Assembly: GCF_026914265.1 (NCBI RefSeq)
Contig: NC_069135.1
Coordinates: forward strand, 26,268,167-26,332,166
Reading direction: 5' to 3'
Length of the DNA stretch: 64,000 nt
DNA from: Mya arenaria
Lineage: Eukaryota; Mollusca; Bivalvia; Myida; Myidae
Made by a program: the position numbers and the translations under genes. This document shows, in pieces, positions 1 to 64,000 of this stretch. The notes beneath the pieces are model-generated. The model was not told where the DNA came from. It worked only from the letters and a program-made list of their open reading frames with translations, and made no database searches. Within the stretch, counting starts at the first letter, position 1, and each line of letters opens with the position of its first letter.

Positions 1-344
1 TAATAAGAAGTTTGTCAATTCTTTCAATCTAGTAGTACTAAACGACTTATTGAGTACATGTGGGCAGTAAATCAATCATGGTGTACCCAATTGTTTCATT
101 TTAAAGTTTTAAGTAGATTGAATGATAAAGAGCTTTTCACCTAAAATGGATCTGGTTGCATTCAGTAACTGTTAATGTGGTTTCCATTTTGCTTTTATCA
201 TTTATGAAGGTTCCCTGTATAACTTTTATATTGTTATATTTTTGGTCTCTTTGTGCAAAAACTTCCACACTGGCCATAACTCGAGAACTGTTCATGAAAT
301 GTTGTTCACTTTTTTACTGAGACAATAGGCACATACATGCAGGG

Positions 345-655
345 TTTAAACTAGAGAGTAATGGGAGGGTGCTGCACCCTGTCCTTTTTTGGAAGCACCG
401 CTCTGCCCTCATGCAGACCGGAATGTGCACCCTCCTGCCTTCAAAAAATTGAATGCTTTAGTTAATCAAATGATTCTTTTGTTTTGTTGAAAACTTGAAA
501 TATGATTATGAAACCTTATATTACTTCAAATGCGCACAATTTCTTACCTTTTCTATGAAATTCATAATGCTTTAATTATTCACTGTCCAATACAATTTGT
601 CACTCAGCACCCTGTCCCTTTTCTGCAACACCCTGTCCTTTCTAAAACCTGGCTA
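345..655. mobile_element. Copy of the 'caccctgtcctttt' element, diverged
   Basis: Holds GGGAGGGTGCTGCACCCTGT at the left and CACCCTGTCCTTTCTAAAAC at the right, in the same order as the element at 57,045-57,369. It lies upstream of BCAP31 copy A. Confidence 0.45.
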
Positions 656-924
656 AAACCATATTTATGTCATTGTGTATATTACAAAGCCCAAAAAACT
701 TGTTAAATAAGTTTTAATAACATGTGAGCATTAGTTTTTGCTCAGTGCTGCTTTTTACAGCCAGTTATTTTTTTTTTTGGAATTATTATGACCGCCTGTG
801 CCTTGCAAACTGGGGAAAAAAGAGTTGACTTTAGGAAAAAAACGAATTCATGCCAAAATAGCTAATATAATGGTAAATATACATGTTCTAACTTTTTTAT
901 TCATCCATTTTGCTGTGAAAGATT

Positions 925-1008
925 GAAGCTGCACTTTCAACGATTGAATGTTTTGACAACTTTTTATTTTTTGTCTTGGAATGAACCAATTTTTGGGAAT
1001 AATGGACT
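925..1008 (+). mobile_element. MITE of the AAAGCTGCACTC family, short remnant
   Basis: Reads GAAGCTGCACTTTCAACGAT, then TTTTGACAACTTTTTATTTT and GGAATGAACCAATTTTTG, i.e. only the left third of the family. It lies upstream of the first coding exon of BCAP31 copy A. Confidence 0.45.
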
Positions 1009-1204
1009 TTTTTTCGCAAGGGGAAACAGCCTTTAGAAGGCAGTATATTGCACCAAAAAAACTGTGAGCTATGGATGTGTATTATGCCGACACTCAACGG
1101 ATATATGCAAGGCATTGCTCACCACTCATAATGCAATTCCTTCCTCAATTTAATTACTTCCTTGTCTGAAATTGAATATTCACTTTGTTTTCAGAAAAAA
1201 AGCC

Positions 1205-4200
1205 ATGACATTGCAGTGGTCCTTTATAGCGGTGTTTCTTTACGGGGAGATCGGGCTTATAACTATACTTCTCCTACCCTTTATATCAGCATCAAGGTAT
1301 TTACTTTTTACTGTTTGTATTGCTTTGAAAAGTGTAAATGTGTTGACATTTCAATAACTCATTTCATGAAATAGCAAATTTGGCATTATCATATATATAA
1401 GTCTGCTTGGGTGTCAGGTAATGGGTTTGGTTTAAAATTCATTGTGATGGAATTGAATTATCTCAAATGTTTTGAACATTTTGTGGTTTTATAAACAATT
1501 TGGCATCTACATGTAACCAGCATGTTTTACATCAAATATCTTCAGATCTAGAATTCCAGTTCAATTTTATATGAATGTGTTTCAAATATATTTTAACAAT
1601 CAAATAAACTATTTTTATACTGATTTATACAACTATTGACTTTGAAATAGATATTATCACTACACAGTCATAATGATTTGAATCATACAATTGTTGATAA
1701 GGAGGGGTCACATTTTGTTTTTGCATTTGCCATGTTTAATATAGAAAACCAGCCAGTACCCAATTTTGACAGAATGAATCTTACAATGTAATCATGTTAT
1801 CAGCTTGTCTGTCTGTAAGATTGTGCTGGGTAGCATCTTTCAACATTTGCTGTTTAACTTGAGCATAGCTGAAATACTATTTAAGTTATTCAAATGACAA
1901 AAGCCATAACTCTGACTTTAATAGTTATGAGTTATGCCCCTTGTTAGACTGAATGAAGAAGATCGAATAGAAGGCCAGGGCTTTTCTTATCATAACAGTA
2001 TTACTTGTATTAAAATCATTTCTTGACTGCTGTATCACAGTTGTGTATGTACTTTTACAGATGGCAGAAAATCTTTCGCTCGAGTATCATACAGAAGTTT
2101 GCTAAGTTTTCCCACATCTATTTCAATGTCTTCATAGTGATTCTACTCCTCTTGTTTATGGGTAAGATATATCATTTTAAGAAGTTAAAATGGAATTCAT
2201 GCATTCATAATTCAGGGAAACATTGCAGAAGAAAAATGAAGTTTTATAGTTTGAGTTAGGCACTAAGTATGAAGTTTCATAGTTTGAGTTAGGAACTAAG
2301 CATGTTTATATAGGTTCATTTTAGATATATTTAATCTGGCCCCATTCTCTAAAAAAAGTTTTATTCTCCTATGACAGTTAAAATTTCTCCCTAGGGATAA
2401 ACACTTTCAAAGGGTCCCTAAATACAATTATACCGTATATCTTCACAGTCATCGATATTAGCCTTTTGGATCAACCAGCCCGAATTATTATACTATTGCC
2501 TGTCTTCAAATTTTTGAACAAGCCTTGCTATAAAAAATTCACAATTTGAGCAAGCCCGAAAGACATTTTACCAGTGCAGGGCTTGTGGGCTTGTGCTAAT
2601 TTCGACCACTGTCTACAAGTTTATACAATTTCATAAACAGTCATGATCATAGACTTGGAACAACATGCCAGAATTCTTACATTAATACTGGGCTTGACAC
2701 ATTGAAGGAATCTGCTATAAAAAAATCAGAAAAAAACATTTTATCACACAGAGCTTGCAGACTTGTGTTTGTTTCGACCACTCAGCCTTGTAAAAATGTG
2801 ACATTTATCAATATGTTATCAATTTCCAGATGCCATTAGAGAGGTGAGAAAGTATGCGGGTCCGACCTCCGAAGTGGACCTCAAGCACAATCCGGACCAG
2901 GAAAATCTCGCTCATATGAGACTGTTCAGGGCGCAGAGAAACCTCTACATTGCTGGATTCGCCCTGTTTGGTTGGTTGTGAGTAGTCTTTCAATTGCAAT
3001 TTATACTTTTGTAAGAGAAGATATTTTCTATTTTTGGTGGAGATGGTGTTGTGCAAAACCACTCAAGATATTCAAATGAAACTTGATACACATGTTGCCA
3101 AAGGCAACCCCATAACTCTTGATTAAATAATAATTGAGAAACCGGTGCTCAACTGGAAAAAAAGTGTTAACAGGAAGGAGTTATTGTTCTTGTTTTTTTT
3201 GCCTTTAAATCTGTCTTCTAAAACAAGGCTATCTATAGATGTGTTCCATATTAGTCATAACATCTATGGTTCTTTTTCACCTTCAGCCACAAGAGTTTAA
3301 TTGACAAGAACTGAACCCTTTTGTCTGTTTATTGAGGTTTGCACACTATTGTCAAACCATGATGTTGTAGGTGTCATTCAGGAAACTTGAACCTAGGCTG
3401 TTACTCAAGAACCATATATTATAAGAGATATATATTCACTGGGCCGGGGTGACAGGATATACTTTTGCTTTACAATAAATGTTATAATTCACTATATGCT
3501 CATTTGCAGCAACATCTTTCATTCAGGCTAAAACTTTGTTTGCACTGAAGTAATGAATATTGGCAACTTCTAGCTGTTTAAACACTGTTTGATAGACTTA
3601 TTTTTATAAATACTTTCTCATTGAACATGTGTATTAAACAAAATAAGCGACCAGTCAATTGTTTAATTCTTTCAACAATAGATTTTAGTAAAAAAATAAA
3701 TATATGTATATGAATATGATATCAATTTTCACAGCCTTTATAAATTTTGATTACCACTTTGCTTAATAAAAGAACAGTGTCGTTCACTTTGCCGGGTGAT
3801 ATGTTAAAAAGATGTTTTAATTTTGGTTAAAGATATTTCCATATTTGAACATATAAGTGTTAAAAGTATTAACTATATAGTTCTATACTTACAGCATTAT
3901 TCGTCGCCTGGTGACGTTGCTCTCCCTTCAAGCCCAGATGCAAGCCCAGTCAGAGGCAAGCCAGAAACAAGCCCAAAGTGCTTCGGATGCTGCCAAAAAA
4001 CTAATGGAGGAGAAGGATAATATCAAAAACATGGTAAGGTTACACACACCTAATTATTACCCCCCCCCCCCCCCCTGCTTTGCCACTGTCTCTTGTCAGT
4101 TGGTAGACCAAACCTTGCCTGATTGATAAATAGAGAACTATTTGGCCCATGGCCCTCAAACTTAGTTGGGAGGTTTATATGTTGACCAGTGAGATAATTC

Positions 4201-6781
4201 CTATTGTTTCAAAAGTCATGGTTGGGTGTCCTTGGACTTGAGCTTGTCCAATTGATTACTCTAGTATGCTTGGTCAACCGATCCTAAAACTTGGCAGAGA
4301 GGTTATCATTACCAGCAGATGATTGACTTTCATGACAGTAGGTCAAAATTAACAGTCACAGTCACCTTGGACATAGAACTCTTGTCTTGTTGCTAACTGG
4401 AGTATGCTTTAGGCATACTGTCCTCAAACTTAGTAGGGAGGCTCTTACTTGTAAAGTGTTTGAAGCAATTGATTGAAACTTAATTCATAGATAGATAGCA
4501 TGTGTACAATGTAGTTCTGCACCCTGCAAGAATTATAATTTTCAGCATTTTATTTCAGAGTTATGTCCCCTTGTTCATTTTTAATTTAGGAATTTTTTGT
4601 CTGGCACTTGCAAAACCTACTGAAAGGAAATTGATGGGAACTTGGAATAAAGATAGTTCTGATCTTAAGTTGTTCATCTTGCAAGAATGATTCTGCTTAG
4701 GCACTTTATTGCAGAGTTATCTACCTTTGTTGAATATTTATAATGCAAACTTTGTCCAAACATTTACTAAAAAACTACTTGAAGAAATTCGAATTCATTA
4801 AAACTTCAATACCATCTCTCTTCAATTATTAATAGAAAATTTAAAGTTGCTTGCAATTGCATTTTTTAAAACTAATTTTAATTGTTGTTTATTCATATCA
4901 AAGTGCTTGAAGACTTACTATTAGTATTAGCCTTAAGGTGTTAAAGCTGCACAGATTGAACGTTTTGACAACTTTTTTATTTTTTGTCTTGGAACGAGCC
5001 AATTTTTGCGAAAATCCATGGAAACCAGTTATATAAGACTGCTGACAAAAAATAGATCGCAGATTTTTAAATTTAAGTTCAAAAATTTGATGTTTTATGC
5101 ATTTTTCTTTAACCGTTACTTTAAGCCATAAAACATTAATTTTTTACCGGAAATATGAAAATCTATGATCTGATTTTTTGGAAACAATCTTATATCATTG
5201 TTTTGCAGTTATTTACGCAAAAATATTCAGGATTCATTTTGAAATCATGATTGAGAGCTTTTAGCTTCAGACTTGTTGTATAGTAATGTTTATTTGCTCA
5301 CACATTTGCATCAAAAAAAGTACCTTGAAATGACTTTAAATACAGTTTTTAAAAGGGGTTTTAGCCCCTTTTCTCTGCTTAGGGTAAAAAATCCTTCATT
5401 GCTATTTTCCTGGACAATTATCAGTTGTTAAAACTCCTGATGAAGGATAATTGAACTGCTGATGTACATGCAGGGTGTTTCATAATATCTGCCCCACTTG
5501 CACTTTTATCAAGTACTTGTTATACAGACAAGAATTAAACTTTGTATCCTCATTTTACCCTTTCCAGGCAAGAAGTGATGACACTGATGTGGATGCCATT
5601 AAGAGGGAAAAAGATCTCGCAACACAGCTAGATGAAACCAAACTAGAGCTCAAGAAACTTAAAAAAGGTCAGTGAAGCCCCTTTTGTGAACTAATTTCTG
5701 AAAATTTAAGCTAGTCAGTTTTCAAACATGAAAAGTTGAAATATTTGTCATCGAGTTAGTCTTGTCATCTGTGGTATCCTGTAAAAATAAGTCAGTAAAG
5801 GGAGATAATTATTGGCCTCTTTTGTGAACTATGTGCTAAAGTTTTTAGCTAGTCTGTTTTCAAACTAAAAAATGAAATATTTGTCATAGAGTAAGTCTTG
5901 TCTTTTGTGGCATCCTGCAAAGTCAGTAAGGGAGATAATTATTGGCCCCTTTTGTAAACTTAGGCTGAAGTTTTTAGCAGATCTGTTTTCAGAAAATGAT
6001 CGTTACTGTTGTATTCTGTTATCCTAGAAAATCCCCTTGGAATCCCCTTGGCCTATGTGAATAAAAAAATCAATATGATCACACAAGACTTTCTGTGACA
6101 ATATTCGCATGTTAAGCATAGTCCATAACCTTTTCTTAAATTACTACATTATGCCCCTTGATTGTTTTAAGGTAGTCACAAAAATGTTAAATCTTGCAGA
6201 AACTGAATTACATTTGTATACCACAACATACTTAAAACTGTTTTTAGTCTAATATGAAGTCCCTCTTTCAGAACTCGAGATGAAGCAAACAGACTTTGAA
6301 GCACTGAAGAAGCAGTCAGAGGGTACGAACAAGGAGTATGACAGACTGTTGAATGAATATTCCAAGGCTCAGGTTGGTACTAATACATGGAAGTTCTGTT
6401 TCTAGGTGATTTACAGAGGGTCTCAAAGAGGACTCTCGACTTGGAGAATCTCATTTCTTTTAAGTGTTTGAAACATTATATTACATACTGTTTGCAAAAA
6501 ATAACAGAGGGAGTAGAAATATGAAGATGTTAATTTCTAAAATTTAATGTATAATTTTATGCTTTTAAAGTGATGTCATTCAAGATCAAATCAATATTAT
6601 AAGTGTTATCAATAATGTTTTTCTGGTAAGTTATGGAAATATTTCTTATATTATAGATTTCATCATATTTTTGGGGCTAGTTAATTCCATGACTTTTGTG
6701 TACATATTATGATAAAAATGATTGTCTTTGTTTCAGGAAAAATTGGAGTCACCAGAAGACGGAAGCAAGAAATCAAATTAG
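1205..6781 (+). CDS. BCAP31: BCAP31-like ER membrane protein, copy A (7 coding exons)
   Basis: ER-resident transmembrane chaperone/export factor of the BAP31 family, which sorts membrane proteins leaving the ER and takes part in ER-mitochondria signalling. Coding exons by reading frame and GT/AG sites: 1205-1296, 2061-2161, 2830-2977, 3895-4033, 5568-5667, 6272-6372, 6737-6781. Phases agree throughout and give about 241 residues (human 246). Order: N-terminal MTLQWSFIAVFLYGEIG and three hydrophobic segments (about residues 6-27, 44-65, 100-125). The signature loop REVRKYAGP and RAQRNLYIAGFALFGWL sit between segments 2 and 3. A long charged coiled coil ends in EGTNKEYDRLLNEYSKAQ, as in vertebrate BAP31. 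The C-terminus is KKSN, a KKXX ER-retrieval signal. The start matches the family N-terminus; the acceptor at 1194 implies an upstream noncoding exon not located here. AATAAA lies at 7066-7071. A paralogue lies at 31,811-38,394. BAP29 is the only close alternative. Confidence 0.93.
4136..4465. repeat. About 2.5 units of a ~134-bp dispersed repeat
   Basis: Related segments 'cctcaaacttagttgggagg', 'cctaaaacttggcagagagg' and 'cctcaaacttagtagggagg' recur near 4,152, 4,285 and 4,422 in intron 4 of BCAP31 copy A. Confidence 0.5.
4941..5225 (+). mobile_element. MITE of the AAAGCTGCACTC family, right end missing
   Basis: Begins TTAAAGCTGCACAGATTGAA and follows the family through CCAATTTTTGCGAAAATCC and the ATCGCAGATTTTT inverted segments. 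It fades after TTTACGCAAAAATATTC near 5,225. It lies in intron 4 of BCAP31 copy A. Confidence 0.6.
5668..6050 (+). repeat. Three ~127-bp tandem units in intron 5 of BCAP31 copy A
   Basis: Units start at 5,668, 5,791 and 5,922, each with GTCAGT, then CCCCTTTTGTGAACT and AAATATTTGTCATAGAGTAA. The first GTCAGT is the real exon-5 donor; the others are copies of it. Copy B has only one unit (37,312-37,445). Confidence 0.75.
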
Positions 6782-9298
6782 ATTCAAATTAAAGTTAATG
6801 AAATTGTGCAATCTGTGTGAAAGTGTGCGTGCCAATAGGCTTTGTACCATACTTGATTGAAAAACCTGTATTGCGCACAAAATTGTGGCCATTATAATGA
6901 ATGATATTTGTATAAAAAACACTAGAACAGAAACAATTGGATAATTTGCAATGAGATAACTTGTAAGAATATAGATAGCTTTTATTTGTTAAGTCAAACT
7001 ATTTTGTTTGCATTTTTATGTTAACATCATACATGTATAACAGAATATTCAGTAATTCTATTTAAAATAAATGGGGGATAGGGGTAGGGGATTTGGGTAA
7101 GGGGGAGTATTCTGTTCTAGAGTACTGTGTTGTTTTTCGGGGGGGGGGGGGGTGTCCAGCTCTACTTTAATATTTTTTGTTAATCAAATCCACATCTTTG
7201 TTGGAGATTGACTTTATGTACATATGTAGCGTATTTCCAAAATTTTGTTTCAATTGTATTCCTTTTCATCTTGTGTGTCATTTTGAAATATTTAGTCACA
7301 AAGTCAAGCTAGTTTCCTCTTTCGGCTGTCCCTTACTTAATATTCATATAATCCTTTTCATGTTATGATATGTTTACTACTCAATTATGTTCATTAAATA
7401 TGCTCTGATTGATTCTGTTCAACATCTAAACTTACTTTATACTTGTATAAGAGGATTCTACTGGCCAAGGTGATCAACTCTCACATGGCAGGGTTTAGGC
7501 TGACAAACCACCTGGAGTGATTTTCATTATTGGTTCAAAATGGATCTTGAATATTGACTTAGTTTCATACTGAATACCAGGCTAGGGATAGATCTCTTGG
7601 TCTCTTCAAGCAGGGCACAAGTTTTCAAGATGGTGGATCAAATCTAGGCTCTGTAAGCAAAAAAGAGCCTTGAGAATGAATTAAGTATAATTTGAAATTC
7701 TGACGTGAAAAGTTTTAGCTTCTTTATACCATGGCCTCTCCGAAGAGACATCTCATTAATACTGGGATGTGATTTGTCCGCGGATTCGCGGAATTCCGCG
7801 GATCTAATGGCCCCAGGCCCCCCCCCCAAAAAAAAAAAAAAAAATTTTTTTTTTTTTTGCTGATTAAAAAAGATACTATTGTGCTTTTGGTTGTTAGAGT
7901 TGATATCCCAGTTTGCTGGGAAAAGTCAGAAGAACCCTCAAAAGAGCTTCTAAAAAGCCAGTTTTTCTTCTATGACAGTCGTCAGTGTGCTTTTGACCCC
8001 AAAAGTGCCCCGAGAACCCATAGCCGAAATGGTTTCAGCCCTCCAGTTGCCAGGTCAATCACATCCCTGTTAATATCATTCACCACTAAAGACAAAGAAG
8101 CTACTATACACTGAGCATTTGTTTGACGCGATTTGACATACGGTTATTTTTTTGTTCATTGGAAAACCCTGATGTGCATTAGGGTATACACACGCGCTTA
8201 AAATGTTTTGATTGTATATTTAAACCTAGGAACGATTATGATGGTGGGTGCTTTTTAATGGTTAAGGCTGGCAGTGAGAATTCTTGTTGTGTTGGCTTAC
8301 TCTCTAAATATAATAACAAATTTATAAAATTATTTCCGGTGTCATGTTATGACCTGAATAAAACTACGTTACTTTATGTTGTGTATATCTTGAAAACATT
8401 ATATTTTCATTACCGGCTACTCGTATGAATTTCCCTGTTGTCGATGCCTGGTAACCCGGTGGAACCTCGGTGTGATTTGTAAGGGTATGAAGTGAAGAGA
8501 AAAGATATGTTTATAATGTAAACCATGATATGGAGAAGGATGTCAAAAGTGATGGACATTAGTTTAAACTTAAATTGTTAAAAAATTTGAAAGCGACTGT
8601 GAAACAAGCTTTTACAATATAACTCTGTAAAAGATATTATATTATTAGCACGAGATTCTACGCGAAAGTAAGGTTTTGTGTCATCATTTACAGTACACAT
8701 AGCCTTCTTTGGCGTTTAAGTAACCACTGAATGTATAGCGCTACTTTGTGCAATCTTAGAGCCTACATGCATGAGTCGCTCGTTACTTAGGACTACGTCA
8801 CTGTCTGACGTATTTATAACTAACCAACGTGAGGCGGGATGGGGGTGGGGGTGGATGGGGTTCGGGTCCAACAAACCATACCAAAACCCTATACACGTGA
8901 TGGATCCATGGTTTGGCGTAAGCGAGAGTGTAGTTTAGAATTGCAATTTTGGACATGAGCCCCCGGAAAACATAGGAATGAGGGTAGATTGTTTATCTAA
9001 AAAAATATCTGAAATTGTGCATTCTTGTGTTTTATATTAACATCGTTTTCTTATATGGGAATAAAATGTCTTGGATGAATAATCTGTCTTTTTATGAGAG
9101 TGGACGTCCTTAAACCTGTTAGTGCTGTAGCATCAATTACATCTAATATATATAACGTCACTGATTTTTAAAGTGAACAAATCACTTACAACAAATGGTA
9201 CCAATCATTATGTATACCTGAAATTACCTTATCGTTACATTAACAAATTACACAAGAACGTTCGACAATTCGTTGTGTAGCCTGGAGTGGGTTTGTTA

Positions 9299-9612
9299 TG
9301 CACCAGTCAATTGTAACTACGCCCCCCCCCCCCCAGGTCCGGGGATAGCCGGGGAAATGGGCCGTGTTTTTACCTTCCACGTGGCCCCGCAGTGCCGGGT
9401 GAATGCGGTGGTTTTGTCTTCTAGCCAAATATAGCGGGGAATGGGCCTTACCTAGAGTCCCTTGGGTGCGGGGGCATTTGGCGGGGTTTTTACTAGCAGT
9501 TCGTCTCCGCAGGGCGGGGACTTTGCCCGGGCTTGGCTGGACCGAAAGTCAAAGTCCCCGCTATTCTCCGGACCTGGGGGGGGGGGGGGCGTGGTTACAA
9601 TTGACTGGTGCA
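9299..9612. mobile_element. PIF/Harbinger-like MITE, 314 bp, TTA target duplication
   Basis: Long inverted ends: TGCACCAGTCAATTGTAACT at the left and, read from the right, TGCACCAGTCAATTGTAACC, each followed by a poly-C/poly-G run. It is flanked by TTA at 9296-9298 and 9613-9615. The 3-bp TTA/TAA target duplication is typical of PIF/Harbinger. The GC-rich interior has no real gene. A second full copy lies at 27,623-27,948, and a remnant end (TTACTGGTGCAT) near 26,810-26,835. Confidence 0.75.
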
Positions 9613-9917
9613 TTACAGTGATAGGCCTTGTACATTGTTTTTTATTTTAGAATTTTGTGTCCGAACTTATTGTTTTTTTTGCTAAGTAAATATATTTTAA
9701 AATGTAGCATATTAAATTCAGAACAGAATATATTTTATCTCTAATGCAAATCCATATGACCTAGCTATCATTATTATAAGTTTTAATCACGTACCACACA
9801 ATCACATGACCATATACGTAGGCAGGCAGATTTCTTGTATTTACTTCCTTGTTTGGAAGAGGGCGTAAGAGATTTAGAAGCATTTTGTTTTAATTTAATC
9901 CTGGGGGTTACAGGAAT

Positions 9918-11988
9918 ATGGCTTCTAATTTCGAGTCCTCCATTCACAAGGGCGGTGATTTCATCCACGATTTTGCCTGTTCTCCTTGTGAAGAAGATGG
10001 ACTGAACACGGAAGCTCAACATTTCTGTTCACAGTGCACGAAATATTACTGCAATATCTGCGTCACAAAACATAATGGCTTGTACAAGAGACACTCGGTG
10101 CTCGGGCGGAAGGACGTAAAGAAATGGGCGCCGGCCCAAGGGACGGTGGACGCTCTGGAAAGATGTGAGAGACACCCTGGTAAAGCATTGGAGCTCGTGT
10201 GTGGTGACCATGACCAACTGTGCTGTCATGTGTGCGTCGCCGTCAATCACAGGTAGGTTTCAGGAGTTCATGTTATATGTAAGAATAAAATGGTGAAGCG
10301 TTTGTATCATTAGTAGACACTCCGATCGTTTAGGTTTCATTAAGGTAAAACGTTATCTTCTGATATCTATGATCACCTCTGTGTTCGGTATTACCAAGTT
10401 TATATCGAGTGTGTTTTAGCCTGAATAAACATCAACTGATCTATAAGCTACTCGTTATTTTTTCTGTGTTTCAATTAATTAATTGTTATATTTCACTTCA
10501 CATTAACACGTTTATTTTTACTATAGTATACATTAAATACAAAATTAATGCGATAAAAAAAGTGTACATGCATATCAGTTTTAATCACAAAAGAATATGT
10601 TTTCCAGTTCTATTTGTCATAAATTTACAGACCATGTTCTTCGATACTGCACATCACCGATGTCGCAAAGGGTATCAGCAAAGATCCAGAGTTTCATCAA
10701 TTACAACAAAAGGTAGCTGACCTCAGAAAACAGCTAGAATGTATGAAAAACGCCAGAAAGAAAAATGGAGTCTCATTGAGGAAGACCCGGGTTGCTATTG
10801 TTGACGAAGTAAAAATAATCCGTAAAAAAATTAACGACATTCTTGACAGGATGGAGAAAACAACAGTAACTGAACTAGACGGTCTGATAGCGAAACACGA
10901 AATGTCCATAAAGAAGGATATTGACTTCTGCACACAAATGCATGAAGATCTGGAGAGTTTGATGGATGGGTGTGATAACAAACTGTCCTCAGGCGAAACC
11001 GTCTTATATGTTGGATTTAAAAAATGTGGAGAAAAATTGAAGGAAGCAAGAGAACATCTACAGAGAATGTCAACAGTTGAATCGTACAATATAACATATC
11101 AGCCAGACAAAGCAATAGAGAAATTGTTCTCTCTACAACGTTTTGGAGTCTCGACTGATTCCGTTCCTGTCGCAGCACAATTCCACCCAGAACATGTGTT
11201 CCAAGCGCTGGGGTACAAGGAATACAATGTGAAGATGAGTTCAGACAAAGTTAATTGTGATATTTTGGGCGTATGTGAACTACCTGATGGAGGGGTTGTT
11301 ATCACAGACTGGAACAACTGTAAAGTAAAACTCCTGGACCAGAAGTACAGGGTTGTCGACCATTGTGATGTACCCGAGCATCCATATGACGTGTGCCACA
11401 TTGGCGGGAATGAGGTTGCCGTTTGTGTTAACAAACGTGAACTTAGACGTGAACTCCATTTCATTAACATAACAAAAGGGAAACTTGTGACTACGAGAAA
11501 GTTACGTTTCACACATCGTTGCTCAGTACGGAAACAACCTTTACATTTCATCAGATACCGCTTTATACGTCTACACGATGACGGGAAAGCAGATAAAGAA
11601 GCTGTTCGAGGACAAGTCCGGTGATGAAAAGTTGGCAAACATTGCAATCAGTAACGACGGGAAGGTTATCTACATCACAAACTACTCGAACAATCAACTA
11701 ATCACCCTGGACAACCTCGGTAACAAGCTGGCCACATTCACTGATCCTGAATTAAGGGGACCTAACGGAGTACAAGTGACGCCAGCTGGACACATTCTTG
11801 TCTGCTGCTCGGACTCAAACACAGTGCTGCAGGTTGACAATGACAGAAAGAAAGAGAGAAAGGTTACCACACTGGCCTGGGAAGAATGCGGAGTGTACTT
11901 ACCGAGATCTCTTCTCTTCAGCAGCCGTACTTCCTCTATGATTGTCGGTGGAAAGACAGACTTGCTTCTTATTATCAAGCTGCAATGA
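9918..11988 (+). pseudogene. RING-less B-box / coiled-coil / beta-propeller gene, copy A, frame broken by an 11-nt deletion
   Basis: TRIM-like protein without a RING, of the kind expanded in bivalves; members with RING are ubiquitin ligases or innate receptors, but the role here is unknown. Exon 1 is 9918-10252 and holds two B-box zinc fingers: a first with CSPC, FCSQC and CNICVTKH, and a second with CERH, CGDHDQLC and CHVC. The donor is gtaggt at 10253. Exon 2 starts at 10631 after TTTACAG (phase 2). It encodes a coiled coil (about 10690-11080), then an NHL-like propeller with repeated VxELPDGGVVITDW-type blades. Compared with copy B, 11 nt are missing near 11,515-11,530, so frame 0 runs to 11,624 while the propeller continues in another frame (11,578-11,988; blade motif ISNDGKVIYITNY). 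AATAAA is at 12,065-12,070. This may be a recent pseudogene, an allele, or an assembly error; otherwise the gene is complete. Confidence 0.82.
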
Positions 11989-12071
11989 AACAGATTAACA
12001 TATGTTACATCTTATTCTGCAGTGTGATTAACATAAACTTAAGTCGTATAAACAATCAATGTTCAATAAAT

Positions 12072-13150
12072 AATCAAAAAGCCGATTATTCGAAGGGCTG
12101 AGATACAGTAAATAATTTTCTTTACTTTCAAAAGTTTTTTTTTTTATTTAAGGTACCGTTGAATAAACGACATTTTAAACATTTAGTATCATTTTGAAAG
12201 ACGGTATTATAAAGAATTCATGTAATGTATTTAACCGCTTCTTTAAACTAAATTGAAAGCTGCTATGACTGAACTATGACTGAAGGACAGTCTGTAGGAC
12301 GTAAAGTTGGCAATATTGGTCAGGAAAACATGCGGAATGTTTAATTTCAAGACTTCGTTCTTAAGCATCCGTACATCTTCTCTTGTTTTCGACGAATGTA
12401 AGGACACGCTTGCCATGAACTAGATTTAAACCCGAAACTTCCCGCATTTAAAATTAAAAAAGGTCTGAACCTCTTTTATGATCTATGTCATATACCAAGA
12501 GGAGCCACTGAAAAAGACATGTTGGGCCTCGTTCTGATTGCCAATAAAATTCATCATAGTCCAAGGTTCTGAAAATTACTGTTTACAAATATACTTAGCA
12601 TAGCGTGCTCGTCAAGCAGTCAAACAAAGCACGATTACAGCCACTTTGCACCGAAGAGAATTTATTGCCCCAACGACAACTTGGGACAATCCGTTACATC
12701 TCTTCTATCGGTTTCGTTTCGGTTTTACGGTGTTATAGAGCCCCAGGGTAAATGAAAACCAACACAATCTATATTAACAGGGTACTTTACTTTTATGTTT
12801 TTGTTGGACACCGCTCGTATTATAATACAACAGTTCTTCTTTATAATGAATTGCAATAAAACTAGCTCAAGTTAAGGTTGCACATTTCACTTTTAAATCG
12901 CTTATTTGCTTCTGGCCCAGCAACTGTGCTTAATATTGTTTTGCTTGCAAAATCTATGACAATTAAATTTTGATATGCAATTGCGTAAGTTATCATTTTT
13001 AGGCTTGTCCCTGCATTTTTGATTGTATAAGGGGTAAATTCCGTGAAGTCCGATATCAAAAACATGAAAACGATGACTGAAAAAGATGGCGGATATCAAA
13101 CTGAACCGTAAAGACACATCCTCACCAATGTTTTAATTCACTGTTTTTCG
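12072..13150. other. Gene-free stretch
   Basis: AT-rich sequence after the B-box gene's poly(A) signal. No coding exon, RNA gene or clear repeat family is seen; small open frames lack family resemblance and splice context. Confidence 0.6.
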
Positions 13151-14670
13151 CACATTAGCCAGTTGGTTATTCGAGCATTTCCAATTTGTTAGTCGCGTAC
13201 CTTTATAATCATATAACAAGAAAATGTCTCAAACCCGAACAATCATCTAGTTGGTAGTTGGATATTCGCGAATAACCAACTTAAAGTCTTCAACACTGGC
13301 TTGTGGCGAAGTATACCTTTATTTTATTTGGCCCCTTACTTGTCACACTGGACTTTGAGATGCACAAACACATTTTAAACATAATATATATATTTAAGAA
13401 ATATAACACAACACTGAGGGTCATATGACATTATAAGAACCGGCCAGTCAGCCGCCGAAAGTGTATATGGACCGAGGCGATAGCCCGAAGTGGTGTGTAA
13501 ACATTTCTTTTATTATACCGAACATTTTATATCATCATTCAATATTTTTAATGCACGTGTGTTTTATAGAGCATATAATATTTACTTGTGAAAAATTATC
13601 GCCGTTGTTAAATCATCAAGCCGCACTTACCAGTTGTATGACGTTAGAGGTCCATATTACATTTTTGGCGAGGTCCTATGATAAGGACCGCTGACGTCAT
13701 AAAACTGGATTTTTATCAAAATACAGTTATATACAGACCGATCAACTTTATTTATGTAATGTATAATATATATAATCCCGCCACACCAGGAGATACTAGA
13801 GGATTTAACTGTGTCGAGCCGTCAGAGCTCCGGCGGAGCGAAAGACTTATGTAAATCGTAACTAAGTATACTGTAAAACCAATCAAAATAAAGGTATTTA
13901 TTTAATATGAATACTACATGTACATTAAGAAACGTAATTAACGCGATGTTGATTGTACCAAATAGCTTAACAATAAATAACCCATTTGATCATTAATACA
14001 TATGTTAATGGCTAATGTACTAAAAACAGTGAACAAAAAATTGTATACAACAAAGATACATATATAAAAAGACAAAATAAGTGATATTTATTTACATTAA
14101 CAATTTTTGACAAGAGAACAAGGTATTATTTGAATCCCAAACTGCCAACTGGTTGGTAGATGGATATTTGCAAATAACCAACTGGAAATGGTCGAATAAT
14201 CAACTGGCGAATGTACGAATGATAATGATTTAAGTAGTGATTTTACGAAGATACCTATGAAAACATGAATAAAAATGCAATAACTGTTTGATTTCTTTAC
14301 ATGTGTATCTTTTAACCGTAACACAAGACAAAATTTGAATCCCCAAAATACCAACAGGTTGGTACTTGTATATTCGCGAATAACCAACTGGCAATGTTTG
14401 TATACCAACTGGTGAATGCACGAAATATTTATAACAGTGTTTATCACGAAAATACATATGTGTACATGCATTTAAGTACATTAAGCGTTGGATTTCTACA
14501 TGTATACCGTGAGACCATATAAATAGACAAAATCTGAATCCCCAACTACCAACTGATTTGAAGTTGAATATTCGCGAAAAAACAACTGGAAATGTTCAAA
14601 TATCTAACTGGCGAATGTATATTAAATACTCAAATAAATCAGTGTTTCTTTCGAAGATACATCAGTGTAC
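13150..14670. repeat. Cluster of ~205-bp palindrome-bearing repeats
   Basis: Three direct units (about 14,112, 14,328 and 14,528) share AATCCCCAAACTACCAACTG-like starts followed by TATTCGCGAATAACCAACTG. A related segment with the same GATATTCGCGAATAACCAAC core and an opposed arm (CCAGTTGGTTATTCGAGCAT) lies at 13,155-13,285. TTGGTTATTCGCGAATAACC-type self-complementary cores give strong hairpin potential. Confidence 0.6.
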
Positions 14671-14696
14671 ATGCATAAAATATTTTTGGCGTTGAT

Positions 14697-14757
14697 ATTG
14701 ATGATGATGATGATGACGACGACGATGATGATGATGATGATGATGATGCAGCAGCAG
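14697..14757. repeat. GAT/GAC trinucleotide microsatellite
   Basis: A run of gatgatgatgacgacgacga and gatgatgatg ending in gcagcagcag. It is noncoding here. Confidence 0.9.
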
Positions 14758-14759
14758 AG

Positions 14760-17290
14760 CCAAACGATTTTTTCAGGACGATCGAAACGAGTCGACTAAT
14801 ATGACGAACAATCGCAAATGGTCAAGTCGATTTGATATTTAAATTTCAGAGCAAGGCTGTTTGTAAACAAACCGATTGGTGGCAGAAAATAAAAATACAC
14901 TTCTCTTTTTAAAAGGTAACAATTTAGTCGAAAGCGAATGGAATGTTTTTATGCTGCAATAAAGATACATTTTTATTGATCTTCGTCTGAATTTTAAAGT
15001 TCAAAACTAAATACTCGTGCATTCTTAGGAAATACATGTAGGTAGTCAAACGTATGAAACAGTACTCAGGCGTTATATTTACCCTTAGTATGGTCATTGT
15101 GAAAAGTTTCCTTGTACATGCTTTGATGACAACATTGTAGAAAAAATATGAATAGAATAAATTCTCTGGAATCTGGGACCAATAAAAATGTTATCGTACT
15201 CTCAGATATAGCCAACAATTTCTCTAGTGAGGACCTCGTTACCTACCTTACCACATTTGAATAGTATTTATTTTCAGAGGTAGACTCTATGCAGAACATG
15301 TCCAAAGTTGCAACTCTCTTTGACCCCGAATTCTATATGTGTAAGGACACAACCTCAACTGCTTAACATGCACTTGTCAACAAAAACCAAGGAAAACAAC
15401 ACTTCAACATAAAATCTTAAGATGATCAGGTCATTTTGAAACAGGGGATTCAACTAGCAACTCTTATTAGGTACATGCATATAAGAAGGTAAAAAAGTCA
15501 TATTGATTATATTATGATAAATTTAAATAACAAAGCAAGTTTTGATTTGCTAATTGAAGTACACTTATCACTAGTGGATCCAGGCGGCGCACCTGACGTG
15601 AGCCATGCCCCCTTCCCCCGCACGAGCCCCCTCCCCCGGCTAGCCCCCCCCCCCAAAAAAAAAAAAAATAAAATAAAAAAAATCGTCCAAGTAAGTTTAC
15701 GTTTTATTTAAGAATACGGGAAAAATAATGAAATACTTTCAAAATGCATAATTTCAGACTTAAAATTGTTGAACTTTTCTTCCAAGTAAGGAATCATGCT
15801 TATCCATTTATAATTATATTTCAGGGTTCTAATAGTACTGTGATACCCAACGGATAACACATGTATAACCTCAACATAATCTGCTTAACATGGAACACCG
15901 TCAACCACTCTTGGGCACATGCAGAACCCTGGTCAACATCAACATTTGCCCTGACTCCTGTAACAGAAGTCAAGTTAAATAATAGCAAAATCATAACCAT
16001 ACTTATGTAAGTGATTTGAAAATATGCTATTTGTTATGATTGATTAAAGGGACTCGACACCAGATGGTTCCAAATTGGGCAAATACAGTATTTCCTCAAA
16101 ACAAGCCTAGAATTATCAATACAAGCTATTATGAGGTGAATAACACATTATTTTACATTATAAAAATAATATTTTATCCCTGTCTCAGCTAAGTTAACCC
16201 ATTTAAAAATAGCACATACTGGTAACCTAGTTTAAAACGTGTATATTAAGTGTGAAGGTCACTTGATTAGTACAGATACATACACTAACATTTTAATTCG
16301 TTGGTATTTACGTGGTAGACAAACCCAGAAAATTTTGCTTGAACAAATTTAAGCAATGTGAAATATCAGTAAGTAAAATTCAATGCATTCACAACAATAT
16401 CAATTTTATGAAAGTTTTTACAATTTTCTTTTACTTGCAATGGTATCATCTGGTATCTAGCCCCTTAAGTTTGTTTTACTGTTTCCCTGAAAATGCACAA
16501 TAAGTGTCTCTGTCATGTAAGTGAAAAAACAACGACAATAAAATGTTATTTTCACCATAACCCCTACCCCCTCCACCACCAGCACCACCAACACCACCAC
16601 CACCACCACCACCATCACCACCACCATCATTATCATCATTATCATTTCCCTTTTTAATGATAGAAATTACCTAAAATTGGTCTGATCCGATTCATAACTT
16701 AAGTTAACACTTTACTCATTCCTCAAAGATATAACCATAATTATGAGCCTAATGCCCCCAACAACAATTGACTAAGCCCTTCATGGACATAAAAGACCCC
16801 CCCCCCCCCCCCTTAGTCCTTCATTATCATAAAAAAACATGGGAACCTGCTCCCCTCGACAGCAGCTCTTGTTGTTTTTTAACTACACTCAAAACCTGTT
16901 TGCACGATATCCCAGGGACCAGCCAAAATTACTTTTTTGCTAATATTGAGCCAAGCGGGAATGCTTATACATAGTAAAACAAAATAGGTCCTTTACATCC
17001 AGTTTGATCAAACAAGGAAATCGAGCTAAGTGGTATCGAATTAACAGGTTTTGACTATAGTTGTTGTATCTTTATGTGTACTCTTTTGCTATGTATTAAA
17101 TGTTTTTGAACTTTTTTCTTCGTACTTTAGTTCGTTTAAACCTGTTTTTGCTTATAGTTGAGATGCACTAGGGGAGATCAGAAAGTTGACAGCTACACCT
17201 CTAATTACATAAGTTCAATGTCATAACATCATTTGCTCGAAATTATACAGAATAAGTTATTCCGTCTGAAACTAGGCAAGAGCCATCCAT
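14760..17290. other. Gene-free stretch with low-complexity patches
   Basis: Contains poly-C/poly-A tracts (15,640-15,675; 16,798-16,812) and the CCA microsatellite, otherwise unremarkable AT-rich sequence. No supportable gene. Confidence 0.6.
16560..16650. repeat. CCA/CAT-type microsatellite
   Basis: ACCACC and ATCATT repeats. The reverse strand gives a Met/Val-only open frame that is an artefact. Confidence 0.9.
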
Positions 17291-18480
17291 TTAGAGATAG
17301 GTCAACATGGAACTATTGAACTAGTATATTGTATATTTAGTTTGAATTTGGCTCTGTTTGTGGCAGCCATGATCTGTGTATTATGTCATTAGTGAATAGG
17401 TATATTGTTACCTTAGTTTCTATCGGCTCTTTTTTTCAGCAGCCATGATTGATGTATTTTGTCATTAGTGAACAGGTATTTTGTTACCGTAGATTGTACT
17501 TGGCTCGTTTTCAGCAGCCATGATTTAAGTATTATGTCATTAGTGTACAGGTATATTGTTACCTTAGTTTGTTTTTGACTCTCTTTTTTCATCCATGATT
17601 TAAGTATTACGTCATTATTGAACAGGTATATTGTTACCTTAGTTTGTATTTTGCTCTTTTTAAAGCAGCCATAATCTGAGTTTTATGTAATTATTGAACA
17701 GGTATATTGTTAACTAATTTGTTTTTCGCTCTTTTTTTCAGCAATCATGATTTATGTTTTATGTTATTATTTAATAAGTATAATATTACATAAGTTTGTA
17801 TATATATGTCTGTTTTTGTTTTTGTTTTGAGTAAGTTCTTTTTGTGACTGCAATGATCTATGTATAATGTCATTATATAACATGTATTTTGTTACCTTAG
17901 TTTGTATGTGGCTCTTTCTGTGGCAGCCATGATCTGTGTATTATTTCATTATTAAACTGTTATATTATACCCTAAGTTTATAATTGCCTCTCTTGTGGCA
18001 GCCATGATCTGTGTAGTATGCCATGATTGAACAGGTATATTGTTACCTTCGTTTGTATTTGGATCTTTTTTTCAGCAGCCATGATTCATGTATTTTGTTA
18101 TTAGTGAACAGGTAAATTGTTATCTTAGTTTGTATTTGGCTCCTTTTGTGGCAGCCATGATCTGTTTATTATGTCATTAGTGAACAGGTAAATTGTTATC
18201 TTAGTTTGTATTTGGCTTTTTTTCAGCAGCCATGATTGATATATTTTGTCATTATTGAACAGGTATATTGTTGCCTTAGTTTGTATTAGACTCTTGTTTT
18301 CAGCAGCCATAATTCATGTATGTTTTCATAATTGAACAGGTATATTGTTACCTAAGTTTATATTTGACTCGTTTTTTAGCAGCCATGATTTATGCATTAT
18401 GTCATTATTGAGCAGGTATTTTGTTACCTTAGTTTGTATTTGGTTCGTTTTTTCTTTAGCCATGATTGATGTATCTTAGA
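17290..18480. repeat. Tandem array, unit about 75 bp, about 15 units
   Basis: Each unit contains CAGCAGCCATGATTGATGTA, then TTTGTCATTAGTGAACAGGT and ATTGTTACCTTAGTTTGTAT. Unit starts occur near 17,363, 17,440, 17,512, 17,590, 17,667 and so on to 18,457. Degenerate units reappear at about 19,795-20,110. Confidence 0.85.
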
Positions 18481-19640
18481 AAAATCTTGTCTGGACCCAT
18501 ATCATGGTAATGATTGGTCAGTCATGTTCAAAATTGGCCATGATGTACCCCTTGATGAAACATGGACCACTTACAAAAAGTGGGTCACATGGGGTAAAAA
18601 ACTAGGTCACTATGTCAAAACTATGGAACGTACTAGAGGCATTATACATGGTCAATTTTCATAAAACTTTATTAGAATGTTTTTCTTGATGAAATTGATT
18701 ATTCAAAAATAAGGTCACTAGGTAAAATCTTAGAAATATTATGTACGGAATTGAAATGATTTGTTGAATTATGTTCAAACTTGGTCTTAATGTACCCATT
18801 GATGAAATATGGACCGCTTGTAAAGTAGGGCACATGGGGTCAAAAACTAGGTCACTAGGTAAATCTTAGAAAAATCTTTGTAACACATTAGAGGCATTAT
18901 GTATGGTCTTTTGTTCATGAAACTTGACCAGAATGTTTTCTTGATGAAATCTTGGACATGTTTTCAACTGGGTCACATGTGATGAAAATAATTGGTCACT
19001 TGGTCATATCTTTCAAAGATCTTGTCCGAAACTATTTTATGGTAGTAATTGGTCAGATTATGTTCAAACATGGTCAGAATGGTCCCTTAGGTTAAATTTC
19101 CACTGCGTTCTAAAAGTGGGCCATATGGATCAAAACAAGGTCATTAGGTCAAATAAAAAAAGATTTGGAACACGCTAGTGGCAATCTAATTTTCATGACA
19201 CTAAGTCAGACTGTTTTCCTTGATTTTTGTTGAATAGTTCGAAACTGGTTCACATGGGGTCAAAAACAAGATCACTAGGTCATATCTTACTGAAATCTTT
19301 GGAACACTCTAGAGGCAATACATTTGCTCTAATTTCCACGAAACTTAATCAGAATGTTTGCCTTGATGAAATCTTGGAATAGTTTGAAAATAGAAGGTCA
19401 TGTGGGGTCAAAAATGAGGTCACTGGGTAAATATTAAAAACAAACTTGTGGACACTCTAGAGGCTATTTATTTTGCAATATATCTTGACCAATCTTCATG
19501 AAACTTGATCAGAATGTTTGCATTGATAAAATCTTAGATTAGTTTGGATCTGGGTAATATGGAGTCATAAACTATTTTTCTTGTTCAATTCTCAATGCTA
19601 CATCATTAGGTCAAAGGTCAAGGTCGCAGTAGATGTTCAT
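18480..19640. repeat. Tandem array, unit 120-160 bp, about 8 units
   Basis: The recurring core GGTCACATGGGGTCAAAAAC, then TAGGTCACTAGGTC, recurs near 18,584, 18,706, 18,828, 18,971, 19,117, 19,247, 19,394 and 19,553. Between cores is ATCTTAGAAAAATC and CATGAAACTTGATCAGAATG. This kind of dispersed tandem is common in bivalve genomes. Confidence 0.8.
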
Positions 19641-22600
19641 TTAATACGGGTGAATAAACCAAACTTCACTGTTGGTTCGTCTCCAAATTCCATGTCCATC
19701 ATTTATTTTCCCTCAGCTACGACCACAAAATAGGGGGGACAAGCGCTTTTTCAAAAAAGCAATCTCTAGTGTTAGATTTTTTTTTTCTTTTTTTGCAGCA
19801 GCATTGGTCTTTGTATTGGTATCTTTTGAGTCACAATGTTGTTTCTTAAGTTTGTTTTTGGCTCTTTTTGGGGCAACCATGATATATGTAATAAGTTTAA
19901 TCGCTTTGTAATTACTTTGATTTGAACTTGACTAGTTTTTGACAGTCATTATCATTTGTTTAGTTATAAGTTAAGTTTTATGTTGTTTATCTAGTTTTTC
20001 ATTTGACTGAGGCAGCTTTTTTTATTTATTTTAAGGCAACAACCATCATGTGCTTTATTCTGAACTGCAATGTCATTAGCTCAGTTTTTAGTTGGCTCTT
20101 TTTGTTGATACACATGATTTCTTAATTTAGTGAATTTGATTCAGTTTGTTTGATCTCAGTTCGTTATGACTCACAACACATTATCATGTCCTTTAAACAC
20201 AAGATACCTTATTACTGCAGGCCTCCCTGTTGACCAACAACATGTACCTCTGTATAATAAATGATATAAAACCTGGCCCTTATGTTTCTCAACTACACAT
20301 AGTTATGTATTTGAATATGTAATTTTTAAATATATAAATACAATCCCTTATGTCTATCAACAACACCTACTCATGTCCTTGAATATATAAAAAGCCCCCC
20401 CCCCCCCCCCTATGTTTGTTCTTAAATTTATTACCACAGGCCCTTCATGTCGGCCAACATTACATTACTTTATCCTTTAATATATAAACGAAGGCCCCAT
20501 TGTCTACCAATGACACCTGATCATGTCCTCAAATTTGTATAGAAAATACCCCAATGTTGATCCGTCCTTTAATATATATATATACACTGGGCCCTTTATC
20601 TGCCAACAACATATTACACTGTCCTTTAATACATAAACACAGGCCCCTATGTCTAACAATGTGTAACTTTACTGTATATGCGCTGGCTCAATTTACTGCC
20701 AACAACACATAACTCTATTCCCTAATATTTAACACAGAACACGGACCGTGTCTTGCAACAACCATTTCCTGTAATATGTAAAGACAGGACCCTTTGTTTT
20801 TATTAACAACACAGCAACTAGTTGCTTTTTCATTCGAAATATAAACATAGGCCCCAATTTCTACCAACATCACATACCACTGTCATTTAATATATAATTT
20901 TCTTCTTTAATATATAAACACAGACCTCTAAATGTATCAATAATACACAACCCTTTTATTTAATATATAAACAGTCCCCACTGTTTCCTTAACACATTAA
21001 CATACTCCTATGTTTACCACCATCACATATCTTTGTCCATAATTTTATAAATACAAACCCCAATGTCTACCAACAACACATAACTTCCATACCCCATAAC
21101 AATGAACAAAGCATATCTTTGATAAATAAACACAGGCCCCCTAGCCTTCTAGCAACATGCAATTCTGTCTTTTAATTTAATCTCATAGGTCCCTATGCCA
21201 GCCAACAAACAACACATTTCTATAATAAAGTAAACACAAGTCCTCACATCTACCAATAACACATTATTTAAATATATAATTGTTAGAAGGCCCCCATGTT
21301 TACCAACAACACTTAACACTCCCATTAATGTAAATATAGGCTACCATGTTAACCAACAGTAGGTAACACTGGCTTTCAATATTTAAACAGAGGCCACTAT
21401 GTGTACCAACAACACATAACCCTGTCCTTTAATTTATGAACACAGGCTTCCATATCTACCAACAACCCCGTCCCTATATATATAAACGCAGGCTTTTGTG
21501 TTCCAACAACACATTACGCTATCCCTTAATATAAAACACAGGCTCCCATGTCTACCAACAACACATTACCCCGTCCCTTAATATATAAACACAGGCTTCC
21601 ATGTCTGCCAAACAACCACATCCTTTAAAAATTAAGCATAGGCAATGTTAACACCGTCTCCTATCTCTACCAGCAATGGGTTATTTTGTCCTTCAGTATA
21701 TAAACATAGTCATTTTGTCTATGAACAATGGGTAACTCTGTCCTTTAATATATAAACACAGATTCCATGTGTGTGCCATCAACTCATAACTATGATCTTA
21801 AATTCAAATACCAAGACCCCATGTTTACCAACAATGCATCATTGTGTCCTAAGATCTCGCGATATAGAAACACTTGTACCAATGTCAAATATTTCTGATA
21901 GAAAAATAATATGTCAAAACAGGCCTCCATGTCAACCCAAAACACATGACTCTGTCCTATTTATTTAAAACACTTTCCATGACGTCCGGCAGCACCATAC
22001 TTTCTTTAAATATATATAAACACCGGCTTCAATGTGAACCAACACTGCATAAATGTTATTGGATAGTATATATATATATTTGGCTACAAAATCTAAAGCA
22101 TTTCGTAACACTAGTAAAAACAGTAAAAACCTAAATTGTGATGTACCATAAATAAATTTGACAATGGTACTTAAGTGATATATTATGCATAATAGCGACG
22201 CCAGATAGTAAGACAGTTATAACGTAATTGTTTAATATCAATTTTGATATTAAAAATCCAATCATTAACTTAAATATTAAACACGTAATCATTCCTCTCT
22301 ATCGGAGGTACCCGCCCAAATAAATCCAACTGCTACCCCTCTTTTTTGTAGCCACAGAGCGATTTTCTCGTGCGTAATATGAGTGTTTGGTTGAAAAAAA
22401 ACCACACTAAATAATGAAGATTTAGTAGAGTCACACTTATAAATGTCGTCGAGTGTATATTCACACAGGCCCTATGCCTACCAACAACTTATAAATTATT
22501 TCCTTTATTACTTAAACACCATCAACGCAGGCACAAACATCTGCCAACATCACGTTTCACTGTACTTTATTATGCAAACTTAAGCCCCATTGTTTACCAC

Positions 22601-23665
22601 CATCACAAATCTATGTCCTTTAATATATAAAAACAAGTCGTAATGTCTACCCAAAGCACACAACGTTAATAAATAAACACAGTCCTGCCATTTGACCAAC
22701 GACACAAAACTTAAATGCTTAACACAGACCCTATGTCCTCCAATAACATGTAACATATAAACATTTAAGGCCCCTATTTAAACCAACAACATGTAATCTT
22801 TCTTTTAATATATAAACACAGACCCTCCTAACTTACAACAACACGTTACCATGTTGTTTAATATATAAACATAAGTCCCAATATTTACCAATAAAAATAA
22901 TTGTGTCCTTGAAGATGTAAACACAGGCCCAAATCCGTACCATAACCACACCACACTCTTTTCTTTAATGTATAAGCACTAACCACCATGTCTACCACCA
23001 AATCGTAATATTTATTTTAAACACAGGCTCCCATGTATGTCAACAACACGTAACTCTTTCCTTCAATACATTAAAACAGGCAACAACACACTACTCTGTC
23101 CCTTGATAAACAGGCCCACAGGCCCCAATGTCTGCCAACAACACCATACTCTTTCTTTAATATAAAAACACAGACCCGCATGTCTGCCAACAAAACGTTA
23201 CCCTGTCCTTTAATATATATATAAGCACAGTCCCAAATTTCTTCTAACAATGTTTAATGTTGTCTTTTAATCATAAACACAGGCCCCCATGTGTTCCAAC
23301 AATGCGTAACTCTATACTTCATATAATGAAAACATATGGGCCCTATGTCTCCCAACAACTCCTAACATTAATATATAAACACAGGCGCCAATGTTTTAGG
23401 AAAAATAGGAAACTCTGTCCTTTAATATAAAAACAGGTCCCGATGTCTACCAGCAACATCTAAATCTGTCCTTTAACTATATTCTAAATACAGCCCCCAC
23501 CCTGTTTAAACACAACAATGAACGATATCCTTTAATATATAAACACAGACCCCCATCAAATAACTTAAATATAAAAACACAGGTCCCCCATGTATAACAA
23601 CAACACATAACATTGTATTTTAACATATAAACATATGTGTACCAACAACACAAAACCCTGTCCTT

Positions 23666-23886
23666 TAAAGCTTGCACTCTCACAGATTTACCATTTTTAC
23701 AACTTTTTATTTTTTGTTTTGGAAAGAGGAAATTGTTGCGTAACACAAATTCAGGCGTAGATTTTCATATTTCTGTTCGAAAATTAGTGTTTTATGGCTT
23801 AAACCGTTACTGCATAAAACATCAATTTTTGAGCTTAAATATAAAAATCTGCGATGTAATTTTTTGTCAGCAGTCTTATATATATG
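23666..23886 (-). mobile_element. MITE of the AAAGCTGCACTC family, partial, inside the ~60-bp array
   Basis: Starts AAAGCTTGCACTCTCACAG and runs to TTTGTCAGCAGTCTTATAT, matching the reverse orientation of the full copies. The other end is missing. It interrupts the tandem array. Confidence 0.6.
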
Positions 23887-24699
23887 CGGGCTCTCGTGTG
23901 TATCAAAAACATATAACCCTGTTCGTTAGAATATTTAAACTCGGTCCCCAATGTTAACCAACAACATGTAACGCTGTCCTGTAAAACAAACAAAGACTGA
24001 AAACGTTTCCAACATAACATAACTCTGTCCTATAATATACAATACAAGCATCCATGTCTACAAACAACTGTTAACTATAATATATAATCACAGTATATCT
24101 ACAAATGATACATTCCTTTGATATATAAATACATAACTCTAGGTTGACCAAAAACCGTCCAATGCTGCCCTTTTATATATAAACATTTACGTCTAATGTC
24201 TTCAGTCACTTAATATTGTCCCTTTATATATAAACATAGTCTCCTATGCAAACCAACAACACCTAACCCTATCCGTTGATGTATAAACAAAGGACCCTAT
24301 GTCCCCAATCAACATGTAAGCATGTTCTTTAATATTTACACACAGGGCTCGACAATCAACATGTATCCCTATCCTTCAATATATAAACACAAAACCCTAT
24401 GTATACCACTGTCCTTTAATATATAAAAACACAGGCATCCATGTGTACCAACAACACCAACAATCTAATTTATAAACACAGGACACCATGTTTACAAAGT
24501 TCTAACTTTAAAATTTGAACTACATGTCGACAATCGACACGTAATCCTGTCCTTCTTTAAAGTCAGGGCCTCTTTTTCTACCAACAACACGTATCTTCGT
24601 CCTTTTATATATAGAAACAGACCCCTATGTTTACCATCAACACAACCCTGTACTCTAATATATAAACACAGGTTCCCATGTATACCAATAACGTGTAAC

Positions 24700-25229
24700 T
24701 TTAGTATCAAAAGTGGGTAGTTGTTCCGATCAGGATTCCGGGTTAAAGCATATAGCGTCTATAAAATATCATGAAAACAAGAAATATTACCAGATAATGT
24801 TATTTTATATTAGTTCCGTACACAAAAAATAAATATCCAACTTATAAGTATGAGTTTGACGGCTTTTCTTCTTTTCATTCTGTCAAAACATAACGATATA
24901 TACATGAACGGCACCTGCAAGGCTTCAGGGCACAGTATTAAATCGCTCGGAACATTTCGGCCATGGCCGAGTTGTTACGATTGCATAACGAGGTCTATCT
25001 CGAAGCTTTGTCGGAGGAGGCCGAGTTATTACGATTGTATCGAGTTGTTCCCCTTCGCCATTCGGAACTCCTCGGCCATTTTTTCAAAAACAACCTTCAT
25101 ACTTATAACATAAAATACTTCACTTAAAACAATTTTAATATTTTTGAAACACACCCGTTTTTTGCACATTCCCGTTTAGACGTTAGGGATTGGAAGAATC
25201 CCGTATAACACGTCTAATGTTTTAGACTA
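24700..25229 (+). mobile_element. Mutator-like element, partial copy 3 inside the ~60-bp array
   Basis: Sequence from TTAGTATCAAAAGTGGGTAG to TTTTAGACTA matches the two elements in TRMU intron 1. It lacks about 70 bp at its left end and a ~200-bp central block. It interrupts the degenerate ~60-bp tandem array, so it inserted after the array formed. A small open frame here (24,850-25,113) lies wholly in the element and is not supported as a gene. Confidence 0.75.
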
Positions 25230-27174
25230 CTCATAACTCTGTTCTCTTATATATAAACACAAACCCCAAAGTCTACCAGCAACACATTATTTTGCCTTTA
25301 AATATATAAATGCAGTCCCAAACTGTATAACAACAATGCATTATTTTGTTCTTAAATACATAAAGATAGGCCCCAATGTATACCGACAGCATGAAACTCT
25401 GTCCTTTCATATATAAACACATGCAACCATGTCTACTTAACACATACAGATATTCCCTTTAATAAATTAGCACAGGCCCTCATGTCTACCAACAAAGCGT
25501 TACTTTTACATTTAACACCGACCCTCGAATCTTGCAACAAAATGTATTTCTTTCCTTTACTACTAAAACACAGCCCACATTATCTGCCAACCTATTGTTA
25601 TCCTTTAAAATATAAACACAGCCCCCACGTTTGCCAACAACAAGTAACTCTGTTATCTAATATTTAATCACAGGCCGCCATGTCTACCAAATACTCTTTA
25701 ACATTTAATCTTTAACATTTAACACAGGCCCACATGTGCGCCAACAACTTTATCCTTCAATATATAAACATAGGCCACATGCCCATCAACAACAGGTAAC
25801 CCTGTCCTTTAATATTTTAACATGTCTACCGATAAACATAACTCTAATATGTAAACATAAGCCCCCATGTCGACCATCAACACGTGACTGTTTCTTTTAA
25901 TGCATTTGCACAGCCCCCAAAATGTCTATCAACAACCCGTAAATATGTTCTTCAACATATAATCAAAGGCCCCAGTGTCTGCCAACAACATGTTTCTCTT
26001 TCCTTTAGTATACAAACATAGGCCACCACGTAATTATATCCTTTGAAATGTAGCTCCAGCTCCAGGCCCCAATGTCAACAACGCATAACTTAAATATATT
26101 AACAATGCCCCCCCCCCTGTCAATCAACAACACCATACTCTGTCCTTTGATAAATAAACACAGGCTCCATGTCTACCAACAACACGTAGCTCTCTCCTTT
26201 AATTATTTAACACAGTCGGCCATGTCTATCAACAAAGCATGACATCTTTTCTTAAACACAGGCCCAAATGTTTGACAACGACAAGTATTTCTTTCCTTTA
26301 ACACCCCACTATCTGCCAACAACACATACAACACATACATCTTACCTTTAAATATAAACACAAGCCCCCATGTACACCAACATCGCGTTATTTTGTCCTT
26401 TAATATATAAATATAGCCCCCATGTCTGTACACAACATTAACTTTAATTTCTAAACACAGGACCCCATAAGCATGCCCCCTTGTCTCTCAACCCCCCCAG
26501 AGTATATAAAAGTTGAAGAACATTGTTTTTGTGCTTCTAAAACTGTTCACTCTAGTGACTGTTTTTTTTATTCAATTTCAAACTGTCCCAGATTAAATTA
26601 ACTGAATGCCAGTGTTATATATATATATATATATACAATAAAAATACGATAAATTAGTTAAAGACCTAGTTTAGGTCCATTTTCATAATAAAACATTGAA
26701 AACTGCACAGCAGGTCTTATAAGACCTTTTCTATTTTCCCAGAACCCCACCCCTGGAGATTTGATAGGACCTTTTCTATTTTCCCTGAACCCCACCCCTG
26801 GACCTAGGGTGTGTGGTTACAATTTACTGGTGCATTATGACCAGTGGTATTGTTGCGTAAATTGACGAACTAAATGTTGTTCCATGTAGAAGGAGTCTGA
26901 TGAATAGATTTACAGATAATAAATTGACGTTGTATTCTTGTAGTATTTCAAACAAAACTGTTTTTTGAATGTAGCGAAACAATAAGAAGTGTTAGTAAAA
27001 GTAGTATCTAAAATGATCTGTTGCTAAAAAATTTAAATGTTTTAATTTATGGCATTTACGTTCGAGTGTTTTGTTTTAGTTTGTAAGATTGTGAAGACAG
27101 CTCTGTGAATTTAATCTCTCAATTCTGCTCCCTTGGTAGAAAACATTACGTATTGTGTTAGTTTTGTGAGGCAA

Positions 27175-27265
27175 TGAGAAAGTACCCCTGGTGGGGATCA
27201 AACCAAACCCACGACTTCTTGTGTTAGAGGCAGACATATATAACTTAGAACACTCTCATATCTCA
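27175..27265 (-). repeat. tRNA-like SINE fragment
   Basis: On the minus strand, GTCGTGGGTTTGGTTTGATC and CCCACCAGGGG resemble a tRNA B-box and T arm, preceded by CTGCCTCTAACACAAGAAG. It is short and diverged; a chance match is possible. Confidence 0.4.
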
Positions 27266-27622
27266 ACAGAAAGTATGTAATAATTTAATTTCTTTTTCAG
27301 AACCATACCCTTGAAGACAAGAAGATGATGTGTAAATCGTTTGAATTGTTTGACTGTTGCAATTTACTAACATTAAACATTATTTTATAAGAATTGTCTT
27401 TCGCTGTGTCGGGTTGGATTATATGCAAGGTTTCTGCAGGTGGGGTGGTTCTTGTTACAGGTTTTAAATTCTGGATGTTTGTTGTTTTTTTTTATGATAA
27501 GATCTTTTGATCAGTGTCCATGTCACTGTGTAGGCATATACAGTTCGGGGTAAAGATTTCTGATCAATCTCTTATGACACTGTGTATTTGTACACAACCT
27601 CTGTAAATGGATCTTAATTTAA

Positions 27623-27948
27623 TGCACCAGTCAATTGTAACCACGCCCCCCCCCCCCCCCCCACGCCAGGTCCGGGGAATAGCGCGGACTTTGACTTTCG
27701 GTCCAGGAAACCCCGGGTAAAATCCCCGCCCTGTGGGGCGAACTGATGGTAAAACCCCGGCCAAATGCCCCCCGCACCCAGAGACTCTATATAAGTCAAT
27801 ATCTCCGCTAAATTTGGCACTAAGACAAAACCACCGCACTCACACGGCCATGCGGGGCCACATGGAAAGTAAAAACACGGTCCTTTTCCCCGGCTATCCC
27901 CAGTATACCCCCGGACCTGGGGGACCGTGGTTACAATTGATTGGTGCA
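27623..27948. mobile_element. PIF/Harbinger-like MITE, second copy, TAA target duplication
   Basis: Same family as 9,299-9,612 in the opposite internal orientation. The left end TGCACCAGTCAATTGTAACC is followed by a C run, and the right end is GTTACAATTGATTGGTGCA. Flanks are TAA at 27620-27622 and 27949-27951. Open frames across it arise from its GC-rich interior and are not genes. Confidence 0.75.
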
Positions 27949-27999
27949 TAATTGCCTAATTGTCTTATCAGATCTCCGATCTGAGTATCCTGCTGTGCA

Positions 28000-29280
28000 G
28001 TACGGGATATATTAAGATAGAAATGGACCCTTAATGGCCCTGAGCCGATAAACCTACCGGTAAACACAGGAAATTGGCCCCTACTGTCAAACCAGTGTGA
28101 TTAGAAGGAGATGCACAGCAGGGGATTATCATGCCAAATATTCCTTAAATTAGGCCTTAAAAGGGGGAGGGTCACTTTTAAAAGGCTTAAACTAGGCCTT
28201 TAAGACACACAACAGTCTGATCTTTAGTTCTATTGTTAGTTTTTCGTATTGGAAGTTATTCTATCCAGATTGGTATATTTTTTTATGAGATTGTTTAATC
28301 AAACTGCTGCGGGAACAGCGTTTCCAGGATTCGTCATTCAGTCTGACACCATATAAACTTAGCTCAACAGTGTATTTATAAATCAACATGAACAAAACTA
28401 GTAGGAACTATATGAGAAGCAATAGAATTATATTGTAACAACAGGTTATTAAAATCTCAAATGAGTAAAACATTATAACAACATTTAAACTAAATGAAGA
28501 GTCAAAGAAACTATTTTCAACTGTAGAAGCTCATAAAATGTGTACGTCTGTCACACTGCATCTTCGTCAATCTTGTATACTGTATCAAGCTCAAAGAGTC
28601 TGTGGTAGGTCTGCATTTTATTTTGTTGTGAAACATTCTGTCCAACTGCTAATGTGACATACTGCTAATGTTACTCATTCTGTCTTGTGGTAACACTAGC
28701 ACATACTCGCAATTAGCAATTTATAATATATATGTTTAATATCAAAGGTAATGATAATTGCACCATACTAGAGACATTTATATCACCACAACAAAACATT
28801 TATGTTTATAGCTTATCTGATCTGATATAAAAAGAAAACCTATGTTTACAGAAAATATTTTCTGTCTTGTTGTCCAATTTGGGTTTGTTTCAATAAATTT
28901 ATTTGAGAAAAACAAAACAATCTTTATTTTTTGTCTGTACAATCTGTTTTATAGATAAATGAACCATTTAGTGCAAGACAAAATACTTCTTTGGATCAAA
29001 ATATTAAAAAAAAAAGTTTTTACCGGCAATATTGTAACACTAGCACAAATGGTATGGTGATACAAAATTCTTTTTTTTATAAAAATGCATGAATAAATCA
29101 TTGCAAATGTTCTAAAATATGATAGATAAGAAATTGCTGTAAAAGATTATGTTGAAATCACAAATCTGCAATAAATTTTAAAAATCAATATTCGCCGGGA
29201 ACTTTTTGGTCACCAAAACGTGAAATCTGCCATAATGATATCTCTGAATCTTTAAAAATAGGCTCCCAAGTTTGTCACTT
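28000..29280. other. Gene-free stretch
   Basis: AT-rich, with repeated GTAACACTAGCACA near 28,690 and 29,034. A few units of the ~60-bp array follow at 29,280-29,440, then a dispersed 'caaggtcaaggttacact' type sequence to about 29,640. Nothing coding is supported. Confidence 0.55.
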
Positions 29281-29789
29281 CTTGAATATAATCACATGCT
29301 CTCCATGTCTGCCAACATCACATAACACTGTCCTTTAATATATAAACACAGGACCCCATGTGAACCAACGACCCATAAATCTGTGTTTAAATGCATTAAC
29401 ATAGGCGCCCATGTCTACCTACAACATGCATTTTTTTCTTGTCAAAACTGATTCAAGGTCATGCATTTGGGTAATTCAAAATAACTTGGCGCACGTTTTC
29501 ACAATGACCAGACCCGTCGCCAGTAACACTCATGTATGGGCGTACAAGGTCAAGGTTACACTTCAGGGTCTTTGGTCGAAATGTTTGCACTTAGGAAATC
29601 ATTTTTTACATTTTAGTTTCCCCTTTCTAGTCGTATACTTATATATCACTTACTTATTTGATCAAGCCTTCTATGAAAATGTTGAAAACCTGGTTTCTAG
29701 CTTTAGATATATCAAAGGGAAATATTTGGTCCAAGGTTAAATACCACTATTACTTATGCAAAAAAAAAAATGCTGCACGGCTACACTTA

Positions 29790-30261
29790 GGGCGTTTTTG
29801 TTGGTTATAAACTGGTTTCGGTTTTATTTCGGTTTCACGAACTGTGCATTTGTTGTTACAGTTTCAAATAAAACCAAAACCAGTTTTATCGTTTTTTTAA
29901 CGAAAACCGAAACCGGTTTTCGAAACTATTGAAACCCCTACCGGAGGCGGTTTTATCGGTTCGTTCCATCCGAAAACTAGTTTATTTTGAAACCAACATG
30001 GCGGAAAGTGATCAACCACGTTTGTTGAAACTCAATCCGTTTGATAACAATGCCTTACAATGGGCAAATGAGCTAAATGATAATAAAGGTTATACTTATA
30101 ATTGGAAATAATGGCTACATGCAGTAGCTCCGCCATATTGTTTAAACTGTACACAAAACCATTCATTTGTTACTTCAAGACAAACTATCAAAACCGAGTT
30201 CGAAACTGCTGAAACCATTGACACCAAAACTGAAACTGGTTTGGTATCAACAAAAACGCCC
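29790..30261. mobile_element. Second PIF/Harbinger-like MITE family, 472 bp, TTA target duplication
   Basis: The termini are GGGCGTTTTTGTTGGTTATA and, read from the right, GGGCGTTTTTGTTGATACCA, flanked by TTA (29787-29789 and 30262-30264). The subterminal region is built from repeats of AAACTGGTTTCGGTTTT and its complement. The core (about 29,998-30,110) is not repetitive and contains a short open frame starting MAESDQPRLLKLNPF; it may be captured sequence. Confidence 0.7.
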
Positions 30262-31284
30262 TTAATTGATCTATCTAGCCACACAAATCACCTTAAAGGA
30301 TTGCCACTTTCTGTAGACTAACTGAGACTGTCACTTTGCAGGTTAGAAACAAGAACTACAAATTAAAACATTCTTTACATCTACAAAACCACTTATTTAG
30401 TAGACAAGGGCAGTAAATCAACAATGGTCTAGTCAAATTAAGAAAGTTATTTTGTTATTCAAGGCCACCGGCCAAAAAACGTGACATACATAATAAACAA
30501 ATAATATACGACTTGTGTCAAAAAGATTAATTCAAGCAGATATATCTATATTCTAAACATGGTTGTTTCCCTTTATTTGTAAAGGGTATATATCAAAAGA
30601 CAATTCACTTAGATTATAATAATTGGATGTTTTCGGAAGAATATAATAACCCTTTCAATCTTTACCAGCAGAGTACCCGTTAAACAAAAACTGTATGTTT
30701 ATCTTGTTGCAATTTATCAAACAAAGAATGCATGATATTCACACTCACCGACAGATATATTTCAGTATCATAACAAAACACACATCATACACGATGATAT
30801 TTTGTTATGTTTAGATGTCTTCCAGTTTCTTTTCTGAATTTGGGATTCGAACATAAACATTTTGCAAGTGCTACCTATTGTTTAATTGGTAAAGGTACTG
30901 ATAGGTATATTTCAACGTTTAACAGTATTTCAAAGTTTTCTTTTGAGAACAACGACTAGAATTGTTTACAGATTTAAACCACTTATAGTTAAAACAATCA
31001 ATTCTCTGTTAAAAAGATAATAGAAAAAACGTTAATGTTTCCACGTCTCGGGTTATCCAAGTCCATATCTAAACAAGATGTTTTATATGTGTTACCAAGC
31101 AAGTTAGTCAAACTTCATCAAGAAATTTCGGCATTAAATAGCCTTGTTTTGGATATCTTGTATTGGTCATTCTTAATATCTTTAAAAATATCTTATTCTG
31201 TTAGAAAATGTGATATACAAACTGGTTATCTTGCACACTCTCAAAGAACCATGCATGTGAATGTAGTTTGAAGAAAAATGTATA

Positions 31285-31402
31285 GAACATCAATTTTTTA
31301 ACTTAAATATAAAAAATCTGCGATCGATTTTTGTCAGCAGTCTTATATGACTGGTTTCCATGCATTTTCGCATAAATCTGTGAGAGTGAAGTTTTAATAC
31401 TT
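31285..31402 (-). mobile_element. MITE of the AAAGCTGCACTC family, short remnant
   Basis: Contains CATCAATTTTTTAACTTAAA, TTTTTGTCAGCAGTCTTATA and the end AATCTGTGAGAGTGAAGTTT. It is a reverse-orientation fragment upstream of BCAP31 copy B. Confidence 0.5.
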
Positions 31403-31810
31403 TGACTTAACTCATATCTCCAGATTTGGTATCCAAAACACAAGCATGCATTATGAACAGACATAATATATTGTCATAACCTTGATGTCAGCTTCATTGT
31501 GTCAAAACTTGTATATTGACCATAACTCAAGAACTGTTCAAATGATATACAAATGGAAATTAATGCACATGCTTCCGAAATGATGTGCACATTTAATACA
31601 GCAAGGCCGTATATTCTGTTTTAATAAGTGTTTAGTTGTGATAACAAGCGAGTTAAGTGATTGCTCAGCGCTGCTCTTATTAGCCATTGATTTGTATTAC
31701 GTCAACACATAAATGCGTGGCGTTACTCACCACTTAAAATACAATTGCTTCCTTGTTTAAAAGTGCTTCCTTGTTTGGAACTATTCACTTTATTTGCAGA
31801 CAAACAGACA

Positions 31811-34800
31811 ATGGCATTGCAGTGGTATTTAATAGCGGTGTTTCTTTATGGGGAGATAGGGGTTATAACTTTACTTCTCCTACCCTTTATATCACCAGCA
31901 AGGTATGTACCTTCGGTCTATAATACTTTTAAAAAAAATGTGTTGATATTACAATATTTTTTATCATAAAAAGTTTTAATTATGTAAGTCTGCTTGTGTG
32001 CCTACTGACTATATTCTTTCAAAAACTGATAATAATCAAATTAAATATTTGCAACGTTGTGAACAGTTTGTGGTTAAAATATAAACATTCACAATGTACA
32101 AAGGAGACCGTAAGCATACGGATAATGCAAGGTGTATTCAATAAAGGTTACATATACGTTTTGAACGACATTCTAAAGAGGTTGTGTAGTTTATCTGTAC
32201 ATAACGGTAATATGGTATTCCACTGGCAGGTCCACGGGAGGGGACACGCACTAAGCGCCCACCCCCACCCCCTTAAATCGTCGAAAGTTACTTTTTACTT
32301 CAATACAGGAGAAAAACGTAATAAAATACGCCCAAACACCAAACTAGATATTGTTAAAATGTAAAACAAAAACGTGCAAACAATTTATTTTGCGTTGTAA
32401 ATATTAAAAATAGTTCACATTTTTCGCTACCTCATTTTAAAACTTGCAAAGAAATAAAGATTATTTACGATTACCTTTTTATCCGTTTGGCATTAGATTA
32501 TGTATGTGCTTTTTCACCCAGTCATTTTTGTCATAAAATTACATGATATATTACACACGTTACCTTTCGTACTCACATCATACATTGCAAGAGCACAAGT
32601 GATCATTTGTATGACTATAGCGAGCATCATGTATCTCTTCTTGCGATTTCTTTCTGCGTGATTTTTAGTATTAAAAACAACCAGGTTGCGTTCACAATTG
32701 GTTATATATAAGCTAAACTGAATATTAATACAAAAAGATCAGTCTTGCGTCGGTCGTATTGTGTCAATGTCAGTGTTGATGTGTAGATATTCTGGATAAT
32801 ATAGATATCTACATTGTTTTCTTTAGTTACAGTTCCTTTTAATCACTAATTGTTGTAAATGTTGACATTGGACTTATTTTAATCAGCATCATATATTATT
32901 GCCAATACTGTTCACATTTTTACTTTTTTACTTTGTCTTCCCATTTTATTCGTCTTACAATCTACACACAATTTAAAGGTCTATAATTGGCCGGTGTCAT
33001 CTTCATGGATTAACTTTATATGTTCAAATACTGCACAACTCTCTTTTATTTTCTCAGCAAGATATGGTTTGACCCTGAATGTTTTCATCCAGACATTAGG
33101 TTGAGAAATTTCCCCCTTAAAAAAACCTAAGCCTTATCCGCCAAAACCGCTTCACATCATCAGAATAACGCATATCTCGAGTGCTGTATAAGGAAAACCA
33201 TTCAACAACATCAACACACTGTGAATATGTATTATTAGACAATGATAACTTTCTCGCCATTAGAAAGGTGGTGAATTTGACATTCGTTTCACTTAGCTTG
33301 TCTGATTTAAGATTATCTAAAACAGAATAAAACATGAAAATCCTTTGAAAAGTTTGACACAGTGAATTATTCGAATATTTGCATACATAGATATTTAGAG
33401 TCCTGTCTCTGTGCTCTGCTATAGATATATTGAGTTATGAATTGGCCGAACTCTGTATATGGAAACTCACAGAAAATCAGTCATATTTCAACACAATATA
33501 CGAAAGGGCATAATTAGGATAAAATTTGAATATCTAGACATAGACCAGGAGTTCAATTTCAGTGTCCTCAAAGGAGTTTCAACGTTTTCATACATATCAC
33601 CTGGTTTATGATTTGAACCATGCTGATACACAAGATAAATTGATACTTTACATTATACCATTTATTTATTAAGTAAATGGTAACACGAATCTTATTACGT
33701 TAAACAGTTAATATGTTAGTGGAATTCGCAAACCAGAACTAGTTAACCTGTAAGCGTTGTATAACTAAAAAAGGTGATAGGTGGCAGTGCTGGGCACTTT
33801 AAAACCTGATTTTAGTCTTATGATATTTATCTTACCAAAAAAGTAACGCGAATATCAACTAGTTAGCTAGAAAATTATCGCGAAAATTAAGTGGTTAACA
33901 CGAAACAATTCGCAAACGCATCAGGTTATCTTACGGCAGTAATATGCCACCATAAAATGACAATATGCACAACATTGACTTGTTATTAGATATGCCCCTT
34001 GTTAGACCGAATCAAGAAAGCCATGGGTTTTCTTATCATAACTTGTATTATAATCATAAGAAGTGTAAGTACTTTTACAGATGGCAGAGCATCTTCCGCT
34101 CGAGTCTCGTACAGAAGTGTGCCAGGTTGTCCAACATCTCCTTCAATGTTTTCATAGCGATTCTACTTGTTATGGTCATGGGTAAGATATATCAATTTAA
34201 AACGTTTAAACCGAAATTCATATAACTAAGCGTTCTCGTGTTCTTGACATACAATGCAGAGAAACAATGTACTTTTTATAGTTTTAGTTAGTAAAAACTG
34301 TACATTTATGGCCTTTTTTTGGAAGTCTGAATTTCAGCCACATTCTCAAATTAAATGTTTTATTTTCCTAAGAAACTCTTAATTTCCATCTCAAGATACA
34401 TTCTTATAGTGAGACCGAAAATACAAAATACAATGGTACCATATATCTATCAGTTTATACAATAAATGGAAATTGAAAGCCGTTTATAAATGATCTGACG
34501 GAATGCATATTCTTGCATTAACAGTCATCGTTAAAAGACTTAGAAAAACAAATCCGAATTCATACCATAGTACTGGGCTTGAAAATTGTATCAAGCTCTG
34601 CTATAAAATAATCAGATTTTTTAACAGGCAGGGCTTGCAGGCTTGTGCAAATTTTAACCATGCTGCGTTGTATAGATATGACAATATGTTATCAATTTCC
34701 AGATGCTATTAGGGAGGTGAGAAAGTATGCGGGTCCGATGTCCGTAGAGGACCTCAAGAACAAACCAAATCAGGAAAATCTCGCTCACGTGAGACTGTTC

Positions 34801-37800
34801 ATTGCGCAGAGAAACCTCTACATTGCTGGATTAGCCCTGTTCTTTTGGTTGTGAGTAGTCTTTCAAACGACAATTGATAGCGTGAGTGTTTGATTCAAGT
34901 CTGAGTCATGAAACTACTTATTTAAAGTAACGTAAATTCATATTAGAACATCCGTGCATTTAACACTAAAATAGTTTTATTCCTAAACGCTAAATGCTAA
35001 ATCAATACTAAAGCTTTTTCTAGTAACAGCTTTTACAAATAACAGCAATAAATGAGTAGCTGGTGTCTTCTTAACAATAAAAGGTATAATTGCAGAGGGA
35101 GAGAGAGAGATGTTAGAGACACACGTTGCTTCCAAGAGCATTCTGATCTCCTTTACAATTGAATGATGCTCATATACCCGCTTTATTAACTGTTTTACTT
35201 GCCATTACTAGATATCAAGAACTTACGTTATTAATCATCTTCAAAGATATAAATAATGGTTACTGTTATCAATAGACATCAGTAATCATAAACATATTAT
35301 TTTAATGCGGTATAATGTTCCGGACACTTCAAATGTTACATAACTAGGAAATGAATGCGGCTGTGTCATTACTTTCGGCAGCTGTGTCATGCAGTACCGC
35401 TTAAGATAATTAAATGAAACTTGGTAAAATTGCGCCAACGACAATAGGGACATGGTAAGCAAAGCCCATAGCTCTGACTTTAATGATGATTTAATTAACC
35501 CCTTGGGGACAAACATACGTGTTTATAAGCGTTCGCTCAATGTAGATCATGTTTTACGTTTGCATTAATTAAGTCAGAGAATCTATGGTTCCATTTCATC
35601 TCCTGCCACCAGAGTACAGTCGGAAACTGAACATTTTGTTTATAACCCTATTGTCATAACCATGGTACTGTCGGCGGGGTTCTAGCTGTTACTCAAGAAC
35701 CAGTATAACTATAACCCTCTGCATTGCTATGTAACTTCAGAAACAATAAAAGTTATTAACAATCAGTATGCAAAATACAGAATTATACGCCAGTTTCGAT
35801 TTAAACGGTCGACTAATTACTTATTGCGTAAGCGTTTACTGCTCCAATATGGAAATGATATCATCGTGGTAGCCTTTTCATTGACTAAACGGGTTTAAAT
35901 GTTTTAAAGCTGCACTCTCACAGATTGAAGGTTTTGACATCTTTTTTTTGGCTTGTTACCAGCCAATTTTTGCGAAAATGCATAGAAACCAGTAAGACTG
36001 CTGACAAAAAATGAGATCGCAGATTTTTGTTCTTTAAGTTAAAAAAAATTGATGTTTTATGCATTTTTCCCATAAAACATTAATTTTCGAACGGAAATAT
36101 GAAAATCTGCGATCTGATCTTTTGTCAGCAATCTTTTATCATTGGTTTGCAGATATTTACGCAAAACTTTGCTCATTCCAAGACAAAAAAAATAAAAAAA
36201 AAGTTGTAAAAACGGTATATCTGTGAGAGTGCAGCTTTAAATCGACGCCACAAACTATTGCGAACATCAGTCTATCACACAAATTTGTTGAAATTCTGTT
36301 TAAGATGTTTCTATATTGAAATAATACAATGTTTTAAGAATTAACTACAGTTCTGTCCTTGTAGCATTATTCGTCGCCTGGTGACGCTGGTATCATTACA
36401 AGCCCAGTTGACCGCTCAGTCAGAGACAAACCAGAAACATGCCAGAAGTGCTTCAAGAAAACAAATGGAAGAGAAGGTTAACATTCAAACTTCGTATGTT
36501 TACAACCAACTATTACAACTTTTATAGGGTTTTTCAAAGATCAAATCATATTATAATATAACTTATTTGTCATGGACTTTACATGTAAGTGTATGTTTGA
36601 AGTTTCATTGGCCTCCCTTAACAAAATATTAAATGAAAAGGAAAATAACACATCATTTATTTGTCAAATATCAAGGGCTGTTTTAAATAAACTCAGTCTG
36701 TTGGAAGATGTGTGTTTATAAGTAAATAATTTTATTTATAGGAGATATAATTGCAATGGCATTTTTAAGACTGTTTTAAATTGTAGTGTATCATATCTTA
36801 CTTCTTTAAGACTAACCGTTAACCAAGGGCTTCCAACGTTCAGAATTAATCCTGAAATAAGGATTAAGAACTTTAAATTCAGATAATTGTACAGTGTTAA
36901 ATGTTGTTGTTTTCTTGGACATACGATTCCAAAAAGTGTAGGAAATACCTTGAAATTGATTTCAATATTTTACAAACATTTTCAAAACGATTCTAGGCCC
37001 AATAATCCTGCTTTGGACATGAATCTGTCATACTCAAACAGGACCCTGGCTATTTATTGACAAATTATCAGTTGTTCGAACCCCTGATAAACGCTATTTC
37101 AACTGCTTACGTCACTCTGGGTGTTTTTTCCAAGCTTGTTATGCTAGTACTTGTTGTACAGACAAACATATAACTGTGTAGTACTTAAATAATTAGTTTT
37201 CCCCTCTCCAGGCGAGAAGTGATGACACTGATGTAGATGCTGTTAAGGGGGAAGAAGATCTTGCCACTCGGCTAGATGAAACCGAACAAGAGCTCGAGAA
37301 AATTAAAAAAGGTCTGTGAAGGGAGATAATTAGTGGCCTCACTTGTGTTCTTATTGCTGATGATTTTAATGGGTCTGTTTTACAAACATGAAAAATTGAA
37401 TGAATTAGTTGGCATAGAGTAAGTTCGTCTTCTGTGTTATCCTGCAACAACTTCTTGGCCTAACTAAATTTAAAAAAAAATCAATATGTTTACATGAAAC
37501 TTATCATACACATATTACCAGTGATGATTTGCACATGTGAAGCATAGTCCATAACCCTAGCTTTAATTTAGTTATTAATGCATGCCCCTTGATTGTCTGA
37601 AAACAGTTTTGAAAATGTGAAATCTTGCAGAAAAATTATCAAATTTTGTAAAGCACTACATGAATTCACACTGTTAAACATTTTATATGTAAGTCCCTCT
37701 TTCAGAACTTGAGGAGAAGCAGACAGACTTTGATGCGCTGAAGAAGCAGACAGAGAGTACGAACAAGGAGTACAACAGACTGTTAAATGAATATTCCAAG

Positions 37801-38394
37801 GCTCGGGTTAGTACTAATAAATGGTAGTTCTGTTTCCAGAAGATTTACAATGATTGTCAAATCTGAATAGTCTAAAAATATACATTGGTTTTAGTGTTTG
37901 AAACTGTTAATATGACATACCGTTTACACAATATATAAGTAAATATAAAGATGATACTTGATGGTAGTAATAAAAATATTATTATTTCTGAACATTTGCA
38001 TGAGAATGGGATGTTTAAATTACATGTCAATCATTAAAAAGTTGAAATGGTAAAATGAAATGTTTTGCACTTTGGTCATGCGACCAGTGTTGGAACAATC
38101 TACAATGTACCTTACTTCTAATGGAAGACGAGCGACGCACAACAGGGTATACTTAGATGCAATTTCAATGATGATATTTATAAACAAACATTATTGGAAA
38201 ATTAAAGGCATGAAAGAAGGGCACCGACCATTAGGAAATTCTAGCAATATTTGTTATATTCTTGATTTCATCATTATCATTTTTCTGGCTGGTTCTTTTT
38301 ATGACTTATTTTGTGAAAATATTGTTATAATAACGAGTGTCGTCTTTTGTTTCAGGTGAAAATTGAGGAATTAACAGGCGTCAGCAAGACATAA
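31811..38394 (+). CDS. BCAP31-like gene, copy B, diverged tandem paralogue (possible pseudogene)
   Basis: Second BAP31-family gene, same exon plan as copy A: 31811-31902, 34081-34181, 34703-34850, 36365 to 36476 or 36493, 37212-37311, 37706-37806, 38356-38394. Exons 1-3, 5 and 6 have the same lengths as in copy A (92, 101, 148, 100, 101 nt) and no internal stops. The N-terminus is MALQWYLIAVFLYGEIG and AQRNLYIAGLALFFWL is kept. Exon 4 is odd: the donor equivalent to copy A's (gtatgt at 36494) leaves phase 2 and would run into a stop in exon 5. An upstream weak donor (gttaac at 36477) restores phase 0 and gives about 230 residues. The last exon ends GVSKT, so the KKXX ER signal of copy A is gone. 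It could be a working, relocalised paralogue or an early pseudogene; the intact frames of five of seven exons argue for past or present selection. Confidence 0.8.
35903..36241 (+). mobile_element. MITE with TIR AAAGCTGCACTCTCACAGAT, complete copy
   Basis: The left end TTAAAGCTGCACTCTCACAG pairs with the right end CTGTGAGAGTGCAGCTTTAA. The interior is made of nested inverted segments (GATCGCAGATTTTTG and its complement), so the whole could fold on itself. It lies in intron 3 of BCAP31 copy B. The TTTAAA at both ends is itself palindromic, so the target duplication cannot be separated from the TIR. Confidence 0.7.
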
Positions 38395-39417
38395 AATTAG
38401 ATTTATAATCAACGAAATTGTGCAATTTGTGTAAAAGTTTGTGTGCCAATAGGCATTGTACCATATTTGATCGAGACCCCGTATTTTCTGCATCATTGTT
38501 TTAAATATGTATTCATTTTCCTCCTTTAGTGATATTCGTTTCTTTTATGCATAATTCCTTAACAACATGTATACAATAAGTTTACCACACATTTATTAAG
38601 TGTTTATGAAACTTGCTTTTAATGACGGTGGTCAACATCTAAAGTTAGTTTATACTTATGTGAGAGAGGTCTAGAATTGAAAGTGTCCGTCTCTCGCATG
38701 GAAGGTTTTGGGCTTATTAACGCCTTGAGTGTTATTCCTAATTGGTCCATAACGGATCTATAAAATTGATGAAGCTAATGGCATTCCGTGGTATAAATAA
38801 CAAGCCTAAAACGTGAACGAAGTATGACCATAAGATTGTCTTAAGTTGCTGAATACCAAACGAGGGGTAATTCTATTGGCCAATTTAAACCGCGCACCAG
38901 ATTTCAAGATGGTGGATCTAAGCTAGGATTCATAAGCATAACGATCCTTGAGAATGAACTTTCAAAAATGAATAATTAAAAAAAAAACTTCACATAGTTG
39001 AAGTAAAATGAACACTAGATGCTTCCTTCGTTTATTTAATAGGATTCGAGCTCCATCAATTCCACCTTCTCATGGCCTCTCAAAACGGACACTTCGTGGC
39101 CTCTCCAAAAAAAAGGATAGCAGCACTGGTTTCTGCACAGGAGACGGTATCGAAAGCGAATCATTTTTTTACAATCGAGCTAAAATAAATCGGTATAAAC
39201 AACATATGTCTAAAAACCTATTTCGATGGAACCCCAAGAAGTTGGTAGTGATATAGCGCCAAAAGATAGACTTCAATTTTACATACATATAATACTAGTG
39301 ATCATTCACCATTGTTATCATTCACAACTTAAGACGTAAGTCACCATAAATCCATAGTATTTGCTTAACTGTAAACTCTGGTGAAATAAAAAGATTTTGA
39401 GTTGATATCATTTACCA

Positions 39418-39785
39418 TGTAAGATTGACATTGATGTCATTCGCCTCTTAAGACTGTCATTGATGTCATTCATCACTCAAGACTGTCATTGATGTCATTC
39501 ACCACTTAAGAGTGTCATTGATGTCATTCACCAGTCAAGATTGTCATTGATGTCATTCACCAGTCAAGATTGTAATTTATGTCATTCACCAGTAAAGATT
39601 GTCATTGATGTCATTAAGCAGTCAAGATTGTCATTGATGTCATTCACCAGTCAAGATTGTAATTGATGTCATTCACCAGTCAAGATTGTCATTGATATCA
39701 TTGATGTCATTCACCAGTCAAGATTGTCATTGATGTCATTCACCAGTCAAGATTGTCATTGATGTCATTAACCACTTAAGAAAAA
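39418..39785. repeat. 29-30-bp tandem minisatellite, about 12 units
   Basis: The unit is about TTGATGTCATTCACCAGTCA + AGATTGTCA, and nearly identical in its later units, suggesting recent spread. It lies in copy B only; the corresponding part of copy A (before about 8,095) has just CATTCACCACTAAAGACAAAG once. Confidence 0.9.
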
Positions 39786-39930
39786 GAAGCTACACTATGC
39801 ACTATTTTGAAATGCTTTGCCATAGTTATCATTTTGTTCAAAAATCCGACGTATATGAGGGTTTAATTACGTGCTTAAGAATTGTTTTATTCATTGTATA
39901 ATAGTTTTTGATCCTCGGAAAGATCATGAT

Positions 39931-39990
39931 GGTGTGTGTGTGTGTGCGTGTGTGTGTGTGTGTGTGTGCATGCGTGCGTGCGTGTGTGTT
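39931..39990. repeat. TG dinucleotide microsatellite
   Basis: An interrupted TG/TGCG run that follows a segment homologous to copy A near 8,250, where no such run exists. Confidence 0.9.
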
Positions 39991-42900
39991 TCTTTTTGTT
40001 AAAATTGGCTGTGAGAATTATTCAGAGATTATTTTTGTGTTGGCTTACACTCTGAATGTATTTATATAAACTTCTTTGCCAGTTTCATGTTAGGACCTAA
40101 ATAGAATTACATTTATTTTTTATGTTGTGTATATCTTGTAAACCTGTGGATTTGTATACCTGTCTACATTTCGCAGTGCCTTTATTTTGTCAGAGCGGGT
40201 CAGTTAATTAGCGTCGAAATCAATGACGGGCCAGTTTAATATTGCCAATGATGTGAGGTGGAGGTAGCTACTGAAATTATGACGCACTGGTAACTTCATC
40301 ATCGACGTCTTTTATATCAGTCCTATATTCTCTTAGCAACAGCATTTATTAGGAGTCAACGCCTGCGTCAGTATCGACTCCATTGATGTCTCAGTTTCTT
40401 AGTTTTGACATTTAAGACAGGTCAGTAACTAAGCGCTGACGTATATGACCGTGATGGCGTGCACGTAACGTATCACCGACGTCCATTGCGCAGTAGTTAA
40501 TTTGTACTGATATAACTGAAGCGCCATCATCTTAGCAACGACGTCTATGACTTGAAAGCTGATGCCAATAATGTTATACTAACTGTATGGCCGACACTCA
40601 TGATGCACTGTTTTTCAGTGCCGAAGTTCGTTACATTTGTTCATAAAACATTAAGTCGTTGGCATTAACTCATGCGTAATCGACATTGAAGCAACCATAG
40701 CACCAACGAGCCATTCGGAACTCCTCGGCCATTTTTCATCGAAAACAGCCTCGTATGTACGCCGGTACATCGGTAAAAGCAGTTCGTAAAATATTTTTTT
40801 AATTAATTGTAGTGTATAAACGTGTATTTTGTATATCTTACTTTAAAATGATTGCCAGTGAAGTGAATTATTGCATAAATAATTAAGATTCCCAAGAGTA
40901 AAGTCATTTTGTTTAACTGCTAAATTGAAATTACTACGCAATTTACTTGCAGCGTAGTTAAAATGTAAAGATTTCTGACCTTGTAATACCTCCACATCCG
41001 GTGATGCTTTCGAATGAAAAAACCCGAGAAGGTCCGAATGCCAACGAGCATTACCCGGTTGATGCTTGCTAAAGCTACAACGTTAAGCTCGTTTTTTCTG
41101 ACAGTTGCTCGGTACCGACGTGTCTGGCATGTCATATACTAAATGTTTACATCCTTAAACAAGTGATGGCGTCTGTGTCGTTTCAGTTGTCGCATTCACA
41201 GTTACTTGGTCGCATTATACATAGCGTTGACGTTCAGTATGTGCAATCTAATATTGCAAACATTCATGAGTCGCTCTTTACTTGGATCGACGTCACCATC
41301 TAAGACGTATTATAACTTAGCGATAACGTGTAACTTAGCGTCTACTATTAATACACATGTTACTATATATAGTAACACATTTGTGCAGGGATTCTGCAAT
41401 TATTTGCATGACTCAGCGATTATTAGTTTTGCGGCCCGGGCCGATTATCGATTATCATTTTGGGGCCCGTAGAACATTAGCACGTGAATTCAATTTTGGT
41501 CTTCAAATCAAATTTGGCGACTGTATTATTATGTCTTAACTATATAATAACAATTCATTGATCTGCTTGAACAGATTAATTATTCAAATCCTAAAGGAAG
41601 ACAAAAGCGAAAACCGGAGTGGACTATTAGGGCGGCGTTTTTTTATTCAGCGTTTACATTCTAAAAACAAAACAAAGGAAGCGGCAAAATTGAATAAACT
41701 TGAACAACAACAACTGTACAAACATGTTGCCATATATTTTTTTTAATTTGTAGTGACGAATTAGACCGGCGGACTACCAGGCGCCTCCTTTTAAATTATC
41801 CGAACGACTGATCTATGCCATTATGCATAAATAATACGAGAATGCGTCAAAATATTATAGGTGGAAGGTTTCCGCAATCCCATATATCAGGGTCTCGTTT
41901 CAATAATATGTTAGGCTTGAGATCGTGAGCCCGTTTTGGGCGTAAACTGCGTTTATATAAAAGATCGTCAGAAAAATATATTTATATTATTATATTATTA
42001 GAAAGCTGGCAAGTTTTACAGGTCAAATTATGTCCATGTCAATTGTCATAGGTAACGTTGCTCAGATTATGACACGTTATTTAAGTATGGACATTATTCA
42101 GGCCCCTCACTGGGATTTCTATGTGTATTTAAGCACACAAAGTAAGGACCAACTTCGTTTCTGGGAAAATGAGTTGCCTTCGTTAAATTGTAGAAGACTC
42201 TTTGAAAGTCATTCTTGTTCAAAGATAGTTTACACTGATGCTTCGTCGTACGCGTACGGTGGTTACGAGGTTAGTACAGTTAACGGAGTAGCACACGGTG
42301 TTTGGTCACCTGACGAAATGTTGAAGTCCTCCACGTGGAGGGAGTTAATGGCTGTGTATAGAGTCCTGTTGTCATTGGTTCAAAATTTGAGGTTTCAGAG
42401 GGTAAAATGGTTTACGGACAACCAATCCGTTTCAAAAATTGTAGCTAATGGTTCAATGGTGCCTGATTTACAAGAAACCGCTTTAGATATTTATAGATAT
42501 TGCGCGTCAAATTCTATTATCGTAGAAATGGAATGGATTCCAAGGTCCGAAAACGACAAAGCTGATTATTTGTCAAAAATCGTAGATTACGATGATTGGG
42601 GTGTTTCGCAAGCAATAGTAGATATGGTTCAGAATAAATGGGGGAATCTTGAAGTAGATTGGTTTGCGTCTGATTTCAATGCAAAATTGCCTTGCTTCTA
42701 TACAAGATTTTGGAACAAAGGTTCCAGTGGCATAGATGCATTTACTGAGAATTGGTCTGGTAAATTTGGACTGTTCGTGCCACCAATTTGTATCCTTCCG
42801 AGAGTTATCAGGAAAATGATTTCTGACCATGTGTTTGGAGTTTTGATAGTTCCGTACTGGCCGTCTTCAAGCTTTTGGCCTTTATTATGTCCACTTGGGA

Positions 42901-43589
42901 CTTTTACAGATGCAGTGTTAGACTGGATGTATTTACCAACATCAAAGAGTTTTTACACAATTTGCAAAAACGGAAAAGGGTTATTTGGAAATAAGGATTT
43001 AAATTTCCAAATGTTGGCACTATTGGTTAAATTTTGATAGAAGGGAGTTAGATCATGTACTGATTTAGAGCAATTACAGTGCTTTATTATCTCCCTTTGC
43101 TCCACACAGATGCACGTAAAACATAATTACGTTAATTGCGTTACAACGTGCTCTCAAATAGTGGCATTTCCATTTTTAACCAGTCAATTTTGTTATGCAT
43201 TATATGATAATCACGAGTTTTTAATTCCTACAGCATATTATATATAGCCTTAGGGCATATTTGTACGTTTGTACGCTGATCAATGACAAATATAAAATGC
43301 TTGATAGTACATTTATTCGCTTTAAATGTTTCATTAGCCAGAAATTACTCTGTTGAAGTTTTAGAAGCAAATATTGTAAAATTTACACGTGAATTTAGGC
43401 AAACGTAACGCAAATTATGTTTTACGTGCGTTATAGGTCGATCGCTTTTACAATAGTCTGTGAGACATATGCACAGTTATAGAACATTTAGTTCTCACAA
43501 TAGTACCTAAAGTACATAAATTTCAGATAATGGTCTTGTAGACATAATTATTGCAATGAAGTAATGCATTTTCATATATGTAGGCTTGA

Positions 43590-43865
43590 CAGCCATTAGA
43601 ATAGTCAGCGAAAGAAACGCACGCATTTATGTATACAGGCTCGGCGGACATTAGAATAGCCAGTTAAAGTGATGTACGCATATATACGAAGGCCCGGCGG
43701 CCATTAGAATAGCCAGTTTTTTATGTGCTCATATAAATATGCAGGCCCGGCGGCCATTAGAATAGCCAGTTATGTGTTCATATAAATATGCAGGCTCTGC
43801 GGCCATAAGAATAGCCAGTACAAGTTATGTACCCACATACATATGCAGGCCAGGCAGCCTTGAGA
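43590..43865. repeat. Minisatellite of about 55-60 bp, 5 units
   Basis: The core GGCCCGGCGGCCATTAGAAT, then AGCCAGTT and CATATAAATATGCA, recurs from 43,590 to 43,860. It lies inside the DIRS-type fossil upstream of the nested LINE. Confidence 0.8.
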
Positions 43866-44064
43866 ACAGTCTTAGAATTTATGAAAAACTCCATGTGTTG
43901 TACTTATGTACTACGTTCATGTTTTATGATTATGCAACAAAGGTTGAAAGTGTTCAAATAGCTTTAATAACTAGTTATATTCACAATATATAAGTTTTGT
44001 TGTTTAATAGATTTAATAGTATCATTATAAAGTTAACATGTTAATATGTTCATTTTGCAAATAA

Positions 44065-45930
44065 AAGATACATGTTGATCAGGTAGAAGGTTATTTAAAT
44101 GATAAACAACTTCTCTACAGCTACCAATCCGGTTTTAGGCGTGGCTTCTCCACAGACATATGTCTTACCCATTTATCTGATTACATTCGTTTTAAGATGG
44201 ATGAAGGTAAAATGGTTGGAATGGTTCTACTTGACCTTCAGAAGGCCTTCGATACGGTCAATCATGGTATTTTACTGATGAAACTTGAGGCTATAGGTCT
44301 CCATGCTGACGCTGTTAGATGGTTTCAATCCTATCTCTCAGATCGCCATCAGATTGCCGACGTATCTGGCACATTGTCCTCCGAGGCCACTGTCACATGT
44401 GGTGTCCCTCAGAGTTCCATCCTTGGCCCTCTTCTATTTCTAATTTATGTTAATGATATGGCCGCTGTGGTTAACAATAAAATATTACTCTATGCTGATG
44501 ATACGGGCATCTTAGTAGCTGGTAAAAGCATATCAGAAATTCAATCCATTCTTTCAAGTGACCTGGAACTCATTAGTGAGTGGCTAGTGGACAACAAACT
44601 GTCCCTACACCTTGGCAAGACAGAATCAGTATTGTTTGGTTCAAAGCCCAAACTTAAGTCTAATCCCCAGCTTAATGTGTCTTGTAATGGGGTGCCAATT
44701 ACACCATCAAGTTTTGTCAAGTACCTTGGTGCTAAAATAGATCAGAGTCTGGCTGGTGAGTCCATAGCCAAGTCAGTTATTAGTAAAGCAAACTCCAGGT
44801 TGAAGTTCTTATACAGAAAAAGTAAATTCTTAAATATGCACACTAGAAAACTCTTGGTTATGTCCCTTATACAGTGCCACTATGACTATGCTTGTTCCTT
44901 TTGGTATCCAGGTCTTACCCAGTCACTTAAAAATAAACTCCAGACTACCCAAAATAAGATGATCAGGTTTGTTTTAAAGATGGATAACATGTCTCATGTT
45001 GGTCAAGAGCAATTTCTAAGTTTAGGTTGGCTACCCGTGTAAAAAAGGGTAGAGCAAATTATGCTTTGTCATGTCCATAAGATAAAGAATGGCCTTGCCC
45101 CTGAGTATCTTGGTGAACATTTTAAACCGCTAAGTGATGTGCACGGTTGCTGTACAAGGTCTAATAAGGTAGCTCAGCCAGTGTTTGATCATTTTGCGGA
45201 TAGTTTTACCTTTGTTAACACTGGTCGTTTCTCCAAGCCTAAGGTTGGCAGTTTTGGGGCAAAGACATTCACAAATAATGGCATAAATTTGTGGAATAGT
45301 ATTCCTCAAAATATAAGGAATATTTCAAAACCTAACCATTTTAAGTCTGCCATCAAACAGTACCTATTGCAGTCTTAAAGATCATTTTAAATTTTTATAT
45401 TTAGCTATCATAATAATTTCATTTTTATTAGCATGTACGGTTCTTATTCATACGTATTTCTTTATATCTTATCATATCTCATTGTGATATTAATATTTCT
45501 TTACAGTATTGCCATTTTGAATGGCATTTTTTATTCCATACATTATGATCTCAAGTCTTCTGTTACAATACATAGGCCATGAATGCAGTGTAATAGGCTA
45601 TGAATGCAGAGTAATAATGTTAATGAGTTCTGTGATATAATTTATGCAATTAATTATCTGTGATATAAGATTATAACTTGTCTAGATTTATTATCCTTGT
45701 ATTTAACAATTTTGCTAAACTACATGACTATTCCATGGTTACTGCCACCAATTTTTCAAGGACCACAATGGAAATAAGTGAAAATCATTTTTCTCTTTTT
45801 TGTGTCATCCTTGGTATTGTGTGTGCATTTCATGGTTTCTATTGTCTATGCATTGATAATGATATGTTATAATTTGTCTGCATAATGACGTGCCATGTAA
45901 TGTTCATGTCTTTTTACCGAATAAACCTAC
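44065..45930 (+). mobile_element. 5'-truncated non-LTR (LINE) retrotransposon nested in the DIRS-type fossil
   Basis: One frame reads from about 44,065 to 45,378 as a reverse transcriptase and its C-terminal domain. It begins in the fingers (SYQSGFRRGFSTD), then LLDLQKAFDTVNH, GVPQSSILGPLLFLIYVNDM (one residue away from the usual GVPQGS), the catalytic LLYADDTGIL, and a thumb/C-terminal part with LWNSIPQNIRN. A single TAA at about 45,040 interrupts the frame after LGWLPV; the following codons continue the same protein (KRVEQIMLCHVHKIKNG). No endonuclease domain is present because the 5' end is missing. AT-rich 3' UTR-like sequence runs to about 45,930. The clade is not resolved; the box spacing suggests the Jockey/CR1/L2 assemblage. 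The element was inserted in sense orientation relative to its host element. Confidence 0.85.
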
Positions 45931-47551
45931 TACATTTAATTTAAAAAGATTTTTACATCTATTTTTCCAGATTCACAAACACGAGATAGACGAGCTGCCG
46001 GAGGTCTTGGCGGACAAGGTGGCCCTTCTCCCTCAGATACTGCAAAAGTCAAGAGCCGACAGCACGTGCAAGAACTATAACAGTCGTTTCAAAGGTGGAA
46101 AGTTTGGGCTCTTTCAAACGGTTTCGGGATTAGGGACATTTTGCCCGCTAGGGCTTTTCCGGTGGCTATCTATCTAACTTCGTTAATACAGACTGCTTCT
46201 ACAGCAAAACCTATTATATCAGCTTTCTATAGTTTAAAATGGATGCACGAAATTAATGGTTTTGTTTCCCCTACTGATTCAAAACTTGTTATTAATGTGT
46301 TAGAATCAGCAAAACGTATAAATTCTAGGTCTACGATTAAGAAGGAACCTATATATGTTAGTATCCTACAAAAAATGTATGATAGTCTTTATGGTGAATG
46401 TAACCTAATGTCACAGAGAATGATTTGTGCATGTTTAATAGCCTTTTCTGTTTTTTTAAGAAGTGCTGAACTGTTAAAGATAAAGAGAAGTGATATTATT
46501 ATAAGTACAGCATATATGGAAATATTTATAGAATCTAGTAAAACTGATCAATATAGAGACGGCGCATGGATAGTTATAGCGCGAACTGGAACTTTGTTGT
46601 GCCCTGTTAAGAATTTGGAAAAGTATATTCAATGGGCTGGATTTTCTGATGAATCTTACATATTTTGTAACTTGAGTGCTACTAAAACAGGATTTAAAGT
46701 CAGAAGTGTTAACAAGCCTATGTCTTATTCAACTCTTAGAGATTTGTTCATAAAAACTTTCAAACCTTTAGTTACAGACGTTCGTAAATATGGCTTTCAT
46801 TCACTTCGTTCTGGCGGGGCTACGGCTGCCGCAAACTAAGGTGTAAAAGACCGAATGTTTAAGAGACATGGACGTTGGGCGAGTGAAAAAGCGAAAGACG
46901 GTTACGTAAAAGATAGTTTAGAACAAAGTTTGGTTGTTTCACAGTGCTTGGGTTTATAAATGATGAGTTCCGAATTAGTTTTGTTTTTTATAAAGTCGTT
47001 TTCCCGTTCTTTATAATTCGGTTGATTGGCCATGACGCTTACAACAAATTAAACATTTGTATACTATACTTGTTGTTTTTCGTCTTAGTACAAGATCGAA
47101 TTAGTAAGATAGAGTGAGTAAGGATTGATTCTAGGGGAATATAATTTTCTACGTTTGATTGAAAAGAATTAGGAGAAAATTGTTTCCCCTTGTATCGTTC
47201 CGAAACGATACGCCTGGGGGCGCTATGATTTCGCGCTCTATCGAGCACGTGTTTACTGTGCAATATTGATTGATTCATTCAGCGCATGGTCATCAAGCTG
47301 TGTACAAGCATGTCCGACGTTTTTTTATTTCAAAAAACTTAACGGGTTCATCCATATCAAACATCGGAACTCATCATTATATTCTTGAAATCAGTATACA
47401 TTATGATATACAAAATTTTGTCTTTATGTTTTACAAAAGTTTTATAAGTGAACTAACTGATTTCACTGCTAATTTAGGAGTGAAAATATCAACTTTAAGA
47501 ACTACTTCTAAAATCAATTGTAGTTGACTTCCCCTTGATCAAAACTTTACT

Positions 47552-47839
47552 TTTAAAGCTGCACTCTCACAGATTGAAGGTTTTGACAACTTTTCTATTT
47601 TTTTGTCTTGGAACGAGCCAGTTTTTGCAAAAATCCATGGAAACCAGTTATATAAGACTGTTGTCAAAAAAAAATTTCGCAGATTTTTATATTAAGTTCA
47701 AAAATTGATGTTTCATGCATTTTTCCTAAACCGTTAGTAACGGTTTGTCAGCAATCTTATCATTGGTTTGCAGATATTTACGCAAAAAGTTGCTCTTTCT
47801 AAATTTTAAAAATGGTATATCTGTGAGTGCAGCTTTAAA
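47552..47839 (+). mobile_element. MITE of the AAAGCTGCACTC family, complete copy with internal loss
   Basis: Starts TTTTAAAGCTGCACTCTCAC and ends CTGTGAGTGCAGCTTTAAA. The internal inverted segments are partly missing compared with the copy at 35.9 kb. It lies between the DIRS-type fossil and B-box copy B. Confidence 0.65.
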
Positions 47840-49141
47840 CCAGAAAATGTTGGCAAAAAAATAAATAAAATAAAATTGAATTTTAAAAAAGTTTGCAAAG
47901 GTTAGGATATATACTGAAAATAGAAAAATGGTAATCCTTTTTTTTTCTAAACGCTTTCGTCAACTTTGACGCGGAATGGTCGAACATTTGCTTTCATACA
48001 AAAAAATTACAGACGAAAACAACTGCTCGAACAAAAATATGATTTTATATTATCGTTCTCATCGTTTTGAACTGTTTGTCGTTGTTATATGTTATACGAA
48101 CTTCCCGGAATATTAACACAACCATTAGCATATTAAGTGATGATTTGTTTTACCGTACCCACGCCTCCCAAGTCAACAACCTAGCGTGCTCTTCCCTTTT
48201 TGCCTTGGAAACGACACGTCTTCAAGCAAACCAGACTCTAGATTTGACCATGACGGATGACTGAATACCCATGTTTAATGAAATGAACTTTTAAATCTAA
48301 GACCCATGTTTAAATCCCATGTTTTGCCGCATTTATTTTTACTTACATGTCGGACCTTTCAAAATTTTCATTCAAGAAATGGCCGCGTATTAATTCGGTA
48401 TGTATACATGTTATGTCTAATTTAAAATTGCTTTCGTGCATTAACTATTATCAGTTGGAAAATATATGCATTAATAAAAGTAAATTAAATAATGTTTGTT
48501 AAAAGTTTGCAGTAAATACGAGTTGAAAATTAACTATAAAAAGAAAAAAAAACGAGAACTTTTTGTCCAAGATATATTCCCGGATATTTGAATAAAAATG
48601 TATATTTGGAAAAATAATTTGTTTTGGGGGTGAAGCAGGGTACGCCCCCGCCCTCCGCTCCCCCCACCCCTCAAGCTGTAGCATTCATGAAAACTGATCA
48701 ATATAAAGTAATTGATTTTAAAGTGAACTAATCACGTACAGCAATTGATATCACTCATTAAGTATTTATAACTGAAACGTGTTTATATGACAAAAATAGA
48801 ACATCATTACATTACCAAACAACACTAGTACCGTTCTACAATTCGTTGAGTATGGTTGGGTATAATTAAGTTATTGGTCTTAAACAGAGTTCGAGTATAT
48901 GTTGAGAAATTAATTTTTGAACATATGATTATAAGAACCTGTATTTAGAAATATAATACAATATGACTTTATCTCCAAAGCAAATCCATATGTCCTAGCT
49001 ATCATTATCAAGTTTCAATCACATGACAATCAAATGACCATAGACGTAGGCCGGTATATTGTATTAACTTCCTTGTGTGGAAGAGGGCGGACGACATTTC
49101 AGATACTTTCGTTTTAATTTAACCCTGGAGGTTGCAGGAAT

Positions 49142-51017
49142 ATGGCTTCTAATTTCAGATCCTCCATTCACAGGGGCGGTGATTACATCCACGATTTCGC
49201 CTGTTCTCCTTATGAAGAAGATGGACTGAACACTGAGGCTCAACATTTTTGTTCAAAGTGCACAACGTATTACTGCGACAACTGTGTTACAAAACATAAT
49301 GTCTTATACAAGAGACACTCGGTGCTCGATAGGAATGACGTTATGAAATGGAAGACGGCCATAGGGACTGTGGACGCTCTGGAACGATGTGAGAGACACT
49401 CTGGTAAAGCATTGGAGCTCGTGTGTGGTGACCATGACCAGCTGTGCTGTCATGTGTGCGTCGCCGTTGACCACAGGTATGCTTAAAGGACTTCAGGTTA
49501 TATGTAAGAATAAATTATTGAAGCGTTTGTATCAATAATAGACATCTTAATTGATTGTGATTCAGTAAGGGCAACGGGCAAACGTTACCGTCTGTTTATA
49601 CGATTACTACCGTAGACTAGTAAGTACAATGTATTACAATATCATGTTGAGTGTATTTTAGCCTGAATTAACATCAAACAATTTATCTATATACGAGCTA
49701 CTGTTATTTGTTTTAATTAGTTCAATAGTGTATACCACATAAACACGTTTATTTTTTCTGTGGTAGATGTATTTATAAATGTTAGACAAAGCAAATGTGA
49801 TACAAAATAAATTGTACTTGCATTTTAATTTTAATCACCGTAGAACATATTTTATTCCATTGTATTTGTCATTTATTTCCAGGCTCTGTTCTTCGATACA
49901 GCACATTCCAGATGTTGCAAAGGGCATCTGCAAAGATCCAATGTTTACTCAACTTTCACAAAAGGTAGCTGATCTCAGAAAGCAATTATAAGATAGGAAA
50001 GCAATCAGAAAGGAAAATGCAGTATCACTAAGGAAGACTCGAGGTGCTATTGTTGATGAAATAAAGACAACCCGTAAAAAGATTACCGACATTCTTGACA
50101 GGATGGAGAAGAAAACTGTTCAAGAACTAGCCGATCTGATAGCGAAACACGAATCTTCCATAAAGAAAGATATTGACCTCTGCACACAAATGCATGAAGA
50201 TCTGAAGAGCTTGATGGATGTGATCGAAAACAAAAAATCCTCAGGTGAACCCGCCTTGTACATTGGGTTTAGGAAATGTGGAGACAAAATTAATGAAGCG
50301 CAAGAGCTTGTACGGAGATTAACAGCAGTCGAAACGTGCACTGTTGCATATCAGCCAGACAAAGCAATAGAAGAATGGTTTACCTCTTTACAAAGTTTTG
50401 GAGTGTCAACTGAATCTGTTTCTGTTGCAGAACAATTCCAACCAGAACATGTGTTCCAAGTGCTGGGGTTCAAGAAGTACAATGTGAAGATGCGTTCAGA
50501 TGAAGATGATTGTGATATCATGGGTGTATGTGAACTGCCTGATGGACATGTTGTTATCACTGATGGTAACAACTGTTAAGTAAAACTCCTGGACAAGGAG
50601 TACAGGGTTGTCGACCACTGTGATCTGCCCGAGTATCCATGGGATTTGTGCCACATTGGCGGCAATGAAGTGGCCGTTTGTGTTAATTACGCTGTAAATA
50701 ATTGTGGTGATGAGGATGCTGGTGATGATGATAATGGTGTTGCTGCTGGTGATGATAATGATGTTGATATACACGAACTGCATTTCATTAATGGTACAAA
50801 AGGAAAACTTGTGACTACAAGAAAATTAGGTTTCACCCACGATTGTTACGCCGCAGCTCACCGTTGGAACAACCTTTACATCTCATCAGGCACCGAGCTT
50901 TACGTTTACACGATGTCAGGACAGCTGATAGCTAAGCTTTATGAGGACAACAGCGCGAGTGACACGTTGGAGAGATATGCCTTCAGTAACGACGGGAACA
51001 CCATCTACATCACAAAC
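49142..51017 (+). pseudogene. B-box / coiled-coil / propeller gene, copy B, truncated pseudogene
   Basis: Paralogue of the gene at 9,918. Exon 1 (49142-49476, donor gtatgc) keeps both B-boxes (FCSKC, CDNCVTKH; CERH, CGDHDQLC, CHVC). Exon 2 starts at 49,883 after TTTCCAG. In frame, it meets TAA at 49,989-49,991, where copy A has GAA, and TAA at 50,577-50,579, where copy A has AAA. The frame then continues through propeller blades up to YITN at 51,017, where similarity to copy A stops abruptly and low-complexity TATATA follows. The distal propeller and 3' end are missing. Between 50,690 and 50,770 there is an acidic Gly/Asp-rich insert (DDDNGVAAGDDND) from a GATGAT-type expansion that copy A lacks. 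The pseudogene lies just upstream of TRMU and marks the right edge of the segmental duplication. Confidence 0.85.
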
Positions 51018-51373
51018 CGTATATATATATACTTTAAATCATATCGGTCATTGTCACATTGTCAAGGCTATGGAATTAAAAAAAGGTCTTCAATTGATTT
51101 TGAAGACGTCTTCAAATCATTTGGAGAGGTTTCTTATTATTTGAAGAGGTCTCTAAGTATTTGAAGATTTCTTCAAATAATTGAGTTTATGTAAACCAGG
51201 CAGGGACAATAGACTAGGAATATTTCGGTCATTTCCCTTCATTATCTTTCTGGTAATTTTTCATTTGGTTTTTATTGCATCGGTGCTCAAGGTAAATCAT
51301 CCTCGGTACAATCATCCCCATGTAAATCGAATGTTTTTTCTTTTTTTTTAAATAAATTTAAACAAACTAAGGA

Positions 51374-54300
51374 ATGAAAATCACCAAAGTACTTTTTAGG
51401 ACTAAGAAAATTGTATGTGGAATTTCTGGAGGGGTTGACAGCGCAGTGTCTGCTCTCTTATTGAAACTAAAAGGTAAGCAAAGTTTAGGCATTTAGGTTG
51501 ATGCCATTCGGATATTAACAATCGGACAAAGACAGATAAATGTGCCATTATTTCAAGTGAACAAAAGATTTATGACAATAATGCCCAAGACCGCATTGGC
51601 CGTAACTTAGTTGGAGCTTTTCGGGCTGAGCTGACTGGTAGTCTAAAATAATAGACGTGTTATACGGGATTCTTCCAATCCCTAACGTCTAAACGGGAAT
51701 GTGCAAAAAACGGGGGTGTTTTAAAAATATTGAAATTGTTTTAAGTGAAGTATTTTATGGTTGAAATTGATCATAAAGAGTTATTTTCATATTTTGTTAT
51801 GTAAGTGAAATGTTATTTTGCACTAAACAAGCATTTAATGCATTAAAACAAGTTGTTTACCTTTCCAATAAAACGAAAGTTGACTGACACAGATAACAAT
51901 TATGCGAAGGGGAACAACTCGATACAATCGTAATAACTCGGCCTCCTCCAACAAAGCTTCGAGATAGACCTCGTTATACAATCGTGACAACTCGGTCATG
52001 GCTGAAATGTTCCGAGCGATTTAAAACTGTGCCCTGAAGCCTTGCAGGTGCCCTTCATGTATATATCGTTATGTTTTGACAGAATGAAATGAAGAAAAGC
52101 CGTCAAATTCATAATTATAAGTTGGATAAAAAAAAAATTGTGTACGGAACTAATATAAAATAACATTATCTGGTAATATTTCTTGTTTTTATGATATTTT
52201 ATAGACGCTATATGCTTTAACCCGGAATCCTGATCGGAACAACTACCCACTTTCGATACTAAACAATTTGTACGTGAAGGATTTGCCATATCAAAAATCT
52301 AAAAAAATCCGTCAACGTACAATTATTTGGACTAAGCTGACTGGATAGCAGATTCTTACCCTTGCACAATTTACTCCTTCCTACAAGGTTTAGGAAAAAC
52401 AGAAATACTATTCTTCAGCTCCTGTCGGTACTTGAAGATTGGACAGAGGCGATAGATAAAGATTTGCAGGTTGACACAGTTTATTTGGATTTCAGTAAAG
52501 CGTTCGATAGTGTACCGCATCGTAGACTTCTGAAGAAGGTGGAATCATATGGAATATCAGGGAAAATACTAGTTTGGCTTCAAAGTTTCCTGAGTGATCG
52601 CTTGCAACGTGTTGTATTGAATGGCCATAAATCAAACTGGAATTCAGTTATATCCGGAATACCTCAAGGATCTGTCCTGGGACCAATTTTATTTATAATC
52701 ATTGTAAACAATCTACCTGATGTAGTAAGAAGTATATGTAAGATGTTTGCTGATGACTGCAAAATTTATACTCCTCTTTCTTCGAGAGTGGATCAACAAC
52801 ATCTTCAAGAAGATATAGATAACCTGTGTCAATGGAGTAAGGACTGGCTTTTAAAATTTAATGTGCAGAAGTGTAAAGTAGTTTCTTTTGGTCGCAAAAG
52901 AGTTGACACCGACTACCATATGACTGACAGAGATGGAAATATACAACAGCTTACAAGGGAAGACTCTGAGAAGGATTTAGGAGTACTTTTTACTGAAAGT
53001 TGAGTTTTGAAAAGCACATCAGTAATACTTTGAACAAAGCCAACATGATTATTGGATTAATAAGAAGAAAGTTTACTCATATTGACAATACTCTATTCCT
53101 GACCTTATACAAATCACTGGTCAGATTGCATCTGGATTATGGAAACCTGATATATTTCCCAATAACAAAGAAGTGTAAACAGATGATTGAAAACGCTCAG
53201 AGAAGAGCAACTAGATTAATTCCGGACTTGAGGGGATTGACTTACAACGATCGCCTACGAGAATTAAACCTCCCATCTTTAGACTTTGGAAGGAAAAGAT
53301 TCGACATGATTCAAGTGTTTAGAAAAGTACACAATATTGATGACATTAGTATGACAACATTTTTCACCTTTGCTGACAATAGTGGTACCAGAGGACACAA
53401 TTTGAAATTATTTAAACCTAAAGCAAGGAAATCATTACGTCAAAATTCTTTCGGCAATCGTATAATTTCAACTTGGAATAATTTGCCATAAGAATTAGTG
53501 AACACCACATCTGTGAATGCCTTCAAGGCAGGTCTTGATAAACTTTGGAAAAACAAACGGTTTGATACTTCTGAAGTATATTAAGTCATACCGAAGGCGG
53601 AGAACTTACAGACGAAGCAGTTTAAAGGTATTTACTAGCCTTTTAGGGCTAAAGAAGTTCCCTAGACGACAAAAGTGATTACCGGGCCCTGATTTCTCAA
53701 ATTATCTTAAACCTAACATACTTAAAAGAAGCTTATTTTGTCTCGCTAAATTTCTTATTTTCACGTGATTTACATGAATAAAACACAGCTTTTTGTGATA
53801 GCCAGACAGATAACTTCAATTAACAATAAAAAAACTTTAAAAACAGTAAAAATTTCACAAATTATAGCAGAACAAAAATAAAGTCCACCTAAGTGGCCGT
53901 CAATGAGTCTTTTGACGATTTTTAGACTATGGCAGACTCGAGACAGGGATACACATGAAATGTCAAAATAATAAAAAAAAGTATCCCTGATCACTCATTA
54001 TTGTAGCTAAACAAAAATAGTGAGCTCAGCTTAATCGCGTTATAACAGACTTAAGTAGTTTCGAGAAAATGGCCCCTGTTTAGCAGCAGGTCCTTCTCCC
54101 ATGTTTGTGAACTACTACTTTTACAGTATTAGTTAGTTAGTAAAGCATTGAAAAAAAAAAATTGAAGAAAAGATAACCAACAAGCTCTATCAACAGAGCT
54201 TACAAGACATCTGGTTAGTACCAATAAACCCTACAGCGGTTGTATTTAGCAGAAGCCATACTAATCCAAATAATTGTATCTTGTTAGATCTTTTTTTACG

Positions 54301-57300
54301 ATTTTTGATATGGCAAATCCTTCATGTACAAATTGTTTGGTACCAAAAGTGGGTAGTTATTCCGATCGCGATTCTGGGTTAAAGCATATTGCGTCTATAA
54401 AACATCATAAAATTAAAACAAGAAATATTACCAGATAATGCTAATTTAAGTTAGGTCAGTACTAAAAAAAAAAGAATATCCAACAAATTAGTATGAGTTT
54501 ATTGTGTTTTTCTTCATTATACTGTCAAAACATAATGATATATTTATGAAGGGCACCTGCAAGGCTGCTGTTCACAGTTTTGCAACAATCGGAACACCTC
54601 AGCCATGGCCTAATTGTTACGATTGTATTTACGAGGTCTATTTCAAAGCTTGCCAGAGATGGTCGAGTTGTCAAAATTGGCATAATTGTTGTCTGTGTCA
54701 GTCAGGTTTCTTTTATTAGAAAGGTAAATTCTGTGTTTTAAAGCATTTAAAGCTTGTTATGTGCAAAATATCTTTGAACTTACATGGTAAAATATTAATA
54801 TAAACCTTTAACATCTATTTCAAACATAAAATACTTCTCTAAATACATTTTTAATACTTTTCAAAAAAACCCTGTTTTTGCACAAACCTGTTTAGACCTT
54901 AGGGATTGGAAGAATCCAGTGTAACACATCTTTTATTTTAGACTAAAGCCATACAGGAACTTGAGTAAGCCTGAATAAACAAAATTTATGCCAGGCTTGT
55001 TCAAGATCTAAAATTCATGCATCTTATATTCTAGCAGGGCTTGTTACAATATTCAAAGCCAAGTAGTTCTGCAAGGATTACGGCTGGTTGATCTAAAAGA
55101 TCAATATTTATTACTGTACTTTATAATATGCTAGGTTACACCTATTTTAATATCTTGGTTCTAGGCTATGATGTCCATGGGCTGTTTATGAAAAATTGGG
55201 ACTCTGCCAATGAGCATGGTGTTTGCATCGCAGATGAAGACCGGGAGTACGCTCAGTTTGTGTGTAGCCACCTTGGTATTCCCTTCCACGAGGTCAACTT
55301 TGTGAAGAAATACTGGAATGAGGTGTTCAGGTCTGTGACTTGTCATTTTACATGTACATATAACATGACATTGTAATCATAACATTTTGATGTATCTTTG
55401 ATTATTGCCAATGGCATGGCAAACTAGAATAAGATTTTTTTATGTGTATTATGTATGTGATGGCAAAATATATATTTTAGATGTGCACTACAATTAGTGG
55501 TTTCTATAAGGTATTCAGCACAATTTTGAAATTTAGTATTTTGGAAGAACTTTTTTTTATTTAACAATGTGGTGAAGATTAAATTTAAATAATGACTGAA
55601 TTATGTATACAATAAATTTCATTGTCCAAATTTAGTGCCTTTCTTCAAGATCTGCAGCAAGGGAAGACTCCAAATCCAGATGTGCTGTGTAATAAGTATA
55701 TCAAGTTTGATGCTTTCTTCAAATATGCCACGGAGTCACTTGGGGCTGATGCAATAGCTACGGGCCATTATGTGAGATCCAGTGCAGGCTATGATCTGGA
55801 TAATATAGATCCAAAAAAGGGTACTCTAAGTCTAATAAAATCTTAATAGTTGTGAAGTTCTCTCTCTGTTTTTCTACACCTGAGCCCATGTTTAGGAACA
55901 GGCTTAAGTATGATTTCGTACTGAAAACTACAAATCTTCATGAAAATGCTTTAACTGAGTTTGAGCCTAACTTGAGACTTAAAATCATGGGCTCTGACCA
56001 ATAAAGTCTTTATCATGGATGCATGTTTTAGAATAGTATAAACAGTTTAAATACTAAAAAAACGATTTTTGTAAAAAAAAATGGAATAGTTTTATGTGAT
56101 TTGAAATGTGAGGCTATATTATTTGAAAAGTTTTGCATAACTGTTATTGTGATTTGCCTTGAAGAGCATGAAGCAAACGTGTTGGCAAATAAAATGGAAC
56201 GTGATGTAATCTATATTTCATTTGTAATTTTTCTGCAACAGCACACTTTTAGTGTTTGAGATATATTTCATATATACACATGTATGTATAATTTTTTATG
56301 AAATTTCATTCAAGTTGTATTTCTTTACAGGGGTGAACCTTCTCAAAGCTAGAGATCCGCTGAAATGCCAGACCCTATTTTTGTCCCAAATTTCCCAGAA
56401 TGCTTTACAGAGGGCATTGTTTCCTATTGGTGACATGATAAAGTCTGATGTCAAACAGATTGCAAGGGATTATGGGATGGAAAAAGTTGCCAATAAACGA
56501 GAGGTTGGATGGTTTCAAGTGAAATAATTATTTATGTAGTAAAAATAATAATTAAGTAATGATAATAATTATTATAATGATAATAATAATTTGAGTAATA
56601 ATAATAATGTTAATAAATATATTATAGACAACTTCCCTTGGTTTACACCAGTACTGAGTTCTCCATATTCATTTATTGCACAGTTATACCCTTTAAATGG
56701 CGACCACCAGACACAGTAGTTACTGGTACCAACTTAACGTCCAATATGACACAGCGGGGTATATGCATTGGACTTTTCACACCTGAAGCAAAGCATAGTG
56801 CTTTATGGAGTAAATCAATGATTTGTATATTATTTATACATGCAGTTCTTGATACACCTTACATAAGTTTTGGATTGTTTCTGTGTTTGTCTAGAGTGTG
56901 GGGATCTGTTTCATCGGCAAGAGGAACTTCAAGGACTTCACAGATGAATACATGGAGCCCAGGCTGGGCAACTTTATCAACCTTGAAACTGGAGAAAACA
57001 TGGGGCCACATAAAGGTAATACATGCAGTAGAATAGTACCAGTGTTCCAGCCAGAGGCCTAAATAGCAGGGTGGTGCACCCCACTGCCCTTTTCCAACAC
57101 CCTACTGCCTTTTCACTACACCCTGCTTTTTGTTAATTTTAAGAATTTAGCATGAAAATATTAATTATACATACTTTTGACACTAAAGTAAAGATAACAG
57201 CTAAGGTATTCATAGCAAACTATTAGTATTGAAAGTAGCTACAATGCCTACGCAATAAGAATTGAACAATTACCCTTGCAGGTGCCCCATTAAGGCTCAT

Positions 57301-60300
57301 TCAGCGCACATCAAAAGTACCATTCTGACCTAGCACCATGCCCTTTCTAATCCTGGCTGGAGCACTGTAGTGCCTTACAATGAGGCACTGTCTTATCAAC
57401 ACACATATTGTATGATAGCCTTGTTCAAATTCATATTTCTGAGAAGTTGTACTATATATTTCGAAACTTGTCTTTATTGGTCTGACAGTTAAAGGCAAAG
57501 TATAACTTCAATTCTTTTTTTCATATTCTCTCAATATTTCACTGAAACTCTTGATCTTAATATTTCGTTGAACTTATGTTGATAAGATGTCCTTGTGTAT
57601 GTCTATAATTATAATACAGAATAATGAAAATAACAGGTGTCTGTAAAGTTCATGGACAGTAAATATAAATTGTTAGCATAATGTACCAGCTACGCTCCAG
57701 TGACCTGCTATCTACAAACACTTCAACATGTAAACATGATCTTTTTGTCACAAAATATACCATTATAGAATACAATTGTACCATATTGGAGGAAGTTTTC
57801 TTTGTTATTGTTCATGCAATAATTTGTATATCATAGCGAAAGCCATGCAATTAGTTGCGTCTGGATAAATTACAACATTATTACAATATTGTCATGCTAC
57901 TAATTGCATTGTATGCTTGACAATATGGTATAACAATGGTTTTATTCCAAACTATTGTGATTGAATTTTTACATGTATGTGAATATATAATTTTAATAAC
58001 TTGGCTAATTGTTGCAGTAATTTTAATAGCACTTGTGGCATAATTATATTCCCTGCTTTTTTTATTTCAGGTTTTTATGCATACACGATGGGACAGAAGT
58101 CCCAAATAGGCGGCTTGGGAGTTGGAATGTTCATCGCCCACAAAGACACTGACACTAATGATATATATGTGGTGGGTATTTGTTTTGTAAGATTTTTATT
58201 CTTTTCCATAGGGTACATGTAGTTTTAAACCAAAAATGTCAATATTAAAATCATGGTTTTATTGAGTTTTTCTATTTTTTTCAAAACAATAAAGACATAT
58301 TTTTGTTTGACTGCATCAGAAGGTTCAACTTTGGTCTCTTTGTTTACAAATGATGTTTTCTGCTTCTCACAGAGTGGTTTTGGGCTAAGGCAGAAAAGCT
58401 TTACCTAGCCTTATATAATTAATAGTTGGTTTCTACCAAATAAATGATGTCTGGGGTTGCACTCATGAAAGATCTTGGTGTGTGTGTTTTTGAGGTAGTA
58501 AAATTTTCCCTTTTTATATGCCCGAAGGGTCGTATTATGTTATGGCCTCCATCGTCTGTCCGTCTGTTAGCAATTCCGTGTCCGGGCCATAACTTGGTAA
58601 CTAATAAAGCGATTTTCAAATAACTTTATACAAATCATCACTACATTAAAAGGATGTGTCGCGCGCAATTCCCAGGTCCATACCTCAAAGACTAGAATCA
58701 CCATGGGGGTGCGTTAGCAAATCCGTGTCCGGACCACAACTTGGTCACTAATAAAGTCATTTTCAAATAACTTAATACAAAGCATCATTACATTAAAAGG
58801 ATGTGTCGCGCGCAATTTCCAGGTCCATACCTCAAACACTAGAATCACCATGGGGGGGGGGGGGACATTAGCAATTCCATGTCCAGGCCATAACTGGGTC
58901 ACTACTAAAGCAATTTTCAAATAACTTTATACAAATCATCTCTACATTAAAAGGATTTGTCAAGCATGCTTTTCAGGTCCGTACCTCAAAGGCTAATTTC
59001 ACTGGGGGGCGTTAGCAATTCCGTGTCCGGGCCATAACTTGGTAACTAATAAAGCGATTTTCAAATAACTTTATACAAATCATCACTACATTAAAAGGAT
59101 GTGTCGCGCGCAATTTCCAGGTCCATACCTCAAAGACTAGAATCACCATGGGGGTGCGTTAGCAAATCCGTGTCCGGGCCACAACTTGGTCACTAATAAA
59201 GTCATTTTCAAATAACTTTATACAAAGCATCATTACATTAAAAGGATGTGTCGCGCGCAATTTTCAATTATTCTATGTTGTAAAAAAATACTGTTGAACA
59301 AAGGTTTTTATTAGCACTGCTAACTTAAGTATCATTAAAGTTTCAATATTGAAGTTTAAGCCTTTGTTGTAAACACTTCACACCTAGTAAGCAGTATACT
59401 AGCATAACCTAAATGTTTATTAAAGACCTCAAGCCGAATCTTCTTCGGGCGTATAATGCTCCGTTTCGCGGTGCTCTTGTTTACATTTATTTTAAAAACC
59501 ATCTACTTTTCATATTTCACACTGTATTTTCATATCTGTGTACGTGTTTGTTTTTCTTTAAATTAAACTAAAAAAATAACCATTTTCTACGAAGTTAAAC
59601 ATTTAGCATAAGGTGCTATATGAGGTCTAACTCATGATAAATATGTGCAGGGGTAAAAACAAGCAGCAGTCCCCAAACCCTTCTTTTGTTATATGTTTGC
59701 CTGGCTTACAGGATGGTACTCAAAATTTGAATTTGTCAGGTCTGGGTTTGTTAAGTTTCTGTGAGCCAGGTGCATGTATTTATGTAGAAACTTGGGGACA
59801 TTAAGAACACTGAGGGAGTCCGAGAATCCTTAATTTGGGCCTGAACTTTCAACAATACTTTTCAGCTGGTTCATTTTGGTTGTCATTGTATTCCTGTCAA
59901 TTGCTGGAATCATTCAATTTTATTAGCTTTAAAATTTGTAGTTTTCTTCAACAATGGCCAGATAGTTCAGAACTTCATTACAGTTAACAAAGTGATTAAT
60001 GACATTGTTGTTAACTTTCAAATTGCTACTGCTCTGAAAGTTTAATAGATACATTGTGATCTGCAGTGTTCCGAACAATATTTGAGATGACTGTTTCAGC
60101 TGTACTTGTTTTATTTCAATATATTAACTCGCCGCTGACCTTTCCAGTTAGTGTCTAACACTGACTACCTGCTGTCCTTGCAATTGAGCTTAAATAAAAA
60201 AGAATATGAATTACAAACAATAGAAATCTTTCATATTCTTTTTCTTCCAGGTGCCTGGCACAGACCATCCAGCCCTATTTGTACAGACTATATTCACGGA

Positions 60301-60622
60301 AGAATGTCACTGGATAAACAAACCGCCTCGACAACTTCTCACCGACCAAATGTACAACTGCGAGTTCAAATACCAGCATGTTTCACTGAGTGGACGTAAA
60401 CTCAACTGTACGCTGACATTGAGTGGGGGGAATTCTGTGATAGTGTCTGTAGATCAGCCGATAAGAGCAATAGTTCCTGGACAGTTTGCCGTGTTTTATG
60501 ACGGTGACGTGTGTCTAGGAAGTGGTAAAATTCGAAAAACTGGACCCAGCATGTATACTATGGGTGAAAGGAGTAGATTGCCACAGTATTTGGACATTGC
60601 AGTGGGAGCCTCTGGCTCCTAG
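51374..60622 (+). CDS. TRMU: Mitochondrial tRNA-specific 2-thiouridylase (TRMU/MTU1, MnmA family), 7 exons
   Basis: ATP-dependent enzyme that puts the 2-thio group on the wobble uridine of mitochondrial tRNA-Lys, -Glu and -Gln, using sulfur relayed from the cysteine desulfurase. Exons: 51374-51473, 55165-55330, 55636-55820, 56331-56503, 56895-57015, 58071-58171, 60251-60622. All phases join, giving about 405 residues (human 421). Exon 1 carries the PP-loop SGGVDSAV. Exon 2 reads GVFMKNWD-like [14 protein letters not shown]. Exon 3 has [16 protein letters not shown] with the first catalytic Cys, and ADAIATGHY. Exon 5 has [14 protein letters not shown] with the second catalytic Cys. Exon 6 has [12 protein letters not shown], and exon 7 has TDHPALF and the C-terminal barrel ending GASGS. 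The ATG at 51374 gives an N-terminus ([16 protein letters not shown]) slightly longer than human and basic, which fits a short mitochondrial presequence. AATAAA is at 60,645-60,650. Intron 1 is swollen to 3.7 kb by mobile elements. Confidence 0.96.
51639..52334 (-). mobile_element. Mutator-like non-autonomous DNA element, copy 1 (696 bp)
   Basis: The ends are inverted: TAGTCTAAAATAATAGACG at the left and, read from the other end, TAGTCCAAATAATTGTACG. The insert is flanked by a perfect 10-bp direct repeat AGCTGACTGG (51629-51638 and 52335-52344). A 9-10-bp target duplication with variable sequence is the hallmark of Mutator-like elements; no transposase is encoded. It is homologous to the element at 54,262-54,945 and to the partial copy at 24,700-25,229, in reverse orientation to both. 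It lies in TRMU intron 1. Confidence 0.8.
52345..53685 (+). mobile_element. 5'-truncated non-LTR (LINE) retrotransposon in TRMU intron 1
   Basis: Reverse transcriptase from about 52,365 ([14 protein letters not shown]) through [28 protein letters not shown] and the catalytic [10 protein letters not shown], ending in frame at 53,003. The protein continues in another frame from 53,000 ([20 protein letters not shown], then [19 protein letters not shown]) to WNNLP near 53,491, and further as [14 protein letters not shown] to about 53,583. So there is at least one frameshift and one in-frame stop near 53,490. The 3' tail (about 53,584-53,685) lacks a clear poly(A). The family differs from the LINE at 44 kb (FADD rather than YADD box, different thumb), with the style of CR1/L2/Rex-like RTs. 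It lies on the same strand as TRMU, inside an intron, and is inactive. Confidence 0.85.
53684..54082. mobile_element. Short inverted-repeat element in TRMU intron 1
   Basis: The left end GGGCCCTGATTTCTCAAATT pairs with the right end TTTCGAGAAAATGGCCCCTG, with AT-rich sequence between. It lies directly between the LINE tail and the second Mutator-like element. Target duplication not resolved. Confidence 0.5.
54262..54945 (+). mobile_element. Mutator-like non-autonomous DNA element, copy 2 (684 bp)
   Basis: Same family as 51,639-52,334 but in the opposite orientation. It starts TAATCCAAATAATTGTATC and ends ATTTTAGACTA, and is bounded by a perfect 9-bp direct repeat AAGCCATAC (54253-54261 and 54946-54954). 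It shares with copy 1 the internal motif GGATTGGAAGAATCC and a ~200-bp central section that the 24.7-kb copy lacks. Open frames inside it are not conserved between copies and are not taken as genes. Confidence 0.8.
57045..57369. mobile_element. Short inverted-repeat element (CAGTG ends) in TRMU intron 5
   Basis: The left end CAGTGTTCCAGCCAGAGGCC pairs with the right end AATCCTGGCTGGAGCACTG. The interior repeats 'caccctgcccttt' blocks. A related copy lies at about 345-655 (ends AAACTAGAGAGTAATGGGAG and CTTTCTAAAACCTGGCTAAA). The CAGTG terminus suggests hAT, but no convincing 8-bp target duplication is seen (TAGTAC on the left, TAGTGC on the right). Confidence 0.5.
58515..59460. mobile_element. 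Short element with central ~147-bp minisatellite in TRMU intron 6
   Basis: The ends are roughly inverted: TATATGCCCGAAGGGTCGTA at the left and TTCTTCGGGCGTATAATGC at the right. The core is about five tandem units, each starting GTTAGCAATTCCGTGTCCG and passing through AAAAGGATGTGTCGCGCGCA (starts near 58,565, 58,713, 58,866, 59,010, 59,160). Inverted ends around a central minisatellite recall bivalve Pearl-type elements, but the class is not settled. Confidence 0.6.
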
Positions 60623-60650
60623 TTGTGTTACAATGGTGTTTATAAATAAA

Positions 60651-62900
60651 ACAATTACTTATTAAAGTGTTTATTGATCTTTTTTCTTCTCTTTACAATA
60701 CTTGATTTTGACTGACTCAGTGATCAAGACAAAAGCACCTTGGAGTGAGCACCACTGTCTGTTTTAAGAAAAAAATGAGCATAACTTGACAATAAAAGGC
60801 CATCATGGTTCTCTTCTTTCCAAGGGCCACTAAAACTCTTAGTCAATAATGTAACTGTGTCTATATTTGTTCAATTTTCACCAATTTTGTTCAGCTCGAT
60901 TGTCGAGAAGGCTTTATAGAATCGCACACAAATCTGTTTTCTGAACAGCCTTTAGAACAATGTAGGTAAGGGAAGTTGGTGATGAATCAGATCCGCACTT
61001 TTTTAAAAGAGGATTTGTTTTAAAGATAGGGTCGGTCTGGCTGGATTGGCGCAAATGGGCATTGTCAGTCCTGTTGGACTTGGAAGCAAAAAGGGTAAAG
61101 GCATAGTTTGAACAAGTAGATACTAAGACCGGGGTCAATATTTTGAGTCAATGACAAGGTGCTTCCTGAAACCTATACCACTACACCATGCACATTCTCA
61201 CTTGAAAGAACGACGCTTGGTGATATATCTTCTGATTTCAATGACTTATAGTACTACATGTACTTGTATTTCTATATCTAAAATAACTAAAATTAATCTT
61301 TTTTAACATTTTTATTTCATTTTTTTTCTTCAATTTTTAGACATGATTATAAATGGTCAAATATCACTAACAGAAAACTATACATTTGAAATTTTCTCAA
61401 ATTATGAGACATAAAATACATTTGATAAATTATTCAATAAATTTATAATACAATATGTTTATGATCTATCACAAAGAGCGAATAAAATGGCAGTACATGT
61501 ATACAGATAAGTATACATTGTCATAAAAAACCCAGTTAATACTGGATCATACTCTTTTTACGAATGACGGATTAAACTATTAATCTACTCGTATAAATGA
61601 AAATGGATGTTCAAAATCGTACAATGTTCAATTGTAAGATACAAAGCAAGAGATATAGGGACTGTTTCAGGCTATTTAAGGTCACAAATTAGTTCTTATT
61701 TGCACATGTTTTCAATTTCTTCAAGAGTAACAGTGTTCAGATTGAGAACAACAGTATTTAGATCATTAAATATTTTCTGTTAACACTGCTTTCAATTATG
61801 AGACTCTTGGGTTGTTGCAATATCTGATAATAAATATAATAACAAAAATACATGTAAAAGAATTCCGGTCATTTCTGTAATCAAATAAGTTCATACTGTA
61901 TATATACATGTGTTGTATTACAATGCTTTCAGATATATGAAAAAAGTCACATTTATTACAGACTTATGACACAGTCTCGAATTTAAGCACAAAAATATAA
62001 TGTAAATCACATAGAACAATGTTCCCACATTTGCATTTGACCTAGGCTAGGCTTAACATTGCCCTATACTCTCCTACTCTAAATGTTTGTGTATTTTCAG
62101 CACCTTTTTTACTGGTGTGTAAAAAGAACTGCAACAAGAAGAAATAAGTCTTATGATAAATATGATGTAGGCAAGAATTATAACATCATAGCTCTTTTTG
62201 TGACCCAGAAAAAAATAGCAGGGCCATGGTGTAATGTGTTTTTTAAGCCATTTTCACTTTTAATGTAATTTACATATCACATATTTGATATGATGCTAAT
62301 AACTGCTAACTTAATAATGAACAATAAGACCGATTTCTACTTAACGCAATTCAAAAGAAAAAGATGAACTGTAGATTGTAAAATTCCATAAAGGTTTTAT
62401 TTTTGTGTTTTTTTTCTTGCTAATTAATTAAGACACATGTATATTTAAAACCTAGCAGAAATATCAACTTAGAGATGTCTGCATATGATAAAATGACAGC
62501 TTTGCAAATTAAAACTTTTCAAATTGGTAAAAACATCAAAATCAGGAATAAAGGACCTAGCAAAATTTAAACAATCTACAGTGTTTTTAAAGAACTGATG
62601 TATGGCATAAATACAATGTCTTGTGAAGAATCAGAATAACGTGTTTCAGATAAATTCATAGACTGAAATAACTGTGTGATAATTTGTGAAGATAAAGTGA
62701 AAAAAAGAGAACACTCAATTGTTTTAAAAGCTTCATTGAAGTTATGTCATAAATTTTAGTATTATGATTGCAAAGAATATTGAAAACTACTAACACTGCT
62801 GTAAATAAAAGTCTTCTGGTTTTGCATATTTTTTTCTTACATTTGTAGTTTATCATTTTTTGGGAAAAAATGCCATCTTAAAATTCAGCCCAAAATGCGA
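60651..62900. other. Intergenic space between converging TRMU and the minus-strand gene
   Basis: AT-rich sequence likely holding the long 3' UTR of the minus-strand gene. A tRNA-like minus-strand segment (GCATGGTGTAGTGGTATAGG at about 61,175-61,195) may be a SINE relic. No coding exon is seen. Confidence 0.5.
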
Positions 62901-62902
62901 AA

Positions 62903-63524
62903 CTACCAACTAAAGAAATATGCTAGCTCTTCTTCCTCTTTGCTTTGAAGGTCATTTCTATCGTCTTCCTTTTTCTTGTGGCGGGGCGGCTCCGATCTGA
63001 ACACAAGTTTTCTGCCAGTCTGAAAAGGGGGAAATTGGAAAGATTGTAACAAGCATATGTATATATATAATGGTGATGCTGGATAGTTGATCCTGTGTTA
63101 GACCTACTCATCAGCATTCACTCTCTATCATGTCTATGGTTGTTTGGCAAAAGGGTTGTAGTAAATACATTTGTACAGAAAATTAAGTTGTATCAAGAAT
63201 TTCACAAAAATAATTTTTGTAAACATTATGTCATGCTTAGTTATGTTTTCTGAGTGGGCCAAAGGAATGAGCACATTGTCTCCGGCAATGTGTGCACAAA
63301 GTTTAATTTGAATATCTTTAAAATCTTTTGAGTTATTTCCAAGGTTTTTGCACATCCATGCAAATTTTGAATCCTTACACACTTTTTCTCCTCACTTAAC
63401 ATACCTGTTTCTTTGGTTCTGCCTTTGCGCGCTCCAATGCTTTGCGTACACGCTCCTCCTGGTGTAACCGCTGCTGTTCCATCTTCTCCTCGCGCAGTTT
63501 CAACCGACGTTCCTTATCCTTGGC
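62903..63524 (-). CDS. Last two coding exons of a coiled-coil protein, possibly CFAP100-like (partial)
   Basis: Minus-strand gene entering from the right edge. The penultimate exon is 63405-63524 (acceptor CCTAG, donor GTATGT), phase 0 at both ends, 40 codons; it is Lys/Glu/Arg-rich and helical (AKDKERRLKLREEKMEQQRL, then ERVRKALERAKAEPKKQ). The last exon is 62903-63019 (acceptor TTTTCAG), 38 codons plus TAG, reading TGRKLVFRSEPPRHKKK and ending EEEELAYFFSW. The charged coiled coil followed by a TGRKLVFRSEPP-like tail resembles, from memory, C-termini of the CFAP100/CCDC37 (DUF4200) axonemal inner-arm proteins; this name is an inference. The two exons join cleanly, have proper splice sites and low ambiguity, so that they are coding is more certain than the name. 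The gene converges with TRMU, with about 2.3 kb between the two stop codons. Confidence 0.6.
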
Positions 63525-63679
63525 CTAGGATTAATATTTACATGTTAATGTTTAAACATCCCTAGATAATAAAAGTGGCATGTTCAGAACAATTTGTGCT
63601 CGAATATTTTCATCATTGTATCTCAATGACTTGCAAGATGATATACGTTAGCTTAATTCTATCAGTTTGATGTATCCTA

Positions 63680-64000
63680 CCGGTACACTAACGGTTCAGT
63701 GACCCCATCCCAACAGTCCAGTGGACATGACCCCAACTATTCAGTGACCCCATCCCAACAGTCCAGTGGACATGACCCCAACTATTCAGTGGACCCACCC
63801 CAACAGTTCAGTTGACAGGCATATACATGTAGCCCCAATAGTACAGTTCAATAGACTTAACTCCAACAGTTTAATGGACATCAACCTAGCAATTCAGTGG
63901 TCATAAATTTACATATTACCCAAACAGTAGTTGGCATTACCCAAACAGTTCAGTGGACATTACCCAAACAGTTCAGTAACAGTTCAATGGATTTAACCCA
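63680..64000. repeat. Minisatellite at the right window edge
   Basis: Units of about 20-38 bp with CCCAACAGTTCAGTGGACAT and variants. The array continues past the window. It lies in an intron or the upstream part of the minus-strand coiled-coil gene. Confidence 0.8.

Follow-up and report, generated by a model that had tools for sequence, protein, structure and literature searches.

An old tandem duplication in Mya arenaria with one BCAP31 copy that looks constrained and one that looks dead

Three described systems lie closest to the locus analysed here: the BCAP31/BAP31 family, the B-box/NHL-like (TRIM-like, no RING found) genes of the same chromosome, and the haplotigs retained in assemblies of heterozygous genomes. 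In humans, residues 1 to 164 of BAP31 make up p20, as given in PMC10052827. The p20 fragment is pro-apoptotic and is ordinarily released by caspase-8. For Mya arenaria, PMC10663159 states that the makers of the assembly ran purge_haplotigs, allelic contigs having been called separately. Among the literature matches listed, none dealt with BCAP31 in bivalves, the full BAP31 name being likewise absent, and no title listed for bivalve tripartite motif/B-box/NHL expansion was on the B-box/NHL family.

The window, by which we mean the whole 64,000-nucleotide stretch of DNA that was analysed, holds two copies of BCAP31. BCAP31-A is like the family, with nearly full-length matches to both Pfam domains and a KKXX tail, whereas BCAP31-B is frameshifted ahead of the coiled-coil domain and has no KKXX tail. 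The accompanying B-box gene resembles its same-chromosome relatives in carrying a B-box followed by NHL but differs in that three of the four copies at the locus are broken. A far, inverted set of the same sequences resembles retained haplotigs, since it repeats the block within one contig at about 98% likeness and with uneven divergence, in an assembly that holds further equal-score pairs too.

Two collinear blocks in tandem

A unit of about 12.4 kb, comprising BCAP31 and a B-box/NHL-like gene, was duplicated in tandem long ago. Blocks A and B (Table 1) are direct copies with the same two genes in the same order and on the same strand, with matching introns and intergenic DNA, as a sequence-only reading of this DNA had proposed. 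The collinear pieces, introns and intergenic DNA included, are mostly 69-79% identical, and the main stretch of the B-box gene aligned between A and B spans 1,754 columns at 79% identity. The outermost matches between the blocks start at 36 and 30,382, while the end of A at 12,411 was reached via the far copy of B. Exon lengths, claimed to be shared between the BCAP31 copies, do agree for exons 1, 2, 3, 5 and 6 (92, 101, 148, 100 and 101 nt) but differ for exon 4 (139 in A, 129 in B) and exon 7 (45 versus 39). The duplication would have arisen by tandem copying of BCAP31 together with its B-box/NHL-like neighbour. A search for a counterpart of the spacer at 12.4-30.4 kb, both beyond the 3' side of B and ahead of A, gave nothing but repeat-like matches.

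Table 1. Coordinates of the features in the window
Feature	Position	Strand	Detail	Basis
Duplicated block A	36..12411	+	5' flank, BCAP31-A, intergenic DNA, B-box gene A	Extent of collinearity with block B and with far copy of B
BCAP31-A	1205..6781	+	7 exons: 1205-1296, 2061-2161, 2830-2977, 3895-4033, 5568-5667, 6272-6372, 6737-6781	Pfam, human BAP31 PDB chains
B-box gene A	9918..11988	+	Exon 1 9918-10252, exon 2 10631-11988	zf-B_box and NHL matches
Duplicated block B	30382..51019	+		Collinear matches to block A
BCAP31-B	31811..38394	+	7 exons: 31811-31902, 34081-34181, 34703-34850, 36365-36493, 37212-37311, 37706-37806, 38356-38394	GT-AG sites, Pfam
BCAP31-B exon 4	36365..36493	+	9-nt and 1-nt losses relative to A	Common to far copy B'
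Stretch in block B absent from far copy	41986..47437	+	5.45 kb	Alignment break, ORF Pfam matches
B-box gene B remnant	49142..51019	+	Exon 1 49142-49476, exon 2 from 49883	Stops, 3' end lost
Junction	51019..51080	.	61 bp facing 4.9 kb in far copy
TRMU/MnmA-like tRNA 2-thiouridylase gene	55164..60619	+	Neighbour outside tandem unit	Four exon pieces tested

Block B is swollen, as had been claimed: it contains the 5.45-kb stretch without a far counterpart and a 29-bp minisatellite at 39,402-39,781, and its BCAP31 intron 1 measures 2,178 bp against 764 bp in A. Three stop-to-stop ORFs of the 5.45-kb stretch gave Pfam matches: a reverse transcriptase at 44065-45042 (RVT_1, 86.6 bits, over the cut-off), an RNase H-like frame at 41961-43037 (RVT_3, 21.3 bits, under the cut-off of 21.6) and a tyrosine-recombinase-like frame at 46081-46839 (Phage_integrase, 23.3 bits, under the cut-off of 27.1). 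At the junction, the first ~0.6 kb of the 4.9 kb in the far copy preserves the B-box gene's ancestral 3' end and matches block A. All 6 genome matches to the neighbouring TRMU gene, with 13 of 13 candidates scored, fall in the window or in the far set.

Fates of the duplicated genes

BCAP31-A is intact, encoding 241 residues with the C-terminus KKSN, which we take to be a KKXX ER-retrieval tail; the far copy A' is also intact, with the same end. The protein matches Pfam Bap31 (PF05529), the transmembrane region, over residues 1-135 (148.1 bits, 1.9e-43) and Bap31_Bap29_C (PF18035), the cytoplasmic coiled-coil/vDED region, over residues 187-240 (56.9 bits), and it aligns to human BAP31 chains in the PDB, including 8xwx and 4jzl. 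A PF05529 profile search of the genome returned eight exon matches, all in A, B, A' and B' (19 of 19 candidates scored), which leaves A, together with A', as the sole intact BCAP31 found there. Judging from the family, BCAP31-A would retain the ancestral role of a three-pass ER membrane protein with a coiled-coil tail and a KKXX retrieval signal.

In BCAP31-B, the 9+1-nt loss in exon 4 shifts the frame at the exon 4/5 join, identically in B and B'. GT-AG splice sites are kept in both copies, and canonical splicing leads in both to a stop after 164 residues, ending the open frame before it has passed through both domains. Exons 1-4 still match Pfam Bap31 over stretch 1-134 with 133.6 bits; the homologous frame ends in GVSKT, the KKXX tail being lost. 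An acceptor 5 nt further on restores the frame to 234 amino acids in both B and B', and BCAP31-B may thus still be translated.

Synonymous and nonsynonymous changes were compared, as the sequence-only reading had suggested. Between the two BCAP31 copies, dS was 0.30 and dN/dS 0.44 (95% CI 0.28-0.69). BCAP31-A differs from A' by three nonsynonymous and six synonymous changes, and at the rate of its introns 12.7 amino-acid changes would be expected where three are seen (P=0.0013). BCAP31-B differs from B' by six nonsynonymous changes and one synonymous change, against 6.1 amino-acid changes expected at its intron rate. A is therefore constrained and B near neutral, although the direct contrast of nonsynonymous to synonymous counts between A and B is borderline (Fisher two-sided P=0.06). 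B and B' are the same in exons 1 and 2, where some weak constraint may therefore persist. The proposal of an old tandem duplication with BCAP31-A constrained and BCAP31-B drifting is supported by dS, dN/dS, the substitution counts and the frameshift in both B copies: BCAP31-A looks to be still under selection and BCAP31-B looks dead. On the preferred reading BCAP31-B, out of frame from the exon 4/5 join, without its KKXX tail and changing at the intron rate, is a pseudogene, or at most yields a truncated transcript.

Could BCAP31-B be a working paralogue, with the AG 5 nt downstream in exon 5 giving an in-frame 234-residue protein that lacks KKXX? Both B and B' keep their GT-AG sites, neither has a stop within the shifted reading, and A-B dN/dS over exons 5-6 is 0.31 (CI 0.13-0.82). 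However, an A-B dN/dS below 1 can be explained by constraint on the A lineage alone, the six nonsynonymous changes between B and B', beside one synonymous change, are the number expected at the intron rate, and splicing generally uses the first AG as acceptor; we consider a working paralogue unlikely. It is very improbable that BCAP31-B directly encodes a 164-residue protein comprising the membrane part but not the vDED, like human p20. An early stop is expected to provoke mRNA decay, and taken over its full length B evolves no more slowly than its introns, even though both B copies share the frameshift while retaining splice sites, exons 1-2 are identical between them, and the stop falls at the length given for human p20 in PMC10052827.

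The B-box gene matches Pfam zf-B_box (PF00643; 32.2 bits, 1.2e-7), a zinc finger of the TRIM family, and the NHL match then follows; among the Pfam matches of exon 1 there was no RING finger ahead of the B-box, though an unseen exon further upstream may carry one. The lesions differ in A, B and B'. In A, an 11-bp deletion after 11,512, not present in A', disrupts the frame; B has stops at 49989-49991 and 50577-50579 and is missing its 3' end; A' is open through 567 codons. The A-B dS was 0.43. Near/far dN/dS was 0.49 for A and, over codons 1-460 only, 0.57 for B, with wide confidence intervals that do not separate the two; a first B-B' value of 0.69 was dropped because the comparison ran past the truncation of B. 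Asymmetric decay, which had been claimed for the gene pair, stands for the BCAP31 half but not for the B-box half, since the B-box gene of block A in the window is also broken. The BCAP31-B frame was lost before B and B' parted, and the B-box lesions arose later and separately. At least 85 matches to B-box/NHL-like relatives were obtained from 77 scored candidates, all on the same contig (C14), in a listing where B and B' themselves do not appear, and the nearest long match outside the two arms, among the matches listed, is 67% identical. The gene has dozens of close relatives on its chromosome; it would be dispensable and is being lost by separate mutations.

The inverted second set

The window, with 40 kb of left flank and 9 kb of right flank, recurs inverted at 27.54-27.65 Mb, 1.3 Mb away on the same contig, broken by insertions and deletions. 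Since the far set holds both tandem copies, A' and B', the pair A and B does not represent one locus whose two haplotypes were assembled next to each other, the circumstance that would have undone the duplication. Such an origin could appeal to the high heterozygosity of the species (PMC10663159) and to hints that other parts of the assembly retain unpurged haplotypes. It is contradicted by the 69-79% likeness of most A-B pieces, by dS in both genes, and by the inverted partner, about 98% alike and in the same tandem order, that A and B each possess; we give it practically no weight.

Divergence between the arms is uneven, as between alleles, ranging from 0.25 to 6.8% per 2 kb (37 windows with >1500 aligned bases, from segments >1.5 kb only; mean 1.7%, dispersion index 21.9). 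We derived a variant density for the species from PMC10663159; the mean arm difference is roughly double that value, a point against reading the far set as a haplotype. The near/far alignment chain includes a few short segments, inside tandem arrays, that are 15-20% different. Gene conversion in a real palindrome would likewise yield uneven divergence.

Eleven main probes, cut from twenty samples, were searched for mirror partners. Five had clear ones, at 26.000/27.885, 26.150/27.730, 26.190/27.689, 26.580/27.166 and 26.640/27.107 Mb. The probe at 25.80 Mb hits a repeated unit, one copy of which lies at 27.974 Mb, and that at 26.44 Mb has far-region matches of only 89-90%, with many elsewhere. 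Probes at 25.00, 26.05, 26.10 and 26.76 Mb had no partner at the expected place among the best 40 of 1730 or 40 of 1645 candidates scored, and the missing partner is accordingly weak evidence. Five probes at 26.67-26.74 Mb matched only themselves and local repeats (best 40 of 44), and the outer probes were blurred by repeats (best 40 of 2461). No palindrome centre was found in 20 kb at 26.93-26.95 Mb; the arms thus do not meet there.

Across the assembly, 59 bHLH matches include eight equal-score pairs on one contig >100 kb apart and none between contigs, and 150 homeodomain matches include 30 such same-contig pair-rows, in both orientations. As counter-cases, 12 homeodomain pairs lie on different contigs, and in five of the 30 same-contig rows the partners are separated by 22-48 Mb. 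Moreover, two genes with equal domain scores need not have nearly identical DNA.

The assembly thus repeatedly shows developmental genes paired at equal score within a contig. On this ground, and given the uneven divergence, the confinement of TRMU matches to the two sets and the makers' need for purge_haplotigs, the far set most likely represents the second haplotype of this locus, which escaped purging and was scaffolded next to the first; it would have been kept by mistake. If the inverted repeat were instead a genuine segmental duplication, its arms of ~0.75-0.9 Mb, its spacer of ~0.4 Mb, and the resulting four BCAP31 and four B-box copies of this kind per haploid genome would account for the sampled mirror partners and for the absence of N in 284 kb around the window, the far set (134+130 kb) and the centre (20 kb). 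Moreover, segments at 25.06-25.93 Mb of the same contig recur up to eight times, more than two haplotypes could give. Against it, the equal-score pairs involve unrelated developmental genes on many contigs and in both orientations, as fits a property of the assembly, the divergence is very uneven, and no doubling of BCAP31 or TRMU was found elsewhere. We regard a true inverted duplication as improbable.

Taken together, we assign a probability of roughly 0.78 to the joint reading of a tandem duplication in which BCAP31-A was kept, BCAP31-B became a pseudogene or truncated, and the B-box gene is decaying, with the far set as a retained haplotype. The whole case is then ordinary biology plus a likely assembly artefact. 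For the Mya arenaria assembly, counts of same-chromosome gene copies and of "recent duplicates" look unsafe until read depth excludes doubled haplotypes. For BCAP31, the locus offers a worked case of the usual fate of duplicates, one copy kept and one lost, in which the second set orders the losses.

A tandem duplication of two genes

When the window (C14, 26,268,167-26,332,166) was compared with itself, we observed a single collinear series in which ~1-12 kb pairs with ~31-51 kb. These two blocks (A and B) each hold a BCAP31 gene and a B-box/NHL-like gene. The matches, mostly at 69 to 79% identity, span exons, introns, and intergenic DNA, in agreement with the sequence-only reading, which had described a tandem duplication with matching introns and intergenic DNA. 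Because the matches end at the limits given in the table and the 18-kb stretch between the blocks has no counterpart next to the other copy, showing repeat-like matches only, the duplicated unit is about 12.4 kb long and contains two genes.

Seven exons bounded by GT-AG make up BCAP31-A, which encodes 241 residues with the tail KKSN; it matches both Bap31 domains and also human BAP31 chains. BCAP31-B keeps the seven exons and has undamaged splice sites, its exon 4 being shorter by 10 nt (9 + 1) and its exon 7 by 6 nt than those of A, and canonical splicing leads to a stop after 164 residues. A genome search with PF05529, in which 19 of 19 candidates were scored, revealed eight exon matches. 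All fall within four gene copies, namely A, B, and two minus-strand copies at 27.58-27.61 Mb.

An inverted recurrence on the same contig

A region that starts 40 kb to the left of the window and reaches 9 kb beyond its right end is found again, inverted, ~1.3 Mb away on contig C14 (130 kb read in the far region), broken up by insertions and deletions. The aligned chain differs by 2.3% over 87.0 kb of columns, including some misaligned tandem-repeat pieces, and in 37 clean 2-kb windows the near-far divergence averaged 1.7% (median 1.5%, range 0.25-6.8%, dispersion index 21.9). Mirror partners were found for probes along C14; several sampled probes had none among the matches listed, and no palindrome was found in 20 kb at the centre. 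These sampled probes, rather than a continuous reading, suggest imperfect arms of roughly 0.75-0.9 Mb and a spacer of roughly 0.4 Mb.

The sequence-only reading had raised the concern that A and B are two haplotypes of one locus placed side by side. Each, however, has its own ~98% identical partner in the far set (A' and B'), and the partners keep the same tandem order; dS between A and B is 0.30 for BCAP31 and 0.43 for the B-box gene. Since A and B differ far more than the near-far partners do, they are paralogues, and this holds whether the far set is a haplotype or a duplication. The BCAP31-B frameshift, being common to B and B', is older than their split.

As evidence on whether the far set is a haplotype or a duplication, we examined paired genes elsewhere in the genome (1.216 Gb, 18 contigs; COX1 was found on C18, 17,947 bp), a pair being defined by exactly equal score and range in homeodomain and bHLH searches. 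Distant pairs on one contig occur in either orientation. For bHLH, eight same-contig pairs lie >100 kb apart, one is closer, and none falls between contigs (59 matches; 141 of 141 candidates scored). The corresponding homeodomain rows number 30, 31, and 12 (150 matches listed, the best 150 of 349 candidates scored) and are not independent events, as one member of a gene cluster pairs with several. When contig labels were shuffled, the observed same-contig number was reached in 0 of 2000 trials for either domain. Five of the 30 homeodomain rows, 22-48 Mb apart, may be due to chance. Adjoining genes make consistent blocks, direct or inverted, including one inverted block on C2 common to a homeobox and two bHLH genes, and these blocks are probably retained haplotypes. 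Equal-score same-contig pairs are also visible by eye, uncounted, among the B-box matches (at least 126). We read these results as indicating, short of proof, that the assembly kept second haplotypes in places.

According to PMC10663159, the makers of the assembly used FALCON-Unzip for high heterozygosity and ran purge_haplotigs against allelic contigs; the paper also reports 10.7 million variants common to all cancer samples and not in the reference, 8.1 million of them present in healthy clams too. By our own arithmetic, these counts over 1.22 Gb give a variant density of 0.7-0.9%. The arms differ by 1.7% on average, about double this density, which could fit haplotypes that an assembler kept apart.

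Coordinates of features in the window and on other parts of the assembly
Feature	Location	Remark
Left limit, collinear blocks	window 36/30,382	more sensitive search
Right limit, block A	window 12,411	match to far copy of B, more sensitive search
Open frame	window 29,872-30,111	just left of block B; possible start, no Pfam match; possibly orphan exon
Tandem array, 76-bp unit	window 17,317-18,474	also matches far arm
Tandem array, 147-bp unit	window 58,566-59,263	inside TRMU gene span; also matches far arm
0.7-kb inverted repeat pair	window 51,639-52,334/54,262-54,945	78% alike; flanks the next feature and the ORF after it
Reverse-transcriptase-like ORF	window 52,341-53,003	
Probe mirror partners	C14 26.000/27.885; 26.150/27.730; 26.190/27.689; 26.580/27.166; 26.640/27.107 Mb	
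Probe partner	C14 25.894/27.990 Mb	better matched by further copies of a repeated unit
Large array of repeated segments	C14 25.06-25.93 Mb	outside window; one probe recurs eight times, spacing about 92-163 kb, 94-99% identity
Another B-box gene, left of window	C14 26,240,304-26,242,415 (-)	mirror 27,640,796-27,642,826 (+); 61% identity over long exon, 78% over exon 1
B-box/NHL-like subfamily	C14 26.2-27.6, 37.5-41.3, 50.3-58.0 Mb	
Mirrored homeobox genes	C5 29.908/32.000, 30.058/31.849, 30.154/31.752 Mb	
Homeobox/bHLH pair blocks	C5 29.9-32.0; C2 29.9-32.9; C3 65.9-67.0; C12 42.1-43.6 and 55.1/69.3 Mb	among others

Substitution rates and lesions

By Nei-Gojobori counts over 222 codons, BCAP31-A and -B differ by 36.5 synonymous and 63.5 nonsynonymous changes, giving a dN/dS of 0.44 (CI 0.28-0.69) that pools both branches. 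A and A' differ at 6 synonymous and 3 nonsynonymous sites, B and B' at 1 and 6. Near-far intron differences are 114/4793 sites for BCAP31-A and 68/5756 for BCAP31-B; at these rates, 12.7 nonsynonymous changes were expected in A but 3 were seen (P = 0.0013), and 6.1 were expected in B versus 6 seen (P = 0.59). The direct contrast of N:S ratios between A and B was borderline (Fisher two-sided P = 0.06). In the boldest reading, BCAP31-B would make a ready-made p20-like fragment, its 164 residues being equal in length to human p20 BAP31 (aa 1-164; PMC10052827), but the near-neutral rate of B counts against this.

For the B-box gene, the reading frame is open throughout (567 codons) in A' alone of the four copies. 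In the A copy, 11 bp are deleted after 11,512. The B copy is interrupted by stops at 49,989-49,991 and 50,577-50,579 and lacks its 3' end, 61 bp standing opposite 4.9 kb in the far copy; at least the first ~0.6 kb of this is ancestral because it matches block A, and the remainder may have been inserted on the far side. In B', the start codon is gone, codon 135 is a stop, and there are 37-bp and 2-bp deletions. Since none of these lesions was seen in a second copy among the four, the gene was broken more than once. Near-far dN/dS values (0.49 for A and 0.57 for B) have wide intervals and are uninformative on asymmetry.

Probable retention and loss after duplication

We read these events as tandem copying of a unit with BCAP31 and the B-box gene, retention of BCAP31-A for the ER-sorting function that its family serves (PMC3742741), loss of BCAP31-B, and repeated loss of a dispensable B-box gene. 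The duplication, lesions, and substitution rates were observed directly, whereas we infer what caused the duplication and what the proteins do. B-box domains generally are spread over many contigs (at least 126 matches, best 150 of 2581 candidates scored). The large B-box/NHL-like subfamily to which this gene belongs has at least 85 matches, all on C14, one of 17 large contigs (best 77 of 2589 candidates scored; the matches listed do not include B and B'). The loss of one member of such a gene family is unsurprising.
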